From contig SCHM01000009.1 in the NCBI GenBank assembly GCA_004123355.1, positions 62,001-126,000 on the forward strand: a stretch of DNA of 64,000 bases, in the 5' to 3' direction. Within the stretch, counting starts at the first letter, position 1; each line of letters starts with the position of its first letter. This document shows positions 1 through 64,000 of the stretch, piece by piece. The notes under the pieces were generated by a model. The model was not told where the DNA came from. It saw only the letters and a list, made by a program, of their open reading frames with translations, and did not search any database. The position numbers and the translations under genes are program-made. The DNA comes from Amphirosellinia nigrospora (Eukaryota > Ascomycota > Sordariomycetes > Xylariales > Xylariaceae).

Positions 1-3000
1 GAGGTCCAGTGCTGTCTGTCGCAGCATCTCCCAGCATACATGCGACCGACGGCGTTCTTCTGGATGCCATCTTTGCCGACTACGACGTCTAGGAAACTAG
101 ACCGCAAAGAGCTTCGGCGCATAGGGGCCACAGTCTCGGTTGAGGAGCTTGCCGCGGGTCGGACGACTAAGTTGCCCAAGGAACAGCCCTTCACCGAGGT
201 ACAGCTGTCGATCCAGAAGATCTGGGCTGCTGTCCTCCATCTCCCTCCGGACAGCATCGGCATCGACGATAGCTTCTTTCATCTTGGCGGCGACTCTGTT
301 GCTGCCATCAAGGTCGTCAGCGAGCTACGTAGGGCCGGAACGCATATCACGGTGGCAGACATATTGAGCTATCCAATCATACGGGTGCTGGCTTCTTACG
401 CTTCCCAGTCACAACCTGAAACGCGAGCTCGAATCAAGCCCTTTTCTCTTCTCGGTGACGACGCATGTGCTTCTATTGTTGTGAGGGATATTTGCACGCA
501 ATACAACTTCGAGTCGGCCATGGTTCAGGAAATGTACCCCTGCACGCCACTTCAAGAGGGTCTGGTATCACTCGCTTTCAAACGCATTGGCAACTACATT
601 GAACAAACCGTCTTCGAACTGAATCCTCAGACAGCAGCCGAAGACTTACGCACCGCATGGCAAGAAGTCGTCCGCACCTTTCCCATTTTGCGCACCAGGT
701 TCGCGCAGCATGCAGATGCTGGCTTGGTTCAGGTAGTCCTGAACGATTCTGTCCCCTGGGTTGATGCTGCTACCGGTCTGGAAGAGTACCTCGAATGTGA
801 CAGGAAATGTCCAATGGAGCTAGGATCGCCACTAGCGCGCTACGCCCTCGTGAAAGACGAGGTTGGTAGCGGTAGGTGGCTAGTGTGGACTGTTCACCAC
901 GCCATCTGTGATGGGTGGACTACGAACTTGATCAAGAATGCTGTACAGGCGGTGCTCTATGGTGATCCAATCATCCCAGGCCTGCCATTTCAGAACTTCA
1001 TCGACTACGTCAAACGCGGCGATGAATCAGCAGCAATCGAGTATTGGCGTCAAAGTCTAGCGGACTGCGAATGGCCTGTGTTTCCAACTTTGCCACCCTC
1101 GATTGATCACCCAGTAGCCTCGGAAATGATCCGGACTGAGATACCCCAGCCTCGAACTTCCCGAAGAAATATCACAGCGTCCGCTTTCCTTCGCGCTGCT
1201 TGGGGTCTCTTGATTGGCCGCTTGACATCCTCGCCACGGGCTGTCTTCGGTGTCACAGTCTCGGGTAGGAATGCGCCAGTAGCCGATATCGAGGCTTTGG
1301 CTGCCCCTACATTTGCCACCGTCCCTGTGCAAGTGACTTTGAGAGGGTCACAGAGGGTTTCGGACTATCTCGGCGCAGTACAGCAGCAATCTATCACCAT
1401 GATCCCATTCGAGCAGACGGATTTGCAGACTATCGCGCGCGTCTCTCAAGCCTGCCGCGATGCTTGCATGTTTCAATCGTTGCTTGTAATCCAGCCACCT
1501 GAAAGCAACGGCTCTAGCCGGAAGGCTATCAACGCCTGGAAAGAAGTCCCTCAACATCAGCAGCAATGGCTCAACACGTATGCTCTAACCCTCCAAATTA
1601 GACTTGGGTTGGACACGATGCAGGTGGACGCCAGCTTCGACCCTAGAGTCGTTGAAGTCTCCGAGATGCAAAGGATACTCGATCGCCTTCGACGGTTGCT
1701 CGCGCAACTGGACGCTGCGGATGATTCAATGACCGTCGGTCAAATCCAAGTCTTGACATCACAAGAACTGGATGTGATATGGAGGCGGAACAGTCATGTC
1801 CCGACCCCCGCAGGACTCTGCGTACACCACGCCATCGAGGACATCGTCATGTCGCAACCCGACGCCCTTGCCATAGATGGTTGGGACGGCCGTCTCACGT
1901 ACATGGAACTAGATAGCACCGCCGAGGTTCTAGCTCAGCACCTAGTCGAGCTCGGCGTTCAACCCGACACGCTCGTGCCTCTCTGCTTCGAGAAGTCGAC
2001 ATGGACTTCGGTAGCAATGCTCTCCCTGCTGAAGGTGCGAGCGGGGTTCGTACTTCTTGAGCCATTTGCTTCTAAGCACCGCCTTGAGACTATCTTGGCA
2101 CAGATAGGCTCGCATATCGCGCTCGCGTCTCCAACCAGCTCTTCCGTCATGTCGCCTCTCATTGCCAAGGTTGTCGAAGTGGATGCGAGATGGGCGGGAT
2201 TGAAACCAGCTGAAGCCACCAGCATCACACCGGGAGAGCCAATACAGGACCCCTCGACTTCCATGTTTGCCGTATTTACATCGGGGAGTACAGGAGTCCC
2301 CAAAGGCGTAGTCATGACCCACGACAACTTCTCTTCCGGACTAAAATATCAATCCGAACTCCTTGGCTTCTCCCGAGCCTCGAGAGTCTTCGACTTCGCG
2401 GCGTACTCATTCGACATCGCGGTCCACAACGTATTCGCTGCACTTACCTCGGGAGGGTGCCTGTGCGTTCCGGCTGAAGACGATCGCTGGGGCAATCTGG
2501 AAAGATCTTTGATAGATACAGAGGCCACCATCGTTGACCTGACGCCTTCTGTGGCACGCCTCATCGACCCGTCCCGCCTGCCGCACTTGAAGACCCTAAT
2601 ACTCGCTGGCGAGGCGGTCACTGTCGATGACGCGATTCGGTGGCTACCAAGTACGAGTTGTTAATGCGTACGGACCAGCCGAGGTCGGTATCTGTACCAT
2701 CAGCGTTGGTACTCAGCCATCAGCGCCCCAGGAGGCCACAAGCATAGGACAAGGGGCCGGGGTCGTGACATGGGTCGTAGATCAGCACGACCACAATCAT
2801 CTGATGCGACCAGGTTGTGTCGGTGAGCTTCTTCTCGAAGGACCCCTCATATCCCGAGGGTATCTCAATGACGAGCAAAAGACCGCTGCAGCATTCATTC
2901 GGGATCCGCCGTGGCTGCTGCAAGGCGCCCCAGGGCAAAAGGGACGTCATGGGCGTCTGTATAAGACTGGAGATTTAGTGCGATATGATGCTGATGAAAA

Positions 3001-3365
3001 ACTCTCCTACCTCGGGCGAAAAGATACCCAGGTCAAGATCCGGGGCCAGCGCGTTGAACTGGCAGAGGTCGAACACTTTGTTCGTCGCTGTCTTCCCGAC
3101 GTGGAGCAGGTCACTGCAGAAGTGGTCATGCCGCATGGTGAGAATGCGAGGGCGACGTTGACGGCCTTTATTGAGACGAAGACCTGGGATGCATCACCAA
3201 ACAACATAAACCAAGGCGTCAACACTATGCGTATCGATGCCGATGTAGAGGCCGCCTTAGCCAGACATTTGCCACGGCACATGAGGCCCAGCGCATATAT
3301 CTCCCTACCGAAAGAGCAGCTACCCCTAACGGCAACTGGGAAAATCGACCGCAGCCGCCTGCGAG
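1..3365 (+). pseudogene. Non-ribosomal peptide synthetase, C-terminal part (A end-T-C-A), truncated
   Basis: The reading frame is open from base 1, so the gene begins left of the window. Domains in order: the tail of an A domain (A10-like motif LPTTTSRKLDRKEL near 75-115), a thiolation domain with core FFHLGGDSVAAIK (carrier Ser near 295), a condensation domain with the active-site motif HHAICDG near 898, and a second A domain with A3 motif FTSGSTGVPKG near 2275, then NAYGPAE near 2660, YKTGDLVRYD near 2960 and the A10-like LPLTATGKIDRSRL near 3330. Such enzymes build peptides in the cytosol on phosphopantetheine arms. The second A domain is split between two frames near 2650. After its A10 motif there is no thiolation or terminal domain; the text changes directly to a SAM domain belonging to the next gene. 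I therefore call it a truncated relic. The frame change alone could be an assembly error; the lost 3' end could not. Confidence 0.85.
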
Positions 3366-3369
3366 ACTC

Positions 3370-6236
3370 GAGGCGTGCTTGCGCGAGCAAAGAGTCGATG
3401 GCCACACTCTTCTCACATACGATGACGATACAGACCTCTTCAAAAGCCTGGATATCACAACTCTGAAGCAGAAAAATACCTTCCTGCATGCGCGACGCGA
3501 ACTCCGCCAACGAAGCAAGCCGTATTAGCAGTACCTTGACCAGGAGAACACGTCGATCCCACAACCTCGATGTTCAATCAAACCAGCGCAAGCTACTGTC
3601 ACTTCTGCGCCTGCACTTGCACCTACCTCTGCTGCGCTTGTGCCCGTGTCCAAGGAACAAGCCAGCCATAAAAGGCGACGCCATGTCCCGATCCTACTCT
3701 CAGGCGAAACAGCCACTTCTGCAAACCCTTCCCCTCACAAGACGCAAGGAACAAACCTGAGGGCAACCAGGCCGTCCTGGGCCTCCGAGAAGAAACGCCG
3801 CCCAACCATTCGGCTCACGTCACTATCAGAAAGGGCGAGACGGTGAATTTGAAGTCGACCGATAAAAATACATACGCACCAGGTGGACAAGCCGCTGCAA
3901 CGTCTGACGATAGTCCTGCTCTGTGTACTACAAAGCGGAAGAAGGAGGAGGAGGAAGACCATTATGACACTGCAAGAAGCGGGCTCAGCTGACCTACCGA
4001 GGTCTCGAGCTGATCGAGCTCCCCGACGACGACGACCACCAAGGCGATAACCAAAACGAAGAGCTAGAGCCTTTAGAACACAATTCCTATAACTATGGCA
4101 CCGAGGGAAATGGTGGCAGCGACGATGACGAATACCGCATCGACGAGACAGATTGTCCTCAGGAAGACCCACGGCGATGGCGAGACTGTTGCGAGTTCTT
4201 CGGTCATGACCCAGCCAAGGTCTCGACCGAGGAGAGCTCACACTGGTACCGCTTCAAGGACACCGGTCTTTTGCTGAAGCCGTTCCAGTTGTACGCCGTA
4301 TACTGGATCTTGACCCAGCCTAGACGCAATGTGTTAGGCGCCTTCTTGGCCGACGACCCAGGTCTCGGAAAGTCGTACATTGTTTTCGGTGTCATAGCGA
4401 CGAGATCGGCGCTGCTGATGAACAGCTCCCACGTCCATGACCACCCTGCATCCCATTGCATGCCCGGTCGTGAGTGTCCGCGCCCGTATGCGTGTGGTAT
4501 TCGCTGTTCATGCGAAGGTGGTGTGTCGCGGTCGCTACTCCGCGTCGTCCTGGAAGGGCCACAGGTCATCATCTGCCCGCCTAGCATCTTGCGCGAATGG
4601 ATAACCAAGCTCGAAGAAACTCTAGGGTCGGACGGGAACACGGCGGGCTTTCAACTTAAGGTTATCGCGGCGGCCGATAGCCTCCCCGGCGAGCAGCAGG
4701 GCATGTTGCTCTCACGATCGAACACCGGCTATCTTCTCGCGGAGGTTACCGGGGTGGTGAAGTGGAGCAGAAAAAAGGGCGAGTATGTTCCAGATCATAG
4801 TGAGATTTCCGTGAAGGGTCGACCAGGGCAGAGCAAGACGATCATCCTCTCCACTTCATCGTACGTTTTACGAGGCATACAACAACTATTCCTCCGCAAC
4901 GAGCGCTACCGGAAAGCCGAATGTTCCGTATCGAATGTGGCCATCAGTTTCATTGCCGCGGACGAGTGCCATCAGTATCACGGATCGTCTAAAAATCCTA
5001 CACAGCCATTGCGTATCGCTGAAGAACTGGCGCGATGCTCCGGTTTCTCGGTTCCGAGCTTCTGGCTGGGCGTTTCGGGACACCGATGGAATCCGGACCC
5101 AGAGATGTCAAAGCCACCGTCGAGCACATTCAATACATGCAGCGCAACAGCCGGGTTGGACTTTCGGATCGCGATCTCGGCATGGATAGTTTTCAAGCTG
5201 CTTACAATGCCGTAGCGAACAAGACCCTGGAAGAACTACGTAATGATTCCCACGAGGTGTGGGAATCCTTCTGCAGCACGAGAGACGAATTCATGGGCCG
5301 ACTTATAATAGCTCGGTCAGGCGATGGCACTTTCCAAGGGTCAAGTCCAGCCGTCTTCCGCCTTCCGCAAGTTCGAGAGATCGAATGTCCATTTCCCCCT
5401 GCATATAAGCATCTGTTAACTGTCGACGAGGACGAGTTTGGCTGCCTTGTAGCCAAGACGCTCCAGAAATTACGTGAGTAATGGGAGGCGAATGGCCGAG
5501 CTAGGCCACAACCCAACTTAGCAACGGCGAAACAGCACTTTATGAAGACGCAACGCGCAGCCACGTTGCTGCGCAAGATGCGCATCACGGTAGCGTTCCC
5601 GGGAATTCGAGGCGCGGTCGCGGATAAGCTATCCATCGAGTCTATTGAGGTTGATCAATACCACCTGAAAACGAACGGCCAAGGCAAAGAGTCACTGCAG
5701 GATTCCCCTATTACCAGCACATCGATGAAATCACTAGGCATAGTCCTAAGATCCTAGTACTTCGAAAATGCCTCCAGTTACTACTCGACGATTACGATGA
5801 GCATCCCGGTCGCGGGAGACTGCCGAAGAACATGATCGTCTTCGCTGAAGTGCCTAGTACTACCTATCTTCTGTATTGCTGGTTGCAGGCAAACTGGTCA
5901 GATCGCATCGATCCGCTTTTCATCCACCGAAACATGAAGATGGCGGAGCGAACGCATGTCCTGGAAGGGATGCGGTCATGGGACAACGACAAGTCGGTGG
6001 TCTTGGTCAGCACGCCTGCTCTTATCGGGGTGGGAATCGGGCTCCAGCGAGCCAACCATGTTGTGCTATTCGACGTTCCGATGATGGCGCGCACCGATCA
6101 GCAGGCTATCGCTAGGGTCGCCCGTACCGGCCAACTGCTCCCTGTCCATGTGACGTGTTGCATAGACGTGGACTGCGAGGTTGAGATGACAATCAGGGAG
6201 AGAAAACAGAAGAGGGCATCCCTTTCCCAAGGATAG
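3370..6236 (+). pseudogene. SAM-domain SNF2-family helicase/ATPase, broken
   Basis: The start shows a SAM-like helical domain (around VDGHTLLTYD and LFKSLDITTLKQKNTF, 3385-3520). A disordered Pro/Thr/Ala-rich stretch with a KRKKEEEE basic-acidic patch near 3940 follows, then an acidic linker. The SNF2 ATPase core comes next: KPFQLYAVYWIL near 4280, motif I DDPGLGKSYI near 4350, DECH box near 4965. The helicase C-terminal half holds LVSTPALIGVGIGLQRANHV (near 6005) and motif VI QQAIARVARTGQ near 6100. SNF2 proteins use ATP to move along DNA and remodel chromatin or act in repair. The parts lie in several frames, with at least one stop in the linker and frame changes in the ATPase lobes, and no intron explains them all. 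The gene is probably dead. It directly abuts the truncated NRPS, so its own 5' end is also lost. Confidence 0.8.
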
Positions 6237-7114
6237 CTGGGTTAGTAGCAATGATCTTTGTATTTTACCTGGCCGAGTCTAGATGTTCGACGAGGATAGG
6301 CGGTGAGATCTGGGATAGCCATGTTTTATGACGAGCACAATTTTCCGACTCCCTCAGGCAAGGAATACCTGAGGGCAGGTTTTGTGTTGGGGACCAGGTT
6401 CGCCAATATGTTGCCGAGAAATATTGTCGCTTTCTTAATCGCTGTTCGAAGTAGCTATATTCACTGTTCCACGTTGGGCAAAAGCCTACTGCCACCTATC
6501 TAGGCATGAATACACCAACATTCGAGGGAAATAGAGCTAGCAGTGTGTGGATACATTAAAGATTCAATATAACTGATCCCAGAGTTAGCTGACAAATCAC
6601 GAGGCCAAAGCCGTACATCTCACAGGAGATGTGAGGGCTAGGCTCACGTCCTGCGGCCATCGGCTTCAGGTCTGCCCTTTCGTCTGCGACTTGATCGAGT
6701 TAATTGGAAGCGACTGTCATGTGCTCACCAATCTCACTACCTAATAGGTCAGGTGTGTGATGCGAGGTGCCAGGCAGCACGTCCTAAGCCGCGATGAAAC
6801 GTCGACTTGACCCCACATCACGTCCAAGGCAGACTTTCCATGATAATGATCTTGAAAAGGATTAGATCATATCATCCTACGCATTGCGATAACAAGTCTG
6901 CGCCCCAACTTACTACCTAGTCCCTACAGAGATGGAGACGGTAAGGGATTACAAAATTCGAATAGCTCAGGAGCCCGAGATGGATACCTTCTAAGGGAAG
7001 CGGTAAAAGCGAGACGGTAATAGGCTGGCCATCTGTGTGCTATTTCAGGTGATCAAGAGTAAGCAGAGGCGAGGTGATGTTTAGGTAGGGATAGGTTTAG
7101 GGGCGAGACCGACT

Positions 7115-7243
7115 TCCTAGGAAGTTGGTATAGCTAAGAGAACGAGGCTGACAATGGGCCAGTGGTTCAAAGGAGGCGGACAATATTCCTCAACAGTCCT
7201 AGGAAGTCGGCACAACCGAGAGAATGACAGGCTAGCGATGGAC
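7115..7243. repeat. Diverged direct repeat, two copies of about 46 bp
   Basis: Copy one (7115-7160) and copy two (7197-7243) both begin tcctaggaagt and share the later words gagaa, ggct and gatgg/aatgg with scattered substitutions. The start of copy one also forms the 14-bp palindrome acttcctaggaagt (7112-7125). The function is unknown. Confidence 0.6.
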
Positions 7244-7528
7244 TGTTGGCGCTGAGCAATAACAAGACATGACATGCTACGTCACGATGTTATCCAGTCT
7301 AGGGAGGGGACAGTTAGCCATAAAAGGCTTGTCTGCCTCCAGTGAACCTGCCTACCTATCCTCCCCCCTATCTATTCTTTTCCTGAGCGAACAGCCCGAA
7401 ATTTTTCAATACTCCGCTTATAATAACAGTAACCACTCTTTGTAAAACATACAGATGGATTGCTTATAGTATTGTCACAGCCTACAGCACTGCGGGCTGT
7501 AGCTGTGGACTATATACAGTAGCTTAGT

Positions 7529-7550
7529 AACCAAGGCTGTCACCTTGGTT
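7529..7550. repeat. Short perfect hairpin
   Basis: Arms aaccaagg and ccttggtt, 8 bp each, flank a 6-base loop. No gene lies next to it, so there is no reason to call it a terminator. Confidence 0.5.
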
Positions 7551-7669
7551 ATTTTGATCCCTTTTGTGGGTTGGATGCTCCAACTGGTTAGGTGTGCGCG
7601 CCCGGCAGGTCTAGCAGGCTACTCTAGATTTCGTGCTGTCACAAGTATACCTAAAGTCAAACGTCTTAC

Positions 7670-7850
7670 CTGTCAGAATAGAGGGTATGTCAGCAGATAA
7701 CGCGACATTAGGGGTGAGCTAAGTTAGCTCCAACTCCGGGGATCCACCACATAAATTACTAGTACACGCCCCAGGGGCAGAGCAAATCTGCTCGGACACA
7801 ACAATACACAATTCTGAACCTCCAATCAACTGGCTCGCCTATTCTGACAG
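7670..7850. repeat. 181-bp segment bounded by 12-bp perfect inverted repeats
   Basis: The left end reads ctgtcagaatag (7670-7681) and the right end its exact reverse complement, ctattctgacag (7839-7850). The interior is non-coding. It could be a tiny MITE or a chance hairpin; I did not find a convincing target-site duplication. It lies 6 bp from the end of the methyltransferase relic. Confidence 0.4.
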
Positions 7851-7856
7851 TTAAAG

Positions 7857-8855
7857 CTATTTCCGAAGATAACGGTACAAAGTTTCTACTACCATTAGGG
7901 GAAATGTATTTCCGATTTGTCGGTTTATTTCGGTCATGGTTCCAACAAACTTATGGCTTCTCGGGAACCCTGGATGGATGCCAACTCCCTTAGCGTGAAA
8001 TTTCTCTGCCCAAACGGGTGCGCCCATTCGGATCCTGCTGTAGTTATAGTTCCTACTTGGCACCTGGCGTCATACGGGGTTCGCGGAAATCTGACGCTGT
8101 TTTTTGCTTTATGAAGCACTGAAGCAATTAGTTATTAATGTTTGATTGCATGACAACAACTACTCACTTAGTTCAACATCGTGAAGCGGGTCCCTATGGC
8201 GACGGCTGCTCTGAATCTTATTGAGCACGTCATGAAGCGTGACTGCAGTCTCGGCATACGTGGGCGATGGGAACGGGGGTAGCTCTTCTTCCGGATAAGA
8301 CGCAATCTATATCTACCATACTCCTAGTTAGCCTTTATATAGATCTGATCTCGTGCTTATAGTTTCTTACTAAAGGTCGCCGGATAGTAAGCAATCCGTA
8401 CTCTTTCAAACGCGAAATATTCCAAGAGAAGGAAAACCCAACCGTGGTATATTGACCGACCAGCACGTTCAAAAACTCTTCATTACGATCAAACAATATC
8501 CCAAATGTTTATTCACCAGTTCAAATTCGTGGACGTACAGCTTCAGGGAATCTCCCAATTATAAACATAACGTCAATGTTAGCCTCGTCGTTTTTTCCAA
8601 CGCGTGTACGTCCGGGTAAATGTGTTTTACCGGGTAAAGACCAATGCACGCTGTCAAAGTGGCCGATCAAAGCCCGAAATTCTTCAATCGGGCGAAAAAT
8701 ATTCATTTCCTTTAAATCCGCTTCCGGGAAGTTTTCACAGGAGGATCTGCTAGCTACGTGATCCATATCAGAGCGAGTCCAAGCTGGAAACCGCCCCGTT
8801 GGATACCGCAGGAGGCGCCTGCAGCGCAAATCAACAGTTGTATATGTTTGTCCCG
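7857..8855 (-). pseudogene. RID/Masc1-like C5-cytosine DNA methyltransferase, decayed catalytic domain
   Basis: Read on the minus strand, the pieces follow the catalytic order of fungal RID-type enzymes. A motif I region (VDL then, in a second frame, GGFQLGLAL, near 8845-8775) is followed by DMDHVA, FPEADLKEMNIF, the motif IV neighbourhood (HWSLPGKT near 8650), then RVGKNDEANID and VRPRI. After a decayed stretch come SYPEEELPPFPSPTY near 8300, the motif VIII/IX text TTAGSEWAHPFGQRNFTLRE near 8000, and motif X INRQIGNTFPLMVVETL near 7890. These enzymes transfer methyl from S-adenosylmethionine to cytosine; RID is needed for repeat-induced point mutation in Neurospora. Here the motif IV Pro-Cys is Pro-Gly, so the catalytic Cys is gone, and stops and frame changes occur throughout. 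The N-terminal part upstream of 8855 is not recognisable. Confidence 0.8.
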
Positions 8856-9470
8856 GAGCCGCTGTGGCGCTGTGGCACCTTGCTCTGAGTTCACATCATC
8901 CAGATTTACGGTTGGGTAAAATGTTGGCCGGCCTTGAAGGAGCCTCCACGAACGATTCCGCCCCGGAAACTATTTCTGAGCTTGTCGTCCGGCAGTCTAA
9001 GAATTGCCTGTTCCGCCGGGGCCTAGCTTGGCGGTACTCGGTTCCCGCCGTATCCTGGAAGCTCGAATACTGGGGTCTTCTTTTTGTACGATGACAGTAG
9101 CTCGTCTGGGTTTTCTGGTGTTCACTGGACTGCTCTCTAAAATAACTTTTTTCCGGCAAACTAGGCCATAGTACTGGTGCCGCTGGTATTGCGTGGCTAG
9201 GTCTATTGAAAAATCGAAGGCAGGTATACGACGGTTCCGAATTAATCGTAACAAACGCGGTCCTTAGGTCTCTAAGGTCCTTTTTTCAGGCGTCTGGGCT
9301 CCCTTGAGGTTTCGCTTAGACTCGTCGGCAAGGTCAGGCTCTTGTCGAAGGAGGCCCAAGGTGTTGCAAAGATTGGTGCACTTTACGAGGGAGCTCACGG
9401 ACTCTCTCTACAAAAAGTCTTCTGCTCCTCCTCCAAATGGAAGTAGATGATTAGCGAAGGCGTGACGGCG

Positions 9471-9538
9471 CTACCGACCAGCACTTGGAAGGGGCGTACC
9501 CTCGTTACCGACCAGCACTTGGAAGTGGCGCACCCTCG
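9471..9538. repeat. Tandem repeat, two 34-bp units
   Basis: Units 9471-9504 and 9505-9538 share taccgaccagcacttggaag and the ending accctcg, differing at a few positions. The word accgaccagcac also occurs once near 8455, inside the methyltransferase relic. Confidence 0.75.
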
Positions 9539-9924
9539 CGCTTTGTTTCATCACAGCCGACAAGAAACTATGATCTTGACTTTTGGCTCGAGGTTGTAGT
9601 CCGACTGTAAAGCGATATTGTAACTCTAGTCTACATGGCTACTGTTGATACGGCGGGGAGATGATATAAATATAGAGTTAACTATAATAATTAAATTACG
9701 GTACGTAAATATACCTCGTGTTTTTAAGCTAATTGCACGACGGAAGAGGCTACTACGATTGATAATAAATCAAAACGGAATAACAGGTTCAACTACACGT
9801 AAACTATTCGGAAGGACCGAGCTACCATACCCAGCAACTGTAACTTACTTACTATACTTACTAAAATAAACACGTGGATCCTAAAAACTCAAGCATTTTT
9901 GCCCCTGGATCAAGGGGCCTCTAG

Positions 9925-10080
9925 TTATAAATAAATTTAAACTAAAAACTATTTTATTAAATATTATAAAAAACGTTTATAATATAAATTAATAATCATA
10001 TATATTTATTTTAAAATTATTATAATATATAATGTTTTATTTTAAATTTATATTATTTAAATTTATAATTAAAATGATGT
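9925..10080. other. AT-only island
   Basis: About 155 bp consist almost wholly of A and T, starting after an imperfect palindrome, gcccctggatcaaggggc. The GC content of the flanks recovers abruptly at 10080. This is compatible with heavy C-to-T mutation of a repeat (RIP) or with an AT-rich transposon end; no coding content is visible. Confidence 0.6.
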
Positions 10081-10637
10081 GACGGAGTAGCCCCACTTTA
10101 ACTGAAGCGCGCCAGCTTCGCTGGCCTGCTCAGGTAGAAGCAGAGCATACGGAACGTATTGGTAAGCTCGGGTATGTGTCAGATATAAGCGATGTCATGC
10201 AGTGTGTAGACTGTGTTGTATTGATGTTGTTGGTGTGTAGCAAAGACGCGTGTTCTCTGCAGAATTGTATGGGGACCCAGTCTTCCTGACATCCGTATAG
10301 TCACTATATCGACTAACCTCATATCCCTTATATTTGACATCAGCTTATATCCTTTGATTCTCTGGTCCGTACAATATGCAACCCTGTAACGTCTTGAAAG
10401 TGATTAATGGGCTTGCCAAGTGGATTTCGAATAGGAGGGGGACAACTAGAAACTTCGTAGAATTTAGGATTAGATAGTAAGAGAGACAATGTTGCTTTCG
10501 TATAATAAAGGATCTAGCAACGAGGGCATTAAAGCCCACACAGGATATTCATCCCGGTCGATAGCGCTTAGTATAAATGACAATCTGCGATTCCAAATTC
10601 ATAGATGCAGCTCTTGCCGAGATTGTGCACCCCTAGA

Positions 10638-11984
10638 TCAAGGAGTGTCCTCAAGCAACTCCAATTTCACACTTCCTTTCCCCGACGGCAGTCTCAATTG
10701 GGCCAAGATGTCGTTCAGGGCCGTGGGTTGGGTGAATTCGTAAACCTCCTGCGTAATCATGTTCCATAGATAGACCTTGTTGTTGGGAGTGGTGAAAACG
10801 CATGCACCGCCACCATTCTGGCGGTCAACAATCATCTGGGGTGTAGGATTAGCTAAGCCGACTTTCGCGGCCGCTGCTGTGCCATCCCCGTCAGTGCCCA
10901 GTAGAAGTCCTTATCAATGTCATCAGCGTTGGTGCTCCATCCTTCGGGTGGGCTGTCAACTGCAGAGGGCTGAATGGTTTCCCCCATTACGGGTTCTTCT
11001 GTGCTCGTTGTCGCCTCTGCCATCTGCTCTGTCTTTTGTTGTGTGGGCTTAGGCCCCAAGTATCACCTGCCTTTATATAGAAGTTGTTCCGAAACCCTCC
11101 AGAATAGGTAATGAGTTGCTGGCAGTTGAGGTAAGGGCTCACTAAGGCATCGTTCACCTTTTTGGGATTATAGACAGCCCCCTGCCCCTTATTGACAAAC
11201 TTGTTTGTAAGCGCAAGACCATAGAGCTCTTTGTTGTGCTGCGATGCACTGCTAGCTAGTCAGAGTTGAGATAAAGTGAAGCACTCGGACAGGGGAAAGA
11301 GCGCAATGACCATACCGATTAATGCTGACGAGGAATGGGTACGTCTCGCCGCAGTTACCGAATGTCTGTGCTCCTATCCGGTTACTTGTATATTGTACTG
11401 GGTAGAGTTTAGAATCGAAATCGGTTTGTTTAAAGAGCTTTATGCGCAGGCTGCTGTAGAACATGTCAAACCGGGCCCGCTGTACCTTCGACTTCCACTG
11501 CCCGGTCTCCTTCTCTTTGTAGTCGTCTAGCGCAAGGGAGCTTTCGAGGAAAAAATCAATCCTCTCGGGTAGCATAGAACCGTGTGGTCTCCACTGCCTC
11601 CACGTGACCTGGAACACGGCTGGCAACCAACCTGTGCCAACGTTGTTAGTTGCCGCACCCTTCCCAGCGAGGCGTGTGCACCACTGTCCATATACGCAGT
11701 CAGGGGAACGAAAAAGTTCTCCTTGGACGCGTCTGGTGGCGCGGGGCCCAGGATGCTCAGGAAGAGACCTAGCAGGTCGCAAGGATGCCACCAGGAGGCA
11801 GAGGCGGCTTGTTCAAAAACCCCCAAAAATGGATTTCCGTTCGGTTCCCACCCCTGGAGATTGAAACTAGACAGGGTTTTCTCTCTGTCCGAGTCGTCTC
11901 GCTTAGAACCAGTCTATATTGGTGGCGGCGAAAAAAAGTGAGACTTCGGCTCCGGCTTGAGGAACTCGGCGCCGTCAGGGACAC
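10638..11984 (-). pseudogene. Broken gene of unknown family
   Basis: Several minus-strand frames carry protein-like text that reads in order: LLGLFLSILGPAPPDASKE and FFVPLTAYMDSGA (about 11770-11690), ERIDFFLESSLALDDYKEKE (about 11560), ARFDMFYSSLRIKLFKQTD (about 11460), then KELYGLALTNKFVNKGQG, PYLNCQQLITYSGGFRNNFY (about 11200-11080), a Thr/Glu-rich linker, DIDKDFYWALTGMAQQ (about 10900), and a last piece with CVFTTPNNKVYLWNMITQE. The pieces occupy different frames separated by stops, and I found no introns that would join them in phase. I do not recognise the family. The start at 11984 is only the limit of readable text. Confidence 0.45.
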
Positions 11985-14521
11985 TAGTGATCATTATTTA
12001 CCGTGTTATTACTAGCAAGGCAAGTATAAATCAGAGCGTATGGTTGCCACCTACATGAGCAACAACAACTTATCATACACTTGTTTGAGTAATGTTTGGA
12101 CCTTTGGATCCTGGGTCCGTTTACCACCTTTCTCCCCTTTGCAACAAGCTTGAAGCCAAGCCTTGATCTATTACTAAATTAGCTCCAAACCTAGGTCATA
12201 CAGATCGTTGATGGGAATGATGATAAAGCCGTGATTTGTAGAACTCTGGAACTGGATAAGGCGTTTTGGAGCCTACCTTGGTCAGATCGTGCCCGAATGC
12301 CGTTTTGAAGAACTCAGGCTCCCAAAAGCTTCGCTAAACTTTGTGTCTTTAGACATACTTCCGTTGCTTGAAGACGTAGTTTTGAACTGTTAGTATTTCT
12401 TAAATGGGCCACACTCTGTTGTTCAATCCCGTGTTTGTAGGATAACAGGGATTCTGCTGAACTCAAGGGCGCGTTCGATTCGGTTCGAAATTGAGTTGGT
12501 GTAGATTTCCACAGCGCAGTACGGAGTACTTGTAATAAGGGCAGGTACCGCTATAGAAAATGAGTCTGAGGCTGGAATATACGGAACACTCTACCCGTAC
12601 TTGTGTATTCGCATTCACATTTGATTCCTACACGTCCCGATGTGACGAATATGTTCTAAACGCTATTATGCATATACCATACCTACATATTATTGAAGCT
12701 CAAGGCAACTCATTTTCGTAGTACGCTTATTCGAATCTATATCACGTGTGCGTGTGCCTCGTAAAATGGGGAAGTCTATACCTTGCTATAGAATAGTTCC
12801 ACTCGTTGTCATGTGGTGGTCTTTACAGAAAATAATACAGGCGTTCATTCTTGTCGCGTGGTATGCGTCTCTTAGCCTCTGCAGTGCATGAATAGTCCCA
12901 TATTCGTGGCATTTTTCAGATATGTAACACCGATCATTTCTTTTTGATCAGCCCCATTCCCCCCCCCCACGCCGCCGGAAAAGGGGCGCGTTATCCTGAC
13001 GACTCCAAACTCAACCAGCATTGATGGGATCGATCTGACGATCAAGCGAATGGGATTATAGAACTCTCCTTGCTCAAACTCAACTATTCAGAGTATTAGT
13101 CGTAAGGGTGTACGAAACTGTTACATCATATGCAATGAAACCCTGATATTTCGTAAACCTATCTGAAGTTATCGTAAGACATATCAAAGTCTGTAGAACG
13201 CCACATAAAGCAGCATGCCCATACACGCCTAGACGTAATTATGACGGTGCTTGGCTTGTTTCGTGGTCCTATCTCCTCACCAATGCAACCCTTCGTCAGA
13301 CGGGCATGTGATATTGATTGCGTGGAGCTCCACATCTTTTCCGGTTACCAGGAGTGCAAAGTATCCCTTGCACTTAGGCTTACGTACTATACCACCTCTA
13401 TCTAGCCCTGGCACTGCTCTTCCAACGGTTTTTCGTGAGGATTCAAAGAAGATTACCAAATCAATGCTGCTGCATATTATATATTTTCGAGCCTGATGAC
13501 TGGCTGAAGCTGAATGTCACCATTTTCGTGCTGCATGCATATGTTCAGCTTCCTGCGTGTCGCCCATCCATGCATGGGAGAAAGCCGACATAAATACAAC
13601 CTTGATTAGGTATACGACATCCCATACCCGCTAATAGTTACCGACGCTGTAACACGGCCTTCCTATATAAGGGGCTTAAACGGAGCTCGAACTTCATCAC
13701 CGATTTGCCCGCGGGTATGCTTATCTCGGCTCATTGGTCATTTCCCCGTAAACAGCGCGTAAACCGGTGCTTGTCATTTCGATATAGCTCACACCGATTT
13801 CTTTTCATGAACACCTGCATCTCGCCATACCTCGGATGCCAACGTACTTGATCTTGTCGTCGAATACCGCTACTTCACTTACCGCTCTTAATATTTTACT
13901 TAGGTTTTAAAAGCTTAACCTTACTATAAGGTCGAAAAAGACATATGAGAATAGCGACAAAAGCACCATGATTACCTATGTTAACCTACTATATGAAGAA
14001 CGAGAGATAAATATTCTTAACGGAAAAGGGGGGGCAGAGTCGAAACACGACTCCACCAATTTGCTCTAAGGATCTCTGAAATTCATTGAATATTTCGCTA
14101 GTTAGGAGTTCAAATTCTTCATACATGATATTAAAAATCTCAGATCATTACAGGCAAAACATACAAAAAAACCTCTAGGAAAGGGAGATCACGAGTCTCT
14201 ACTCAATCTTTCTTATCTCAGTAGCTCTGCTAATATGTATTGGATCTAAGATAGAGTAGGTTTTGCATTGTACGGATAATTAAACTACCGCGGAATAATT
14301 GTATCATTTACTTGAAAACACCTATACTCATTGGGAAGAGGGTGGAGTATCATTCATTGTAGACGAAGCAGTAACTAGTGGCTAAGAATCGAGCTTGCCT
14401 TCTGTAATAAAACACAGAAAAACTTGCGCAAATTAATTTTTCAGTAAACCTTGGACGAATAGCAGCATAAAGAAAAAAAGAAACACGGCGGGATACGAGT
14501 GAGTAGGTGAGACCCTCACAG
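11985..14521. other. Gene-free stretch
   Basis: No convincing coding region in 2.5 kb; the longest frames (60-80 codons near 13.25-13.5 kb and 14.35-14.54 kb) have no motif. A run of nine or more C lies near 12960. Base composition is moderately AT-rich. Confidence 0.6.
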
Positions 14522-17500
14522 TTACGAAGACGGGGCATATTTGGGATTGACCACCGTGACGACCGTGTCCGGATTCAGGATCTTGAGAATGTTGTCCGTC
14601 TCGAGGCCCCCATTGGGCCTAATCATGTAGGTAGCCCATGACCTGACCTGGAACTGGTCGATGTACTTGGCGGGCGGGTTGACGTCGGCTAGGCCGAGCA
14701 GGAAGCTCAGCTCGTTGACGGCCGTCGAGAAGACCCAGCCCTTCGAGGAGCGCGGCAGCAGACGCACTCGCAGCACATTGCCTCCCTGGTCGCTAGGTGT
14801 CGTGAGGAGCACGTTGAAGCGCAGGTTCGTCAGCATGTGCGCGCCCGGCCCAGCGTAGTTGCGCATCAAGCTGTGCTGGGGCGGATTGCTGCTCACGTTG
14901 AGGTCACCGAGGTCCACCTCGATGTCGACCTCGATGAGCCGATATTGGCTCACCTCGTCTTGGTTGAGGACCACGGAGAAAATCAAGTCCTGTGCGAGAT
15001 TGTGCTCACCGTCGAGCCGGATGATGTTCCACGAGTCGACGATGTTACTTCCGACGCGGATCTCGTACTTCGGGGCTCCGGCGGGACTACTGATACTTGC
15101 CGTATCTTGGGCATTGCTAACAGAGAAGGTCTTGGTCTTTATGATATTTGCATTGGGTATTGCGTTTTGTCGTACTATCTTGGTGGCAGGCCGTGAGCGG
15201 GGTGTGAAATCCGTGGATATCACAGGGATACTGCGAATGTGAGGAGCGAGAAACTTGGATAGCGCGGTAGGAGTAGCGGCATAGCTCGATAGACGTTTGA
15301 AATTCGCTCCGTAGTCATCATTATCATCATTTTTCTTCACGGGTGTATCGCGGGACCGTTCACTTCGATCTCTCAGCTTTTTGACGCGGGCCGGATTCAT
15401 CAGGCCCAAAGCGCGTGTCTCGGGGCTACTCCTCAAGTTTCCAAGCCCTCTTAGCTTGGCCGCCAAGTTTGAGGAATCGGGGTCGACGTTGATAGTTAGA
15501 TTATATATCGGATCGTTCGGCTGCATAGCGAACAGGGCCGACGTGGGCACATCGTCCTGAAAGTATGGCTTCGTCGCCCCATTGTTATCTTTGTAAGTAC
15601 CCATGTCGCTCAGGAGCTGCTGCAACTGCACATCAGCAAAGCGCGGTGGCCAGATGACACGCAGGTTATTGGGATCCGATCCAGAATTCCAGGAGAACAT
15701 ATTGTTGGGACCATCGCGCTCGTATACTATCTGTTTGAGTGCATCATGTCGGCTTTCATCCCCTCACGGATGCTCTGGTCAACGGTGTACTGCCGCCGGA
15801 TGTCTACCGTAACCTTATTTACATCGACGCCGCGAGCGATGGCGAAGCGCTGCTGGTGTGCCGGTTGTGTGAGTACTAGGCTGGCGAACTGCTCTTTGCC
15901 TGGTTCGCGGTCTATGAGCGCCATCATGACGCCGTCGGTAACAATCTCGTAGCGCAACAACGGCGCGCCGGTGGGGGCAGCTCCCCCTTAGCGGGGAGAA
16001 CTTCACGCGGAGATCTGGGAACATGGTAACAAGGTCATCAGAACGCAAGTAGAAGCCGTAGGACGGTATCTGGACAGGCTGATCCTGCCGACGGCGAGTG
16101 AGCGATGTAGTCATTGAGGGCCTGCTTGATAGCCCTACGATCCTCATCATCTCCGTAGTGATTCCCCAGAGAAAGGGCACCGTCGATCAAGGCATCGCGC
16201 CAGTTCTTGTCGATACAGAAGAAGCGTAGGCTCTCGGCTTGAAGATACGTCGGGTCGGGGATCAGGAAATGGGCAGGCACACCTGCAAGGAACATGCGGT
16301 CAAGAAGCCACGAGAGGACGATCATATAATCCGTTGATACAGGATCGTTGGTCTCATCGTTGGCTCGCCTGTCGTACTTTTGGCAAGGTACCGCGCTGCC
16401 GTGGCAGCGTGGTCAGAGTACTTTTTCTGAATCAAGGGCGAGCCGAAAGACAGATCCGGAATCTCAGAACGCCGAGTCGACGGCGCTGCCAACGTCGCTT
16501 GGCACCCCCGGGCCGATAATGTACTGGCTGTCTCACAGCAGGCTCTCCTGGCCGTTGCAAGTCGTCATTATTATTGTCGTCGTCGTCGCTGAGATGGATC
16601 GAGCCGAGTTTACGGACTGCTGAGCCGATACCTGCCAGCAAGTTTCCACGGGTACGGAAGACCGAATCATCGATGTCCTTCACCGTCTGTAGTTTTGACT
16701 TATTTTCAGCGTAGTCATGAATCGACTTTCGCAATCTGTTGAGCGCAGCCGTGTATGCCTCGTCTCCTAACGCCATGGTACGACCAACTTGCCAGGCAAC
16801 GGAATAGGTTATGTCCATGATGCCAAGCTTCTGATCAAGGATTTGCAAATCGACGCCCGAGTTCGAACTTGTTGTCAAATTCTCAAGTGGTGGGACGTAA
16901 GAGGGTGTAAGAGGCCCGCGGTAGAGGGCGACAGTGGACTCGCCTGTTTGTGTGCAATATCGAACTAAGGTGTATCCATCATCGAGTTGCTTCGCAACGA
17001 GCTGTTCAATAGTGTTGTTTGATGACCGCAATCGCCCAATACGTTCCAAGGGCGCACGTAGAACATCTAGTGTCTTTCCTAGATGTTCGAATGCGTCTGG
17101 AACATTGAGGGTGTTCGCTGGTAAAATCGTGTAATTCCAGCTGTAGAGAGAACAGAGTGCCACATATCGGTGGCTCGAATCTGGCCAGGTCATGTCCTCA
17201 ACACCCTCAATGGAGACAAGATGGGCACACATGGTTGCCGGCGTCTCGTTGTCGAGCTGACCAGCTCGGTTGCCGACGACGATACTGAACACGGCTGTGT
17301 CTTCGACACCGCGAGCGCCATACCTTGGCCGTTGATCTTCCGCACGTGTGCCATGTATTGATATTGCGAAGTGTCGGGTCCCGAGCCCTTCGTTGGGTTG
17401 CCGTTATTGTCTTTTTGTAAAAGAGATTCGTGAAGAGATCCGGTTTAACAAAGATGAAGTCACCGCGGCTGTCCTCCATACTGTCAGGACCAAGTTTCTT

Positions 17501-18365
17501 CGTCACAGGTGTTGCCACATCCGGCGTTAGATTCCACAGGTCTTCAATGCTCATATTGACGGTCAAGGTGCCCGATTGCTTTACTGGCTTAATAAGTCCA
17601 GTACTGGTAATTTTACGGAAGATACTACTTGGTCCATCTAGGTCCTCGGGCGATAACCGTAGCTCATCCTGAGAAAAAGAGAATATGACGAGCCAGGGTA
17701 CACGATTGCGCGGGATTCCGCTTCTGTCGGCTACCCCCTCTGCCAGCAACGCCTTCATCTTCATCCGGAGTTCCATATTCGTCCCTAGTTTGGGACTTCC
17801 GAGTCTCTCCCATGGTAAGTGTGGGTCGGTCAGGACGATATGAGGTATGATCCTGTTCGTGTCGGGATACCCTGGGGCGGATAGGTCGAGTGCACGCTGC
17901 CCTCTGGCAATGAAATTGCGGCGCATCCACGAAGAAGGACTGTTCTGCTTCGAGCGACAAAGTATCATTTCCCACACTAACGCTCTGTTTCACGGTGATA
18001 GTGTGGTTTGGCCCGGCCTGGAGCCCCGGGGCCCAGAACGAGTTGAGCTTTTGTTGCCCAGGTAGCGGATCAATTTCGTCATCATCTTCTGCGACCGCCG
18101 TGCCGGCAAGTAGCCGGGCTTTCCGCTGATATGCAGCAACGACTCGTTGAGAATGGCGCAGGGTTAGATGACGGGGGAGTTGATCCTCGTGCTCTTGCCG
18201 CCGGGAAAGATGCCCATCGTGAATAAGTCTTATGAGAACGGGCTCTTGAAAGTTTTGAAGCCAGGATTCCGGGATATGATATTTTCTGGGGCTGTAAGCT
18301 GTCCTAATTCTAATTATCACAGGATAAGGATCTGCTAAAGGGACAGTTAGCACAGAACGAAACAT
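14522..18365 (-). CDS. Very large protein of unnamed family (module protein B), frame-disrupted
   Basis: Consecutive minus-strand pieces give about 1,280 codons of protein-like text in one order: TITVKQSVSVGNDTLSLEA and EQSFFVDAP near 17950, IPHIVLTDPHLPWERLGSP, PWLVIFSFSQDELRL, TMCAHLVSIEGVEDMTWP near 17200, IPDLSFGSPLIQKKYSDH, SWLLDRMFLAGVPAHFL near 16300, IPSYGFYLRSDDLVTMFP, RYEIVTDGVMMALIDREPG near 15940, and a C-terminal 392-codon stretch ending at 14522. The style is that of a cytosolic or structural protein: no signal peptide, membrane span or catalytic motif I can name. I recall similar long proteins without assigned function in bacteria, but cannot verify this here. About seven frame changes separate the pieces with almost no in-frame stops, so this is either recent decay or assembly indels. 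It is transcribed toward 14.5 kb, tail-on to the region 1 relics. Confidence 0.55.
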
Positions 18366-19492
18366 ACATACGTGATCTAGCAGTGAATGCTCAAGTCACT
18401 TACTGCGTTGTTAATACGACTAACTAACCCCATACTGAGAAGGTACCCCAATTGACCTTGATACATGAAATAAAGTTATATTGTTCGCCTAAGTCTATAT
18501 GCTCATAAGTCTTCATAATCCCCTTTGGCACAAATACCCTATGCTTGAATGAACCTGTTGCAAAGATATGTGCCCTAGTTATATAAATTTGCGACATTTT
18601 ATTTTAGAGGTGTTATGCAGTAATGAAAAGGAACAATATTTGGAGATAGGGATCTTGAGGATGTGTGTAGTCATGGTGAAGATGTAGACATTACTCGATA
18701 TACACCGAGGAGTAGAATTTAAGGGAGGTCCAACTCATGACGCCTTGCATGAGAGACCCAGAGGAGAAGCATCAAGCAGAGTGCATATGCACTTAATTTG
18801 CCAACGGGCAAACTGTCATAAACGTCACATGTCTATTACGTGAGAAAGTTGATTGTGGAGGGGCCATATGGACCCATTGAAGCCTTTCAGCTCTCGCAAC
18901 TGTCCGGTGGTTTGTTTCACAACAGCAACTGCGGGGTGTAAGTGGAATCATGCGTATGCATATGCAGTTACTATTGAAATCCGGCAGAGCTGGGGCTTAC
19001 GGCTAGAACGAACCCCACGATCTCCATAAGATGACACCCTAACGACCGGGGAAGCTAGATGGGATAGATACTGCATATGCATGCAAACTCTAGTATGCGC
19101 GCAGTCGATTAAAGTTGTCTACAGAAAACGAAACGCTTGGTTGGGCCGCAGTACTATGCTCGCTACAATCAAGAGAGATATCGAAACTCACAACATGATA
19201 GAATTACTAATTATCTGGTTGATTGCAAACAGTGTGTCAAAACGCCAAGCAACGTTAACCTAGTTGTCGAGGAGTTCTCTTCCTTAGTCCATCAGTTCCC
19301 CTGCATATAGAGCCTCTCGTGATTTGAATGATATGCGATTAATCAAAACTCAGTCTGTTTGACAAGACTTGGTAGGTTTAAGAAGCAAAGGTCAGGTAAG
19401 TACGTCCGTATCCATCCATCATTGACCCATGAATGCTAAGAGTGAGAACTTTGTTTATAACAAGCTAGAAACTTATCCAAATATACCCAATC
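18366..19492. other. Divergent intergenic region, protein B / lectin gene
   Basis: This 1.1 kb separates the minus-strand large gene from the plus-strand lectin-like gene and should carry both promoters. I see no coding content beyond a 60-codon frame at 19081-19263. The word tgcatatgca or close variants (catatgca) recurs near 18785, 18960 and 19075; its meaning is unknown. Confidence 0.4.
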
Positions 19493-20557
19493 ATGACCGC
19501 AGTTGCCGCCATCGTCAACAGGGCCTTTGACGGCGACAAGAGAATCGACGTCTTCTTCAACACGAGCAAAGCCCAGCTCGGTATCTCCCTGCAATCCGGC
19601 ACCAACGCCGAAGACCAGCCTACGGGCGTCTGGGAGACGGGTGATGATGACTACAATGGCTACATCCTAAACCCTCGCAGATGGCGGACATCTACTATCG
19701 CGGTCTCCATTTTGTCGCGGCTGTGACGATGCCGAAACTGACCCAAAACGAAGTCCAGACGCAGAACCAGATATCTTTTGTTGCCCCTGTATATAAGACG
19801 CTCACCACGACGTCACTGGACCATGTCCGCATTGACATGTGCGCGACTCCGGATGGAGACCAAGGTTGGCTGTATTTTTATGAGTATGTTGTACCTTCCT
19901 TTGGCGATGTCTACCTTTACTATCTGCTTGATAATCGCACAGCGAAAAACAATCAAAAAGGTAACTAACAGGATTGATGGCTGGATACAGTGGCACGAAT
20001 CAGACTGAGAGAACTCTCATGCAATTCAGCATCATGACAGGGGACGTAACAGCTTTTCAGACAGCCCACGTTGTGAAGCCTTCGAGCTCCCTGGCTGCCT
20101 GGTACGACCCAAACGAGAATAAACGCCACATCGTCTTCCAAGGGAGCGGTCTTTCGGAGTATACCGTGGAGGACAACATATGTAAGCTTATAGTCTGGAG
20201 TCTGCATACAGATGTATGACATGCGTACTGACATGGCTGATCAGTTTTTGCCTTTGTTGCCACGTACGGTCCAAATAGTACTTTGGCAGCCGTATACTCC
20301 GGTGACACCAGAAAGGCATATGTCTACTACCTCGACAGTGCCCAGAACATTCAGCGCGTTATCAAGAGCCAGGGCGCCTGGGGCGGATCGCAGGCGCTTT
20401 CGGGCGCACCCAAGGTCGCCGCGGCCTGCCAGTTGACGGTCGTGAATGCGAACGGCATTAACCACCTGTTTTATACTGCCCAAAACCAAGGCTCCAGTAG
20501 CAGTGGTGGACGGCGGGTTTCGACCTCTTTACGCACTTTCGCGATCCGGCCGTGTAA
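19493..20557 (+). CDS. Fucose-specific-lectin-like beta-propeller protein, frame-disrupted
   Basis: From the ATG at 19493 the protein reads as repeated blade-like units: KRIDVFFNTSKAQLGISLQ, ADIYYRGLHFVAAVTMP, AAWYDPNENKRHIVFQGSG, and AAVYSGDTRKAYVYYLDS followed by NHLFYTAQNQGS. Alternating aromatic blade motifs with short polar loops are typical of six-bladed fungal and bacterial fucose lectins of the AAL/AFL kind, which bind fucosylated glycans. A canonical intron lies at about 20171-20244 (GTAAGC to GATCAG) and joins TVEDNI to FAFVATYG in phase. Two or three other frame changes near 19680, 19970 and 20510 have no good splice explanation. The last exon text, FDLFTHFRDPAV, ends at a stop at 20555-20557. 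No signal peptide is visible, as is usual for this lectin family. It sits between two giant unnamed genes. Confidence 0.6.
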
Positions 20558-21343
20558 GGATTGATTTTCCCGTCTGCTACTCCCGTCGTTTGGTCTGAAG
20601 TGGATGCGGGTCCTGTCTCTGTCATATAAATCATGATCGTATTTATAACCGATTCGTATCATATATTTGCTTCATAGTGATTAGTGACTAGTGCCATTGC
20701 CGGGCCATATAGGTAAATATTGGAGTGGCTTTCCGGCTGAGTACCATTTAGATCTTGTAGAACAATCGTTGTCGTCCTGGTTGAATGTTCCGAGACTGTA
20801 ACGATCTGTAGTGCAAGTTTGGAATAGTGGGTTGTAAAAGTGTGGAGGTACCTAATTGACATAAAGGATCCGTGTGGGGTCGTCATATAGCACTGTCCTT
20901 GTACCTTCCTACAAGGCCCGAGTAGTTCAACATGGTAGTATACGGTTTATGACATAAGGCTATTGCTATGGAAAAGGTTGTATATACATATAAACAGCTA
21001 GCCTAAAATGGGTATTTTGGCTCGTTACGATATCTCATCTAACCGTATATGGAGGCGCTTCGACATCTCTTATAACCCTAGCTGTGTAGGTGCTGTGTAG
21101 GTGCTGTGTAAGTACCTAGGTACTGTTGGCACTGCTCATCGACGCATCACATCCCCTACCTACAACAACAACATCATCGTCATTATACCAATGTTTCCTC
21201 CTTACGACCATGCACGGGCTCGTACATTCTAGCTCTTAGGCATTATGATAGGATTTCGGAGTTGCAAAAACCCCAATGGCCGTATACGGTCCATTCTGAA
21301 CCCAGGCTTAGTCAAGTCACCTCTCTTCTCGATACCAAAGGCG
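20558..21343. other. Intergenic stretch, lectin / protein A 3' ends
   Basis: No gene seen. It contains the 11-bp triple tandem repeat at 21081-21113. The two flanking genes converge here. Confidence 0.5.
21081..21113. repeat. Tandem repeat, three 11-bp units
   Basis: gctgtgtaggt, gctgtgtaggt and gctgtgtaagt lie head to tail, followed by the near-palindrome agtacctaggtact. Confidence 0.8.
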
Positions 21344-24300
21344 TTAACACCGGCTGTTTACCATCCCCCTCCCCCTCCCCCTCCACGGCATTCGGCTCGA
21401 ACCAGCTCCAATCGCCGCGCCGAGCGATGGCAGCGGCAGATCCCGCTTCGGAACGTCACGCGCATTCTTCGTTGTCAGCTTTTGCGCCTCATCGTAGCCC
21501 GGCACGTCGCTCAGCGGGACCGTCAAGGGCCCCGCGTGGAAGAACGCTGTCATGGTGTTCATGGCGTTTTGCCACGTCCACGTGGGCAGTAGGAGCTCTG
21601 AGGCCGGCAAGAACGACGAGTAAGCGTGCACGGGCGTGAAGGGGTCCACGATGGCCCCGAATACAAACATCGGCGCGTTCCGTCGGCCGTCGAACTCTTC
21701 CGGTCCGATCGGGCCGCCGCCTGAAGTGATTGAGTGCGGAGACTCCCAGAACGGCGTGAAGAGCGGGTACGAGCCCGTGTCGAGGCGCTTCAGCGGCGCC
21801 ATCTCTTTGTCTGATGGCGCGAAGAAGGTCTTGATGGTGTCGAGGTTGAGCTCGTCGGTTCCCGGCGCCGTCGTGTCGAAATACCCTACCAGCCCGTCGT
21901 AGGCGGCCGAGCTATCTCCTAGCCGGACTTGGAACTGGTAATATTCCTTTTTCTCGCCGTCGCCGTCGGCGGGTGCTGTTAGGTCGCGTTCCGGGTCCCC
22001 ACCGTGGCATTGCTGCTCTGGTTCTGTAGGGGCGGCGTGTCGAGCTCAAGCGACCAGCCCGTGTTGACGAGAGCAAGGGGCTTCCCGACGATGGCGTTAA
22101 GGAACCGCGCGTAGGCGTCGGCGCTGCCGATAGCTTCTCCTGCGCCGTCGTGATCATGTGCCAGAAGCCTTCGAGGTAGGCCTGGTCAGCAAGCTTGTCT
22201 ACTAGGGCATCGATCTGGCGCGTCTCGGGCGTCGGCGCTGTATTCTGGTCATCGGGACTGAAGGGCAGCCATTTGGGCGATTCGAGCGTACCCAGCGGTC
22301 CGCCGAAGCGCACCTCCCGGTAGAAGGTGCCGTCCGGCAGGAACAGCTGGATGCCGTAGTCGGCGAAGTTGGTGATGACCCAACCCCAGATGGGTTCTCC
22401 CACTCTGATGCGGGGCGCCAGGTCGCTATGGCCGAAACCCCGGAGTTTTGTTGATCTGGGTCGTCGTCAGCGATGCGCTTCACGAAATTCGCGTTCAGAC
22501 GCGCGTTCTGGTTGATCTGCGGGGGAAGCTGGATGAATTCGTTCTGCGCGGGATTGTCCTGGATCACCGTGTTGGCGTAGTCCTTGCCGTCGAGCTGAAT
22601 AGTTTGCGGCTCGTAGAAGTCACTGATGCAAGGGTACAGAGATGGAGGGCCATCGACTCTGGGTTTCTGATCGATGGGAACTAGACATTGGCCGAACTTG
22701 TCAATGATGTTGAGCTTGCGGAACCTGTCGGCGGTAAGGTAAGCACGAGAAGCAAAACACAACTGGCAAGCTGGGAAGTGAATCAGGGAATTTACCTGAA
22801 CTGTCCGTCTTGGAAGTTGACCATTGCCGCGTATGGTGTAGACGCTGATTGCCCTTCGATTAGGCCGATACTTGAGGCTGTGAAGCCCGCCGCATCGTTC
22901 TCGGCGGCTTTAATAGCCGAGCTCGATTCACCCTTATCTTTGAGTATCTTATTCTCGGGCTTGATGTGGCTGCCTTCTGCCATAGTCACCATGCCTCTGG
23001 TAAAGCCGGAGAGCGGCGACGACAGATAATACAGCTTCGAGATATTCTTACGTAGATCGGCCCGGTCGTCCGTTAGGTACTCGTCTAGAATATCCGGCGG
23101 TGTATTGTCAAAGAGTTGCGTGATCTTGGCGCCTAGCGAAAAGCTTGGTTGTGGGAGTATAAGTACACGGCCCGATAGCACACGCGTATCAAATCCCTTG
23201 TCGTTCTGTTCGTTTGGTAGTGCCTCCCATAGTGGTGGAGGAGGTTGGCCTTCGGCAGAAGGGACAGTGATGCCATAGCGAACCAGTTCTGGGGGATAGG
23301 CGAGCGGTGTGCTCGTCAAGCTTCCAATAGTCAAAGGGCACATGAGTATACTCTGCCTCCCACTCAACATATAAAGGAAACCACGGTTGTCGGTTCCCCG
23401 CTGGTCCCGCCATCTCTCATCTGAGGTAAGCTGGTCGTGAAACTGAGGATAGAACTTTTCTCCGGATTGACATCGCTACCAGGTTGGATAGCGTAGAACT
23501 CGGTTACCAGAGCAGCAGCCGGGGCTTTGAGGACATTGGGAAGCTTATCTTGCAGACGGGTAGAAAAGGATGTAATGGCAGCGGGTAGAGAAGACGTGTC
23601 CTCAACAGAGATGGTCTGAAATTGCGAGCGGACAGCCACCTTATCCAGGTAGTCCAGTGGCCATCCCGAAGGAATACCACCAATAAGCACGGTTGGGTCA
23701 TTCGCCCGGTAGAATACAGGCAGGCTTGCTGCTTTGGCTGTCTGCAACTGGTTCTCGGAGCCATCTTCAGGCGCAGCCAGCAGGCTGTCGATTTCGCTTT
23801 GAAGTTCTTCCATGCGGCTTTGTAGGACGTTAATTTTTGCAGACAGGGCATCCGCCGCCTCCTTGGATGCATTGATCTTGGCATTAGTCTCATCGTCTGT
23901 GGCGTCACTGCTATTCCCAACATCGCTCATGAATTTCCACCACAGCGAGAACATATCCCAGCGGTATTGCTTCATAGCAGTGGCGCAGCTGTCGAGCAGA
24001 CCCTGTTTCTGGTTCAGATCGCGCAAATTGAGAATGACTGACTGCTCGGGCTCGACAGGCTGCTTGTTGGCTTTATTGTCATCATCCCCTGAGAGGTGAT
24101 AGTGCCCTCCAGGGAACGGTTGAAGGACCAGTTGTTCACTGTATTCTTGGCCTCCCGCCGCGACTCAACCCCGTCATCGCGGGCATGTAGCAGTGTCTCG
24201 AGTACTAGGATATCCTCTTCTAGTTTATTGACATCGTCGTTCTCATTGTCACTTGTGCGAGCATGACAGTACGATATGAACGCGTCCATGGGCGTCGTCC

Positions 24301-25507
24301 CAACGGAGACAGCCGCTTGTTTCGGGTCATTGATGCGAGAATTATACTGATCTGCAGGCACCGTGACAGGCTTCTTGCTCTCATCCCAGATCACATCGTA
24401 CATGGCGCCGTGGCATAAAGCGTGCAGGGGCTCTCTTCGTCTAGCCAGTTGGCCCAGTCACCTGGATCCTGAGGATCTACACCCTGCATTCGCATAAATA
24501 GCGTGTCAAGGCTAGCCTCGTGAGCCGTGCTCTCTGTTGAGTTCCATAGTGGATCGACATTGTCGTTCCAGTGCCAACCTAACACGTAATAGCTGGCCTT
24601 TGCTTGAGAGAGATATTGTGTCGTCCTTGCGCTGTCAACGTACTCGAAATTGTCAAGCATACTGAATACGTTGGAGTTATGCATCTGAAAATCCACGAAA
24701 AGCTGATTACGCTGCGCAGAAGGCTCATGTTCGGTGGCTCTTTGCCTGGGCCAGGATAATTGCCTGGGACCCATTCGGCCAGTGGCGTCTTGCACCCGAT
24801 AAAGATCTCGGCCTGTCCCTCGATGTCGATTTCAGCACCGCTGCTACCAGTGACAAAAGGTGCAAAGTCCGTCTGCAAGTCGGCGTTGGCGGGAATATCA
24901 TCAAGCGACCATAGATAGTCGCTCTCGATCACCCACGCCTCGTACTCGCGGTCCGCAAAGGCCGATCTAGCCTCTGCTGGCTGAATGCTGTCCAAGTCTA
25001 GCTTGCGCACCACAATCCAGCGTGTGGGCGGCTCAACAAAATCGGGCGTAGTCTTTAGTGCCCCCTTCGTCTTCATCCTGCGCGTATGCTGCTGGTGTTG
25101 TCCTTATTCCGTGGCGAAGTCGTTCCTGCCGCCGCCGGCTCTCAGTTACCGTGTCGGTAGACGACACACCCGAATGGTAGAAACGCGGCAACGTCCAGTG
25201 GATGTAGACGCCGTAACGATGGCGCAGGGGAGCCGGCGTGGGACGCGCCCCCAGATCCATCAGCCGCGAGTTAACCTCGGCCGGGGCCGTATTGTGCAGG
25301 TCTACGTGGCTTTGCACATCACTCTGGATCAAGAAGTTCTGCAAGCGCAGAAATGTGTAGTTGGCTGCGTGATGGGACAGATACGTGAAGTGGTATCCCT
25401 TCCTTCCCGGTGCCGCAGACGGCGGTGTTGAGGACAAACGCATCGAGCTGCATGGGCACTAAGAGCACCTCGAAGTCCTGCGCGCTCGACATCTTGTCTA
25501 TTCTCAC
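21344..25507 (-). CDS. Very large protein of unnamed family (module protein A), frame-disrupted
   Basis: The protein starts near 25507 (MRIDKMSSAQDFEVLLVP; the second Met at 25492 is an equal candidate) and runs about 1,360 codons to about 21344. Readable landmarks in order: PMQLDAFVLNTAVCGTG, TFLRLQNFLIQSDVQSHVDL and YGVYIHWTLPRFY near 25300-25180, PTRWIVVRKLDLDS, AEIFIGCKTPLAEW, FQMHNSNVFSMLDNFEYVDS near 24680, a coiled-coil-like stretch (KINVLQSRMEELQSEIDSLL near 23800), QPWFPLYVEWEAEYTHVPFD near 23390, PPELVRYGITVPSAEG, GEPIWGWVITNFADYGIQLF near 22380, and PLFTPFWESPHSI. One true intron is clear at 22795-22725 (GTAAAT to CGACAG, 71 nt, in phase). About ten further single-base frame changes have no splice explanation, yet in-frame stops are nearly absent. 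No catalytic motif or membrane span is seen. Function unknown. Confidence 0.55.
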
Positions 25508-27060
25508 TGTCCGTCAGGGACAGACTGTGTCATAATAGGATTTATAATAGTGGTGTCTTGATAATAGGGGTATCAAACGGGATTGTGCGCAAAGGACAGA
25601 CAGTCCGGTGACGAAGACAATAGGTATAGGTTCACGATAGGTTTTCTTGATAGACCAAACAGTCGAGAGCTCGGAAGTGCCTGACTCACGGTGGTTACCC
25701 TTTTAGCTTTAATCCTTAGATATAGACGGCAAAGCGCCTCTAACCATTTCCTAGCAAGAGTATATGCATAGGGAGCATACACGTTCTAATCCTTCTATAC
25801 GGCCCACATATCACAAGAACAATCCCGGAGCAGGCCGAGTATTCTCTCAGAAGCGCCGTTTCTTCCAGAAGCAATGGTACATCCCAGTACATAGTAGGAT
25901 ACAGTCCTCGGCAACCTCGTGCATAGCCAACTCTGCTGAAGTCTGAAAACTACACCGGATAGCATCCGGACATCAGAAAATCAAGCCACCGATCCGTTGC
26001 TGACATACAAGTAGCTAGCCATGCATCTCCGCTCCAACCTATTCACCGCATACAGGTTGTCGTTATCTACCAGCATAGGCCTAGCATGCCAACTCACTAA
26101 GGTTGCTGAAGTAATACTAGGTCAAGGAGTCACCACAGGTACTGTACAAGGGCACAAGGCATCCATCGTGTATATAAACAGGTCATCCCACCTACTCTAT
26201 CATAGTTAAGTAGCTGAATAGTACGCTCGTATACCTTCCATTTTAGCAAAGGTTACACAATAGATCCCGTGAACAGGTCCGGGTAGCCTTAATAAAGTAG
26301 AGTTTACGAAGTGCTTGATGCAGCCACGATACCAGGTAGTTTCATGGCATCACGACCTGTGACCTACATGCAGGACGCACCAGACGCGCGAGTTACTTTC
26401 AGGAGAGCATCGGTACATTCGTGGTTATTTATTCCATTGAGCGGGCTGCCCGTTATTGTGATGCCTATACGCTGGCCGCTTTACATCAGTACGACTCTGT
26501 GGGGAGCTGAGAATCTGCATTCATCTTAAAGACACCCTTCGATGCGGATGGGCGTTGATCTAACATGGGACACATCATCTCCACTACGAATGAACAATGC
26601 ATGAACTTTGACGACAGCGTCGTATTCTACCGAGGGGGGCAGGCCAGGCCGGATATTTACTATCCATGTAATTTTGATAGCGGACTCATCTTTGGGGACC
26701 TCGTTCATGGCTTTGGCCTAAAGTGGCCTTGGCCAAGTTAGGTATTGTTCACTCCATCACTGGTAACTCTTGCATACCTAGCTAGACTGGGCATTGCGCT
26801 AAGTGGTCAAATTATCGTTGACTTCTATTGGGATTCAGAACTCTACCCGCGGTGCATATGTCTATCTATAGAAGGCACCTAGATAGTAAGTATCTCATTA
26901 CCAAATAGCGGCGGGTTTATGACGGGCAAAAAATTTTTGTTAGGTCAAGTGTTTAGACATCCTACTCCGCGTAGGGCGCCCCTCATCTAGAGAAATCGGA
27001 ACAGACCCAGAACATGCTTGTGAGCTAAGTTCCTGATCTGAACATCGTATACTCACCATC
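25508..27060. other. Divergent intergenic region, protein A / DUF6603-like gene
   Basis: 1.5 kb without supported genes between two divergently transcribed giant genes; probably holds both promoters. Short frames up to 72 codons show nothing recognisable. Confidence 0.5.
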
Positions 27061-30000
27061 ATGGGCGTGACACCGAGTCCAGACAGCCGCGACGCTGTAT
27101 CTGGGCGTTCTCAAACTATCGAAGATGATGGTGCACTATACTATATCTACGCTAGCACATCAGGCCAGACTTCTGACGATAATATTACTGTGCTCGACGA
27201 GGGTAGTCCAACAGACATATTTGTCTCTCACCTCAACGATTACCAGGCCATTATTCTTTCGAGCACACCAAGTCCGACTGCCAGTCTAGACAGCACGGAT
27301 AAAACACTTCAACAGATTCAGAATCTCGATTCTATGGCTACTGGCTCTATAACCGTCGGCAAGGCGGACGCGGTGAGAGCTTTAGCTTAGAGCTCCAACA
27401 GCCGTGGAAAATGACGTTTAGCTCGACCGCGGAGGTGCTTCTATACACCTTTAGTCCAGGGATTGGGACCAGCGATAGGATCCCGGCACCAGGGATTGAG
27501 ACCAGTGGACAGATGTTGACTCTTGGTCTCGATTTTCAGCAACCTGTTGATGTATCAAGTAATAATACTCTCAAAGACCTCTTCGAACAGGCCGGGGCTG
27601 CTGGAATGGTTGACTACGTACCGAGCCTACTGCTAAACTTAGCTGTGACGCTCGAACCAGCTGCAAAAGGGGACCATAATTCAAAGCGAAATGCCATATG
27701 GTATGTTCCTGCCTCTAGCAAGCGCATCGTGATGCGGCTGCAGTTTCAGGTGCCTGAGTTCAATTTGCTTCAGGACGTCTTGGGCACGAGTCTGCCAGGC
27801 TTCACGCTCAAAAGCGCCAACGTCATCTTCTATAAAGATGTTATGCTTGGGGCGACAGAGACCGGCCCTGAACCTCTCTTCCGGGATCAATTGCCTTCAG
27901 CGTTGAGCATTCCGTCAAAGGAGGCGGCTCGGATGAAATACCCGCGACTGCCGCGGTAGACCTCAGTGAATCCTGTATATCTCTCACGTTCCTGTTTGAG
28001 TCCGAGAACGATCCACTATCAGGGATCCTCAAATGGCTCGCGTCCCTGATCAAAGACAACGCTCTTGAGTCTCTCGTCACCGGCATCCTGGGCAATAAGG
28101 AGGGTGAAAATGATGTTTTCCCCCACTATATCCTGCGCAGGATGATGGTTACCCTAGATACAACAGACCCCGAGAAGCCCAACCTATCATGTTTTTCTTT
28201 CGACGTCGAGGTTTCGGTCAATATTGGCAGCCGGTCTGACTCCAAAACTGTCTTTCTTCTTTCCTACAACTGGGATCGCTTCACGGGTGGGCTTGGTCGA
28301 CTAACTGGCAACTATGGGCTGGTGAGTACTCACATCTACACGTTCCAGGAAAAATTCAAGGAACTTGACTGATATAGAACCGAGCGTAGACGCTGAATCA
28401 TCCCAGGACCTGGACCTTTCACCACATGAGGAGAAATGGACCATTCTACTGCCAGCGACAACGGAAAGAGCAAAGTCAATCAGTATTGCGTCTCTAATCC
28501 CGGTCAAACAGTAGTCAATATCCCGATACATTGCCATCGGAGGTAACAGACGCGTACCTCTCATTGACGCAGACTTCCTTTGATATTCGCTGTTCTGTCG
28601 AAGCCAAACGCCCGATTCCCGGTTCACTACCCCAGCCTTATCTCGGAGAGGTAGCGCTCGAGGGCTCTTTTACCTGGGGAAAAAGTAGCTCGTTTGCGTT
28701 AGGCCTCTTTATTAATGCTGGTATCGAGCCAAGCGAAGAAGATGCAGCCGAAAACGCAGAACCTGCCATTCTTCAAGGGCTACTTACATACGACTCTAGT
28801 AACAAAGAATGGCAGCTCAAGAGCTCGTTGAACGGGCTATCCACCTTACTATAGTCGAGTTTTTTGATGACGATGATAAGGCTCATGTCGGGCCTCTCAT
28901 CAACTCCATTCTCATCAGCACGCTCGATGTACAGTACACTTATACGGGAGACTCGGGCGCCGGCACGTCGACCGAAAGCGAGTTCCTCATCGACGGCAAT
29001 CTGCCGATAGGCGGCCTAAGCCTGAACTCAATTTCAACTACAAGAAGGGCGGGGCCTTCACATTCAAAGCGACGCTGAATCCTGACAATCCATCTGCAAC
29101 GATCGGAGATGTGTTGGCGAGCATCCTTGGCACTACTGATATCGAACTGCCTGACTTTGTTTACAACACGCAGGTTAATAGCGGGGGTGAAGACCTTTTC
29201 AGTCTCGAGGTTCTCGTGAAAGACAGCACGTTCCTCTTTGTCTCGCAGCTCAGTGTTGCCAATGTGCACATCGATTTTGCTCAAATACATAGCACGAAGT
29301 GGAGCGCTGGGACTCCCTCTAAACGGTTCTTCAGAGTCTCCATCAATGGTTTCCCTAACAGGGAGGTCGAGCTACCACTCATCGGGAGTCTAACGCAGCC
29401 TCTCGACGAGCTGTGTTTCCTATGGGTGCAGGATCGGCGCCCGCGGCAACAGGCAAGATGAATGGCCTCCTGCGCTCGGATCTTGACGCGTTTAATAGCG
29501 GTCTGGGGGGAAATCTGATCCTCGTCAAGGACAAGATCAAGCAGGAAAGTCAGACAGACAAGGATCTCTTGTTGGCGGCTGGATGCCACTTCTCAGTGAT
29601 CATACGCAGCAGCACTGGCGAGCGTTCATGCCTAATTGACTACGATTCATGAAACATCAGCTTCAACCAGCAGCAGCAAAGCCCTTCAGGTGCAGCAAGG
29701 TGCGAGAAAGACGAACCTGATGATGACGCTCACCAACCGCCCAAGCACCGTGCAAGAAGACGGCCGGGCTATCCATCAGTAACGTCGGTCTGAAATATAA
29801 GGATAAGCAGCTGGCCATTATGTTTGATGCGACTTCCAGCTCGGCCCGTAGGGTTCTCCTAGTAGGCTTCAGTCTGGTTTTCAACTTCACTACTCTCACC
29901 GACTCTAACCCCATCATCACGCCCGCCATCCTGGGTCTAGCAGCATCATTCGAGAAGCCGCCTCTGTCGATCGCGGGGGTGATCCGACACGGCAACGAGG

Positions 30001-32118
30001 AGGCCTCGACTACTACACCGGCGGCCTCGTCGTGGGCTGGAAGCCGTACCAGTTCGAGGCGGCAGGGTTCTACGGCATCGTGACGCCGTCGGGCGGCGCA
30101 GACGGGTTCAAGTCGGTCTTCATCTTCGCAAAGCTCAACGGGCCGCTCGTGACGCTCGAGTTTGCCGAGATCGACTCGCTCTGTGGCGGCTTCGGCTACA
30201 ACAGCAGCGTGCGCCTGCCAACGGTCGACGAGGTCTACGAGTTCCCGTTCATCGCGAACACAGGTCTCGGCGGCTCTGTTAACGCCATGGAGGTGCTCGA
30301 GAAGCTCGTTGACCCGAGTGGCGGTGGCGGATGGTTCAACCGCTCGATAAGACGTACTGGCTCGCGGTGGGTATGGGAATCGGCGCTTTCCAGATGCTAA
30401 ACATCGATGCCGTGGTCGCCGTGCAGTTCGGAAGCGCCATCAAGCTGAGCATCTTCGCCGTAGCGACCGCCGACATTCCGACGCCCGTCGTCGTTCAAGC
30501 TAGCCATGTCGAGTTGGGCATTTCTGCCATCGCCGACTTTGACTATGGCACCCTCAAGATCGACGCCCAGCTGTCACCGCGCTCTTACATCCTAGATCCT
30601 AACTGCACCTGACCGGTGGCTTCGGCCTCTACTACTGGTTCGACGCGCCCCACGCCGACAGCTCCGTCGTTGGCCAGTACGTCTTCATCCTCGGCGGCTA
30701 TCACCAGGCTTACAACCGGCCAGTGGGCTTCCCCAACCGCCGCGCCTGGGCATCAGTTGGAACCTCGGCGGTGGGCTCACCGTATCTGGGCAGGCCTGCT
30801 TCGCCATCACGTCCAAGTCTTGCATGGCCGGGGGTCGCCTGCACGCCGCCTACGCAGCAGGGCCCCTGTCGGCCTGGTTCGACGCCTTCGCCGACTTCCT
30901 CATCTACAAACCCTTCTACTTCAACATGCAGGCGGGCCTGTCCGTCGGCGTCGGGTTCAGCATCGATGTCTGGTTCATCCACATCCGCATCTCGGTCGAG
31001 ATCGGCGCCCAGCTGTACCTCTGGGGTCCGCCGTCGCCGGCCGCGTTCACGTCGACTTCTGGATCGTCGCCTTTGACATCAACTTCGGCTCGGACAAACC
31101 GCGCGACGAGGCCGTCAGCCTGCCGAACTTCTACATGCTCGTGCTGCAGAACCGGGAAAGCGCCTCGAGCTTCTCTGTCACTGGGAAACAAAGGCTCGGC
31201 ATTGCTTATGGCGATGCCAACGACGGTATCGTAGAGGCCTAGGCAACGAACTCGCGACCATCAAATGAAGGACATAACTTCCTCGCACAGTCGGGGCTCT
31301 TGAATCCCGTCGACGATCCCGAGCGTAACCAGAACGCGGACTGGATCGTCCGCGGCGGCTCCTTCTCCTTTGTCGTCGAGTGCAAGATGGCGATCAGCGC
31401 TGTCAAGGATAACCCGGACGCGAAAGACCCGTCATTACGTACGGCGATGTCTATAGCCGTCCTATGCAACTCACGAACCCCATGAGCTCAACGCTCAGCG
31501 TCGTAGTTCAGCAAGAAAGTCAGGACAAGCCGGATGAAGGGTGGCAATACGACAAGTACCTCAAGAGCCTGCCCCGCGCCTTGTGGGCAAAGTGTAAGTT
31601 ACCTTCCTACCTATCTATTGGTCTTCAATCACCGTTCCTCCAATAGACAATCACTGACGTGATAATTTACAGACGACTCCTCAAGCGATCCCGCAAGAGC
31701 GGCAACAACATCCGCGACCTCCTCAACAGCGACGGAGGGCCGTGACCCTGATGGCCGGGTCCAAATCACGGCGCCGAAGCGACTATGTCGGCGGATCCCT
31801 TCCCGCGTACGAGGTCGCGGACGCGGATCTGCAGCGCCTGCTCTCCGAACAACCCTTTCCCGCCGTCGTCGATGTAGATGATGCATGGGCGCCGGATCAA
31901 CGGCCTGCGGACGGCGATGTCCAGAGACAGTATGACGCCGTGCTCGATGCGTGGAGCGAGCCGGCGCTTGAGAGGGCGACGGGGGCCGCCAGGGGTTCGT
32001 GGGGATCCTTGCGGGTGCCTTCAACTGGGCTGTTGCGGGCGAGATGAAGAGCATCGCGGGCATTCCGAAGAGACTGAAGAATGGTTTCATGGATTTGTAC
32101 GTGGCGGCACGTTGTTGA
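27061..32118 (+). CDS. DUF6603-like giant protein, frame-disrupted
   Basis: The start is the ATG at 27061; the last readable frame stops at 32116-32118, giving about 1,650 codons. The N-terminal half is beta-rich and repetitive (FSSTAEVLLYTFSPG, VDYVPSLLLNLAVTLEPA, FTLKSANVIFYKDVMLGA; later TDAYLSLTQTSFDIRCSVEA). The C-terminal half matches what I know of DUF6603: FYGIVTPSGGADGFKSVFIF near 30070, SLCGGFGYNSSVRLPTVDE near 30190, FGLYYWFDAPHADSSVVGQY near 30625, AYAAGPLSAWFDAFADFLIY near 30850, and FNMQAGLSVGVGFSIDVWFI. The tail carries a canonical intron near 31594-31671 (GTAAGT to TTACAG). DUF6603 proteins are long, Gly/Phe-rich and functionally undescribed. Roughly ten frame changes occur, with very few stops. 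It is divergent from protein A and shares its intergenic region. Confidence 0.6.
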
Positions 32119-33900
32119 CGAAGTGAGGCAGATACGCTTATTCTGAGGTATGGATGGGGTCGTTTCCAAGGAGCTGACCACCAGATGTTGCGTATCTTAG
32201 GTAGTCTTGAATTCTATGAGCTGATACTGAAAATGCTACGAAATATATAATTATTTAATTCGTGGGGAGGTACCTAGTTAACATAGACTCATTGAGATGT
32301 CTAGGCTTACTAAATAGATTTGGAAACTTACAGATTGCCTTCATTTTACGGTTATAATCCGTAATCGGGGTCAATGAATTGTACATCGTAAGGCACCGAG
32401 CATTCCGTTCACGTGCCTAGTCTCTTCCATCCAAGTTAAATAACCGGACAAGCCAACCCAGCACTCATATTGCACCCATAACCATACTCCTATTAGCATG
32501 GCATCTAACTCGAACGATGCTGATCAATACCCCGTATACCTCGGGATCTGGACTAATACAAGGCAGCAGACTTGCCACACCCTAAGGATTTATTATAGAA
32601 TGTTCTTAAGGACATTCTCTTTCGGCTATAAAACTTAGTAGCAAAAAAGATGTACTAATTTTTGTACTAATCTAAAATTTAAGAAATGATGTTCTTTTTG
32701 CTTTATATTCTTTTTAAACAATGTTGGTTTTATGGGTTTTAATACCTATGGTTTTTTCTACCCATGGCACCCACTTGGGTTTTTATGGGTGGTGGGTTAT
32801 TGGGTTTTGGGTAAAAAGTCCAAATCTTATGCGTGCGTATAGCCTCCTTTCATATATCACTCATGACGTCTTCGGGCTTAACGAAACATCATCTTGAGAG
32901 CATTTCCAATGTCTGTGGAGACATTGAATACCCGAAGGGAGCTCGCGGACGAAGTTGCACGTCATGGCAGGCCATTTTCTACCTACAAGCCTCCATGGCG
33001 TCTGTCTGCTACAAACACGTGGAAGGGTCGCTAGCTCCACTAAACGAAGCACGAGATAGTAGACTTGTCCACTATAGTCTTGCCACCTTGAGCATGTGGA
33101 CGCAATATACAGCAATTCAAAAGTCATGATCATTTGTCGTATTCAATGCCTTCATGATGCTCATTTCTCGATCGACAGGCTGCGGTAGCTCTGTTACCAA
33201 AATTAATTTTAGTGATACTGCCCGCTAGGAGAGCAGCCGTATGTCACCGATATTTGGAAGCTATTGCGGTTCGCTGCCAACACGAATCCAGTGAAATACG
33301 TTTTCTGAGTGAAATTGGCGAACAGGAGCAAGTCCTTGGTGGGATGGAGGACTGGCGATTATGAGTAAAGCTGTCTTGTAGATCGATGACAAAATCGGAA
33401 GACGTAAGGAACCATCTCATCCTCTGTCGAGAATCTAAACACCTTCATTTCACAGACCGTGCCTTTGGGGTCACCTCGTGTCCCAGGTCTGAATAATCGG
33501 CGAGCCACGCGCCGCCTCTCGCGTCAGAGTCACCGAATTCAACAGAGTCCAGTTAGGTTTGAGGCTCCTTAGAGAGCTAGCATTACTAGGAGACATGGCA
33601 AACTCGCAAGAATCCTCCAAGCTATATCTACTACCACTATCTTTGGTAGAACTAAGTTTGTCATCTAGTTCTTTGTCATCTGCAAACTCGATGTCATGCA
33701 ACATGTTCATCCTCGATGTCCTCCAACATCGCCTGTGTTGACTCTTCGCTCCAAGATTCATATGCCGAGTTAGATGCTATCGACACGCCAGAACTATCGA
33801 ACTCGTAAATCAGCTGCATTTCATCTGGAACTGCAGATGCAACCAGATCGTGACTACAGATTCAACCTTGTCCTATTGTTAAGGTACTTATTCTAGAGTC
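32119..33900. other. Gene-free stretch with GT-rich tract
   Basis: No gene is supported. The Ser/Leu-rich frames near 33.5-33.75 kb show no motif. A G/T-rich tract at about 32690-32820 repeats words such as tgggtttt, tatgggt and ggtgggtta, as seen near the ends of some hAT-type DNA transposons. A near-palindrome, gaatgttcttaaggacattc, lies near 32600. Confidence 0.5.
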
Positions 33901-35667
33901 CTAATCCCTGTTGCTTGTTTCGATTTCTTTCAAGTACTTTAGGAGTCTCTGTAGACCTATGCAGAGAGCCTGCTTTTCGACCGCAAAGCAGATCCGAAAC
34001 CAACCCAGCTCTTCAGTGCAGAAACTGCTACCTGGGGAAATTCCGACACCGTGCTCAAGACAACCCTTGAAGAGCTCTATTTCTCTGTGTCGATACGTCT
34101 CGAGGTCCGACAGCGGCGAGCTCGAAATTGACAAACTTGACCCAGTTTCTTGCTTGTCACTGTTCTGCAAATAGCGTCGGAGGTCAATCCACAGGAACGT
34201 ACCGGCATTACTGCGTATGATATTCAGCCTCAACTCAAGTGCATAGCTGGCAGCCGTGACCTTACGCGTTGCGGTAATACGGGATGTTATGGTCTTCGAA
34301 GAAGTTAAATGCGATCGCACAATGCTCCCTTAGGATGTTTGCATTTTTGGCGATGAATGCAGCTAGGAATTGATCATCTTCAAGCATTTCCGCCCATGCG
34401 TTCTGTGTAAGATAGGGTACCCATTCGAATACGCTACACATGGTTAGCTCCCTATAGTAGTCGGCGCGTGACGGATAATGGGAACTGTGTATTTACATAA
34501 TGCTAGAGACTGCCGATATCAAGCCATCGTTTCTGGAGTAGCACTCCAATTCGAAGCCCACTCGCGCAAAAGTCTTTGCCTACACCATACGCCACGTGGA
34601 CTAAGTGCTGAGCTATGCAATCGCTAAGATCCAGCGATATGACGGATGTAAATGGCGCGGTCTGAGAACCGCGTGGGTTTTCATATGCTGACTTAGCGAA
34701 GATCTCATCGCTGATCAAATGAAGATTGTTCTCGCCACAGAAACGGGCGATTCCTCTCAGCGTTGCGGCGGGCTAGTACCTCAAGTTAGCGTAAATCAAC
34801 CGATATAGATTGAATTTCTCACATAGCACCGGCCAAGTGGGTTGTGAGGACTAATAGTATCATGGTGGTTAGAAGATTTTGTATACGTTGGAGGTCTCTG
34901 ACACGATAGGTTCGTACTTGGAAATCAAGACGGCCCTAACCTTCACGCCATCAGAAGCAGCTTTCCGCAGCGCAATCTCGAGAGCTGCCGGTTCATCTCA
35001 GGACTAAAGACGTCGTCGAGGCTCTGATATCCCTCGAGGGATTGAAAAGCTGCCGGTATGAGCACACCCCTGGATCGTTCTTGGAGCGCAGGCTTGAAGC
35101 CTGTGTAGTAGGGCATGGGACTATGATCCCTTCATTTTCATTACAGATCGACCAGGCCAGGGCATCAAGTACGGATATAACCCCAGGAAGGATTAGAACA
35201 TTGTTGTCCCTCACTGGCTCAAGTGACCTGAATTCCGAGTTAAAGAAAGAGGCCAGTGCCCTTCTCAGGCGTGGTGAGCCCGTGGGCCGACTCCATACCC
35301 AGATCATCATGGGGAGTAGCGGCTATTATCTAGTCACACGGTTAGGATCGGAACGCGAAGGTTGCTCTAGTTAAGACGTGCTCACACTATTCTTAACGTA
35401 TGTACTGATCTCGTGTTGCAGCAGAGGATTCTCAGCCACTCCAAGGAATACCCTGGCCACTTTTAGAAGTTATGCTTCATCGCCGGAGACAGAGGTTGAG
35501 TATCGTCCTTACAGGCCTTCAGGATTTTCGGGAGTCCAGATATTCGCCTGCATAGCTTCCACCTTGTCCCAGGGATGGCCTTGTACAACATTTTGAGCCG
35601 ACCTTTGCGAAAGTCCGTATTTCCGACTTATTTCATCAGTTTCGAGTTGTGATTTTGCGCTATCCAT
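33901..35667 (-). CDS. ACC-synthase-like PLP-dependent aminotransferase (fold type I)
   Basis: The start ATG is at 35667 (MDSAKSQLETDEISRKYGLS). Introns 35512-35453, 35385-35323 and 34917-34851 join exons in phase; further ones lie near 34795, 34500 and 34250. Family marks: VFLGVAENPLLQHEIS, TGSPRLRRALASFFN, LPGVISVLDALAWSICNE, EGYQSLDDVFSPEMN, NPHNPLGRCY (the substrate/PLP-binding Asn-Pro-Gly type loop), HLISDEIFAKSAY, YGVGKDFCASGLRIG with the PLP-binding Lys, and C-terminal NAGTFLWIDLRRYL, VGISPGSSF and WFRICFAVE. Length is about 440 aa, usual for the family. It transfers amino groups or performs related PLP chemistry in the cytosol. Lying 1.4 kb from the A-T-TE gene, it may supply the 2-oxo acid that enzyme uses; this is inference. 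About three single-base frame changes remain (for example near 35145 and 34980), so a precise model is uncertain. Confidence 0.8.
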
Positions 35668-37048
35668 TTTCCTGAAGTGTACAAAGACCAGAACTAGAAT
35701 ACTTAGTGGCCAATGAAAGGATCGGGATGTTCATACTAGATGCCCCAGAAATCAGCTTTATCTCCACTCAGGATCAATGTGAGAGAAAGCAGGGCACACA
35801 AGATAAATATTTGGGGCCATATACCGAGTAATGTTGTAGGGAACGAAAATCTCGCACGGAGCTGATCGTTAGAAGATGTGAATGTATTAGTGTTTAGAAG
35901 CTCTGAAAGCGCAATGAAAGCGGGATGCCCTTCCCTCAAAAAGGGATAAGACCTATGTATAAATACATGAATAACTACCCGGATAGAGTCCCAGATGCTT
36001 ATCTAAGTGCTCCGTTTTAGATACCACCTCCGCCTTCGAAGGGGAGGTTATTCTAGCAGTACCCCCTTGATTATTTCGGCAGTATCAACCGTCTATCATC
36101 TGCGTACCACATTAGCTCATAATTCCCACGCTGTGTACAACCAAAAATGATAAAACATGTGAAAACGCGATATTACCATCATGTTCGTACATGACGATTT
36201 CTTCACGATGTTTCTTTTAGAAACATGGTCCATTTTACACAAGCCAGTTGATTCACAGTGTCTCGAAGTCTCTATTACGACAGGTTTATACTCAAATCAC
36301 TAATATACGCGTCTTTTACAAGATGAGTTGTTGTTGAAGGCGTTAAAGGCGTTGAAGGTAGGCCTGGTAGGTGAGTTAGCTGAAGGTGTTGAGGACAAAT
36401 TGGATGGTGGCTACGTTGAGGGGTTGTGGCTAGCGGGTGGAGTCGTCACCTGCAATACCGCCCAGATAACCAAAGGGGTACTACCAGAATAACCTCGCCT
36501 CTTCGAGGTACCTGTACAGACCTGCACAGTCCAAAATGGGGACCTTATGCACGATATAAACAGATCGGCCACTTAACTCTTGACCTCATACGTAATACTA
36601 TTCACCCGCCACAATGTGATCAGGCATAGCGAGCAAGGGATGTCGGAAGCCGTGTAGACAACAATACCTTCACTTGACTACCTATAGTTCTCGTTCTTTA
36701 GGTAGTTTAAACGCGCCTTTGAGTGAGTATTCTGGAATACAATGGCTGCCCTACTAGCTGTAGCACAGGAACACGTAAATTGGCCTTTAAACTGTAGATG
36801 GCGGGAGAAATATATCGATTCGTAACAAACTTGTTGGAATAGCAAGTCTTAGATTGACTGTAACTCGTTTAATAACGCTTCGATCACTAAGAAGAGGCTT
36901 TTCAGCTAGAACTATACATTTCTATATGATTTGAAGAAATACTAACTACAAAGACACAGACAAATGAATCCTTTGAAGCCCGGATATTTACATCTATCTG
37001 AGTCTCTAAGCGTCTGGATTAGTGCAGTATGACTATTGAACAGTGTTT
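35668..37048. other. Intergenic stretch
   Basis: No gene seen. A short repetitive patch, with gttgttgaaggcgtt and ggcgttgaagg in tandem, lies near 36325-36360. Confidence 0.5.
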
Positions 37049-40000
37049 TCATAGCCCTCTGTCCTTCAAAGCCTTTATCAACGTCGAGGCAAAGCTTTTA
37101 ACATATTGTGGCCCGATCATAGTGTAGTGTGCTCCTTGTACGCCGTGGAACCTTGGTGGCTCACGCACAAAGTCCGCCCATCTGCTTATATGTTCGCGGA
37201 GCCACTCCTCGCGAGATTCTGACACCGCTTTGAGTGGTACGGCATGAAACACATCGATGCTTCCAACCTTTCCCGAGGGGTCATATTCCATCGCCATGCT
37301 TTGGAGGCTGTACACAACATCGACCCAGCGCATCAATGCCTTTCGTTCCAGTCCCAGCTCCTTCAAACGCTGTGTATCGGCTATTTCCAGCACGTGCTGC
37401 AATGCTGCTCCATGGGTGAGTCCGTACAAGGCCATGTCGGCTACCAATGAATCTGAGACATCCTCCGCCAAGAGGTCGAGGAAATGCGCCAAATTAAGTA
37501 GGCATGTACTCCAATCCAGCTGACGAATTCTAGTCTTGATATGTGGTGGTAGGTTGAAAGAACCAAGAAAGCCTACCACTTCCCCGTCACATTCTAATCG
37601 CTTCGCTATCTCAAATGCTAGCATGGCCCCGTAACTGTAGCCGGCCAGGGCATAAGGCCCACGCGGTTGGCGCCCACGGATTGCTGATGTGTATATGTCG
37701 ACAGTCTCTTCGATACTACTGAAAAACTGCTGTCCTTGCTCGAAACCGGCTGCGCGCAGTGCGAACACAGGCCTATGATCGTTAGCGAGGTGTTGAGCTA
37801 GCCGGACGAAGATAAGAACTTCGCCAACACCTGGGTGTACTAGCCATAGCGGCGTCTTGATACCTTCTTGACGGAGGACTATAACAGGGTTGTATGATTG
37901 CACCGGGGTGTTCTCGGGGTCAAGAGACTTGGGTCGGTGGACATAGGCGTCGATGCTGGCAGCTAAAGAGCGAATAGATAGGCTCTTCATGATGTTCACT
38001 ACAGGAAAGTCCATTCCAAGCCGTCTATCTACGCTATATTTGAGCTTGATGACATGCATTGAGGTGAATCCGATGTCGAAAACGCAAGTGTCAGCATGAA
38101 TGTCTAGCATTTCTGCATTCGCTTCTAGAATTTCTGCGATATCCTCAATCAGCTGTGTCTCTGCTTGCGTCGCCCAATTCATGTCGACTTTGCGCCTGTT
38201 CTCCGCAACGCGGCGCATTGCGTGCTCATGCAACTCAATATCATGGCCAAACTCTCCATTCGCGAATAAGATAGCTGCTTTAACCCGCGATATCTTTCCC
38301 AGGGTAGATATAGAGAGTTTCGGTAACGATTGTTCCAGAAGTGGAAAGACGAACGGACAGGCTCCCGTCTTGAGTAGACACGCCCGCGTGGTTAGCCGGA
38401 CAATGGCCGCAGCAGTGCCATCATCTATAGGAAACATGTTGGGAATGTATGCAACTGTCACTTGCTCAGTGTAGGCGGTTTTCGAAGCGAATATAACTAA
38501 TCGTGCGACTCGGTCCCCAAGGGCCTGCTCGATGGCTTCTTGTATGTCACCTGTCGCAACTTTGATGCCGTTGATATTGATGACATCCTTGGACCGGCCA
38601 ACAAGGTTGAGATTTCCGTTTTCATCAATAAATCCGCGGTCTCCGGTTCTAAACCAAAGGTCAGAGGTAAATGCCTCATCTGTAGCATTCTGATTGCGAT
38701 AATATCCCTCAAAGACGACTGAACCACGCACTTCGAGGTCGCCGGCCTCGCCTGGCTCAGCTAAACCAGTGATGCTTTCAGGGCAAGTAATTCGCATCTC
38801 CACACCATTGATGCATTTCCCAAGGGAAGCTACGTCATTGCCCTGGGCGATATCATAACTGGGACACTGTCCATTGTAAATAGACCCGGCACACGTCTCT
38901 GTCATCCCGAAGCCTGTAACGAGGACTTCAGTGCTGGCACCAAGTTTTTGGAACATGGCGGATGTTGCCAGACAGGTCTTGACGTCGTTAGCCTCACCGC
39001 CGGACACTATACCAAGCAAGCCAGAAAGGTTCCATTCCCTTTCTGCAGCTTCCGACACATCAATAGTCGAGACGAGTCTCGCGAGGAAGAAGTTTGGCGC
39101 AAATGTACGAGAGACGCGGTGCCGGCTGAGGAGATCCAGGAAGATTCTAGGCGACGGTACAACGTCAACCGCACTGACATAGACCTGGCCAACGCCGAGC
39201 CACAGTGCGAGTAGATGAATCTCAATCATACCAGCAACGTGATCAAGACCAATCCAATTGAGAAATGGCTGGTCTGGTGGATTCGGGCGAAGAGCAGCCT
39301 TGCCAGCAACCGCGGCTAAGACTTGGCTGTGAGTGAACTTGGCCGCTTTCGCATTTCCAGTACTACCCGATGTCAAGAGGAGCATCATCGGCCAGTCTTT
39401 TCTCCTGATGATAGCTTCTTGGCTGTTTGAACCGCAGACATCGGGATCCATATTCTGAGCTCCATCTAGTGCTGCGTTGGCAATTTCCTGGATATATCGT
39501 GCTTGGTTTCTCATGCAACCTGCACTGCCGCCCCACAATCCTTACACTGAGGTCTCTCGCCATGGGTCGGGCCATCTCGTCGCTCTCCAAGAAGGTTTTC
39601 AACAGTTTTCATGTGGAAATATTGGTCCTCGCCAAATAGAGGCAACAGCCTAGATCTGGTAAAGCAAATAGGGGCTTGCAACAGACCAGACAATGCCTTG
39701 ATGTGCTGAAATCGGTCCTTTTCTGCGTTGCTGAATGGGGTTGAAATGACGGGCATTCCATCAGCAAGAAGCACTGACCAGAACCACAACATGGTATCCC
39801 AGTGGTCATCGAAATGCAGTAGTAGTGGCTGTCCGACTTTAAACTCCTCGAGTGACCGAACTATGATACTATTGCGCTTCGCCCGATGATACAGGTCGGC
39901 ATAAGTGACCTCCATAGCATGACTCGTGTTGCCTAGGGGGTAAAAGAGCATACGTTGCTGACATGACGACTCCGCTCGACGTCTGAGAACATCTTGAAGA

Positions 40001-40065
40001 GTGGCACATGAAGTCACAGAAGTAGAGTCATCGCCCTTCATTTTAGAGTTTACTACCAGTCGCAT
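37049..40065 (-). CDS. NRPS-like A-T-TE enzyme (aryl-pyruvate quinone/furanone synthetase type)
   Basis: Two exons, 40065-39546 and 39471-37049, are joined by a 74-nt intron (39545-39472, GTAAGG to CGCAG) in phase and give 980 aa, the usual length for this class. The adenylation domain has LTSGSTGNAK near residue 206, NWIGLDHVAGMIEIH, which matches the LDHVA/E-H region typical of aryl-acid-activating A-T-TE enzymes, GFGMTETCAG, and FRTGDRGFIDENGNL. The thiolation domain has DIGFTSMHVIKLK with the carrier Ser near 643. The thioesterase has GYSYGAMLAFE (catalytic Ser near 787) and a C-terminal HYTMIG His. There is no condensation domain. Known members (TdiA, AtrA types) activate aryl-pyruvates and couple two of them into quinones or furanones; the product here is inferred only. 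This is the one long gene in the window with no frame break. It is divergent from the methyltransferase gene at 41.8 kb. Confidence 0.9.
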
Positions 40066-41758
40066 ACGAATGGAGGGTCGAATGGCTACGCGGCTTGTCT
40101 CGAATAAGGAACAACAACAATTGACATGTCGATAGTTGTTATTGCGGCTCTTTATGAAAATGTGTTACTGAAGTGACAGCCCTTGAGTGGCAATGGTCCG
40201 TCTTATAATGTATTGCAGGTCCGCCAAGTGTGAGTACTGATTTATCCAAAAAGTGGCATAAACGATGTGCGGCGGTCTCCGTTAATCAGCGAGTACTCGC
40301 ACGATGGATTATCTCCGGATGGCTGTGGGGACTTGAACCACATCCACACCATGCAATTACACATGGTGCATGAGTATCAAAATGCTCAAGATTCGTGACA
40401 GATCCCTTCCTTTGCTTCGCGGTTAGTGTCAACCCTATATAACACCACATAAGGCCTCTATTGATGTGGCAGACATAGCAGATTAGATTAGATAGTGTCT
40501 AACGTCGTAGAGACAAAACTACGGCACCGATATTCCGAGTCTTTGCAAGGACATTAGGGACATAGCAAGCTGTTCACCTTATGGAACAATTCTAGATCCA
40601 TATAGCAGTTACACAATCTAAGATCTTAATTCCCAAGCATGCCAGTCTATAACTCCGTGTCCATTCCATCTAGGACTTCTTGCCTTACGCGTTCAGTTCG
40701 TTCCCTTCTAGTTGGAACTGGTGTCAGAATACTTAGTGTGTTTGGTCAGGTAGTCTCCAGCGTTCCTCCCGGGGCAACGGTCTACTAGTAGCTAGCTATT
40801 TCAACATTCCCTCTTCCGCTACGTTGATTCATCTTTCCTTTCAGTCGATCGTTCCGGGGCTCGATACGCTGTGGATCGAAGGGACCCTGTGGGATTGATA
40901 ACTTTGTGGGTCTTACTTAGTACTAAGTAGGTCTCCGGGGCTGACTGCAGCATGTGTTGGTGGGTGGGAGAGAACTTGTATAGGCAACAATTTGCATTGA
41001 CGGTCCTCTATTTGGCAGACATATGGAGCTGATCAGATGCGATCTGTATCTATAATATTTTTGTTGGACTCGATGCTACCGTACCAGGACCTGCTGACTT
41101 CTCTCAATGCTCCAATAGACAAGGCGTGATATTACGTTAACTAAACTAATCATATAGGACTTATGTATCGGTCAGATGGATAACGAGTCCAGATCCCGTC
41201 TCAAGCGCCAAGTCACGCGAAGGATCAAATAATGGTTCCCAACTACCTTCGACTGCAGTTCTCATGCATTCCGCCTTTTCACTTGACAAGCATGTTACCG
41301 CTCTGTATCTGCTGTAGAATATCTTGGAGATTCCAAGCAGGTGAGCGGCGCAGCATACTACCTTGAATAGAGACTTTGTGACACCCATCGCATTCGGCAT
41401 GCAGATTGGCTCTCGATATGACGGAGTTACTTTCCCTTTACGTGTCCCCTGCAACATGGCTTGGTAGCCCGAAATCATTGCATGCAATATCTGCGCCAAG
41501 CCAACTTGTAAAGTCCTAAAGATATAGGTACCTGTGGCTGATGTACCGTGTTGGCTATACAACTACTTCTAGATGAATATGCTTACATCCGTTACCTAAA
41601 CCCCAGGCCCTGGTGGGTATTCATGACAACATTGGTGGGCTCTCGAACCTCAGTCGCGAAGACTCTCCATTCGAATCACAGTGCTATGTGAGTCGAAACT
41701 TCAATACTTGACCACTAGTCCAGGGATCCAATAGTAAACCTTTTACACGTCGTACATC
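40066..41758. other. Divergent intergenic region, A-T-TE gene / methyltransferase 1
   Basis: 1.7 kb between divergent start codons. A 133-codon minus frame (41161-41562) has a complete start and stop but no motif I recognise and may be chance. A TATA-like word (ctatataaca) lies near 40435. The region is long for a simple promoter pair. Confidence 0.45.
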
Positions 41759-43282
41759 ATGACCAGCGCTTCGCAATACAGCATGACTTCCAGCGAGACT
41801 GTCCCTCGCATCATTCAGCTTGCGAGTGCTATCATCAAATCAGTATCTAACATCCAGGACACGCTACACGCTAACGGCATTCCATCACCTAGTTTTGACG
41901 AAGACGCCTCCTTCCATCTTCCGCCTGAGACTTCAAAGGATCATGACATTGTGCTTGACGCCACGGCAGAGCTCCATGACTTACTGCTTGAGCCATTAAA
42001 TTTGATTCATAGGCATGGGGCCGTAAGTCAGTGTCGCTGAACATCATGTTAATGGAAACTGACTGTGAGATGATGAAAGCATAACAATTTGCTATGCTTA
42101 GGAGCAATTGCGGAGTTCAAGATTGCGAATTTGGTCCCATTACATGGCCGGGCGTTGTTTGCGGAGATCGCCGCCAAGACGCCCATGACGGAAAAGATGA
42201 CAGCCCGTATTCTACGACACGCCATGACGATGCGAGTGTTCCATGAACCAGAGCCTGGCATGGTCGCCCATACATCTGCGTCGAGGGTTTTGCGTCATTC
42301 GCGGGCCAATGACTGGCTGCAGTCTGGTACACGCGAGATGTGGCCCGCGGCCACCAAGGTGAGTGCAATCAAAGAACCGTGAGCTTCAGCTAGCTCAAAG
42401 CTCATGATTCCAATGCTCCCAGACGATTGAAGCCCTTCAGACTTGGCCAGCATCTGGGAGCCCAATGAAACAGTATGATTGTTCTTCGTCCCTTCCAGTT
42501 GTAGAAAGCACTCAAGTATATCCGTAGGGCTACTCGCTATCGAACGACTCAGGAACACTCTACAGTGTTTTTGCTAAAGACAGTGAGCGAGCTGGTCGAT
42601 GGGCAAGAGGCATGGCGATCTTCGCTGAGCGGCCTCAGTTCAATTTGTCATACATAACAGACCACTATGACTGGAAGTCTCTGGGCTACGCTCAAGTGAT
42701 CGACATCGGTTCCCAAGGTGCTATCTCCATCGCGCTGGCGAAAAAGTATAATGACCTACAGTTGACTGCTCAAGATGGACAGGAAGGTCCAGACGAAGCT
42801 GTTCCAGAAGAGTTGCGCGACAGAGTGCGATTGACAGCTCACGATCCCTTTACCCGCAGCCATGCGTAGGAGCCGATGTGTATTCCCTGCGCTGGATGTT
42901 TCACGCTTGGTCCGATAAATACTGCATTAAAATCCTCCAAGCCCTCGTACCTGCACTCAAGCCAGGAGCCAAAGTTATAGTTCAAGAAACCCTAATGCCC
43001 GAACCCGGCACAGTGGCAATGTGGAAGGAGAAAAACATTAGGTGCGTGAGGTAGATAGATTCCAATACCTGTGAGGTTGTTCTTGACGTCTTCTCTAGAG
43101 CTACCGATCTTAACATGGCGGCCGCGTTTAACGGACAAGAGCGGACCGTGGCTGAGTTGAGGTCGCTTCTTACAAGAGCAGATTCCGGCTTTGCATTCCA
43201 GACTGCAATTGAACCGGCGGGGTCTGCATTTGCGATTTTGGAGTTCACGTGGCAGGGATCAACCAAACAAAGTACCGATTAA
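41759..43282 (+). CDS. O-methyltransferase 1 (subfamily I)
   Basis: The start is the ATG at 41759 (or 41783). Exon 1 encodes the dimerisation helix text PRIIQLASAIIKSVSNIQD and ATAELHDLLLEPLNLIH. The first intron begins GTAAGT at about 42022 and ends GATGAAAG at about 42079, joining HRHGA to HNNLLCLGAIAEFKIANLVP in phase. A winged-helix part follows (RILRHAMTMRVFHEPEPGMV), then EPNET, GYSLSNDSGTLYSVF, the SAM region VIDIGSQGAISIALA, VYSLRWMFHAWSDKYCIKIL, PGAKVIVQETLMPEPG and a C-terminal exon ending at the stop 43280-43282. Such enzymes methylate phenolic hydroxyls using S-adenosylmethionine. Motif I is unusual (DIGSQG where DxGGGxG is normal). Two single-base frame changes (near 42450 and 42855) remain after splicing. 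It converges with methyltransferase 2. Confidence 0.8.
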
Positions 43283-43527
43283 AACTACATCCAAAGAACT
43301 AGCTAGGATTGTTTTTTCTTATCTTTTTGCGCCTTCCATTATTATTCGTCAAGCGTCTCTTTGAGGGTATTCCTAGCGTTGGTATTAAGCCCGGCCACAA
43401 CATCGTTTACTTGATAGTCTATAAAGCTTCATTTCAGATTCACTAAGTTGGAGATAAACGATATCATGAGAATGAGATTTTTACACGTAGCCATTCTTCT
43501 TTAGACGATGTCCCATCCTCCCTTATC

Positions 43528-44833
43528 CTACTTGGCCCGCGGCAGTCGCACGTCCATGACACTTTCGTAATTCTTTTCATAGTAAGTGTACGTGCGTACG
43601 AGCTCGAGTCCCACCTTCAAATACCAGGCGCCACTGTGCCTCAGTGCGTTCCATGCTCGCAAATACTGAAAGCATAGTGATATCAATAGACGCGGTGTTG
43701 AAATTGACTCCCTTCTCAGGAAACACCATTTCGTCGATGAGCAGCACCGATTCGGGACCCATGGCGGCTTTGATGTTTTCAAGCACCAACCTGATTGTGT
43801 AAGGAGGGTGATTGTGTAGCACGGCGCGGAGGTAGTAGAACTTAGCACCGACTACGGGCTGTGGCTCCAGCATGTCATGCGCCATGTTTTCGACGCCCGG
43901 TGTTGGCAGTGCCTGTTCTACGGAGTGCGGGAGATCCTGCAGCACAATGCGACCGGGTAGGTTGGGATATTTCTCCCGAAACTGCGCGCACTGGTGACCA
44001 ACTCCGCCGCCGATATTGACATATAGTGGCTTCTCGGATGGCCACGCAGCGGCTTCCTCCGCGACAGGATATATAGACAACCAGGTAGAATCAGGGTTCC
44101 GGCGGAGGGCCATGTAAGTATTGAAGTGACTTAACTGTGCTGGGTTCTGGCCGAACCAGGCGTAGGCATTCAAATCTGTATTGAAGGCCAAATTGAAGGC
44201 CGTGTTCGTTCCAGTCACCGGGTTTTGGTACCCAGCCTGCTCTAAGAAGGCAGGAAAAGATTGAGCCGCCGGAGCAGCCGTGCTGAAGCTGATTATTGAA
44301 TAAGTAAAGTGTTGCTTAAGACGAGATCATAGAGAAAACCAACTAGTGAGATATCCCAGCCTCGACAGCTCTGTCGCGGAGGTTGCGTGTGACATGGTTG
44401 GCCTCATAGTGGTACTTCCCAGTCTCGTGAACCGCTCCCGCAGCAGCGAGAAATCTCAAGAGGCGAACTAGACAGATTGTGAGTTCTGATTAGAGCCTGA
44501 GTTCACATTGGGTCTTACCCATCAACAGTGGATCCGTCCCAGACTTCTCTGATATCTCATCGACTGTTAAGGGCTTTTCATGCTGTGACATGTATTTGAA
44601 GAGACCTAAGTTGATTCCGACTTGGACTACGGCAGATTGAAGATTCTACTTGCTGGTTAGTTGAGCAACTATAGAGTTTGTAGCAATTAACCAACCATAT
44701 GTCCATATCTGTGGATAGTGTCCTCGGTAGTTTCGAACGAGAAGAGTAGCTCTTGGAGACTACTCATCACTTGCTGGCGGCTCGCATCGCTCTCATTAGC
44801 GAGCAACGTGATTTGTTCTTTAATTGCTTGCAT
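43528..44833 (-). CDS. O-methyltransferase 2 (subfamily III)
   Basis: The start is the ATG at 44833 in a short first exon (MQAIKEQITLLANESDASRQ). Introns 44695-44648 (48 nt), 44518-44468 (51 nt) and about 44346-44292 are all in phase. The winged-helix domain reads NLQSAVVQVGINLGLFKYM and PLTVDEISEKSGTDPLL, then RLLRFLAAAGAVHETG. The catalytic domain shows YVNIGGGVGHQCAQFREKYP (SAM motif I), GRIVLQDLPHSV, AKFYYLRAVLHNHP with a His in the place of the usual base region, and SVLLIDEMVFPEKG. A late frame change near 43612 separates this from the tail ELVRTYTYYEKNYESVMDV, which ends at 43528. The family methylates phenolic oxygen atoms of polyketides and aromatics in the cytosol. The sequence differs enough from the others in this cluster to be a third subfamily. 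Confidence 0.85.
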
Positions 44834-45533
44834 CGTGAAATCTCCACAGGATCTTACCTAGGTATCAGTTGTTCCCGTAGTTGCTAGGTGACATATCAAA
44901 CAGCAGTATCGCGATTTGCCCAGCGTTTCAAATAGAACAATGTCTGCTCTTGTACCTCGCGCGTCATGGAATCTTTTAATTAATAAACATTATAAGTATG
45001 CAATTTCCTCGTTAGGGAGCATCATCGACTACGAGTTTGAGAAGTATATCACAGGTTTACCAGGTTCAATTCATGGTACCAAACCTGCAGGTGATTCTGC
45101 AGCCAAGTATAAGTCGGACCCTGGTAACCCCGCTCAAGTGAAGCGTGAGGTAGACAAGTACCTATCTGTTGACAGTTCTAGAGTCATGCCAATCGCTTCG
45201 CCGCCCGACGTGTGATTCAAACAGGCTATGCTGATCTGCATCTGCAAGGAGCTCTCACTTGTGATTGAGAATGCATGGCTCGCACGGTATTTCTACATCC
45301 TCTGAGAAGCCCCACAGTTCTCCCGGATAGTGATGGTTTATTCAACCGAAGCCGTAGTATTGGTTATGTAGGAGATCCTCTGCGTTGCCTTAGAAAACCG
45401 AGATTCATGTGCCAGTCCCAAGCCAAAGACAAGGAAAAATAATTAAAGCTAGAAAGCAAAGGACATAGCGCAATGCTCTTATTCAGTGTTGCTTGATCCC
45501 ATCAGCTCATCATACAACGTCAAGTACATCATC
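44834..45533. other. Divergent promoter region, methyltransferase 2 / P450
   Basis: 700 bp between divergent start codons. It contains a 99-codon plus frame (44916-45215; text such as IDYEFEKYITGLPG) that I do not recognise and regard as doubtful. Confidence 0.45.
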
Positions 45534-47209
45534 ATGATTCTCGAGGCACAATACCTTATCTTGTTCACTGTACTTGGTGTCGGTCTCGCGATCTGGTGCT
45601 TGCTAGGTGCGAAGACTTCTAGCTGCGAAAGCTCGCCGAAAATATGGAGCGAGCTAGACATAGCCGGCGATACGTTCGCGCAGAAGATGCGTTCCCTTAA
45701 GGCAATTATTAGATCTTGTCCCATCACGTCAGTCCCTCAACTAGTCGATGACGGCTATTCCAAGTTCAGTCAAGCTTTGGGACGGCCTTTTGCTCTGCCT
45801 ACACCGTGGGTACGTAGTGGCCACCTAATGGTCCTGCCACCGTCGCAGATACCATTACTCTTACGCCCAGACAAGACAGACGAAGCCGAGTGGATTAACC
45901 TGCATGGCCTGGTTGAGAATATTCAACTGCCCTACGTCGTTGGAGACCCTGATGTCTACCTCAATACTCTGCAATTCGAGGTTGTGCGGCGAAAGATGCA
46001 AAGCCGCGACATGAGCCGCCTTGCCCCTACAACAGGCGAGGAGCTCGAGGAAGCTTTCAGGGATATATGGGGACTTAAGAAAGAGTGGATAACAATCAAT
46101 GGCTGGGAAGCGTGTAACCGAGTCATAGCTCGCTCGTCTCAGCGCATACTCTTCGGCTTACCTCTGAGTCGCAACGAGGCTCTGTTGGAAACAGCACGCG
46201 ATTATGCGACCTCGCTTCTAGTCGGTGGTGCCATCATCAACTGCATTCCACTCACGGTACGATGGCTCCTTGCTCCACTAGTGGCATTACGGGCGAAGTA
46301 TTACCAGGCAAAGTTTGTGAAGATACTCGTACCTGTAGTAGAGGAGAGGATTCGGGTGTGGGAAGCGGATAAGAATACTGGTCCGGTAAGTGTACCTGTT
46401 CATCTTCGCAATGTCAACCCCACCTTGTTTTGAAGAAGTAAACACTGAGAAATCGATTGCGCTGTTTCCAGGATGACTTCCTTCAGTGGATGATACCAAT
46501 TTGTGCTGCAAAAGGATCACGCGAGCTGGACCCCCACCGCGTTGCACTACGCCTAGTTAGTTTGCTCGTCCCTCTCATATACGCCATCTGCTTTGTTTTC
46601 GCATACTCCGTGTTCGACATCCTCGGCAGCCCAGATCAGGCAGACATGTTAGCAGGCCTTGAGGAGGAATGCAAGCGTGTGTCCTCGCGGGCCGGGCGGA
46701 CTCGGCGCAAGCGAGAACGTTAACGCGCTGTTTCGCATCGATTCAGCCGTGCGGGAGTCTATGCGTATGTCAGGCGTATCTGTTACGAATCTGTTCCGCG
46801 ACGTTCTGCACGGGGAGCTGGATGTTGGGAACGGACTCCGTGTCGGGCCCGGCGTCCGAATGGCCTTTCCGACGCAGAATGTTCATCTGGACCCAGATAA
46901 CTACGAAAACCCCCTCCAGTACGACGCATTCCGCTTCTCCCGAAAGTTTGAGAACGGGGAGAATGCGGAGAAAGCCAACGAAGAAAGAGAACTCGCAGTA
47001 ACGACAACACCAACATTCTTGCCCTTTAGCTACGGGAGACACGCATGCCCTGGAAGGTGGTTTGCTGTACAGGTCATGAAACAGGCCTTGGCATACTTCA
47101 TCCTCATTATGATGTCGAGTTAGTCGACGGCCCGGTCAAAAGGACGTCTTTAGGGAACACCATGGTGCCTGCTGTAAACACACAGATCAGAGTCAGACGA
47201 AAGGACTAA
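45534..47209 (+). CDS. Cytochrome P450 monooxygenase
   Basis: I take the ATG at 45534 because it begins an N-terminal membrane anchor (MILEAQYLILFTVLGVGLAI). The in-frame text upstream is not needed. An intron at 46386-46471 (GTAAGT to TTCCAG, 86 nt) joins exons in phase. Marks: ESMRMSGVSVTNLF after the ExxR-like region, FRVGP-type substrate text, DAFRFSR, and the heme loop FLPFSYGRHACPGRWFAVQV with the Cys ligand near 47047. The tail GPVKRTSLGNTMVPAVNTQI ends at the stop 47207-47209. Two single-base frame changes (near 46690 and 47103) break the reading frame. It is an ER-membrane, NADPH-reductase-dependent oxygenase; a hydroxylating step that creates sites for the nearby O-methyltransferases is a reasonable inference. 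Confidence 0.85.
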
Positions 47210-50083
47210 AGAACTAAATGACCTTAAGCGCCTTACAGAAGGGATTCCCTCTTGGATGCTTATCTAGCTAGTTCGAGGTAGTCTTAGTTAATCGGAGACA
47301 TCTACCTATAGCAGCATATGACTACGTTGATACCCTAGCCGCCGGCCAGTATGAAGACTTTACTCCGTACAGCTGATATCTAACTATCAATTTCGGTGTT
47401 TTAATTGTGTACCTTTTAACCCAAATTTTCCAGCTCAATACCATTTCTATATAATAGACTTTTCGAACTGAAGATGACGGTATATTATGAATATTATGAA
47501 ATCAATAATAGTCCGGACGCTGCAGTTCTATAATACTAAGCGATGGAGTGGTGATGGCAAACTGACTACAGGGGTGACCCTTGCGTTTTGTTGGCTGCCT
47601 ACAGTACTGTAAAGTTGGAAGTTGTTGGTTGATTACTTGCATGGGCGGGTATGCATACCGATAATTGCAGCAAGGGTTGTGTTGGATTACGCACCAACTA
47701 GTGATCTAGTGATACATCACCAGATAGATCACCCTATTAATTGCTTAATATATGGCAATGCGCTAGGGCTTGACGAGTGGCTAGTGCCTCCACTTAGGTA
47801 TCTTGTTCAATACATGGACATCACTGAATCTGACAGGTACATGCGTTAGGTTGATGTAATGATCCTAGGACCATTTTTAAGGTAAGTCCCCCGCACCCCA
47901 CTCTCCGCTCAGATTAGGTACCTACCTAGGTACCGAGTACTCCGTACCGGCCCGCCAATGGAGGCTGTAAGTAGATTTTCACTGGGAAGGTGTAGACTAA
48001 CCAAGTCGGATTTACGCAGCTGAAGTTTTACTATCTAACTCTGAAACTAGCCGTATTCGGCAGCCAACTTGGCTGCAAATCGAAAAACACAGTCCACCTT
48101 ACCCACCCTATTCGATCGAAAGGATTAACAACACAATAATTAAATAAAATAAAAATCAAAAAAATAAATCTAAGCGATAAAAACTTTTATTATTTTTTAA
48201 GTTTTATTATATAATTTTAAAACGATAATAATAGAACATAGGTAGAATCGTGCGTTAATATTTACATCGAGGCGACCGACCCCGACCGTCTATATTAGAT
48301 CTAACCCTTGGCCTCTGCGATTAGCCAATAACCAATTATTTCCCGCAATCAATAGATATAGTGGGGTGGATTACTAGATATGGCTAGTTTCAGAGCTGGA
48401 TAGTAGAAATTCAGCTGCGTAAATCAGACCTGGTAGACTAACCAAAGTAAATATGACTAGGACACGCTACCTTGAGCTATCTAAATACTACCAACTAGTA
48501 TTTATAAGAGTTGGAGCATTATAAGTCCCGAAGAGCGCGAGCGGCGGATAAAAGATTTAATTTATTCACTTTCTTTTTGGGGCGGGGGCCGGCGCGGAGC
48601 GTATATACCTGGAAGTCGAAATTTTGAAAAGGGGGTGAAAGTTGTGATCCTTGCGGCGCCCAAGCGACGCTGACACCAAAGGTCAAGTGTAGGTTGAATT
48701 ACAGCCTTCCCAGTGAGAATCTAGAGTAAAGCCGCTGCAGGTGGGCCGCTATGTAGCTATACTTAGTATGTTCATTTTTGCCAGGTGTACGGAGTACAAG
48801 GGTGTACAAGGAGACGAAGCTTGGTAGGTATCCAGGTAGAGCCTCACGAACCCACTACAGGGGTGTGATCCGTATAGGGTTAAGTGTCGGCCCCACGTGG
48901 TAATTAGAAGTCCTACGCAGTACTCTCCGGTAGCTCGTCCCCACACATTTCGGACGGCGGCGAGGGCGGGAAACGAACACCATCCACAAAGTTCCTCGAC
49001 AACGCAACCTCACCCACACACGCCTTTCTCTCTTGCATCGACCCTACTGCAAGCCATGGGAAGCCTGTTTGGGGGGGCTGTCAAGCGCTGCCGCACTTTT
49101 TTGGGCGTGTTAAGCACACCGCTCTGATCATACCGCGTCACCACTCTTCGACGTCTCGTAGAGTTGGGAAAATTCGGACCAAGAAAATATGGAGTACCGT
49201 TTCAAACAGAAGATGGAAGATGGATACCCCCCGGTGACGTTACAGCCTGAAGGATTCATTCTGGTGTCAGACGTGCGCGCGTATGAGTGGCGTGCTCGAA
49301 ACGTCAGTGGTCCGGTTGCTTTGCCGCTGGCACCACTGCATTCGTATGTCTGCCGGCTCTGTAACACAAAGAAAAAAGCAGTTTCGGCTTTCTTGATTGA
49401 GCTTTCAAGTAGGAGATAAGACTCGGCAGAGGCTCAGGTGCTCTCCAACTGGGGGCTGTGAAGGAATCCAATGGAGGAGATGCAACCTACACTACCCCTC
49501 GCATGTATCGACGATTACCTGCCACCCGAGGCTGTGAAAGAAGTACTAGGGGCTCCCAGCCACTTATCCACCTACCTATACCTCTAGCATAACAACCAAA
49601 ATAACTAGTCGAGCCAGTCATATACAAGCCTTTTAGAGCTATTTAAGGCGTTGCGGAACGAATCATTTTATTGAAAATAGCTATCAGAACGGCTTTAGAA
49701 ACGGCTGTTGAATAGGTTGAACAAGTGGATAAATTAGGTGTAGGTGGGTGGGAGACCCTAGGTAGTATCTCTTCCACAGCCTCGCCACCCCCCTTACTTG
49801 TCATCGATTTCTTCAATAATTCCAGATCTAGACCCTGGATCTAGACCTGACGCGAGATCTTTGGGAAAGCAAAACTATAAGTGACTATTTACATAAGAAC
49901 TGGTTTCCTGATACGTCTTGGGCTTTACCTTATTCATCATGTTGGATCATGAGGCACAGTATGTTGTGTAATGATCTAGATAGTTACAAAGATCTAAATA
50001 GATTCCAGTGATCTTGCTTATCCATGCTCTTGCATTAATCTGCGCGTCGTGTAACACCTGTAACTCTTCAGTGGTAAATCGAA
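47210..50083. other. Long gene-free stretch inside the cluster
   Basis: 2.9 kb without a supported gene. It holds a second AT-rich island (about 48125-48240), the MITE-like element at 49528-49783, and the near-palindromic aggtacctacctaggtacc near 47920. Frames of up to 79 codons show no motif. Confidence 0.55.
49528..49783. mobile_element. MITE-like non-autonomous DNA transposon, 256 bp
   Basis: The left end gaggctgtgaaagaagtact and the right end, read in reverse complement as gaggctgtggaagagatact, form long imperfect terminal inverted repeats of roughly 60-70 bp that also share ctcccanccac and ttatccac. The element is flanked by a 7-bp direct repeat gccaccc (49521-49527 and 49784-49790), as a target-site duplication would be. 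It has no coding capacity. Confidence 0.7.
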
Positions 50084-51634
50084 CTAGGAAAGCAATCCTT
50101 CAAGCCTCAGAATTGGGGCGTCCCATACTATCTCCAAGGTCGATAGCAGTGAATGCTCTGGCGTTATGACCCGTTGAAGACAAAATCTTTCGTCAGCCGC
50201 TGCAAGTAGAGCTTTCCACTCACTCAGATATCGACAGCGGGCGTTGAAATTAGCTCCGATAGCCATATCAATTGCTCTGCATCACTTGTCAGCAATCTCG
50301 ACTGTTCCGAAAGTAAAGGCCATCGGACCTCACCTCATTTCACGGTCTCTCCAGAGCGGAACGGCGCCAGGTTCCGGCATGACGATTTCCATTAGCAAGA
50401 TTTTGGCACCAGGTCGGAGGACGGGAACTTGTGCTCGTAGAATCTTGAGAGCATCTTTATCATTTCGAATCTGAATGACTAGGCGCAAGAGATAAACATC
50501 GGCTTGGAAGGATTGGGGCTCAAAGACGTCGTGGGCCTTGAATTCGATACGATTTTCCAAATCAACAGGCACCTCTGTTTCCGCACCGGCGATGACCTTG
50601 CCCATATCTTGAACAAGAAATTTGAGATTTCCAAAGCGCTTCGTCAGCACTGCGGCAACATCACCTCGCTGTCCACCAACCTGGCAGACAAAAGCTTCGC
50701 CTAGAGAGGCCCAGTCATATAGCTCGACGACGTCTGCAGCGGCCCAGCCATCAAAGTGATCATGGGCGTCGATTCCACCCTTGAGACGTATCGCTCGTGC
50801 ATGATCCGCGGCAATTAGTTCAAATGCGGACTTGTCGGAGTTGTTCGCAAGAGAAAAGCCCTATGAAGATTAGTCTCCACAATAAGAAATGTAGAAGGCA
50901 GCGCGATAAAGGCTAAGCACTCACAGTATGGTTGGGCTCTTGCGATGATGGCCACTTCTGAATGGCGTCTAGAAACTGCGGTAGATCCCCTACGTCAGTC
51001 CATCCATATAATTAAGTCTCGCCCGGGTTGATAGGCTGAGAAGCGTACCCTAGTAGCTGCAGGCCAGCCTTCTCGGGCGCCAAAGCCCACAAAGTCCTTT
51101 ATGGATGGTTCGACGAAGTACCTGGACAATTTCGTATGTGCCACCATGCCAGACTCGGGCTCATAGAAGATACGCCTGGCTATCGCGTGCCTGAGCAGGC
51201 GCCGGACAAGTGATTCATCCAGGCCCGTTGCTTAGCAATCTCTCCAAATGAGATCTGGCCTCCAAGAGGAACGACATTGGCGAAGCCAAATCGGCTTATG
51301 GCGTCGATGCCGACTGTGTCTGTAGTCTTGGAACATCAGCTTTGATGTTGCTCTCATATTGCTCTCTTTCCATTGAGGGGCCCTGGGCTCTTACGGCACA
51401 AAATCTGAAGATTAGGCGAACTGGTTCCATGAGAAGCTCATGAAGCTCGGTAGTCGCGTCAAGCACGGCATCCTGGAGGTGGGCGGTATTGTCTGGCAGC
51501 CGCTCAGGGCTATCCACAGTGAACGATGGTGATGGCACACCCTGAGCTGATAGAACCTCCTGGAGCTGTGAAACAGACTCGCTAATCTTGGCAGCCAACT
51601 CGATGATTCGGGGGCTCGTAGTTGAAGATTCCAT
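50084..51634 (-). CDS. O-methyltransferase 3 (subfamily I)
   Basis: The start is the ATG at 51634 (MESSTTSPRIIELAAKISES; an upstream in-frame ATG lies at 51643). Exon 1 ends in RLIFRFCA and an intron starting GTAAGA joins it in phase to TDTVGIDAISRFGFANVVPL. Next come GEIAKQ, then LDESLVRRLLRHAIARRIFY (after a single-base frame change near 51236), FLDAIQKWPSSQEPNHT, an intron starting GTGAGT near 50925, GFSLANNSDKSAFELIA, the SAM region VCQVGGQRGDVAAVLTKRF, IEFKAHDVFEPQSFQADVYL, and GAKILLMEIVMPEPGAVP. The last intron (GTGAGG to TGCAG) leads to a C-terminal exon ending in APILRLEGLLS. It is a paralogue of methyltransferases 1 and 6. The SAM motif I acid is Gln here, which could weaken cofactor binding. 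It is divergent from methyltransferase 4. Confidence 0.85.
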
Positions 51635-52355
51635 GATTTTCAATATAAAGTCAGAAGAAGATGTTCAAGTCACATATCAGTACAGAGAGCTGAGGCGAGA
51701 GGAATGGTCGTTTCGTCGTTGAGCGACTGTTGCAGGATTGAACTCTTCGAAAATTCGAGGGCATGCCCTGGTACCCATGATATCTAGAGGCAAGCTCAGG
51801 GGTTTGCTTACCCTTCAGCTGGTTAGTTTTCCACACTACATGGAGTAAGTAAGGTTGTTCGGTAAGGTCGCCCGCTAAGGTCCACGCAGGAGGCGTACGG
51901 GTGAGGATTTGTGTGGATGACCCCTGACCCATGCACTCACCCCGCACCAGAATTAGCTATAGAGGCAGGATGCGGGTGATAAGCAAGCATTTGTGTGGCG
52001 CATTTTGGAATATTTGGCCGGTGCAATCCCGTCTTGGCTGGCTGCACGTTCTTCGAGCTGAATTATACAGGACTCATTTTCTAAGACTAGTATGGGACCT
52101 ATCGCGTCACGTCATCAAGCAGATCGAACTTTAGTACCTGCCTAATCCCTAATTGGTACATTGGACTACTAAGAGGTAGGTATAGAATACACTCATGTCA
52201 TTGCTGTCAGATTATACTGTACTACCAGCGTTGCCATATACACCACCTTGCCACTGAGACGTATTTATTTGCTGACACTTAAGTTTGACCTCTCTTTTTC
52301 GGGCTTATCTGTATTTTGTCAACTCAGACTCGTCCATTTATTGGTGCACATCAAA
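51635..52355. promoter_or_regulatory. Shared divergent promoter of methyltransferases 3 and 4
   Basis: 720 bp separate two head-to-head start codons. The half-site word agtacctg occurs near 52130; the same word forms half of the 16-bp palindrome found twice in the other divergent methyltransferase promoter (62461-63374). The regulatory role is inferred from position only. Confidence 0.35.
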
Positions 52356-53950
52356 ATGGAATGGACGGCGGCTCAATACGAAGAACTCGCACAACAAATT
52401 GAATCTATCTTGCAGGACCCGGAAGCCCCCCATGTCAATATTCCTGACGAAAAAATTCGCCGCCGTCTTGCAGACGGTGTTCGTAAACTCAGCATCCTTC
52501 TGGAGGAGCCGAGACACACCATGAGCAGACTTGAGCACGTGGTAATTACTTAGGAACTCCTTCTCTATCGAAAGTAGACTCCCTGACTCGGTTCTGACCT
52601 TGACCAGCACTTTCAGCTCCCACTGGCCATCATCGGCGCCGAAACAGGGGTATTTGCCGCTCTGGCAGCCGAGGTTCGACCTTTCACCAGCGCGGAGCTT
52701 TCACAGAAGACTGGTGTGGCTTTAAGCCTCCTGAGTATGCCTCTCTTTTCCTTTCGTCCTGGAAGCTGAACCAGGAGTGTTAAGAGTGTTTAGAAAGGCT
52801 TCTACGTTACTACCAAGCCCTTGACATGGTATACCAAGTCGGCAATGATGCGTTCCAAGCCAGCAACGTAACGCGGGTTGTAAGTGACGAAGGCCATGCC
52901 GATGCCCTTCGATTCGCGTAAATAATAGTCGCTTTCCCAAATTTCATGAGCAACGCTGACAAACGGTGATAGGCAAAAGATTATGGGCCCCCCGTTGTCA
53001 GTCTTCCTGACTTACTCCAGTCCATCGGATACAAAGACCCACTGGCATCATGCCCACAGCTCTGTCTAAGGCTCACAATACGGAAAAGCATGCCTACTCG
53101 TGGCTTGGGGAGAACCCGTGGGCATTGAAGCTCACTCTTGCGTACATGAAGGTTCAGTTTGAAGGTAGACCGTTATTTTTCGACATCTTGGACTTCCAGG
53201 CCCGCTTTGGCACGGACTCCACGGACTCCACGATTCTGTTCGTCGACATTGGCGGTTCGACCGGCTCTCAATCTCGTGAATTCCGGCAGCGATACCCAAG
53301 CCTCGCTGGAAGGGTCATCATACAAGACCGACCAGAGATTGTGCAGAAAGCCAGGTCAGCGCTAGCAAGCGCTACAAACATTGAACTGGAGGAGTATGAT
53401 ATCTTTACGCCTGAGCCAATTAAAGGTAATATTCACTCAAAAGCTTTGCATATTATTAGAGCATGATTAGTTGACACCCGCACCACTCTTCTCAGGAGCA
53501 CGCGCCTACTATATGCGCAAGATCTTGCACTCGTTCGCAGATGAAGAGTGCTTGGAAATATTAGCAAACGTAAAGGCGGGCCTGAATGAACAGTCAGTCA
53601 TCATGATCGACGAGACTGTCCTGCCGGAACGGGATGCTAGACCAAGAGCGGCTCAGCATGATATAGAGGTGATGATGAGTGTTGGCAAGTACCCCCCATT
53701 TCAAAATTCATACTTTGCTACTTCTCCAACGCCTTATAACCCAACTGTGTATCCCTGCGACTTAGTGTATGCTATGTACACGGCACGGAACGCTTACAGC
53801 GTTAGCACGCTAACTTATGAATCTATAGGTGCAAAAGAGCGCACAAAGGCTGAGTGGGAACAGATGCTTAATGAGGCAGGATTTAAGCTGCACGAAGTGG
53901 TAACATATGACGCAGACTACTATGAATGTTTGATCATTGCAGGCCTTTGA
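52356..53950 (+). CDS. O-methyltransferase 4 (subfamily II)
   Basis: The start is the ATG at 52356 (MEWTAAQYEELAQQIESILQ). The intron at 52542-52607 precedes HFQLPLAIIGAETGVFAALA. The next intron (GTATGC to GTTTAG, about 52736-52796) joins in phase to LLRYYQALDMVYQVGNDAFQ. The catalytic domain has ILFVDIGGSTGSQSREFRQR (SAM motif I), GRVIIQDRPEIV, an intron near 53428-53496, then ARAYYMRKILHSFADEE with the catalytic-type His, and SVIMIDETVLPER. A GC-AG intron at 53685-53828 (GCAAGT to CTATAG, 144 nt, stop-free) is supported by the GT-AG intron at the same place in methyltransferase 5. The tail ends YYECLIIAGL at 53950. A frame problem near 52920-53045 remains unsolved. Plant- and fungal-type phenol O-methyltransferases share this layout. 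Confidence 0.85.
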
Positions 53951-54053
53951 ATGCTAGGCAGGGAATTTGCCCGCTCTCAGGTTTCAAGTCTATATCATGT
54001 CATAAATCATGACAAGATTATCATCACTTGCTTGTTGCACGTAGTCGTATCAT

Positions 54054-54083
54054 TAGAGAGAGAGAGAGGGAGAGAGAGAGAGA
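54054..54083. repeat. (GA)n microsatellite
   Basis: About 30 bp of alternating ag with a single ggg interruption, in the gap between methyltransferase 4 and the C2H2/JmjC-like gene. Confidence 0.9.
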
Positions 54084-54150
54084 TTGACTCACGAATAATC
54101 GAAACTCGTATTTAGTTTCAAAAGGCATTGTACAAAACTTGCATCAAGTG

Positions 54151-55426
54151 TCAGACTGCGTCAACCACCTGTGGGTATGCCGGCCCATGTCTATGGCATA
54201 TCGAACACGTCTTATCGAGCTTGGACCTCAGTACTCTGAAATATTTGGGGCGAAGTCTTGAAATCTCAGCATACCGACCACACAGTAGTGTCGTAGCTTC
54301 TGTCCGGCGCTCTCCTTGTTCCCTCAGACTCATGAGCACAGCCCGCAGAAAGACCGAGCAGTCACCACCCATCCCGGTTCTTGTCATGCCCTTTTCCAAA
54401 TCGCGACTGAGGCTGCGATCCCTGTACATGCCGAGGTGGTAAATGGTGCCTAATGTAAATCCACCGGAGAGGGTATAAGTACTGTGTATACAGCCTGGCG
54501 GAGGTAATGGCTTGGTCCTCAGTCTGAATGCAAAATGGCCACCTTCAAGATGACTTTCCAGGTCAAGAAACATGGTGTGAGATGAGTACACATCTTCAAA
54601 TCTCTTGTAATTATGTTTCGTTGGGGGTAAAGTGCCCAAAGCTTTATACAACCACCATAAAGCAAAGTGATGACATTCAACCCGTGATCTAATTTCATTA
54701 CCTCAGTGATTGTATTTCAGAGAATTAGATTTAGGCTTACCAATATGAAGGTCGACGCCGGCAAATTGCGGGGTGATATTTCTCTGTGATGAAGAGTCTT
54801 CGTAGATCTCGAAGGACATTCGCTCTGGGACCTTCACTTCTGCGCACTGGGTGTGTATGTTGATAGCACATAGAGCAGATGCTACGTCGGGTTGATCTAA
54901 CTGGCTTAAAACTGTATGAATGGTGCATTTTCGAGGGGCGCCCATGGTTTTCTACGGCAATAGATCTTGGTTTTGGATTTGTCAAAGTGGTGAAGCATAT
55001 CAACCTTGTACTCATCCGTAGAGGAGGGCATTCTGCCCCAGCACTCTACCGCCGGCATTAATCTTGGTGCAGGAAGACCTAACTGAGCCCAAGACATCTC
55101 ACCTGAATCAAGTGTTGATAGTCCGCCGACCCTGGCGATTTCTCGCCTGTAGGCCGATGCCAGTTGTCTCAGCGGCTCTTCGGCTGTGTTCATGAAGTCG
55201 GAGAAGAGTAGGTATGACTGTGACCGCAATTGTGACTGCGATGCAGTCTTCTCCAAGTGTTTGGGCTTTGATATGCCTTGCCGTTTGCACTGCGAACGGA
55301 AGTATTGCATTGAGCACATTCCTTCTGATCGGAGTCACGATGCTTATTGGCATGGCGCGAAAAGTTAGAACTGGAGATAGACTTTCCACATACTTGACAA
55401 GACTTGACGGGATTGCCAGACTGCAT
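54151..55426 (-). CDS. C2H2 zinc finger plus JmjC-like cupin protein, possible cluster regulator
   Basis: I choose the ATG at 55426 because a stop lies just upstream in frame and the protein then opens with a C2H2 finger, VKSCQVCGKSISSSNFSRH, followed by a second Cys pair (ECAQC). A helical middle holds QSYLLFSDFMNTAEEPLRQL. The C-terminal part looks like the JmjC-like fold: ITPQFAGVDLHI, then across an in-phase intron (GTAAGC to AATTAG, about 54740-54687) DHGLNVITLLYGGCIKLWAL, PPTKHNYKRFED, LESHLEGGHFAFRL, and PPPGCIHSTYTLSGGF. The HxDH pattern and the later His fit a metal-binding cupin. Such proteins could bind DNA and act on chromatin in the nucleus; this is inference. Two or three single-base frame changes are present (near 55270, 54925 and 54630). 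It ends in YPQVVDAV at 54151. Confidence 0.6.
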
Positions 55427-56090
55427 TCGTCATGCACAGAGGTACACATAGTCACAAAAGCTGCCATGAAATAGTGATTAGACTTAGGAGCTGGAGAGAG
55501 GGCTAGCAGAAGAGGAGAAAAAAGGGATGATGAAAATGATAAGTTAAGAGAGAAGGAAGACGAGTAGGAGGACGAAGAAGACGAGTGGGAAGACGAGTGG
55601 GAAGACATGTATATCGGTGGGATGGGATGCTCTAATTGGCTGTCATCTTGCAGGAGCTGAAGTCACAGACGGCCCAATGGCCTAACAGCGACACTCCGAA
55701 GAAGCACTTACGACCAACTGCATCTGTACCTACACTAGCGCGATGGGGGGTTCAGCGGAGACAGTCACGGTGCGAAAAAAAGTCTCAGGACATAGAGCAT
55801 CTCCTAAATGATTATTTACAAAACGGTCTCAAACCAAGTACATCTCAGCGCTTCAATACTCCCAATTTCTAACCATCTCCACGCCTGCCATACAACCACC
55901 TTTACAGACCTTTGCATACAAGGATTATGCATAGTAGCAAGCGTCAAGTTGCACGATGTCGACTTTTTGCACTGATGTTGAGAGACTTAAATCTATCATT
56001 AATAGCAAATGGCTTAATTTTTATGATATCCGCTTACGCAGGTGAGTCCCAATGTCACAGTATTGATTTATCAGTGAGGAAAAGTAAGTC
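55427..56090. other. Intergenic stretch
   Basis: No gene supported. Antisense Ser-rich and Glu-rich frames around 55500-55610 reflect a purine-rich tract (repeated gaagacgag). Confidence 0.5.
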
Positions 56091-57052
56091 TCACCGCTCC
56101 TTCTCTCGTTCCAAGAACTCTCTCCAGGTTGTCAACGGCACAGTAGCCTGAGTTCCTCCAGATCAACATAATCCGATGTGTGACGCAGCTTTGTGTGAGT
56201 TAGAGAACCCACTCGAGTTAGCCTGGGCCTCGACTTCTTCATCAGTCAGGAAGAGCGCTCTAACCGAACCCGGTTGGCCTGCAGCTTCGGCGAGCAGGTC
56301 AAGATATCTTGCACGCGCATCTGGTCACTGGCTAGGCCGATAGCACGGCCGTGAAAATCAGCGGGATCCTGGAACGCCGCCGCAGCAAACTTGGCAATGT
56401 CGACATGATCCACGATGGGTAGTGTGTCGGCGTCATGGAAGTAGTCCAGCTGCGCTTATCGCGTATTTCAGCATATCGCTGACCTTGGGCTCGACGAAGT
56501 TAGCCATGAAGAAGGTTTGGCCGCAGGAAGGTGAAGTGCTCGAATCCGCAGTCTTCCACTGACTGCTCGATTGCCTTCTTGTTGATCATATGCTTCTCCA
56601 TGTATGATCCAGGATACACGCCTATGTCTGAATTAAGCATCGAGACGCCTAGCGTGGTAGAGGACACAACCTGCTTTACGCCAACCTCCTTGGCGATCTT
56701 CAGGATGTCTCGACACTGGAAGTAGACAGTAAGCCGACATGAACAAGTTGAACTCTTGCTGCTTTCAATGACGACGAACCTGGCGAAGCTCGCAGCTGAG
56801 GTCCTCCCAATTGATAGTGAGGCACAGGAACAGCTTATCACACCCTTTAATGCTTGCTCTGAGAACCTCAAGATTGTCCCAATCACACTCATGGAAACGG
56901 ACACCAATGCTCTTCATGGCTACGGCAGCCTGGGAGTTTAGATCACGTGTCGTCGCATGCACATTCCAACCAATCTCTCGGAGCCTCCTAGACAGGGCGC
57001 CTCCTTGGAAACCAGTCGCGCTGCAGACAAACACTGAGTGCTCCGAGGTAGC
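56091..57052 (-). CDS. NmrA-like NAD(P)-binding protein
   Basis: The start is the ATG at 57052 (MATSEHSVFVCSATGFQGGA; another Met lies two codons upstream). The Rossmann dinucleotide loop reads VCSATGFQGGALSRRLREIG. Then follow VHATTRDLNSQAAVAMKSIG, FHECDWDNLEVLRASIKGCD and KLFLCLTINWED. An intron near 56780-56715 leads to CRDILKIAKEVGVKQVVSST, KKAIEQSVEDCGFEHFTFLR, FFMANFVEPKVSDMLKYAIS, TLPIVDHVDIAKFAAAAFQD, VRALFLTDEEVEAQANSSGF and TTWREFLEREKER, ending at 56091. The family contains redox sensors and atypical short-chain reductases acting in the cytosol. In a biosynthetic cluster a tailoring reductase is the likelier role. The 3' half carries about three or four frame changes and one stop, so activity is doubtful unless these are sequence errors. 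It is divergent from the MFS gene. Confidence 0.75.
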
Positions 57053-58223
57053 CATGATCAAAGCTTCTTTCTGAATGCCAAACTATGTCGACGAATGGTA
57101 GATGAAGAGCAGATACGCACTTGGGACTGGTCACTACGGTGGACGACAACTTCTGTCGAAAGCTTCCGTCGGATCGTACCTAAAGGCTAGGTACCTGGTC
57201 GTCAGCTGACTGTCTGTCTTCGAGGCTACCTGCATAACTCTGAATGCAACGTGAAGGATTTATGCGAAGGACTCGGATGCGCCATTATGCTAGAACGTAT
57301 GGGCAGTGGGGTGGTCGTGCCTGGGCACCTACTACGTGCTAGCTCTATTAATACAAGACTCAAGCAGAAGCTTAACAGCCAGCACCCGTATCATCACAAT
57401 ACTTTGGTTACATGTTTATCCATATTTTTCCAACCGGCATAGCCTGAAGCGAGGGAGGGTCGTAACGCCATCGAAATGGAGGCATCTGATTGAGTAGGAA
57501 TAGGTATCGATGTGCATTGTCCGCATCGCGAGAACTACTACCCAGTAAGTAGCGGTGTACTTAACAAATAGCAAAAAAGAAGGTGACAAACGATATCGCG
57601 ACTCTTGACGTCGCAGCGTCACAATCGTTAGGGCAGATGCTGTAAGATTCCATGTAACGACCCATGCATATTGAGGATTCGAGGGGCAGCGGAGAACGCA
57701 CTGCGTGTGTGCATACTCAGTAATACATGTAAGTAGGTCCTGTATGGTACTTGCATGATACTTGCAGCTTTCGCATGCCCTTTATTCCAAGGATCATCTG
57801 GCATACTAGTATGTCAACCTCTATCACACGAGTTCTGCATGTTGCATGATAGATGGCCTATACAAGTCCTGTAGATTAGCAGATTTTCACGGCGATCAGT
57901 CCAGATTGGACATTCTGAATGCAACTCAAGCTGGAATGCTGTAATTAGGCTGGAGCTGATCATTGATTCTACACCACCCGTGCGTGCACGTACTTATCTC
58001 ATGTCGGTCTGTTTTCAATACTACCCTCCTAAACCAACAGGCGAATGAGGACCGTTTTGATGCAGGGATTCGTGGCAAGTTGCGTTTCCCATCAGAACCG
58101 ACAGCCCTAGGCTGGCTGGCCGACTTCTCGAGCCCTAGCTCTCCCTCTTCTAAACTCAAGTCTCGTTTCTCTCTATCTCAGCATCTCACGCCGCTAGTAC
58201 TGCTAGTGGCGCCAAAATCCACG
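57053..58223. other. Divergent intergenic region, NmrA-like / MFS
   Basis: 1.2 kb between divergent starts, no gene supported. An in-frame extension of the MFS frame upstream to 57963 exists but lacks transporter-like sequence. Confidence 0.5.
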
Positions 58224-60440
58224 ATGGCTGCACCCCAGTCCCTTAAGCACGATTCCTCTTCTGGGCTCGCTCCTTCGCCTGAAGCTGTCCCTCCGCTCGT
58301 CGACAGTACGGATGCCGACGCGAGCAGAGATCCGGCTGCCATTGAGCCGAAACCCGATCCCGAGTACGTGACCGGCGTCAAGCTTGCCATCATTGTAGCC
58401 ACCGTCGGGTTTGCCAGCTTCCTCATACTCTTAGATCTCATGATCGTCAGCACGGTATGGCTACATCTTTGAATTTTGAGCTTGTCACATAACCTGACTG
58501 TGCGACTCAGGCCGTTCCGAAAATCACTGATGATTTCATTCCCTCGGCGATGTTGGCTGGTACGCCAGTGCCTATCAGTTTGGAAGGTAGGTTTGGTCCA
58601 TCCGCATTTGCACACGCCCAACCGTCTCACATTGCTGGCTGCTATTGAAGTGCGTCACCACAGCCATTGACAGGGAAAATATACAAGTACTTCAACACAA
58701 AAGTTCGTATAGAAACTTGCGACCCCCTATGTTTCGAGTCCTGTCTGATCGTATCTCAACAGTGGACCTTTTTAGTCTTTTTTGCCGTGTTTGAGATCGG
58801 CTCCGTCATTTGCGGTGCTGCCAATTCATCAGCCGTCTTCATTGTTGGTCGGTTCATCGCGGGCTTTGGTGGTGCGGGTGTCGCTACCGGCACTATCGCT
58901 ATAGTATCAAACAGCGCGCCTCTTGAAAAGAGAGCAGGTGAGCGAGATCGATTGATCACAACATCTGACGAGGTATTGACGCGTAAACTTGGCTAGGACT
59001 GTTGGGTTTCACGTTGGGCTGTGAGTTCCGGCATAACTCCTGATACAACTGGATATGACTCGTGCTCACTGGCAAATCAACAGTTAATCTCCTTGGAATC
59101 GTTCTAGGGCCTCTCATCGGAGGCGCTTTCACGTCTTACGTTACCTGGCGTTGGTGTACGCTTGCCGCTTTATCTTACCCAGCTTTTCGAACCATTGGCT
59201 AAGTAATTACCGATACCAGGTTTCTATATCAACCTACCCATCGGCGCGGTAGCAGCGCTCTCCATATTTGTCCTACGAGTTCCTGAACCGATAATCAAAC
59301 CGAAAGCTCTATCGCTACTGCCGAGGCTGCATCACCATCTCGATCTCGTTGGTTTTATTCTCTTCGCGCCCGCGATCTTGCAACTACTTCTCGCTCTTCA
59401 ATTTGGCGGCCAGGTCTATCCATGGAATTCCTCTCAGGTAATCGGCCTCTTTGTGGGCGCGGTTGCCACCTTAGCCGTCTGGTTCTTATGGAATCGATAT
59501 CGCGGTGAGGATGCCATGTTGCCCCGCGCATTGATCCGCCGGAAAAATGTCTTGGCTGCTGCCTTGTACAACGCCTCCCAGACGTCAGCGCTTTACGCAG
59601 CAATTTATTACCTCCCGATCTATTTTCAAGCTGTCAAGGGAGCGAGCGCAGTACTGAGTGGCGTATATCTTCTTCCATTGATCCTGTTTCAGCTCGTATG
59701 TGCTGGCGCCTCAGGCGGCGTGTGTAAGTTGAAGAGCATCTATTCATAAAATAGTTGCTGTCGGTATTGACATTTAATTTAGTACAAAAGATAGGCTATA
59801 CTATTCCTATAACTCTCTTCGCTTCAGTCTTCCTCTCCACTGGAACAGGTCTTCTCTCCCTCCTTCAACCCAGCACTTCGACTGCCCGTTGGGTGGGATT
59901 CCAGATTCTTGTAGGCGTTGGCTTTGGGTCAGGGCTGCAAATGGCATGTATTATTTGTTCAGCAAAAAAACCTCTCTACTGCATAGTTCTGACTTCTTCT
60001 CCGAATACTAGCCTATTATCGCTGTACAAGCCGCGATGGAGGGCGAGGAGCTGGCCTCTGGTATCGCTTTTATGGTCTTTGCCCAGGCGATCGGTCCAGC
60101 CATTGCGAATACCCTCTACAACGTGATATTTCTCGCGAGCTTACCGGCGCAAATCGCCGAATTTGCGCCGCACGCGGACGCCGAAGCTATTATTGATGCC
60201 GGTGCTTCCGGATTCCGCTCCATCGTCTCGCCTGAAGACCTGAACGGTGTAGAGGTCGCATACTCAAACAGCTTGGGCCGGATCTACTACTTAGCAGTGG
60301 CCTTTGCGGCGCTTTGTGGGATTGCCTCGTGGGGAATGGGATGGAATGACTTGCGAAAGAAAGAGGTGGATGTTACAGAAGCCAAAACTGACAGCACAGG
60401 TGCTGATGGCCGAGTAGAGGAGGTTAAGGAGGCAGTTTGA
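58224..60440 (+). CDS. MFS drug:H+ antiporter, DHA2 (14-TM) type
   Basis: I take the ATG at 58224 ([14 protein letters not shown]), which starts a Ser/Pro-rich cytosolic tail before the first membrane helix ([20 protein letters not shown]). Motif text: [56 protein letters not shown] (near 58820), [56 protein letters not shown], and the last helices to [20 protein letters not shown]. At least seven short introns are visible (58456-58510, 58587-58650, 58703-58762 and others near 58940, 59020, 59160 and 59724), all with usable splice sites. It exports small molecules across the plasma membrane using the proton gradient; in this cluster the cargo is probably the final product. One single-base frame change lies near 58537. 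It ends at 60440. Confidence 0.9.
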
Positions 60441-60959
60441 GGTTAAGGTTTGCCCTTCTGAATGTTCCCAAGCTCTTTGAGCTTGACTGCGCATTCTGAG
60501 TTTCTTGGAGCAAATTGTTTAGAGACGAAGAAAGTTAGCTCGTCAGTTGTAAACCATAGCCAAAGGCACGACATTTATTTCACTCTTTTTTACCTACATA
60601 TAATTATTTAATAATAAAGCTTATAATTTACCTCCCGTTGTTTGGTTTCGTTTACACCTATTTCCACGCTATTTGTGGGAAACAACCAACATCGCTAACC
60701 AGATTACAGTCTCCTATGTCATTGACCTCTCAGCAACTTCGGCGAATTGCTTCTTGCTAGTAGGACAAAATGATGTGTACTGCGACAATTGAACCAGTCT
60801 TTCGTCGACTCTTTAGATATAGGAGGTACTACTCACAGAATGAATAACTAGGGGTTGAGGCATGATTCTTATTTGATTGACAACAATACCTCTTGGTTGA
60901 CTTTCCGGACCATTCTCCAGGGTCTATCGGGCGTGCCAGTTGGTCGCAAATACACACGG

Positions 60960-62460
60960 TTAAGCAAGGCCTGCAATGATCAAAGCGTCTTCATAATCCT
61001 CGTCATACTTCACCACCTCATGAACCTTCAATCCAGCATCGCTTAGCAGATTTGCCCATTGACCTTCAGTGCGTTCTACGCCACCTATTATATACCACTC
61101 GACAATTAGCGGACCTCCGCGTTCCAGTTTGCAAGATACTCGTATTACATCTAGAAGAAAGTTCTGGGGAAGCAGCACCTACCTACGCAAATCATGACCT
61201 CTATGTCGAAATCAGCCGCCTGGCCTTTGGCATTCCTCTCGGGAAGAACTATATCGTCAAGAATGAGCACCGACTCTTCAGCCATGCCGGCCTTGACGTT
61301 GAGCAAGATCTCCACGCATTTGGCGTCTGCCCAAGCATGGAAGATGTTTCGCATGTAATAAGCTCTGGCTCCTCGAACGGGCTGCGGCGTGGTAGAGAAA
61401 TTGTATGCCTCCGCCTCGATATTTGCTGTATTTATGAGCATTTCACTGACGCGCTCTACGACCTCTGGCCGGTCTTGGAGGAGAACTCGTCCGGGAAGGT
61501 TTGGATATTGCTGCCGAAATGCAAGAGACTGGGATCCCGTTCCGCCTCCGATATCAACAAACAGAACTGTTGTTGAGCTGGTTGTATTGTCCTGGGCAGC
61601 AAAGCGTTTCTGGAAGTCGAGGGCATCGATCCATGATTTTCTTCCCACCCTTTGGACGGCCATATGCGATTGGTGAAGTTTCAATGCCCAAGGATTGTGC
61701 TTCAAATAGGTAAAGGGATCTAACTCGGTGGGGATCGCGCTTGTCCAAGCTGTGGGCATAACACCGACAGCGGCCCTATACTGAGTTGACCGGAGCCAAT
61801 CTGGAAGGTTCCAACTCCCTTGCGCAGTGATTTTATGTCTATATGCTACGTCGTTAAACGTCAAGGAAGTGATTTGTTTCATAATGTGTGCTTACGTGAA
61901 TCGAAGTGAATCGCCGTGATTCTCGCTACTTAGAACATGGGTCACATTGCTCGACTGGTATGCATCGTCGGCAACTTGAGAAACCATATTACTGGCTTGG
62001 TAATACCGTAATAATCTCTCTGGGAATTTTGTAAGTATCTCTATGTTAGGGTGAATGGTATTAGATGCTATTTTACTCAAGAGCTGCATGTCCACGCCCG
62101 TCTTCTCTGCGAGCTCGGCGCTGCCAAAGGCACGGTTCTCCGACGACAATGCAGAGAAGACCCAGTGTCCGCTCCGACAACAGTCATAGGTAGTATGAGA
62201 TGCTAATAGTGATTGATGGGCTGCAGTGAGTCAAAGCAGCTCTTGAGCAAAAAGGGGGTCAATGGAACTCTACAAACCGAGTATTGGATTCTGCGACACG
62301 TCTCTCTAGGTAATTCCAGAGACTCGGCAAGTTTGCGCCCGCCCTCGACTAGGCGACGGCGAGTTCTCTCATCCCCGAGTTTGAGAGCACCGTCCAGGCG
62401 CTGCAGAAGCGATTCAATCTGATCTGCTAGCGCCTCATATTCGGTAGCGTTGTATTTCAT
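60960..62460 (-). CDS. O-methyltransferase 5 (subfamily II)
   Basis: The start is the ATG at 62460 (MKYNATEYEALADQIESLLQ), matching methyltransferase 4. Further text: RRRLVEGGRKLAESLELPRE, an intron, TVVGADTG and FSALSSENRAFGSAELAEKT, an intron (GTAAAA to CCCAG, about 62078-62009), RLLRYYQASNMVSQVADDAY, an intron after SLRFT (GTAAGC), then FTYLKHNPWALKLHQSHM, VLFVDIGGGTGSQSLAFRQQ (SAM motif I), GRVLLQDRPEVV, ARAYYMRNIFHAWADAKCVE with the catalytic-type His, and SVLILDDIVLPERN. A GT-AG intron beginning GTAGGT near 61188 leads to GVERTEGQWANLLSDAG and the tail EDALIIAGLA. One frame change near 62170 is the only break seen. It is divergent from methyltransferase 6 and inverted relative to the 3/4 pair. 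Confidence 0.85.
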
Positions 62461-63374
62461 TTTAAATTGCTGTCACACTTCAAAATGACGCCGTTAGACG
62501 TCTACAGAGTCTAACGATATTTATAGGTTCCACCTGAGGGCTACTAACGCGGTGATGGGAAAGGCACTCAGTAGCTTGGAAGAAGACCTCATTGTCCAGT
62601 TATGATTATCGTGCCAATGAAGCAGGCGGATCGTACGTATGGATGTACCTACGAGGTATTCACCATGTAATTCACCATGTAATGTACTTATGTTAGATAT
62701 CTTTGTGCGGGTCACAGGTACTAGTACCTGTCAAGATGTACCTACGAGGTATTCACCATGTAATGTAAGTACTTACTTATGTTAGATATCTTTGTGCGGG
62801 GTCACAGGTACTAGTACCTGTCGAGAGACTGGTCTCAGTCAAGGATCCAGGCTTGCCTCGCTTTCCCTGCCACCTGAGACGGAATCCGGGCGCAAACCAT
62901 GCACTAGTGCTCTCTCATCCCTTGTCGGTGATTGGATCGATCTTGTAGTATCCGGCTCCAACCAAGAGCCTGCTTCAATCAGCCTCTGGTTTCATGCAGT
63001 TGGACGTTGGGCCCTCTTAACATTGCAACCTCGGGTTCCTACGAAAGTGCCAAGCGTTTGTGGTGTGACTCAGTTGAGATGAAGAATGTGTCAGTGTGAG
63101 AGCCTTTGTATCAATAACATCCCAACGCTCGTGGGGGCCAAATGACGTGTAGCCTGCTGTCTAATACACGGATGTAATCCTCTCCGCTCCAACTGCCGCT
63201 GGGGGCTGAATGAGGAGAAGAGCAATAAGTCCTCCATATCCAAACCCAAAGAGGCAGAGAGGCAGAGCCTAATAATCGCAACTCTCTTTCAAGCTCCATC
63301 TCTGTGAGATTAGATATCGCATCTCACCTATCGCGCCCACCTTTTAGATTTTGCCATCTTCCTTCTCGGTCAAA
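62461..63374. promoter_or_regulatory. Shared divergent promoter of methyltransferases 5 and 6
   Basis: 914 bp between head-to-head start codons, containing the near-90-bp tandem duplication at 62642-62822, each copy ending in the same 16-bp palindrome. No gene is seen, although a 96-codon plus frame exists. A role in co-regulation is inferred from position and repetition. Confidence 0.45.
62642..62822. repeat. Tandem duplication, about 91 and 88 bp, each with a 16-bp palindrome
   Basis: Copies 62642-62732 and 62735-62822 share gatgtacctacgaggtattc, accatgtaatgta, cttatgttagatatctttg and gtcacaggtactagtacctg. The perfect palindrome caggtactagtacctg lies at 62715-62730 and 62805-62820. Copies differ only by small indels, so the duplication is recent. 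Confidence 0.9.
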
Positions 63375-64000
63375 ATGACACCACCTGACGCTACTCCCAA
63401 AATCGTCGAACTAGCTGCGAAGATAAGCAGCTCAGTTGCAGAGCTACAAGAACATCTATCAGCCCAGGGACTCGAGTCCCCATCCTTTGCTGAGGATAGC
63501 CCTCCAACCCTCCCTACCGAGCTGCATAAAATTCGGGATGATGTCCTGGACGCAACTGCTGAGCTCCATGAGGTTCTCTTGGAACCTCTGATGCTGATCT
63601 ACAAATTCGCAGGTGTAAGGATCTCTTGGGATCAGCTAGGTGCTCACAAACTAATATTCTCAAGGTCGCGAATGTCATCAGCATTGACTCTATTGTCCGG
63701 TTCAAGATTCTGGACATGATCCCGTTTGGCAGCAAGGTCTCTTTTGAAGATATTGCAGAGAAGACGAAGCTTGATAAAGGGCTTGTTAGGCGCCTGCTTC
63801 GATATGCGATAACCATGCGTATCCTGACCGAACCGGAACCAGAGATGGTAGCACATACCAAGATCTCCAAGTTCTTAGCCATCCCATACATTACCGCCTG
63901 GGCCAACTTTGAGAGCCGCGATACCTGGCCGGCTATTCCCAGAGTAAGGGCACCTCATTTATATGAAACACAGAGAGTATCGTTCTAACACAGGTGCTCT
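63375..64000 (+). CDS. O-methyltransferase 6 (subfamily I), 5' part
   Basis: The start is the ATG at 63375 (MTPPDATPKIVELAAKISSS). Exon 1 carries LQEHLSAQGLESPSFAEDSP and ATAELHEVLLEPLMLIYKFA. An intron at 63615-63664 (GTAAGG to CTCAAG, 50 nt) joins in phase to VANVISIDSIVRFKILDMIP. The winged helix follows (FEDIAEKTKLDKGLVRRLLR, TMRILTEPEPEMVAHTKISK), then ITAWANFESRDTWPAIPR. A second intron starts at 63944. The gene runs off the window before the SAM-binding domain. No frame break is visible in the part seen. It is the third member of the subfamily with methyltransferases 1 and 3. Confidence 0.85.

Follow-up and report, generated by a model that had tools for sequence, protein, structure and literature searches.

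A quinone-synthetase-like A-T-TE gene cluster of Amphirosellinia nigrospora with three pairs of O-methyltransferase-fold genes, two members of which lack the catalytic histidine

The terphenyl-type gene clusters of the Hypoxylaceae are the closest described relatives of the locus reported here. The ric cluster and its relatives share with it an A-T-TE core enzyme, several O-methyltransferase (OMT) genes, some of them duplicated, and P450s, of which there are up to four; an oxidoreductase is also shared in the case of ric, and an aminotransferase in two of the clusters (PMC8403587). In contrast to the present locus, ric lacks an aminotransferase, contains two OMTs and has been attributed to 4-hydroxyphenylpyruvate, a comparison made by description rather than by sequence (PMC8403587). 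The available text of this account mentions neither a pairing of the OMT genes nor a loss of their catalytic His. The alf cluster, responsible for allantofuranone, has in common with the present locus an A-T-TE that uses phenylpyruvate (here the most likely substrate), an OMT and a dehydrogenase. It has a single OMT and, besides, a dioxygenase that cleaves the ring, a DAHP synthase and a transcription factor (PMC12105029); none of these last three was encountered among the genes identified here. The tdi cluster for terrequinone A likewise combines an A-T-TE enzyme with an aminotransferase and a reductase; it uses indolepyruvate and a prenyltransferase (PMC12105029). Because A-T-TE clusters with duplicated OMT genes have been published from Hypoxylaceae, the present cluster is of a known kind. 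Added here are three A/B pairs of OMT-fold genes, two of which are mirror-duplicated under constraint and have A members with no catalytic His. Among the titles and beginnings of abstracts listed by literature search, none described an A-T-TE cluster that contains a His-less OMT pair.

The locus occupies the right-hand part of the window, the 64,000-nucleotide stretch of DNA analysed. An A-T-TE enzyme, an ACC-synthase-like aminotransferase, six OMT-fold genes, a P450, an NmrA-like protein and an MFS protein are all present, and Pfam scans bear out the gene list of a preliminary description made from the sequence. Most gene models are our own splices. They derive from stricter and region-wise runs of a gene finder, with homology between paralogues deciding the final form; a first gene-finder run gave far too many introns and was discarded. 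On a slight balance of probability, the locus is a fungal gene cluster for a secondary metabolite, centred on a quinone-synthetase-like A-T-TE enzyme, in which four canonical OMTs decorate the core and OMT3 and OMT6 do not carry out the usual methylation.

Table 1. Features of the cluster. Coordinates are positions in the window; positions beyond 64000 continue the same numbering.
Feature	Coordinates	Strand	Basis
ACC-synthase-like PLP aminotransferase, split over several reading frames	33901..35667	-	Pfam Aminotran_1_2 on last piece
A-T-TE (NRPS-like) synthetase	37049..40065	-	Pfam AMP-binding 1.2e-27, PP-binding 1.6e-6, Thioesterase 1.4e-27
OMT1 (type A) with catalytic His; frame broken once	41783..43282	+	Methyltransf_2 5.1e-17; motif codons
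OMT2 (type B) with catalytic His; lies tail-to-tail with OMT1	43528..44833	-	Methyltransf_2 3.3e-14; models and alignment
Cytochrome P450	45534..47123	+	p450 9.5e-17 on C-terminal piece 46653-47120; 1.4e-15 on read-through
First copy of OMT pair	50000..54050	.	blastn
OMT3 (type A) with Gln for His and Cys as second dyad residue; frame broken once, left end approximate	50117..51634	-	Methyltransf_2 4.8e-17
OMT4 (type B) with His-Glu dyad; lies head-to-head with OMT3	52356..53950	+	Methyltransf_2 4e-25 on 233-aa C-terminal part
NmrA-like NAD(P)H-binding protein, candidate quinone reductase	56246..57055	-	NmrA 3.5e-10
MFS transporter; right end 60440 or 60480	58224..60480	+	MFS_1 1.1e-11 on gene model
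Mirror copy of OMT pair	60800-64950		blastn
OMT5 (type B) with His-Glu dyad; lies head-to-head with OMT6	60960..62460	-	Methyltransf_2 6.4e-19; alignment
OMT6, type A, His to Arg	63375..64000, on to 64877	+	Methyltransf_2 8.5e-21; 419-aa model

The synthetase unites an A, a T and a TE domain, in that order, within one protein, as expected of a non-reducing NRPS-like enzyme. It had been described as an intact protein of 980 aa. This holds once a 74-nt GT-AG stretch (39472-39545) is removed, which leaves exactly 980 aa free of stops; as it stands, the gene is spread over two frames that overlap, 217 and 830 aa long from stop to stop. The removed stretch is probably an intron, although our gene finder instead placed the start of the gene at 39514. 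Among the 15 places listed in a search of the genome, this gene is the only full-length match. A second candidate, on contig C1, showed only thioesterase pieces with in-frame stops within 4.5 kb and for this reason looks like a remnant. The nearest solved A-domain chains are McyG (5e-52) and 6ulw (2.2e-40). In GrsA numbering, for which the GrsA stretch used was checked against 1amu, the pocket includes V299, G301, G322, A330, G331 and K517. Code position 1 reads V or A depending on the placement of a gap at GrsA 235 in the A-T-TE row; the keto-acid code expects Val. Position 5 is Val and not Asn. Asn here marks the atromentin (4-hydroxyphenylpyruvate) synthetases, whereas Ile or Val is associated with polyporic acid synthetases that use phenylpyruvate; according to the same source, the position does not strictly decide specificity (PMC10316625). 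Phenylpyruvate is the most likely substrate, given Val at code position 5. A furanone or dioxolanone in place of a quinone is the less likely product; all three product types are described for the A-T-TE family (PMC8403587, PMC12105029).

The aminotransferase gene lies 1.4 kb from the A-T-TE gene. Two of its stretches were scanned, and only the last one reached the Pfam cut-off; the gene was also absent from a genome search with the Aminotran_1_2 family, in which the best 9 of 36 candidates were scored. Pieces spliced by hand and joined with X matched ACC synthases among solved structures at 2.4e-39 to 8.1e-38, and aspartate aminotransferases at 5.5e-12 or weaker. Its sequence thus resembles ACC synthases more closely than it does classical aminotransferases of solved structure, in agreement with its earlier naming. 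A literature search for an ACC-synthase-like partner of an A-T-TE enzyme returned no paper. The nearest solved A domains, the pocket residues and this adjoining PLP enzyme together back an aryl-pyruvate-type pathway, as first proposed.

The 299-aa N-terminal piece of the P450 had no Pfam match on its own, nor did the MFS gene or the 54.1-55.7 kb region when scanned as read-throughs. The NmrA-like gene spans more than one frame. The cluster was said to continue past the right edge of the window, and the end of OMT6 does so; beyond it, six of the 39 listed open frames were scanned, yielding Fung_rhodopsin (three pieces from two genes), a P450 piece, an Hsp70-like piece and one unmatched frame.

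A working scheme can be drawn from these families. (i) The ACC-synthase-like PLP enzyme would supply an aryl-pyruvate, most likely phenylpyruvate, as code position 5 suggests. (ii) The A-T-TE enzyme would condense two such units, probably to a polyporic-acid-type quinone. (iii) The NmrA-like protein may reduce the core and the P450 may hydroxylate it. (iv) The canonical OMT1, OMT2, OMT4 and OMT5 would decorate it. (v) OMT3 and OMT6 may act as repurposed OMT-fold enzymes, for which LepI is a precedent, or as partners of their head-to-head neighbours OMT4 and OMT5. (vi) The MFS protein would export the product. The cluster thus probably couples two units of phenylpyruvate and decorates the aromatic product, a known kind of pathway.

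The six OMT-fold genes, all of which exceed the curated Pfam cut-off for Methyltransf_2, form three neighbouring A/B pairs. Two of these, OMT3/OMT4 and OMT5/OMT6, are head-to-head mirror copies produced by inverted duplication. A blastn comparison of the two blocks gave six segments, all inverted and colinear, with 67-72% identity. At the protein level OMT3 and OMT6 are 51% identical (other type A pairs, 40-45%), and OMT4 and OMT5 53% (other type B pairs, 30-32%); identity between the types is 19-25%. Identity at codon positions 1, 2 and 3 is 0.62, 0.75 and 0.40 for OMT3/OMT6 and 0.67, 0.77 and 0.40 for OMT4/OMT5. Both duplicated pairs are under protein-level constraint. Shared regulatory motifs were sought in the two head-to-head promoters and rejected: two 10-mers were shared, against a shuffled mean of 1.4, and no motif rose above chance. 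Among the best-scoring genome places listed, no A/B neighbour pair lies outside the cluster. The smallest distance between OMT genes among these outside places is about 10 kb, on contig C4 (8.059 and 8.070 Mb); for either gene a type B query gives the best score.

The canonical combination of Methyltransf_2 and catalytic His is found in OMT1, OMT2, OMT4 and OMT5. In OMT3 the His is replaced by Gln (codon 50474-50476), in OMT6 by Arg (a CGC codon); these are the A members of the two duplicated pairs. Of the OMT-family genes read outside the cluster, 19 of 19 retain the His (18 of 18 loci and the C1 paralogue). The dyad's Glu is less reliable as a marker than the His: of 13 loci among the 18 that aligned over this column, ten have Glu, two Gln and one, in a weak alignment, Asp. 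OMT6 retains this Glu, OMT3 has Cys in its place, and the alignment shows the GG-x-x-G SAM motif in both. Six OMTs had been counted and called unusually many, with a highly methoxylated product to match. Six OMT-fold genes are indeed present, but two without the catalytic His, which weakens the inference of heavy methoxylation, and the number is only partly unusual, since the account of the Hypoxylaceae clusters also describes several OMT genes (PMC8403587). Four ordinary methyltransferases and two OMT-fold proteins in another role are to be expected.

LepI provides a functional precedent. It is a SAM-dependent pericyclase of OMT fold that does not methylate and in which Arg295 replaces the catalytic His (PMC6533283, PMC10491745). 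OMT6 resembles it in its fold, its retained SAM motif and its Arg, which phmmer aligns with LepI Arg295 (numbering by our own count). LepI differs in its PKS-NRPS type of pathway and in His133, where we read Phe in the OMT6 alignment; OMT3 has Gln at the Arg295 position. LepI also matches the type B OMT4 better, although OMT4 retains its His: the closest solved proteins to the 233-aa C-terminal part of OMT4 are LepI (1.6e-38) and MpaG' (5.2e-32). The closest to OMT6, its N-terminal stretch included, are 7bqj and HpiI, the latter described as a SAM-independent pericyclase (PMC10491745). Both Methyltransf_2 proteins keep a His where OMT6 has Arg, so this residue alone cannot separate methyltransferase from pericyclase. 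Judged from sequence, OMT3 and OMT6 are most likely not methyltransferases of the usual kind. A further-reaching reading, less likely than not, is that a head-to-head unit of one working and one His-less OMT was duplicated in mirror orientation and retained, the A-T-TE pathway having recruited OMT-fold proteins for a non-methylating step. OMT3 and OMT6 would then either carry out a cyclisation or dehydration of the aryl-pyruvate-derived core or be obligate partners of OMT4 and OMT5 in mixed dimers.

Some methyltransferases, of the DnrK type, function without the catalytic His, and by this precedent OMT3 and OMT6 may still methylate. All six proteins would then be working O-methyltransferases of a heavily methoxylated product, two of them using another base, or none if the central-ring phenols are acidic enough. 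The Pfam scores and the SAM motif fit such a reading; it is nevertheless less than probable, as the His is lost only in the duplicated A members while kept throughout the rest of the genes read, and in OMT3 the Glu position has changed too. An unlikely alternative makes OMT3 and OMT6 non-catalytic subunits that set substrate or stability in heterodimers with OMT4 and OMT5. The head-to-head layout and the duplication of each pair as a unit with equal divergence speak for it, as does LepI, whose activity is suggested in the source text to need a dimeric or oligomeric state (PMC6533283). The low identity between the types means that mixed dimers are not expected from sequence, and no fungal precedent was recognised among the best 20 of 80 papers from a literature search. 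That OMT3 and OMT6 are merely decaying copies, as their altered catalytic residues and the frame break in OMT3 might suggest, is very improbable in view of the excess of conserved second over third codon positions, matched in OMT4/OMT5, the 419-aa open model of OMT6 and similar breaks in Hsp70 genes.

These breaks bear on the cluster as a whole, which cannot be called intact: OMT1 and OMT3 each change frame once within conserved stretches, and the aminotransferase, read by eye, at least three times. Four Hsp70 genes of the same assembly served as a control. At six places along them, located from coordinates, matches that lie in different frames share 4-14 bases, with the frames themselves read in the gene on contig C8; a further Hsp70 gene (C5:4071527) has an open frame of 657 aa. 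The assembly itself thus carries small insertion or deletion errors, and the split cluster genes look like products of such errors rather than of decay. An inactive cluster with three pseudogenes (the aminotransferase, OMT1 and OMT3) is very improbable; the aminotransferase breaks are more frequent for its length than those in the Hsp70 genes, but the latter number at least six, and the 830-aa A-T-TE frame and OMT6 are open.

The diversity of A-T-TE pathways arises from tailoring. The locus offers a clean duplicated pair in which catalytic residues have changed while the protein is still under constraint. If two of its 'methyltransferases' do not methylate, counts of OMT genes overstate methoxylation in product predictions. 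The proposed roles of OMT3 and OMT6, if true, would represent a new tailoring step or a two-subunit methyltransferase.

Two of the six O-methyltransferase-fold genes of the cluster, OMT3 and OMT6 (numbered from left to right), have lost the usual catalytic base. The site of the catalytic histidine is Gln (CAG) in OMT3 and Arg (CGC) in OMT6; the histidine is kept in OMT1, OMT2, OMT4 and OMT5. Other family genes listed over this site in two whole-genome searches, best candidates only, served as a control. His is present in 18 of 18 short loci and in L037, a paralogue on contig C1, giving 19 of 19 genes listed; the genome may contain more. The Glu of the catalytic dyad is replaced by Cys in OMT3, but this position also varies in other family genes: of the 13 of 18 loci alignable there, 10 have Glu, 2 have Gln and 1 has Asp.

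Among solved proteins, phmmer places the Methyltransf_2 protein 7bqj and the pericyclase HpiI first for OMT6, followed by the pericyclase LepI. The OMT6 Arg aligns with LepI Arg295 (phmmer alignment; numbering by hand count); both proteins carry Arg at the histidine site. Arg295 stands where the methyltransferase OxaC has an essential His (PMC10491745), and its role has been demonstrated (PMC6533283). Three differences limit the comparison. (i) LepI has His133 where OMT6 has Phe. (ii) LepI matches OMT4, a type B gene, better than OMT6, yet OMT4 keeps its histidine. (iii) 7bqj and HpiI retain His where OMT6 has Arg; HpiI is a pericyclase despite this (PMC10491745). The claim is therefore limited to loss of the usual base, and membership of the LepI group is not claimed.

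The six genes form two sequence groups. Type A comprises OMT1, OMT3, OMT6 and the C1 paralogue, and type B comprises OMT2, OMT4 and OMT5; identity between types is 19–25%. Every type A gene of the cluster adjoins a type B gene, giving three A/B pairs. OMT3 and OMT6 are 51% identical and OMT4 and OMT5 53% (290 comparable residues), whereas the remaining within-type pairs are lower (A, 40–45%; B, 30–32%). A blastn comparison of 50.0–54.05 kb with 60.8–64.95 kb gives six colinear segments, all inverted, at 67–72% identity. On this alignment, the two regions are a head-to-head pair duplicated in inverted orientation. Identity at codon position 3 is 0.40 in both OMT3/OMT6 and OMT4/OMT5, while position 2 is conserved (0.75 and 0.77, respectively), which argues that both halves are held under protein-level constraint. 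No words above chance are shared between the two head-to-head promoters, so that any co-regulation is suggested by the shared intergenic regions alone.

The core A-T-TE (adenylation, thiolation, thioesterase) enzyme is closest among solved chains to McyG (5e-52), which we take to act on phenylpropanoid-type acids, then to 6ulw and 6ulx (2.2e-40 and 1.6e-39), the former presumably part of a keto-acid module. Alignment with GrsA, its sequence checked against 1amu, gives pocket residues V299, G301, G322, A330, G331 and K517; code position 1 can be read as V or as A, varying with gap placement. PMC10316625 links Val or Ile at code position 5 to phenylpyruvate and Asn to 4-hydroxyphenylpyruvate, and its authors caution that the position is not a strict determinant. 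Given Val at position 5, the best guess for the substrate is phenylpyruvate. Among 15 genome places listed, a full-length match occurs only at this locus. At L038, a second place (C1:11762501-11767000), thioesterase pieces with in-frame stops lie at 3744-4197 (38% and 62% identity), and no A domain was found across 4.5 kb; they are a probable remnant of a second A-T-TE-type gene. The adjacent PLP enzyme had been labelled ACC-synthase-like, and this holds: a query of its pieces, with X at the joins, hits ACC synthases with E-values of 2.4e-39 to 8.1e-38, compared with 5.5e-12 or weaker for aspartate aminotransferases.

The window sits in contig C11 (252,870 bases) of a 48.1 Mb assembly of 11 contigs, a probable fungal genome judging by its gene structure and gene families. 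The cluster spans 33.9–64.9 kb, with 11 genes found, and we judge OMT6 to be its right border. Six of the 39 open frames listed to the right were scanned: three are pieces of two Fung_rhodopsin genes, one is a P450 piece, one is Hsp70-like and the sixth matches no family. The P450 piece (L011:3693-4169, minus strand, in the stretch right of the window; window-equivalent 77.7–78.2 kb) lies about 13 kb from OMT6; it may represent another tailoring gene or have no connection with the cluster. Near the left border, G+C rises to 0.60–0.63 within 30001-32000 and falls to 0.43 immediately to the right. Open pieces in several frames at 54154-55660 (minus), with a Cys/His-rich stretch, recall by eye fungal proteins of zinc-finger and JmjC-like type, but a Pfam scan gave nothing above cut-off there. 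A long open frame at 40-5215 (plus), which the gene finder fused with a helicase-like stretch, resembles by eye, in its motifs, the end of a peptide synthetase.

Order and strand of the cluster genes, with two frame-split Hsp70 genes
Feature	Location	Strand	Remark
Aminotransferase	leftmost	-	
A-T-TE gene	second from left	-	
OMT1	third from left	+	tail-to-tail with OMT2
OMT2	fourth from left	-	
P450	fifth from left	+	
OMT3	sixth from left	-	head-to-head with OMT4
OMT4	seventh from left	+	
NmrA-like gene	eighth from left	-	
MFS gene	ninth from left	+	
OMT5	tenth from left	-	head-to-head with OMT6
OMT6	rightmost	+	ends 877 bases past the window's right edge
Hsp70	C8:855379-857197		overlapping matches, different reading frames
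Hsp70	C7:1398639-1400274		overlapping matches, different reading frames

Several genes are broken in frame. The preliminary description had an intact A-T-TE enzyme of 980 aa. As it stands, the coding sequence is divided between two frames that overlap and measure 217 and 830 aa, stop to stop; the stated length is reached, with no stop, if a 74-nt GT-AG stretch at 39472-39545, a putative intron, is removed. Within conserved stretches, the aminotransferase has at least three frame changes (read by eye) and OMT1 and OMT3 one each. Hsp70 genes from the same genome were used as a control. In four, matches in different frames overlap by 4–14 bases at six places, and a fifth changes frame across a 17-base gap; frames were read directly in the C8 gene, and they are at odds with an intron. 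One Hsp70 gene (C5:4071527-4072810) is open across 657 aa. The assembly thus contains small insertion/deletion errors, for which any gene call from it has to allow, and frame breaks are therefore weak evidence on gene function.

Hypoxylaceae A-T-TE clusters with several O-methyltransferase genes, part of them duplicated, are described in PMC8403587, so that the cluster as such is of a known kind. The limited literature covered contained no earlier report of an A/B unit duplicated in mirror image in which one member lacks the His. Judged from family membership, the PLP enzyme would supply phenylpyruvate and the A-T-TE enzyme would form a polyporic-acid-type core. The NmrA-like protein may reduce and the P450 hydroxylate this core, up to four O-methyltransferases would methylate it, and the MFS protein would export the product. 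OMT3 and OMT6 would either perform non-methylating catalysis or serve OMT4 and OMT5 as partner proteins; a joint role of His-less and canonical proteins is suggested mainly because both were duplicated together. With the LepI mismatch taken into account, we tentatively propose, as a reading with the odds against it, that OMT3 and OMT6 have been recruited to a non-methylating step or form obligate mixed dimers with OMT4 and OMT5.
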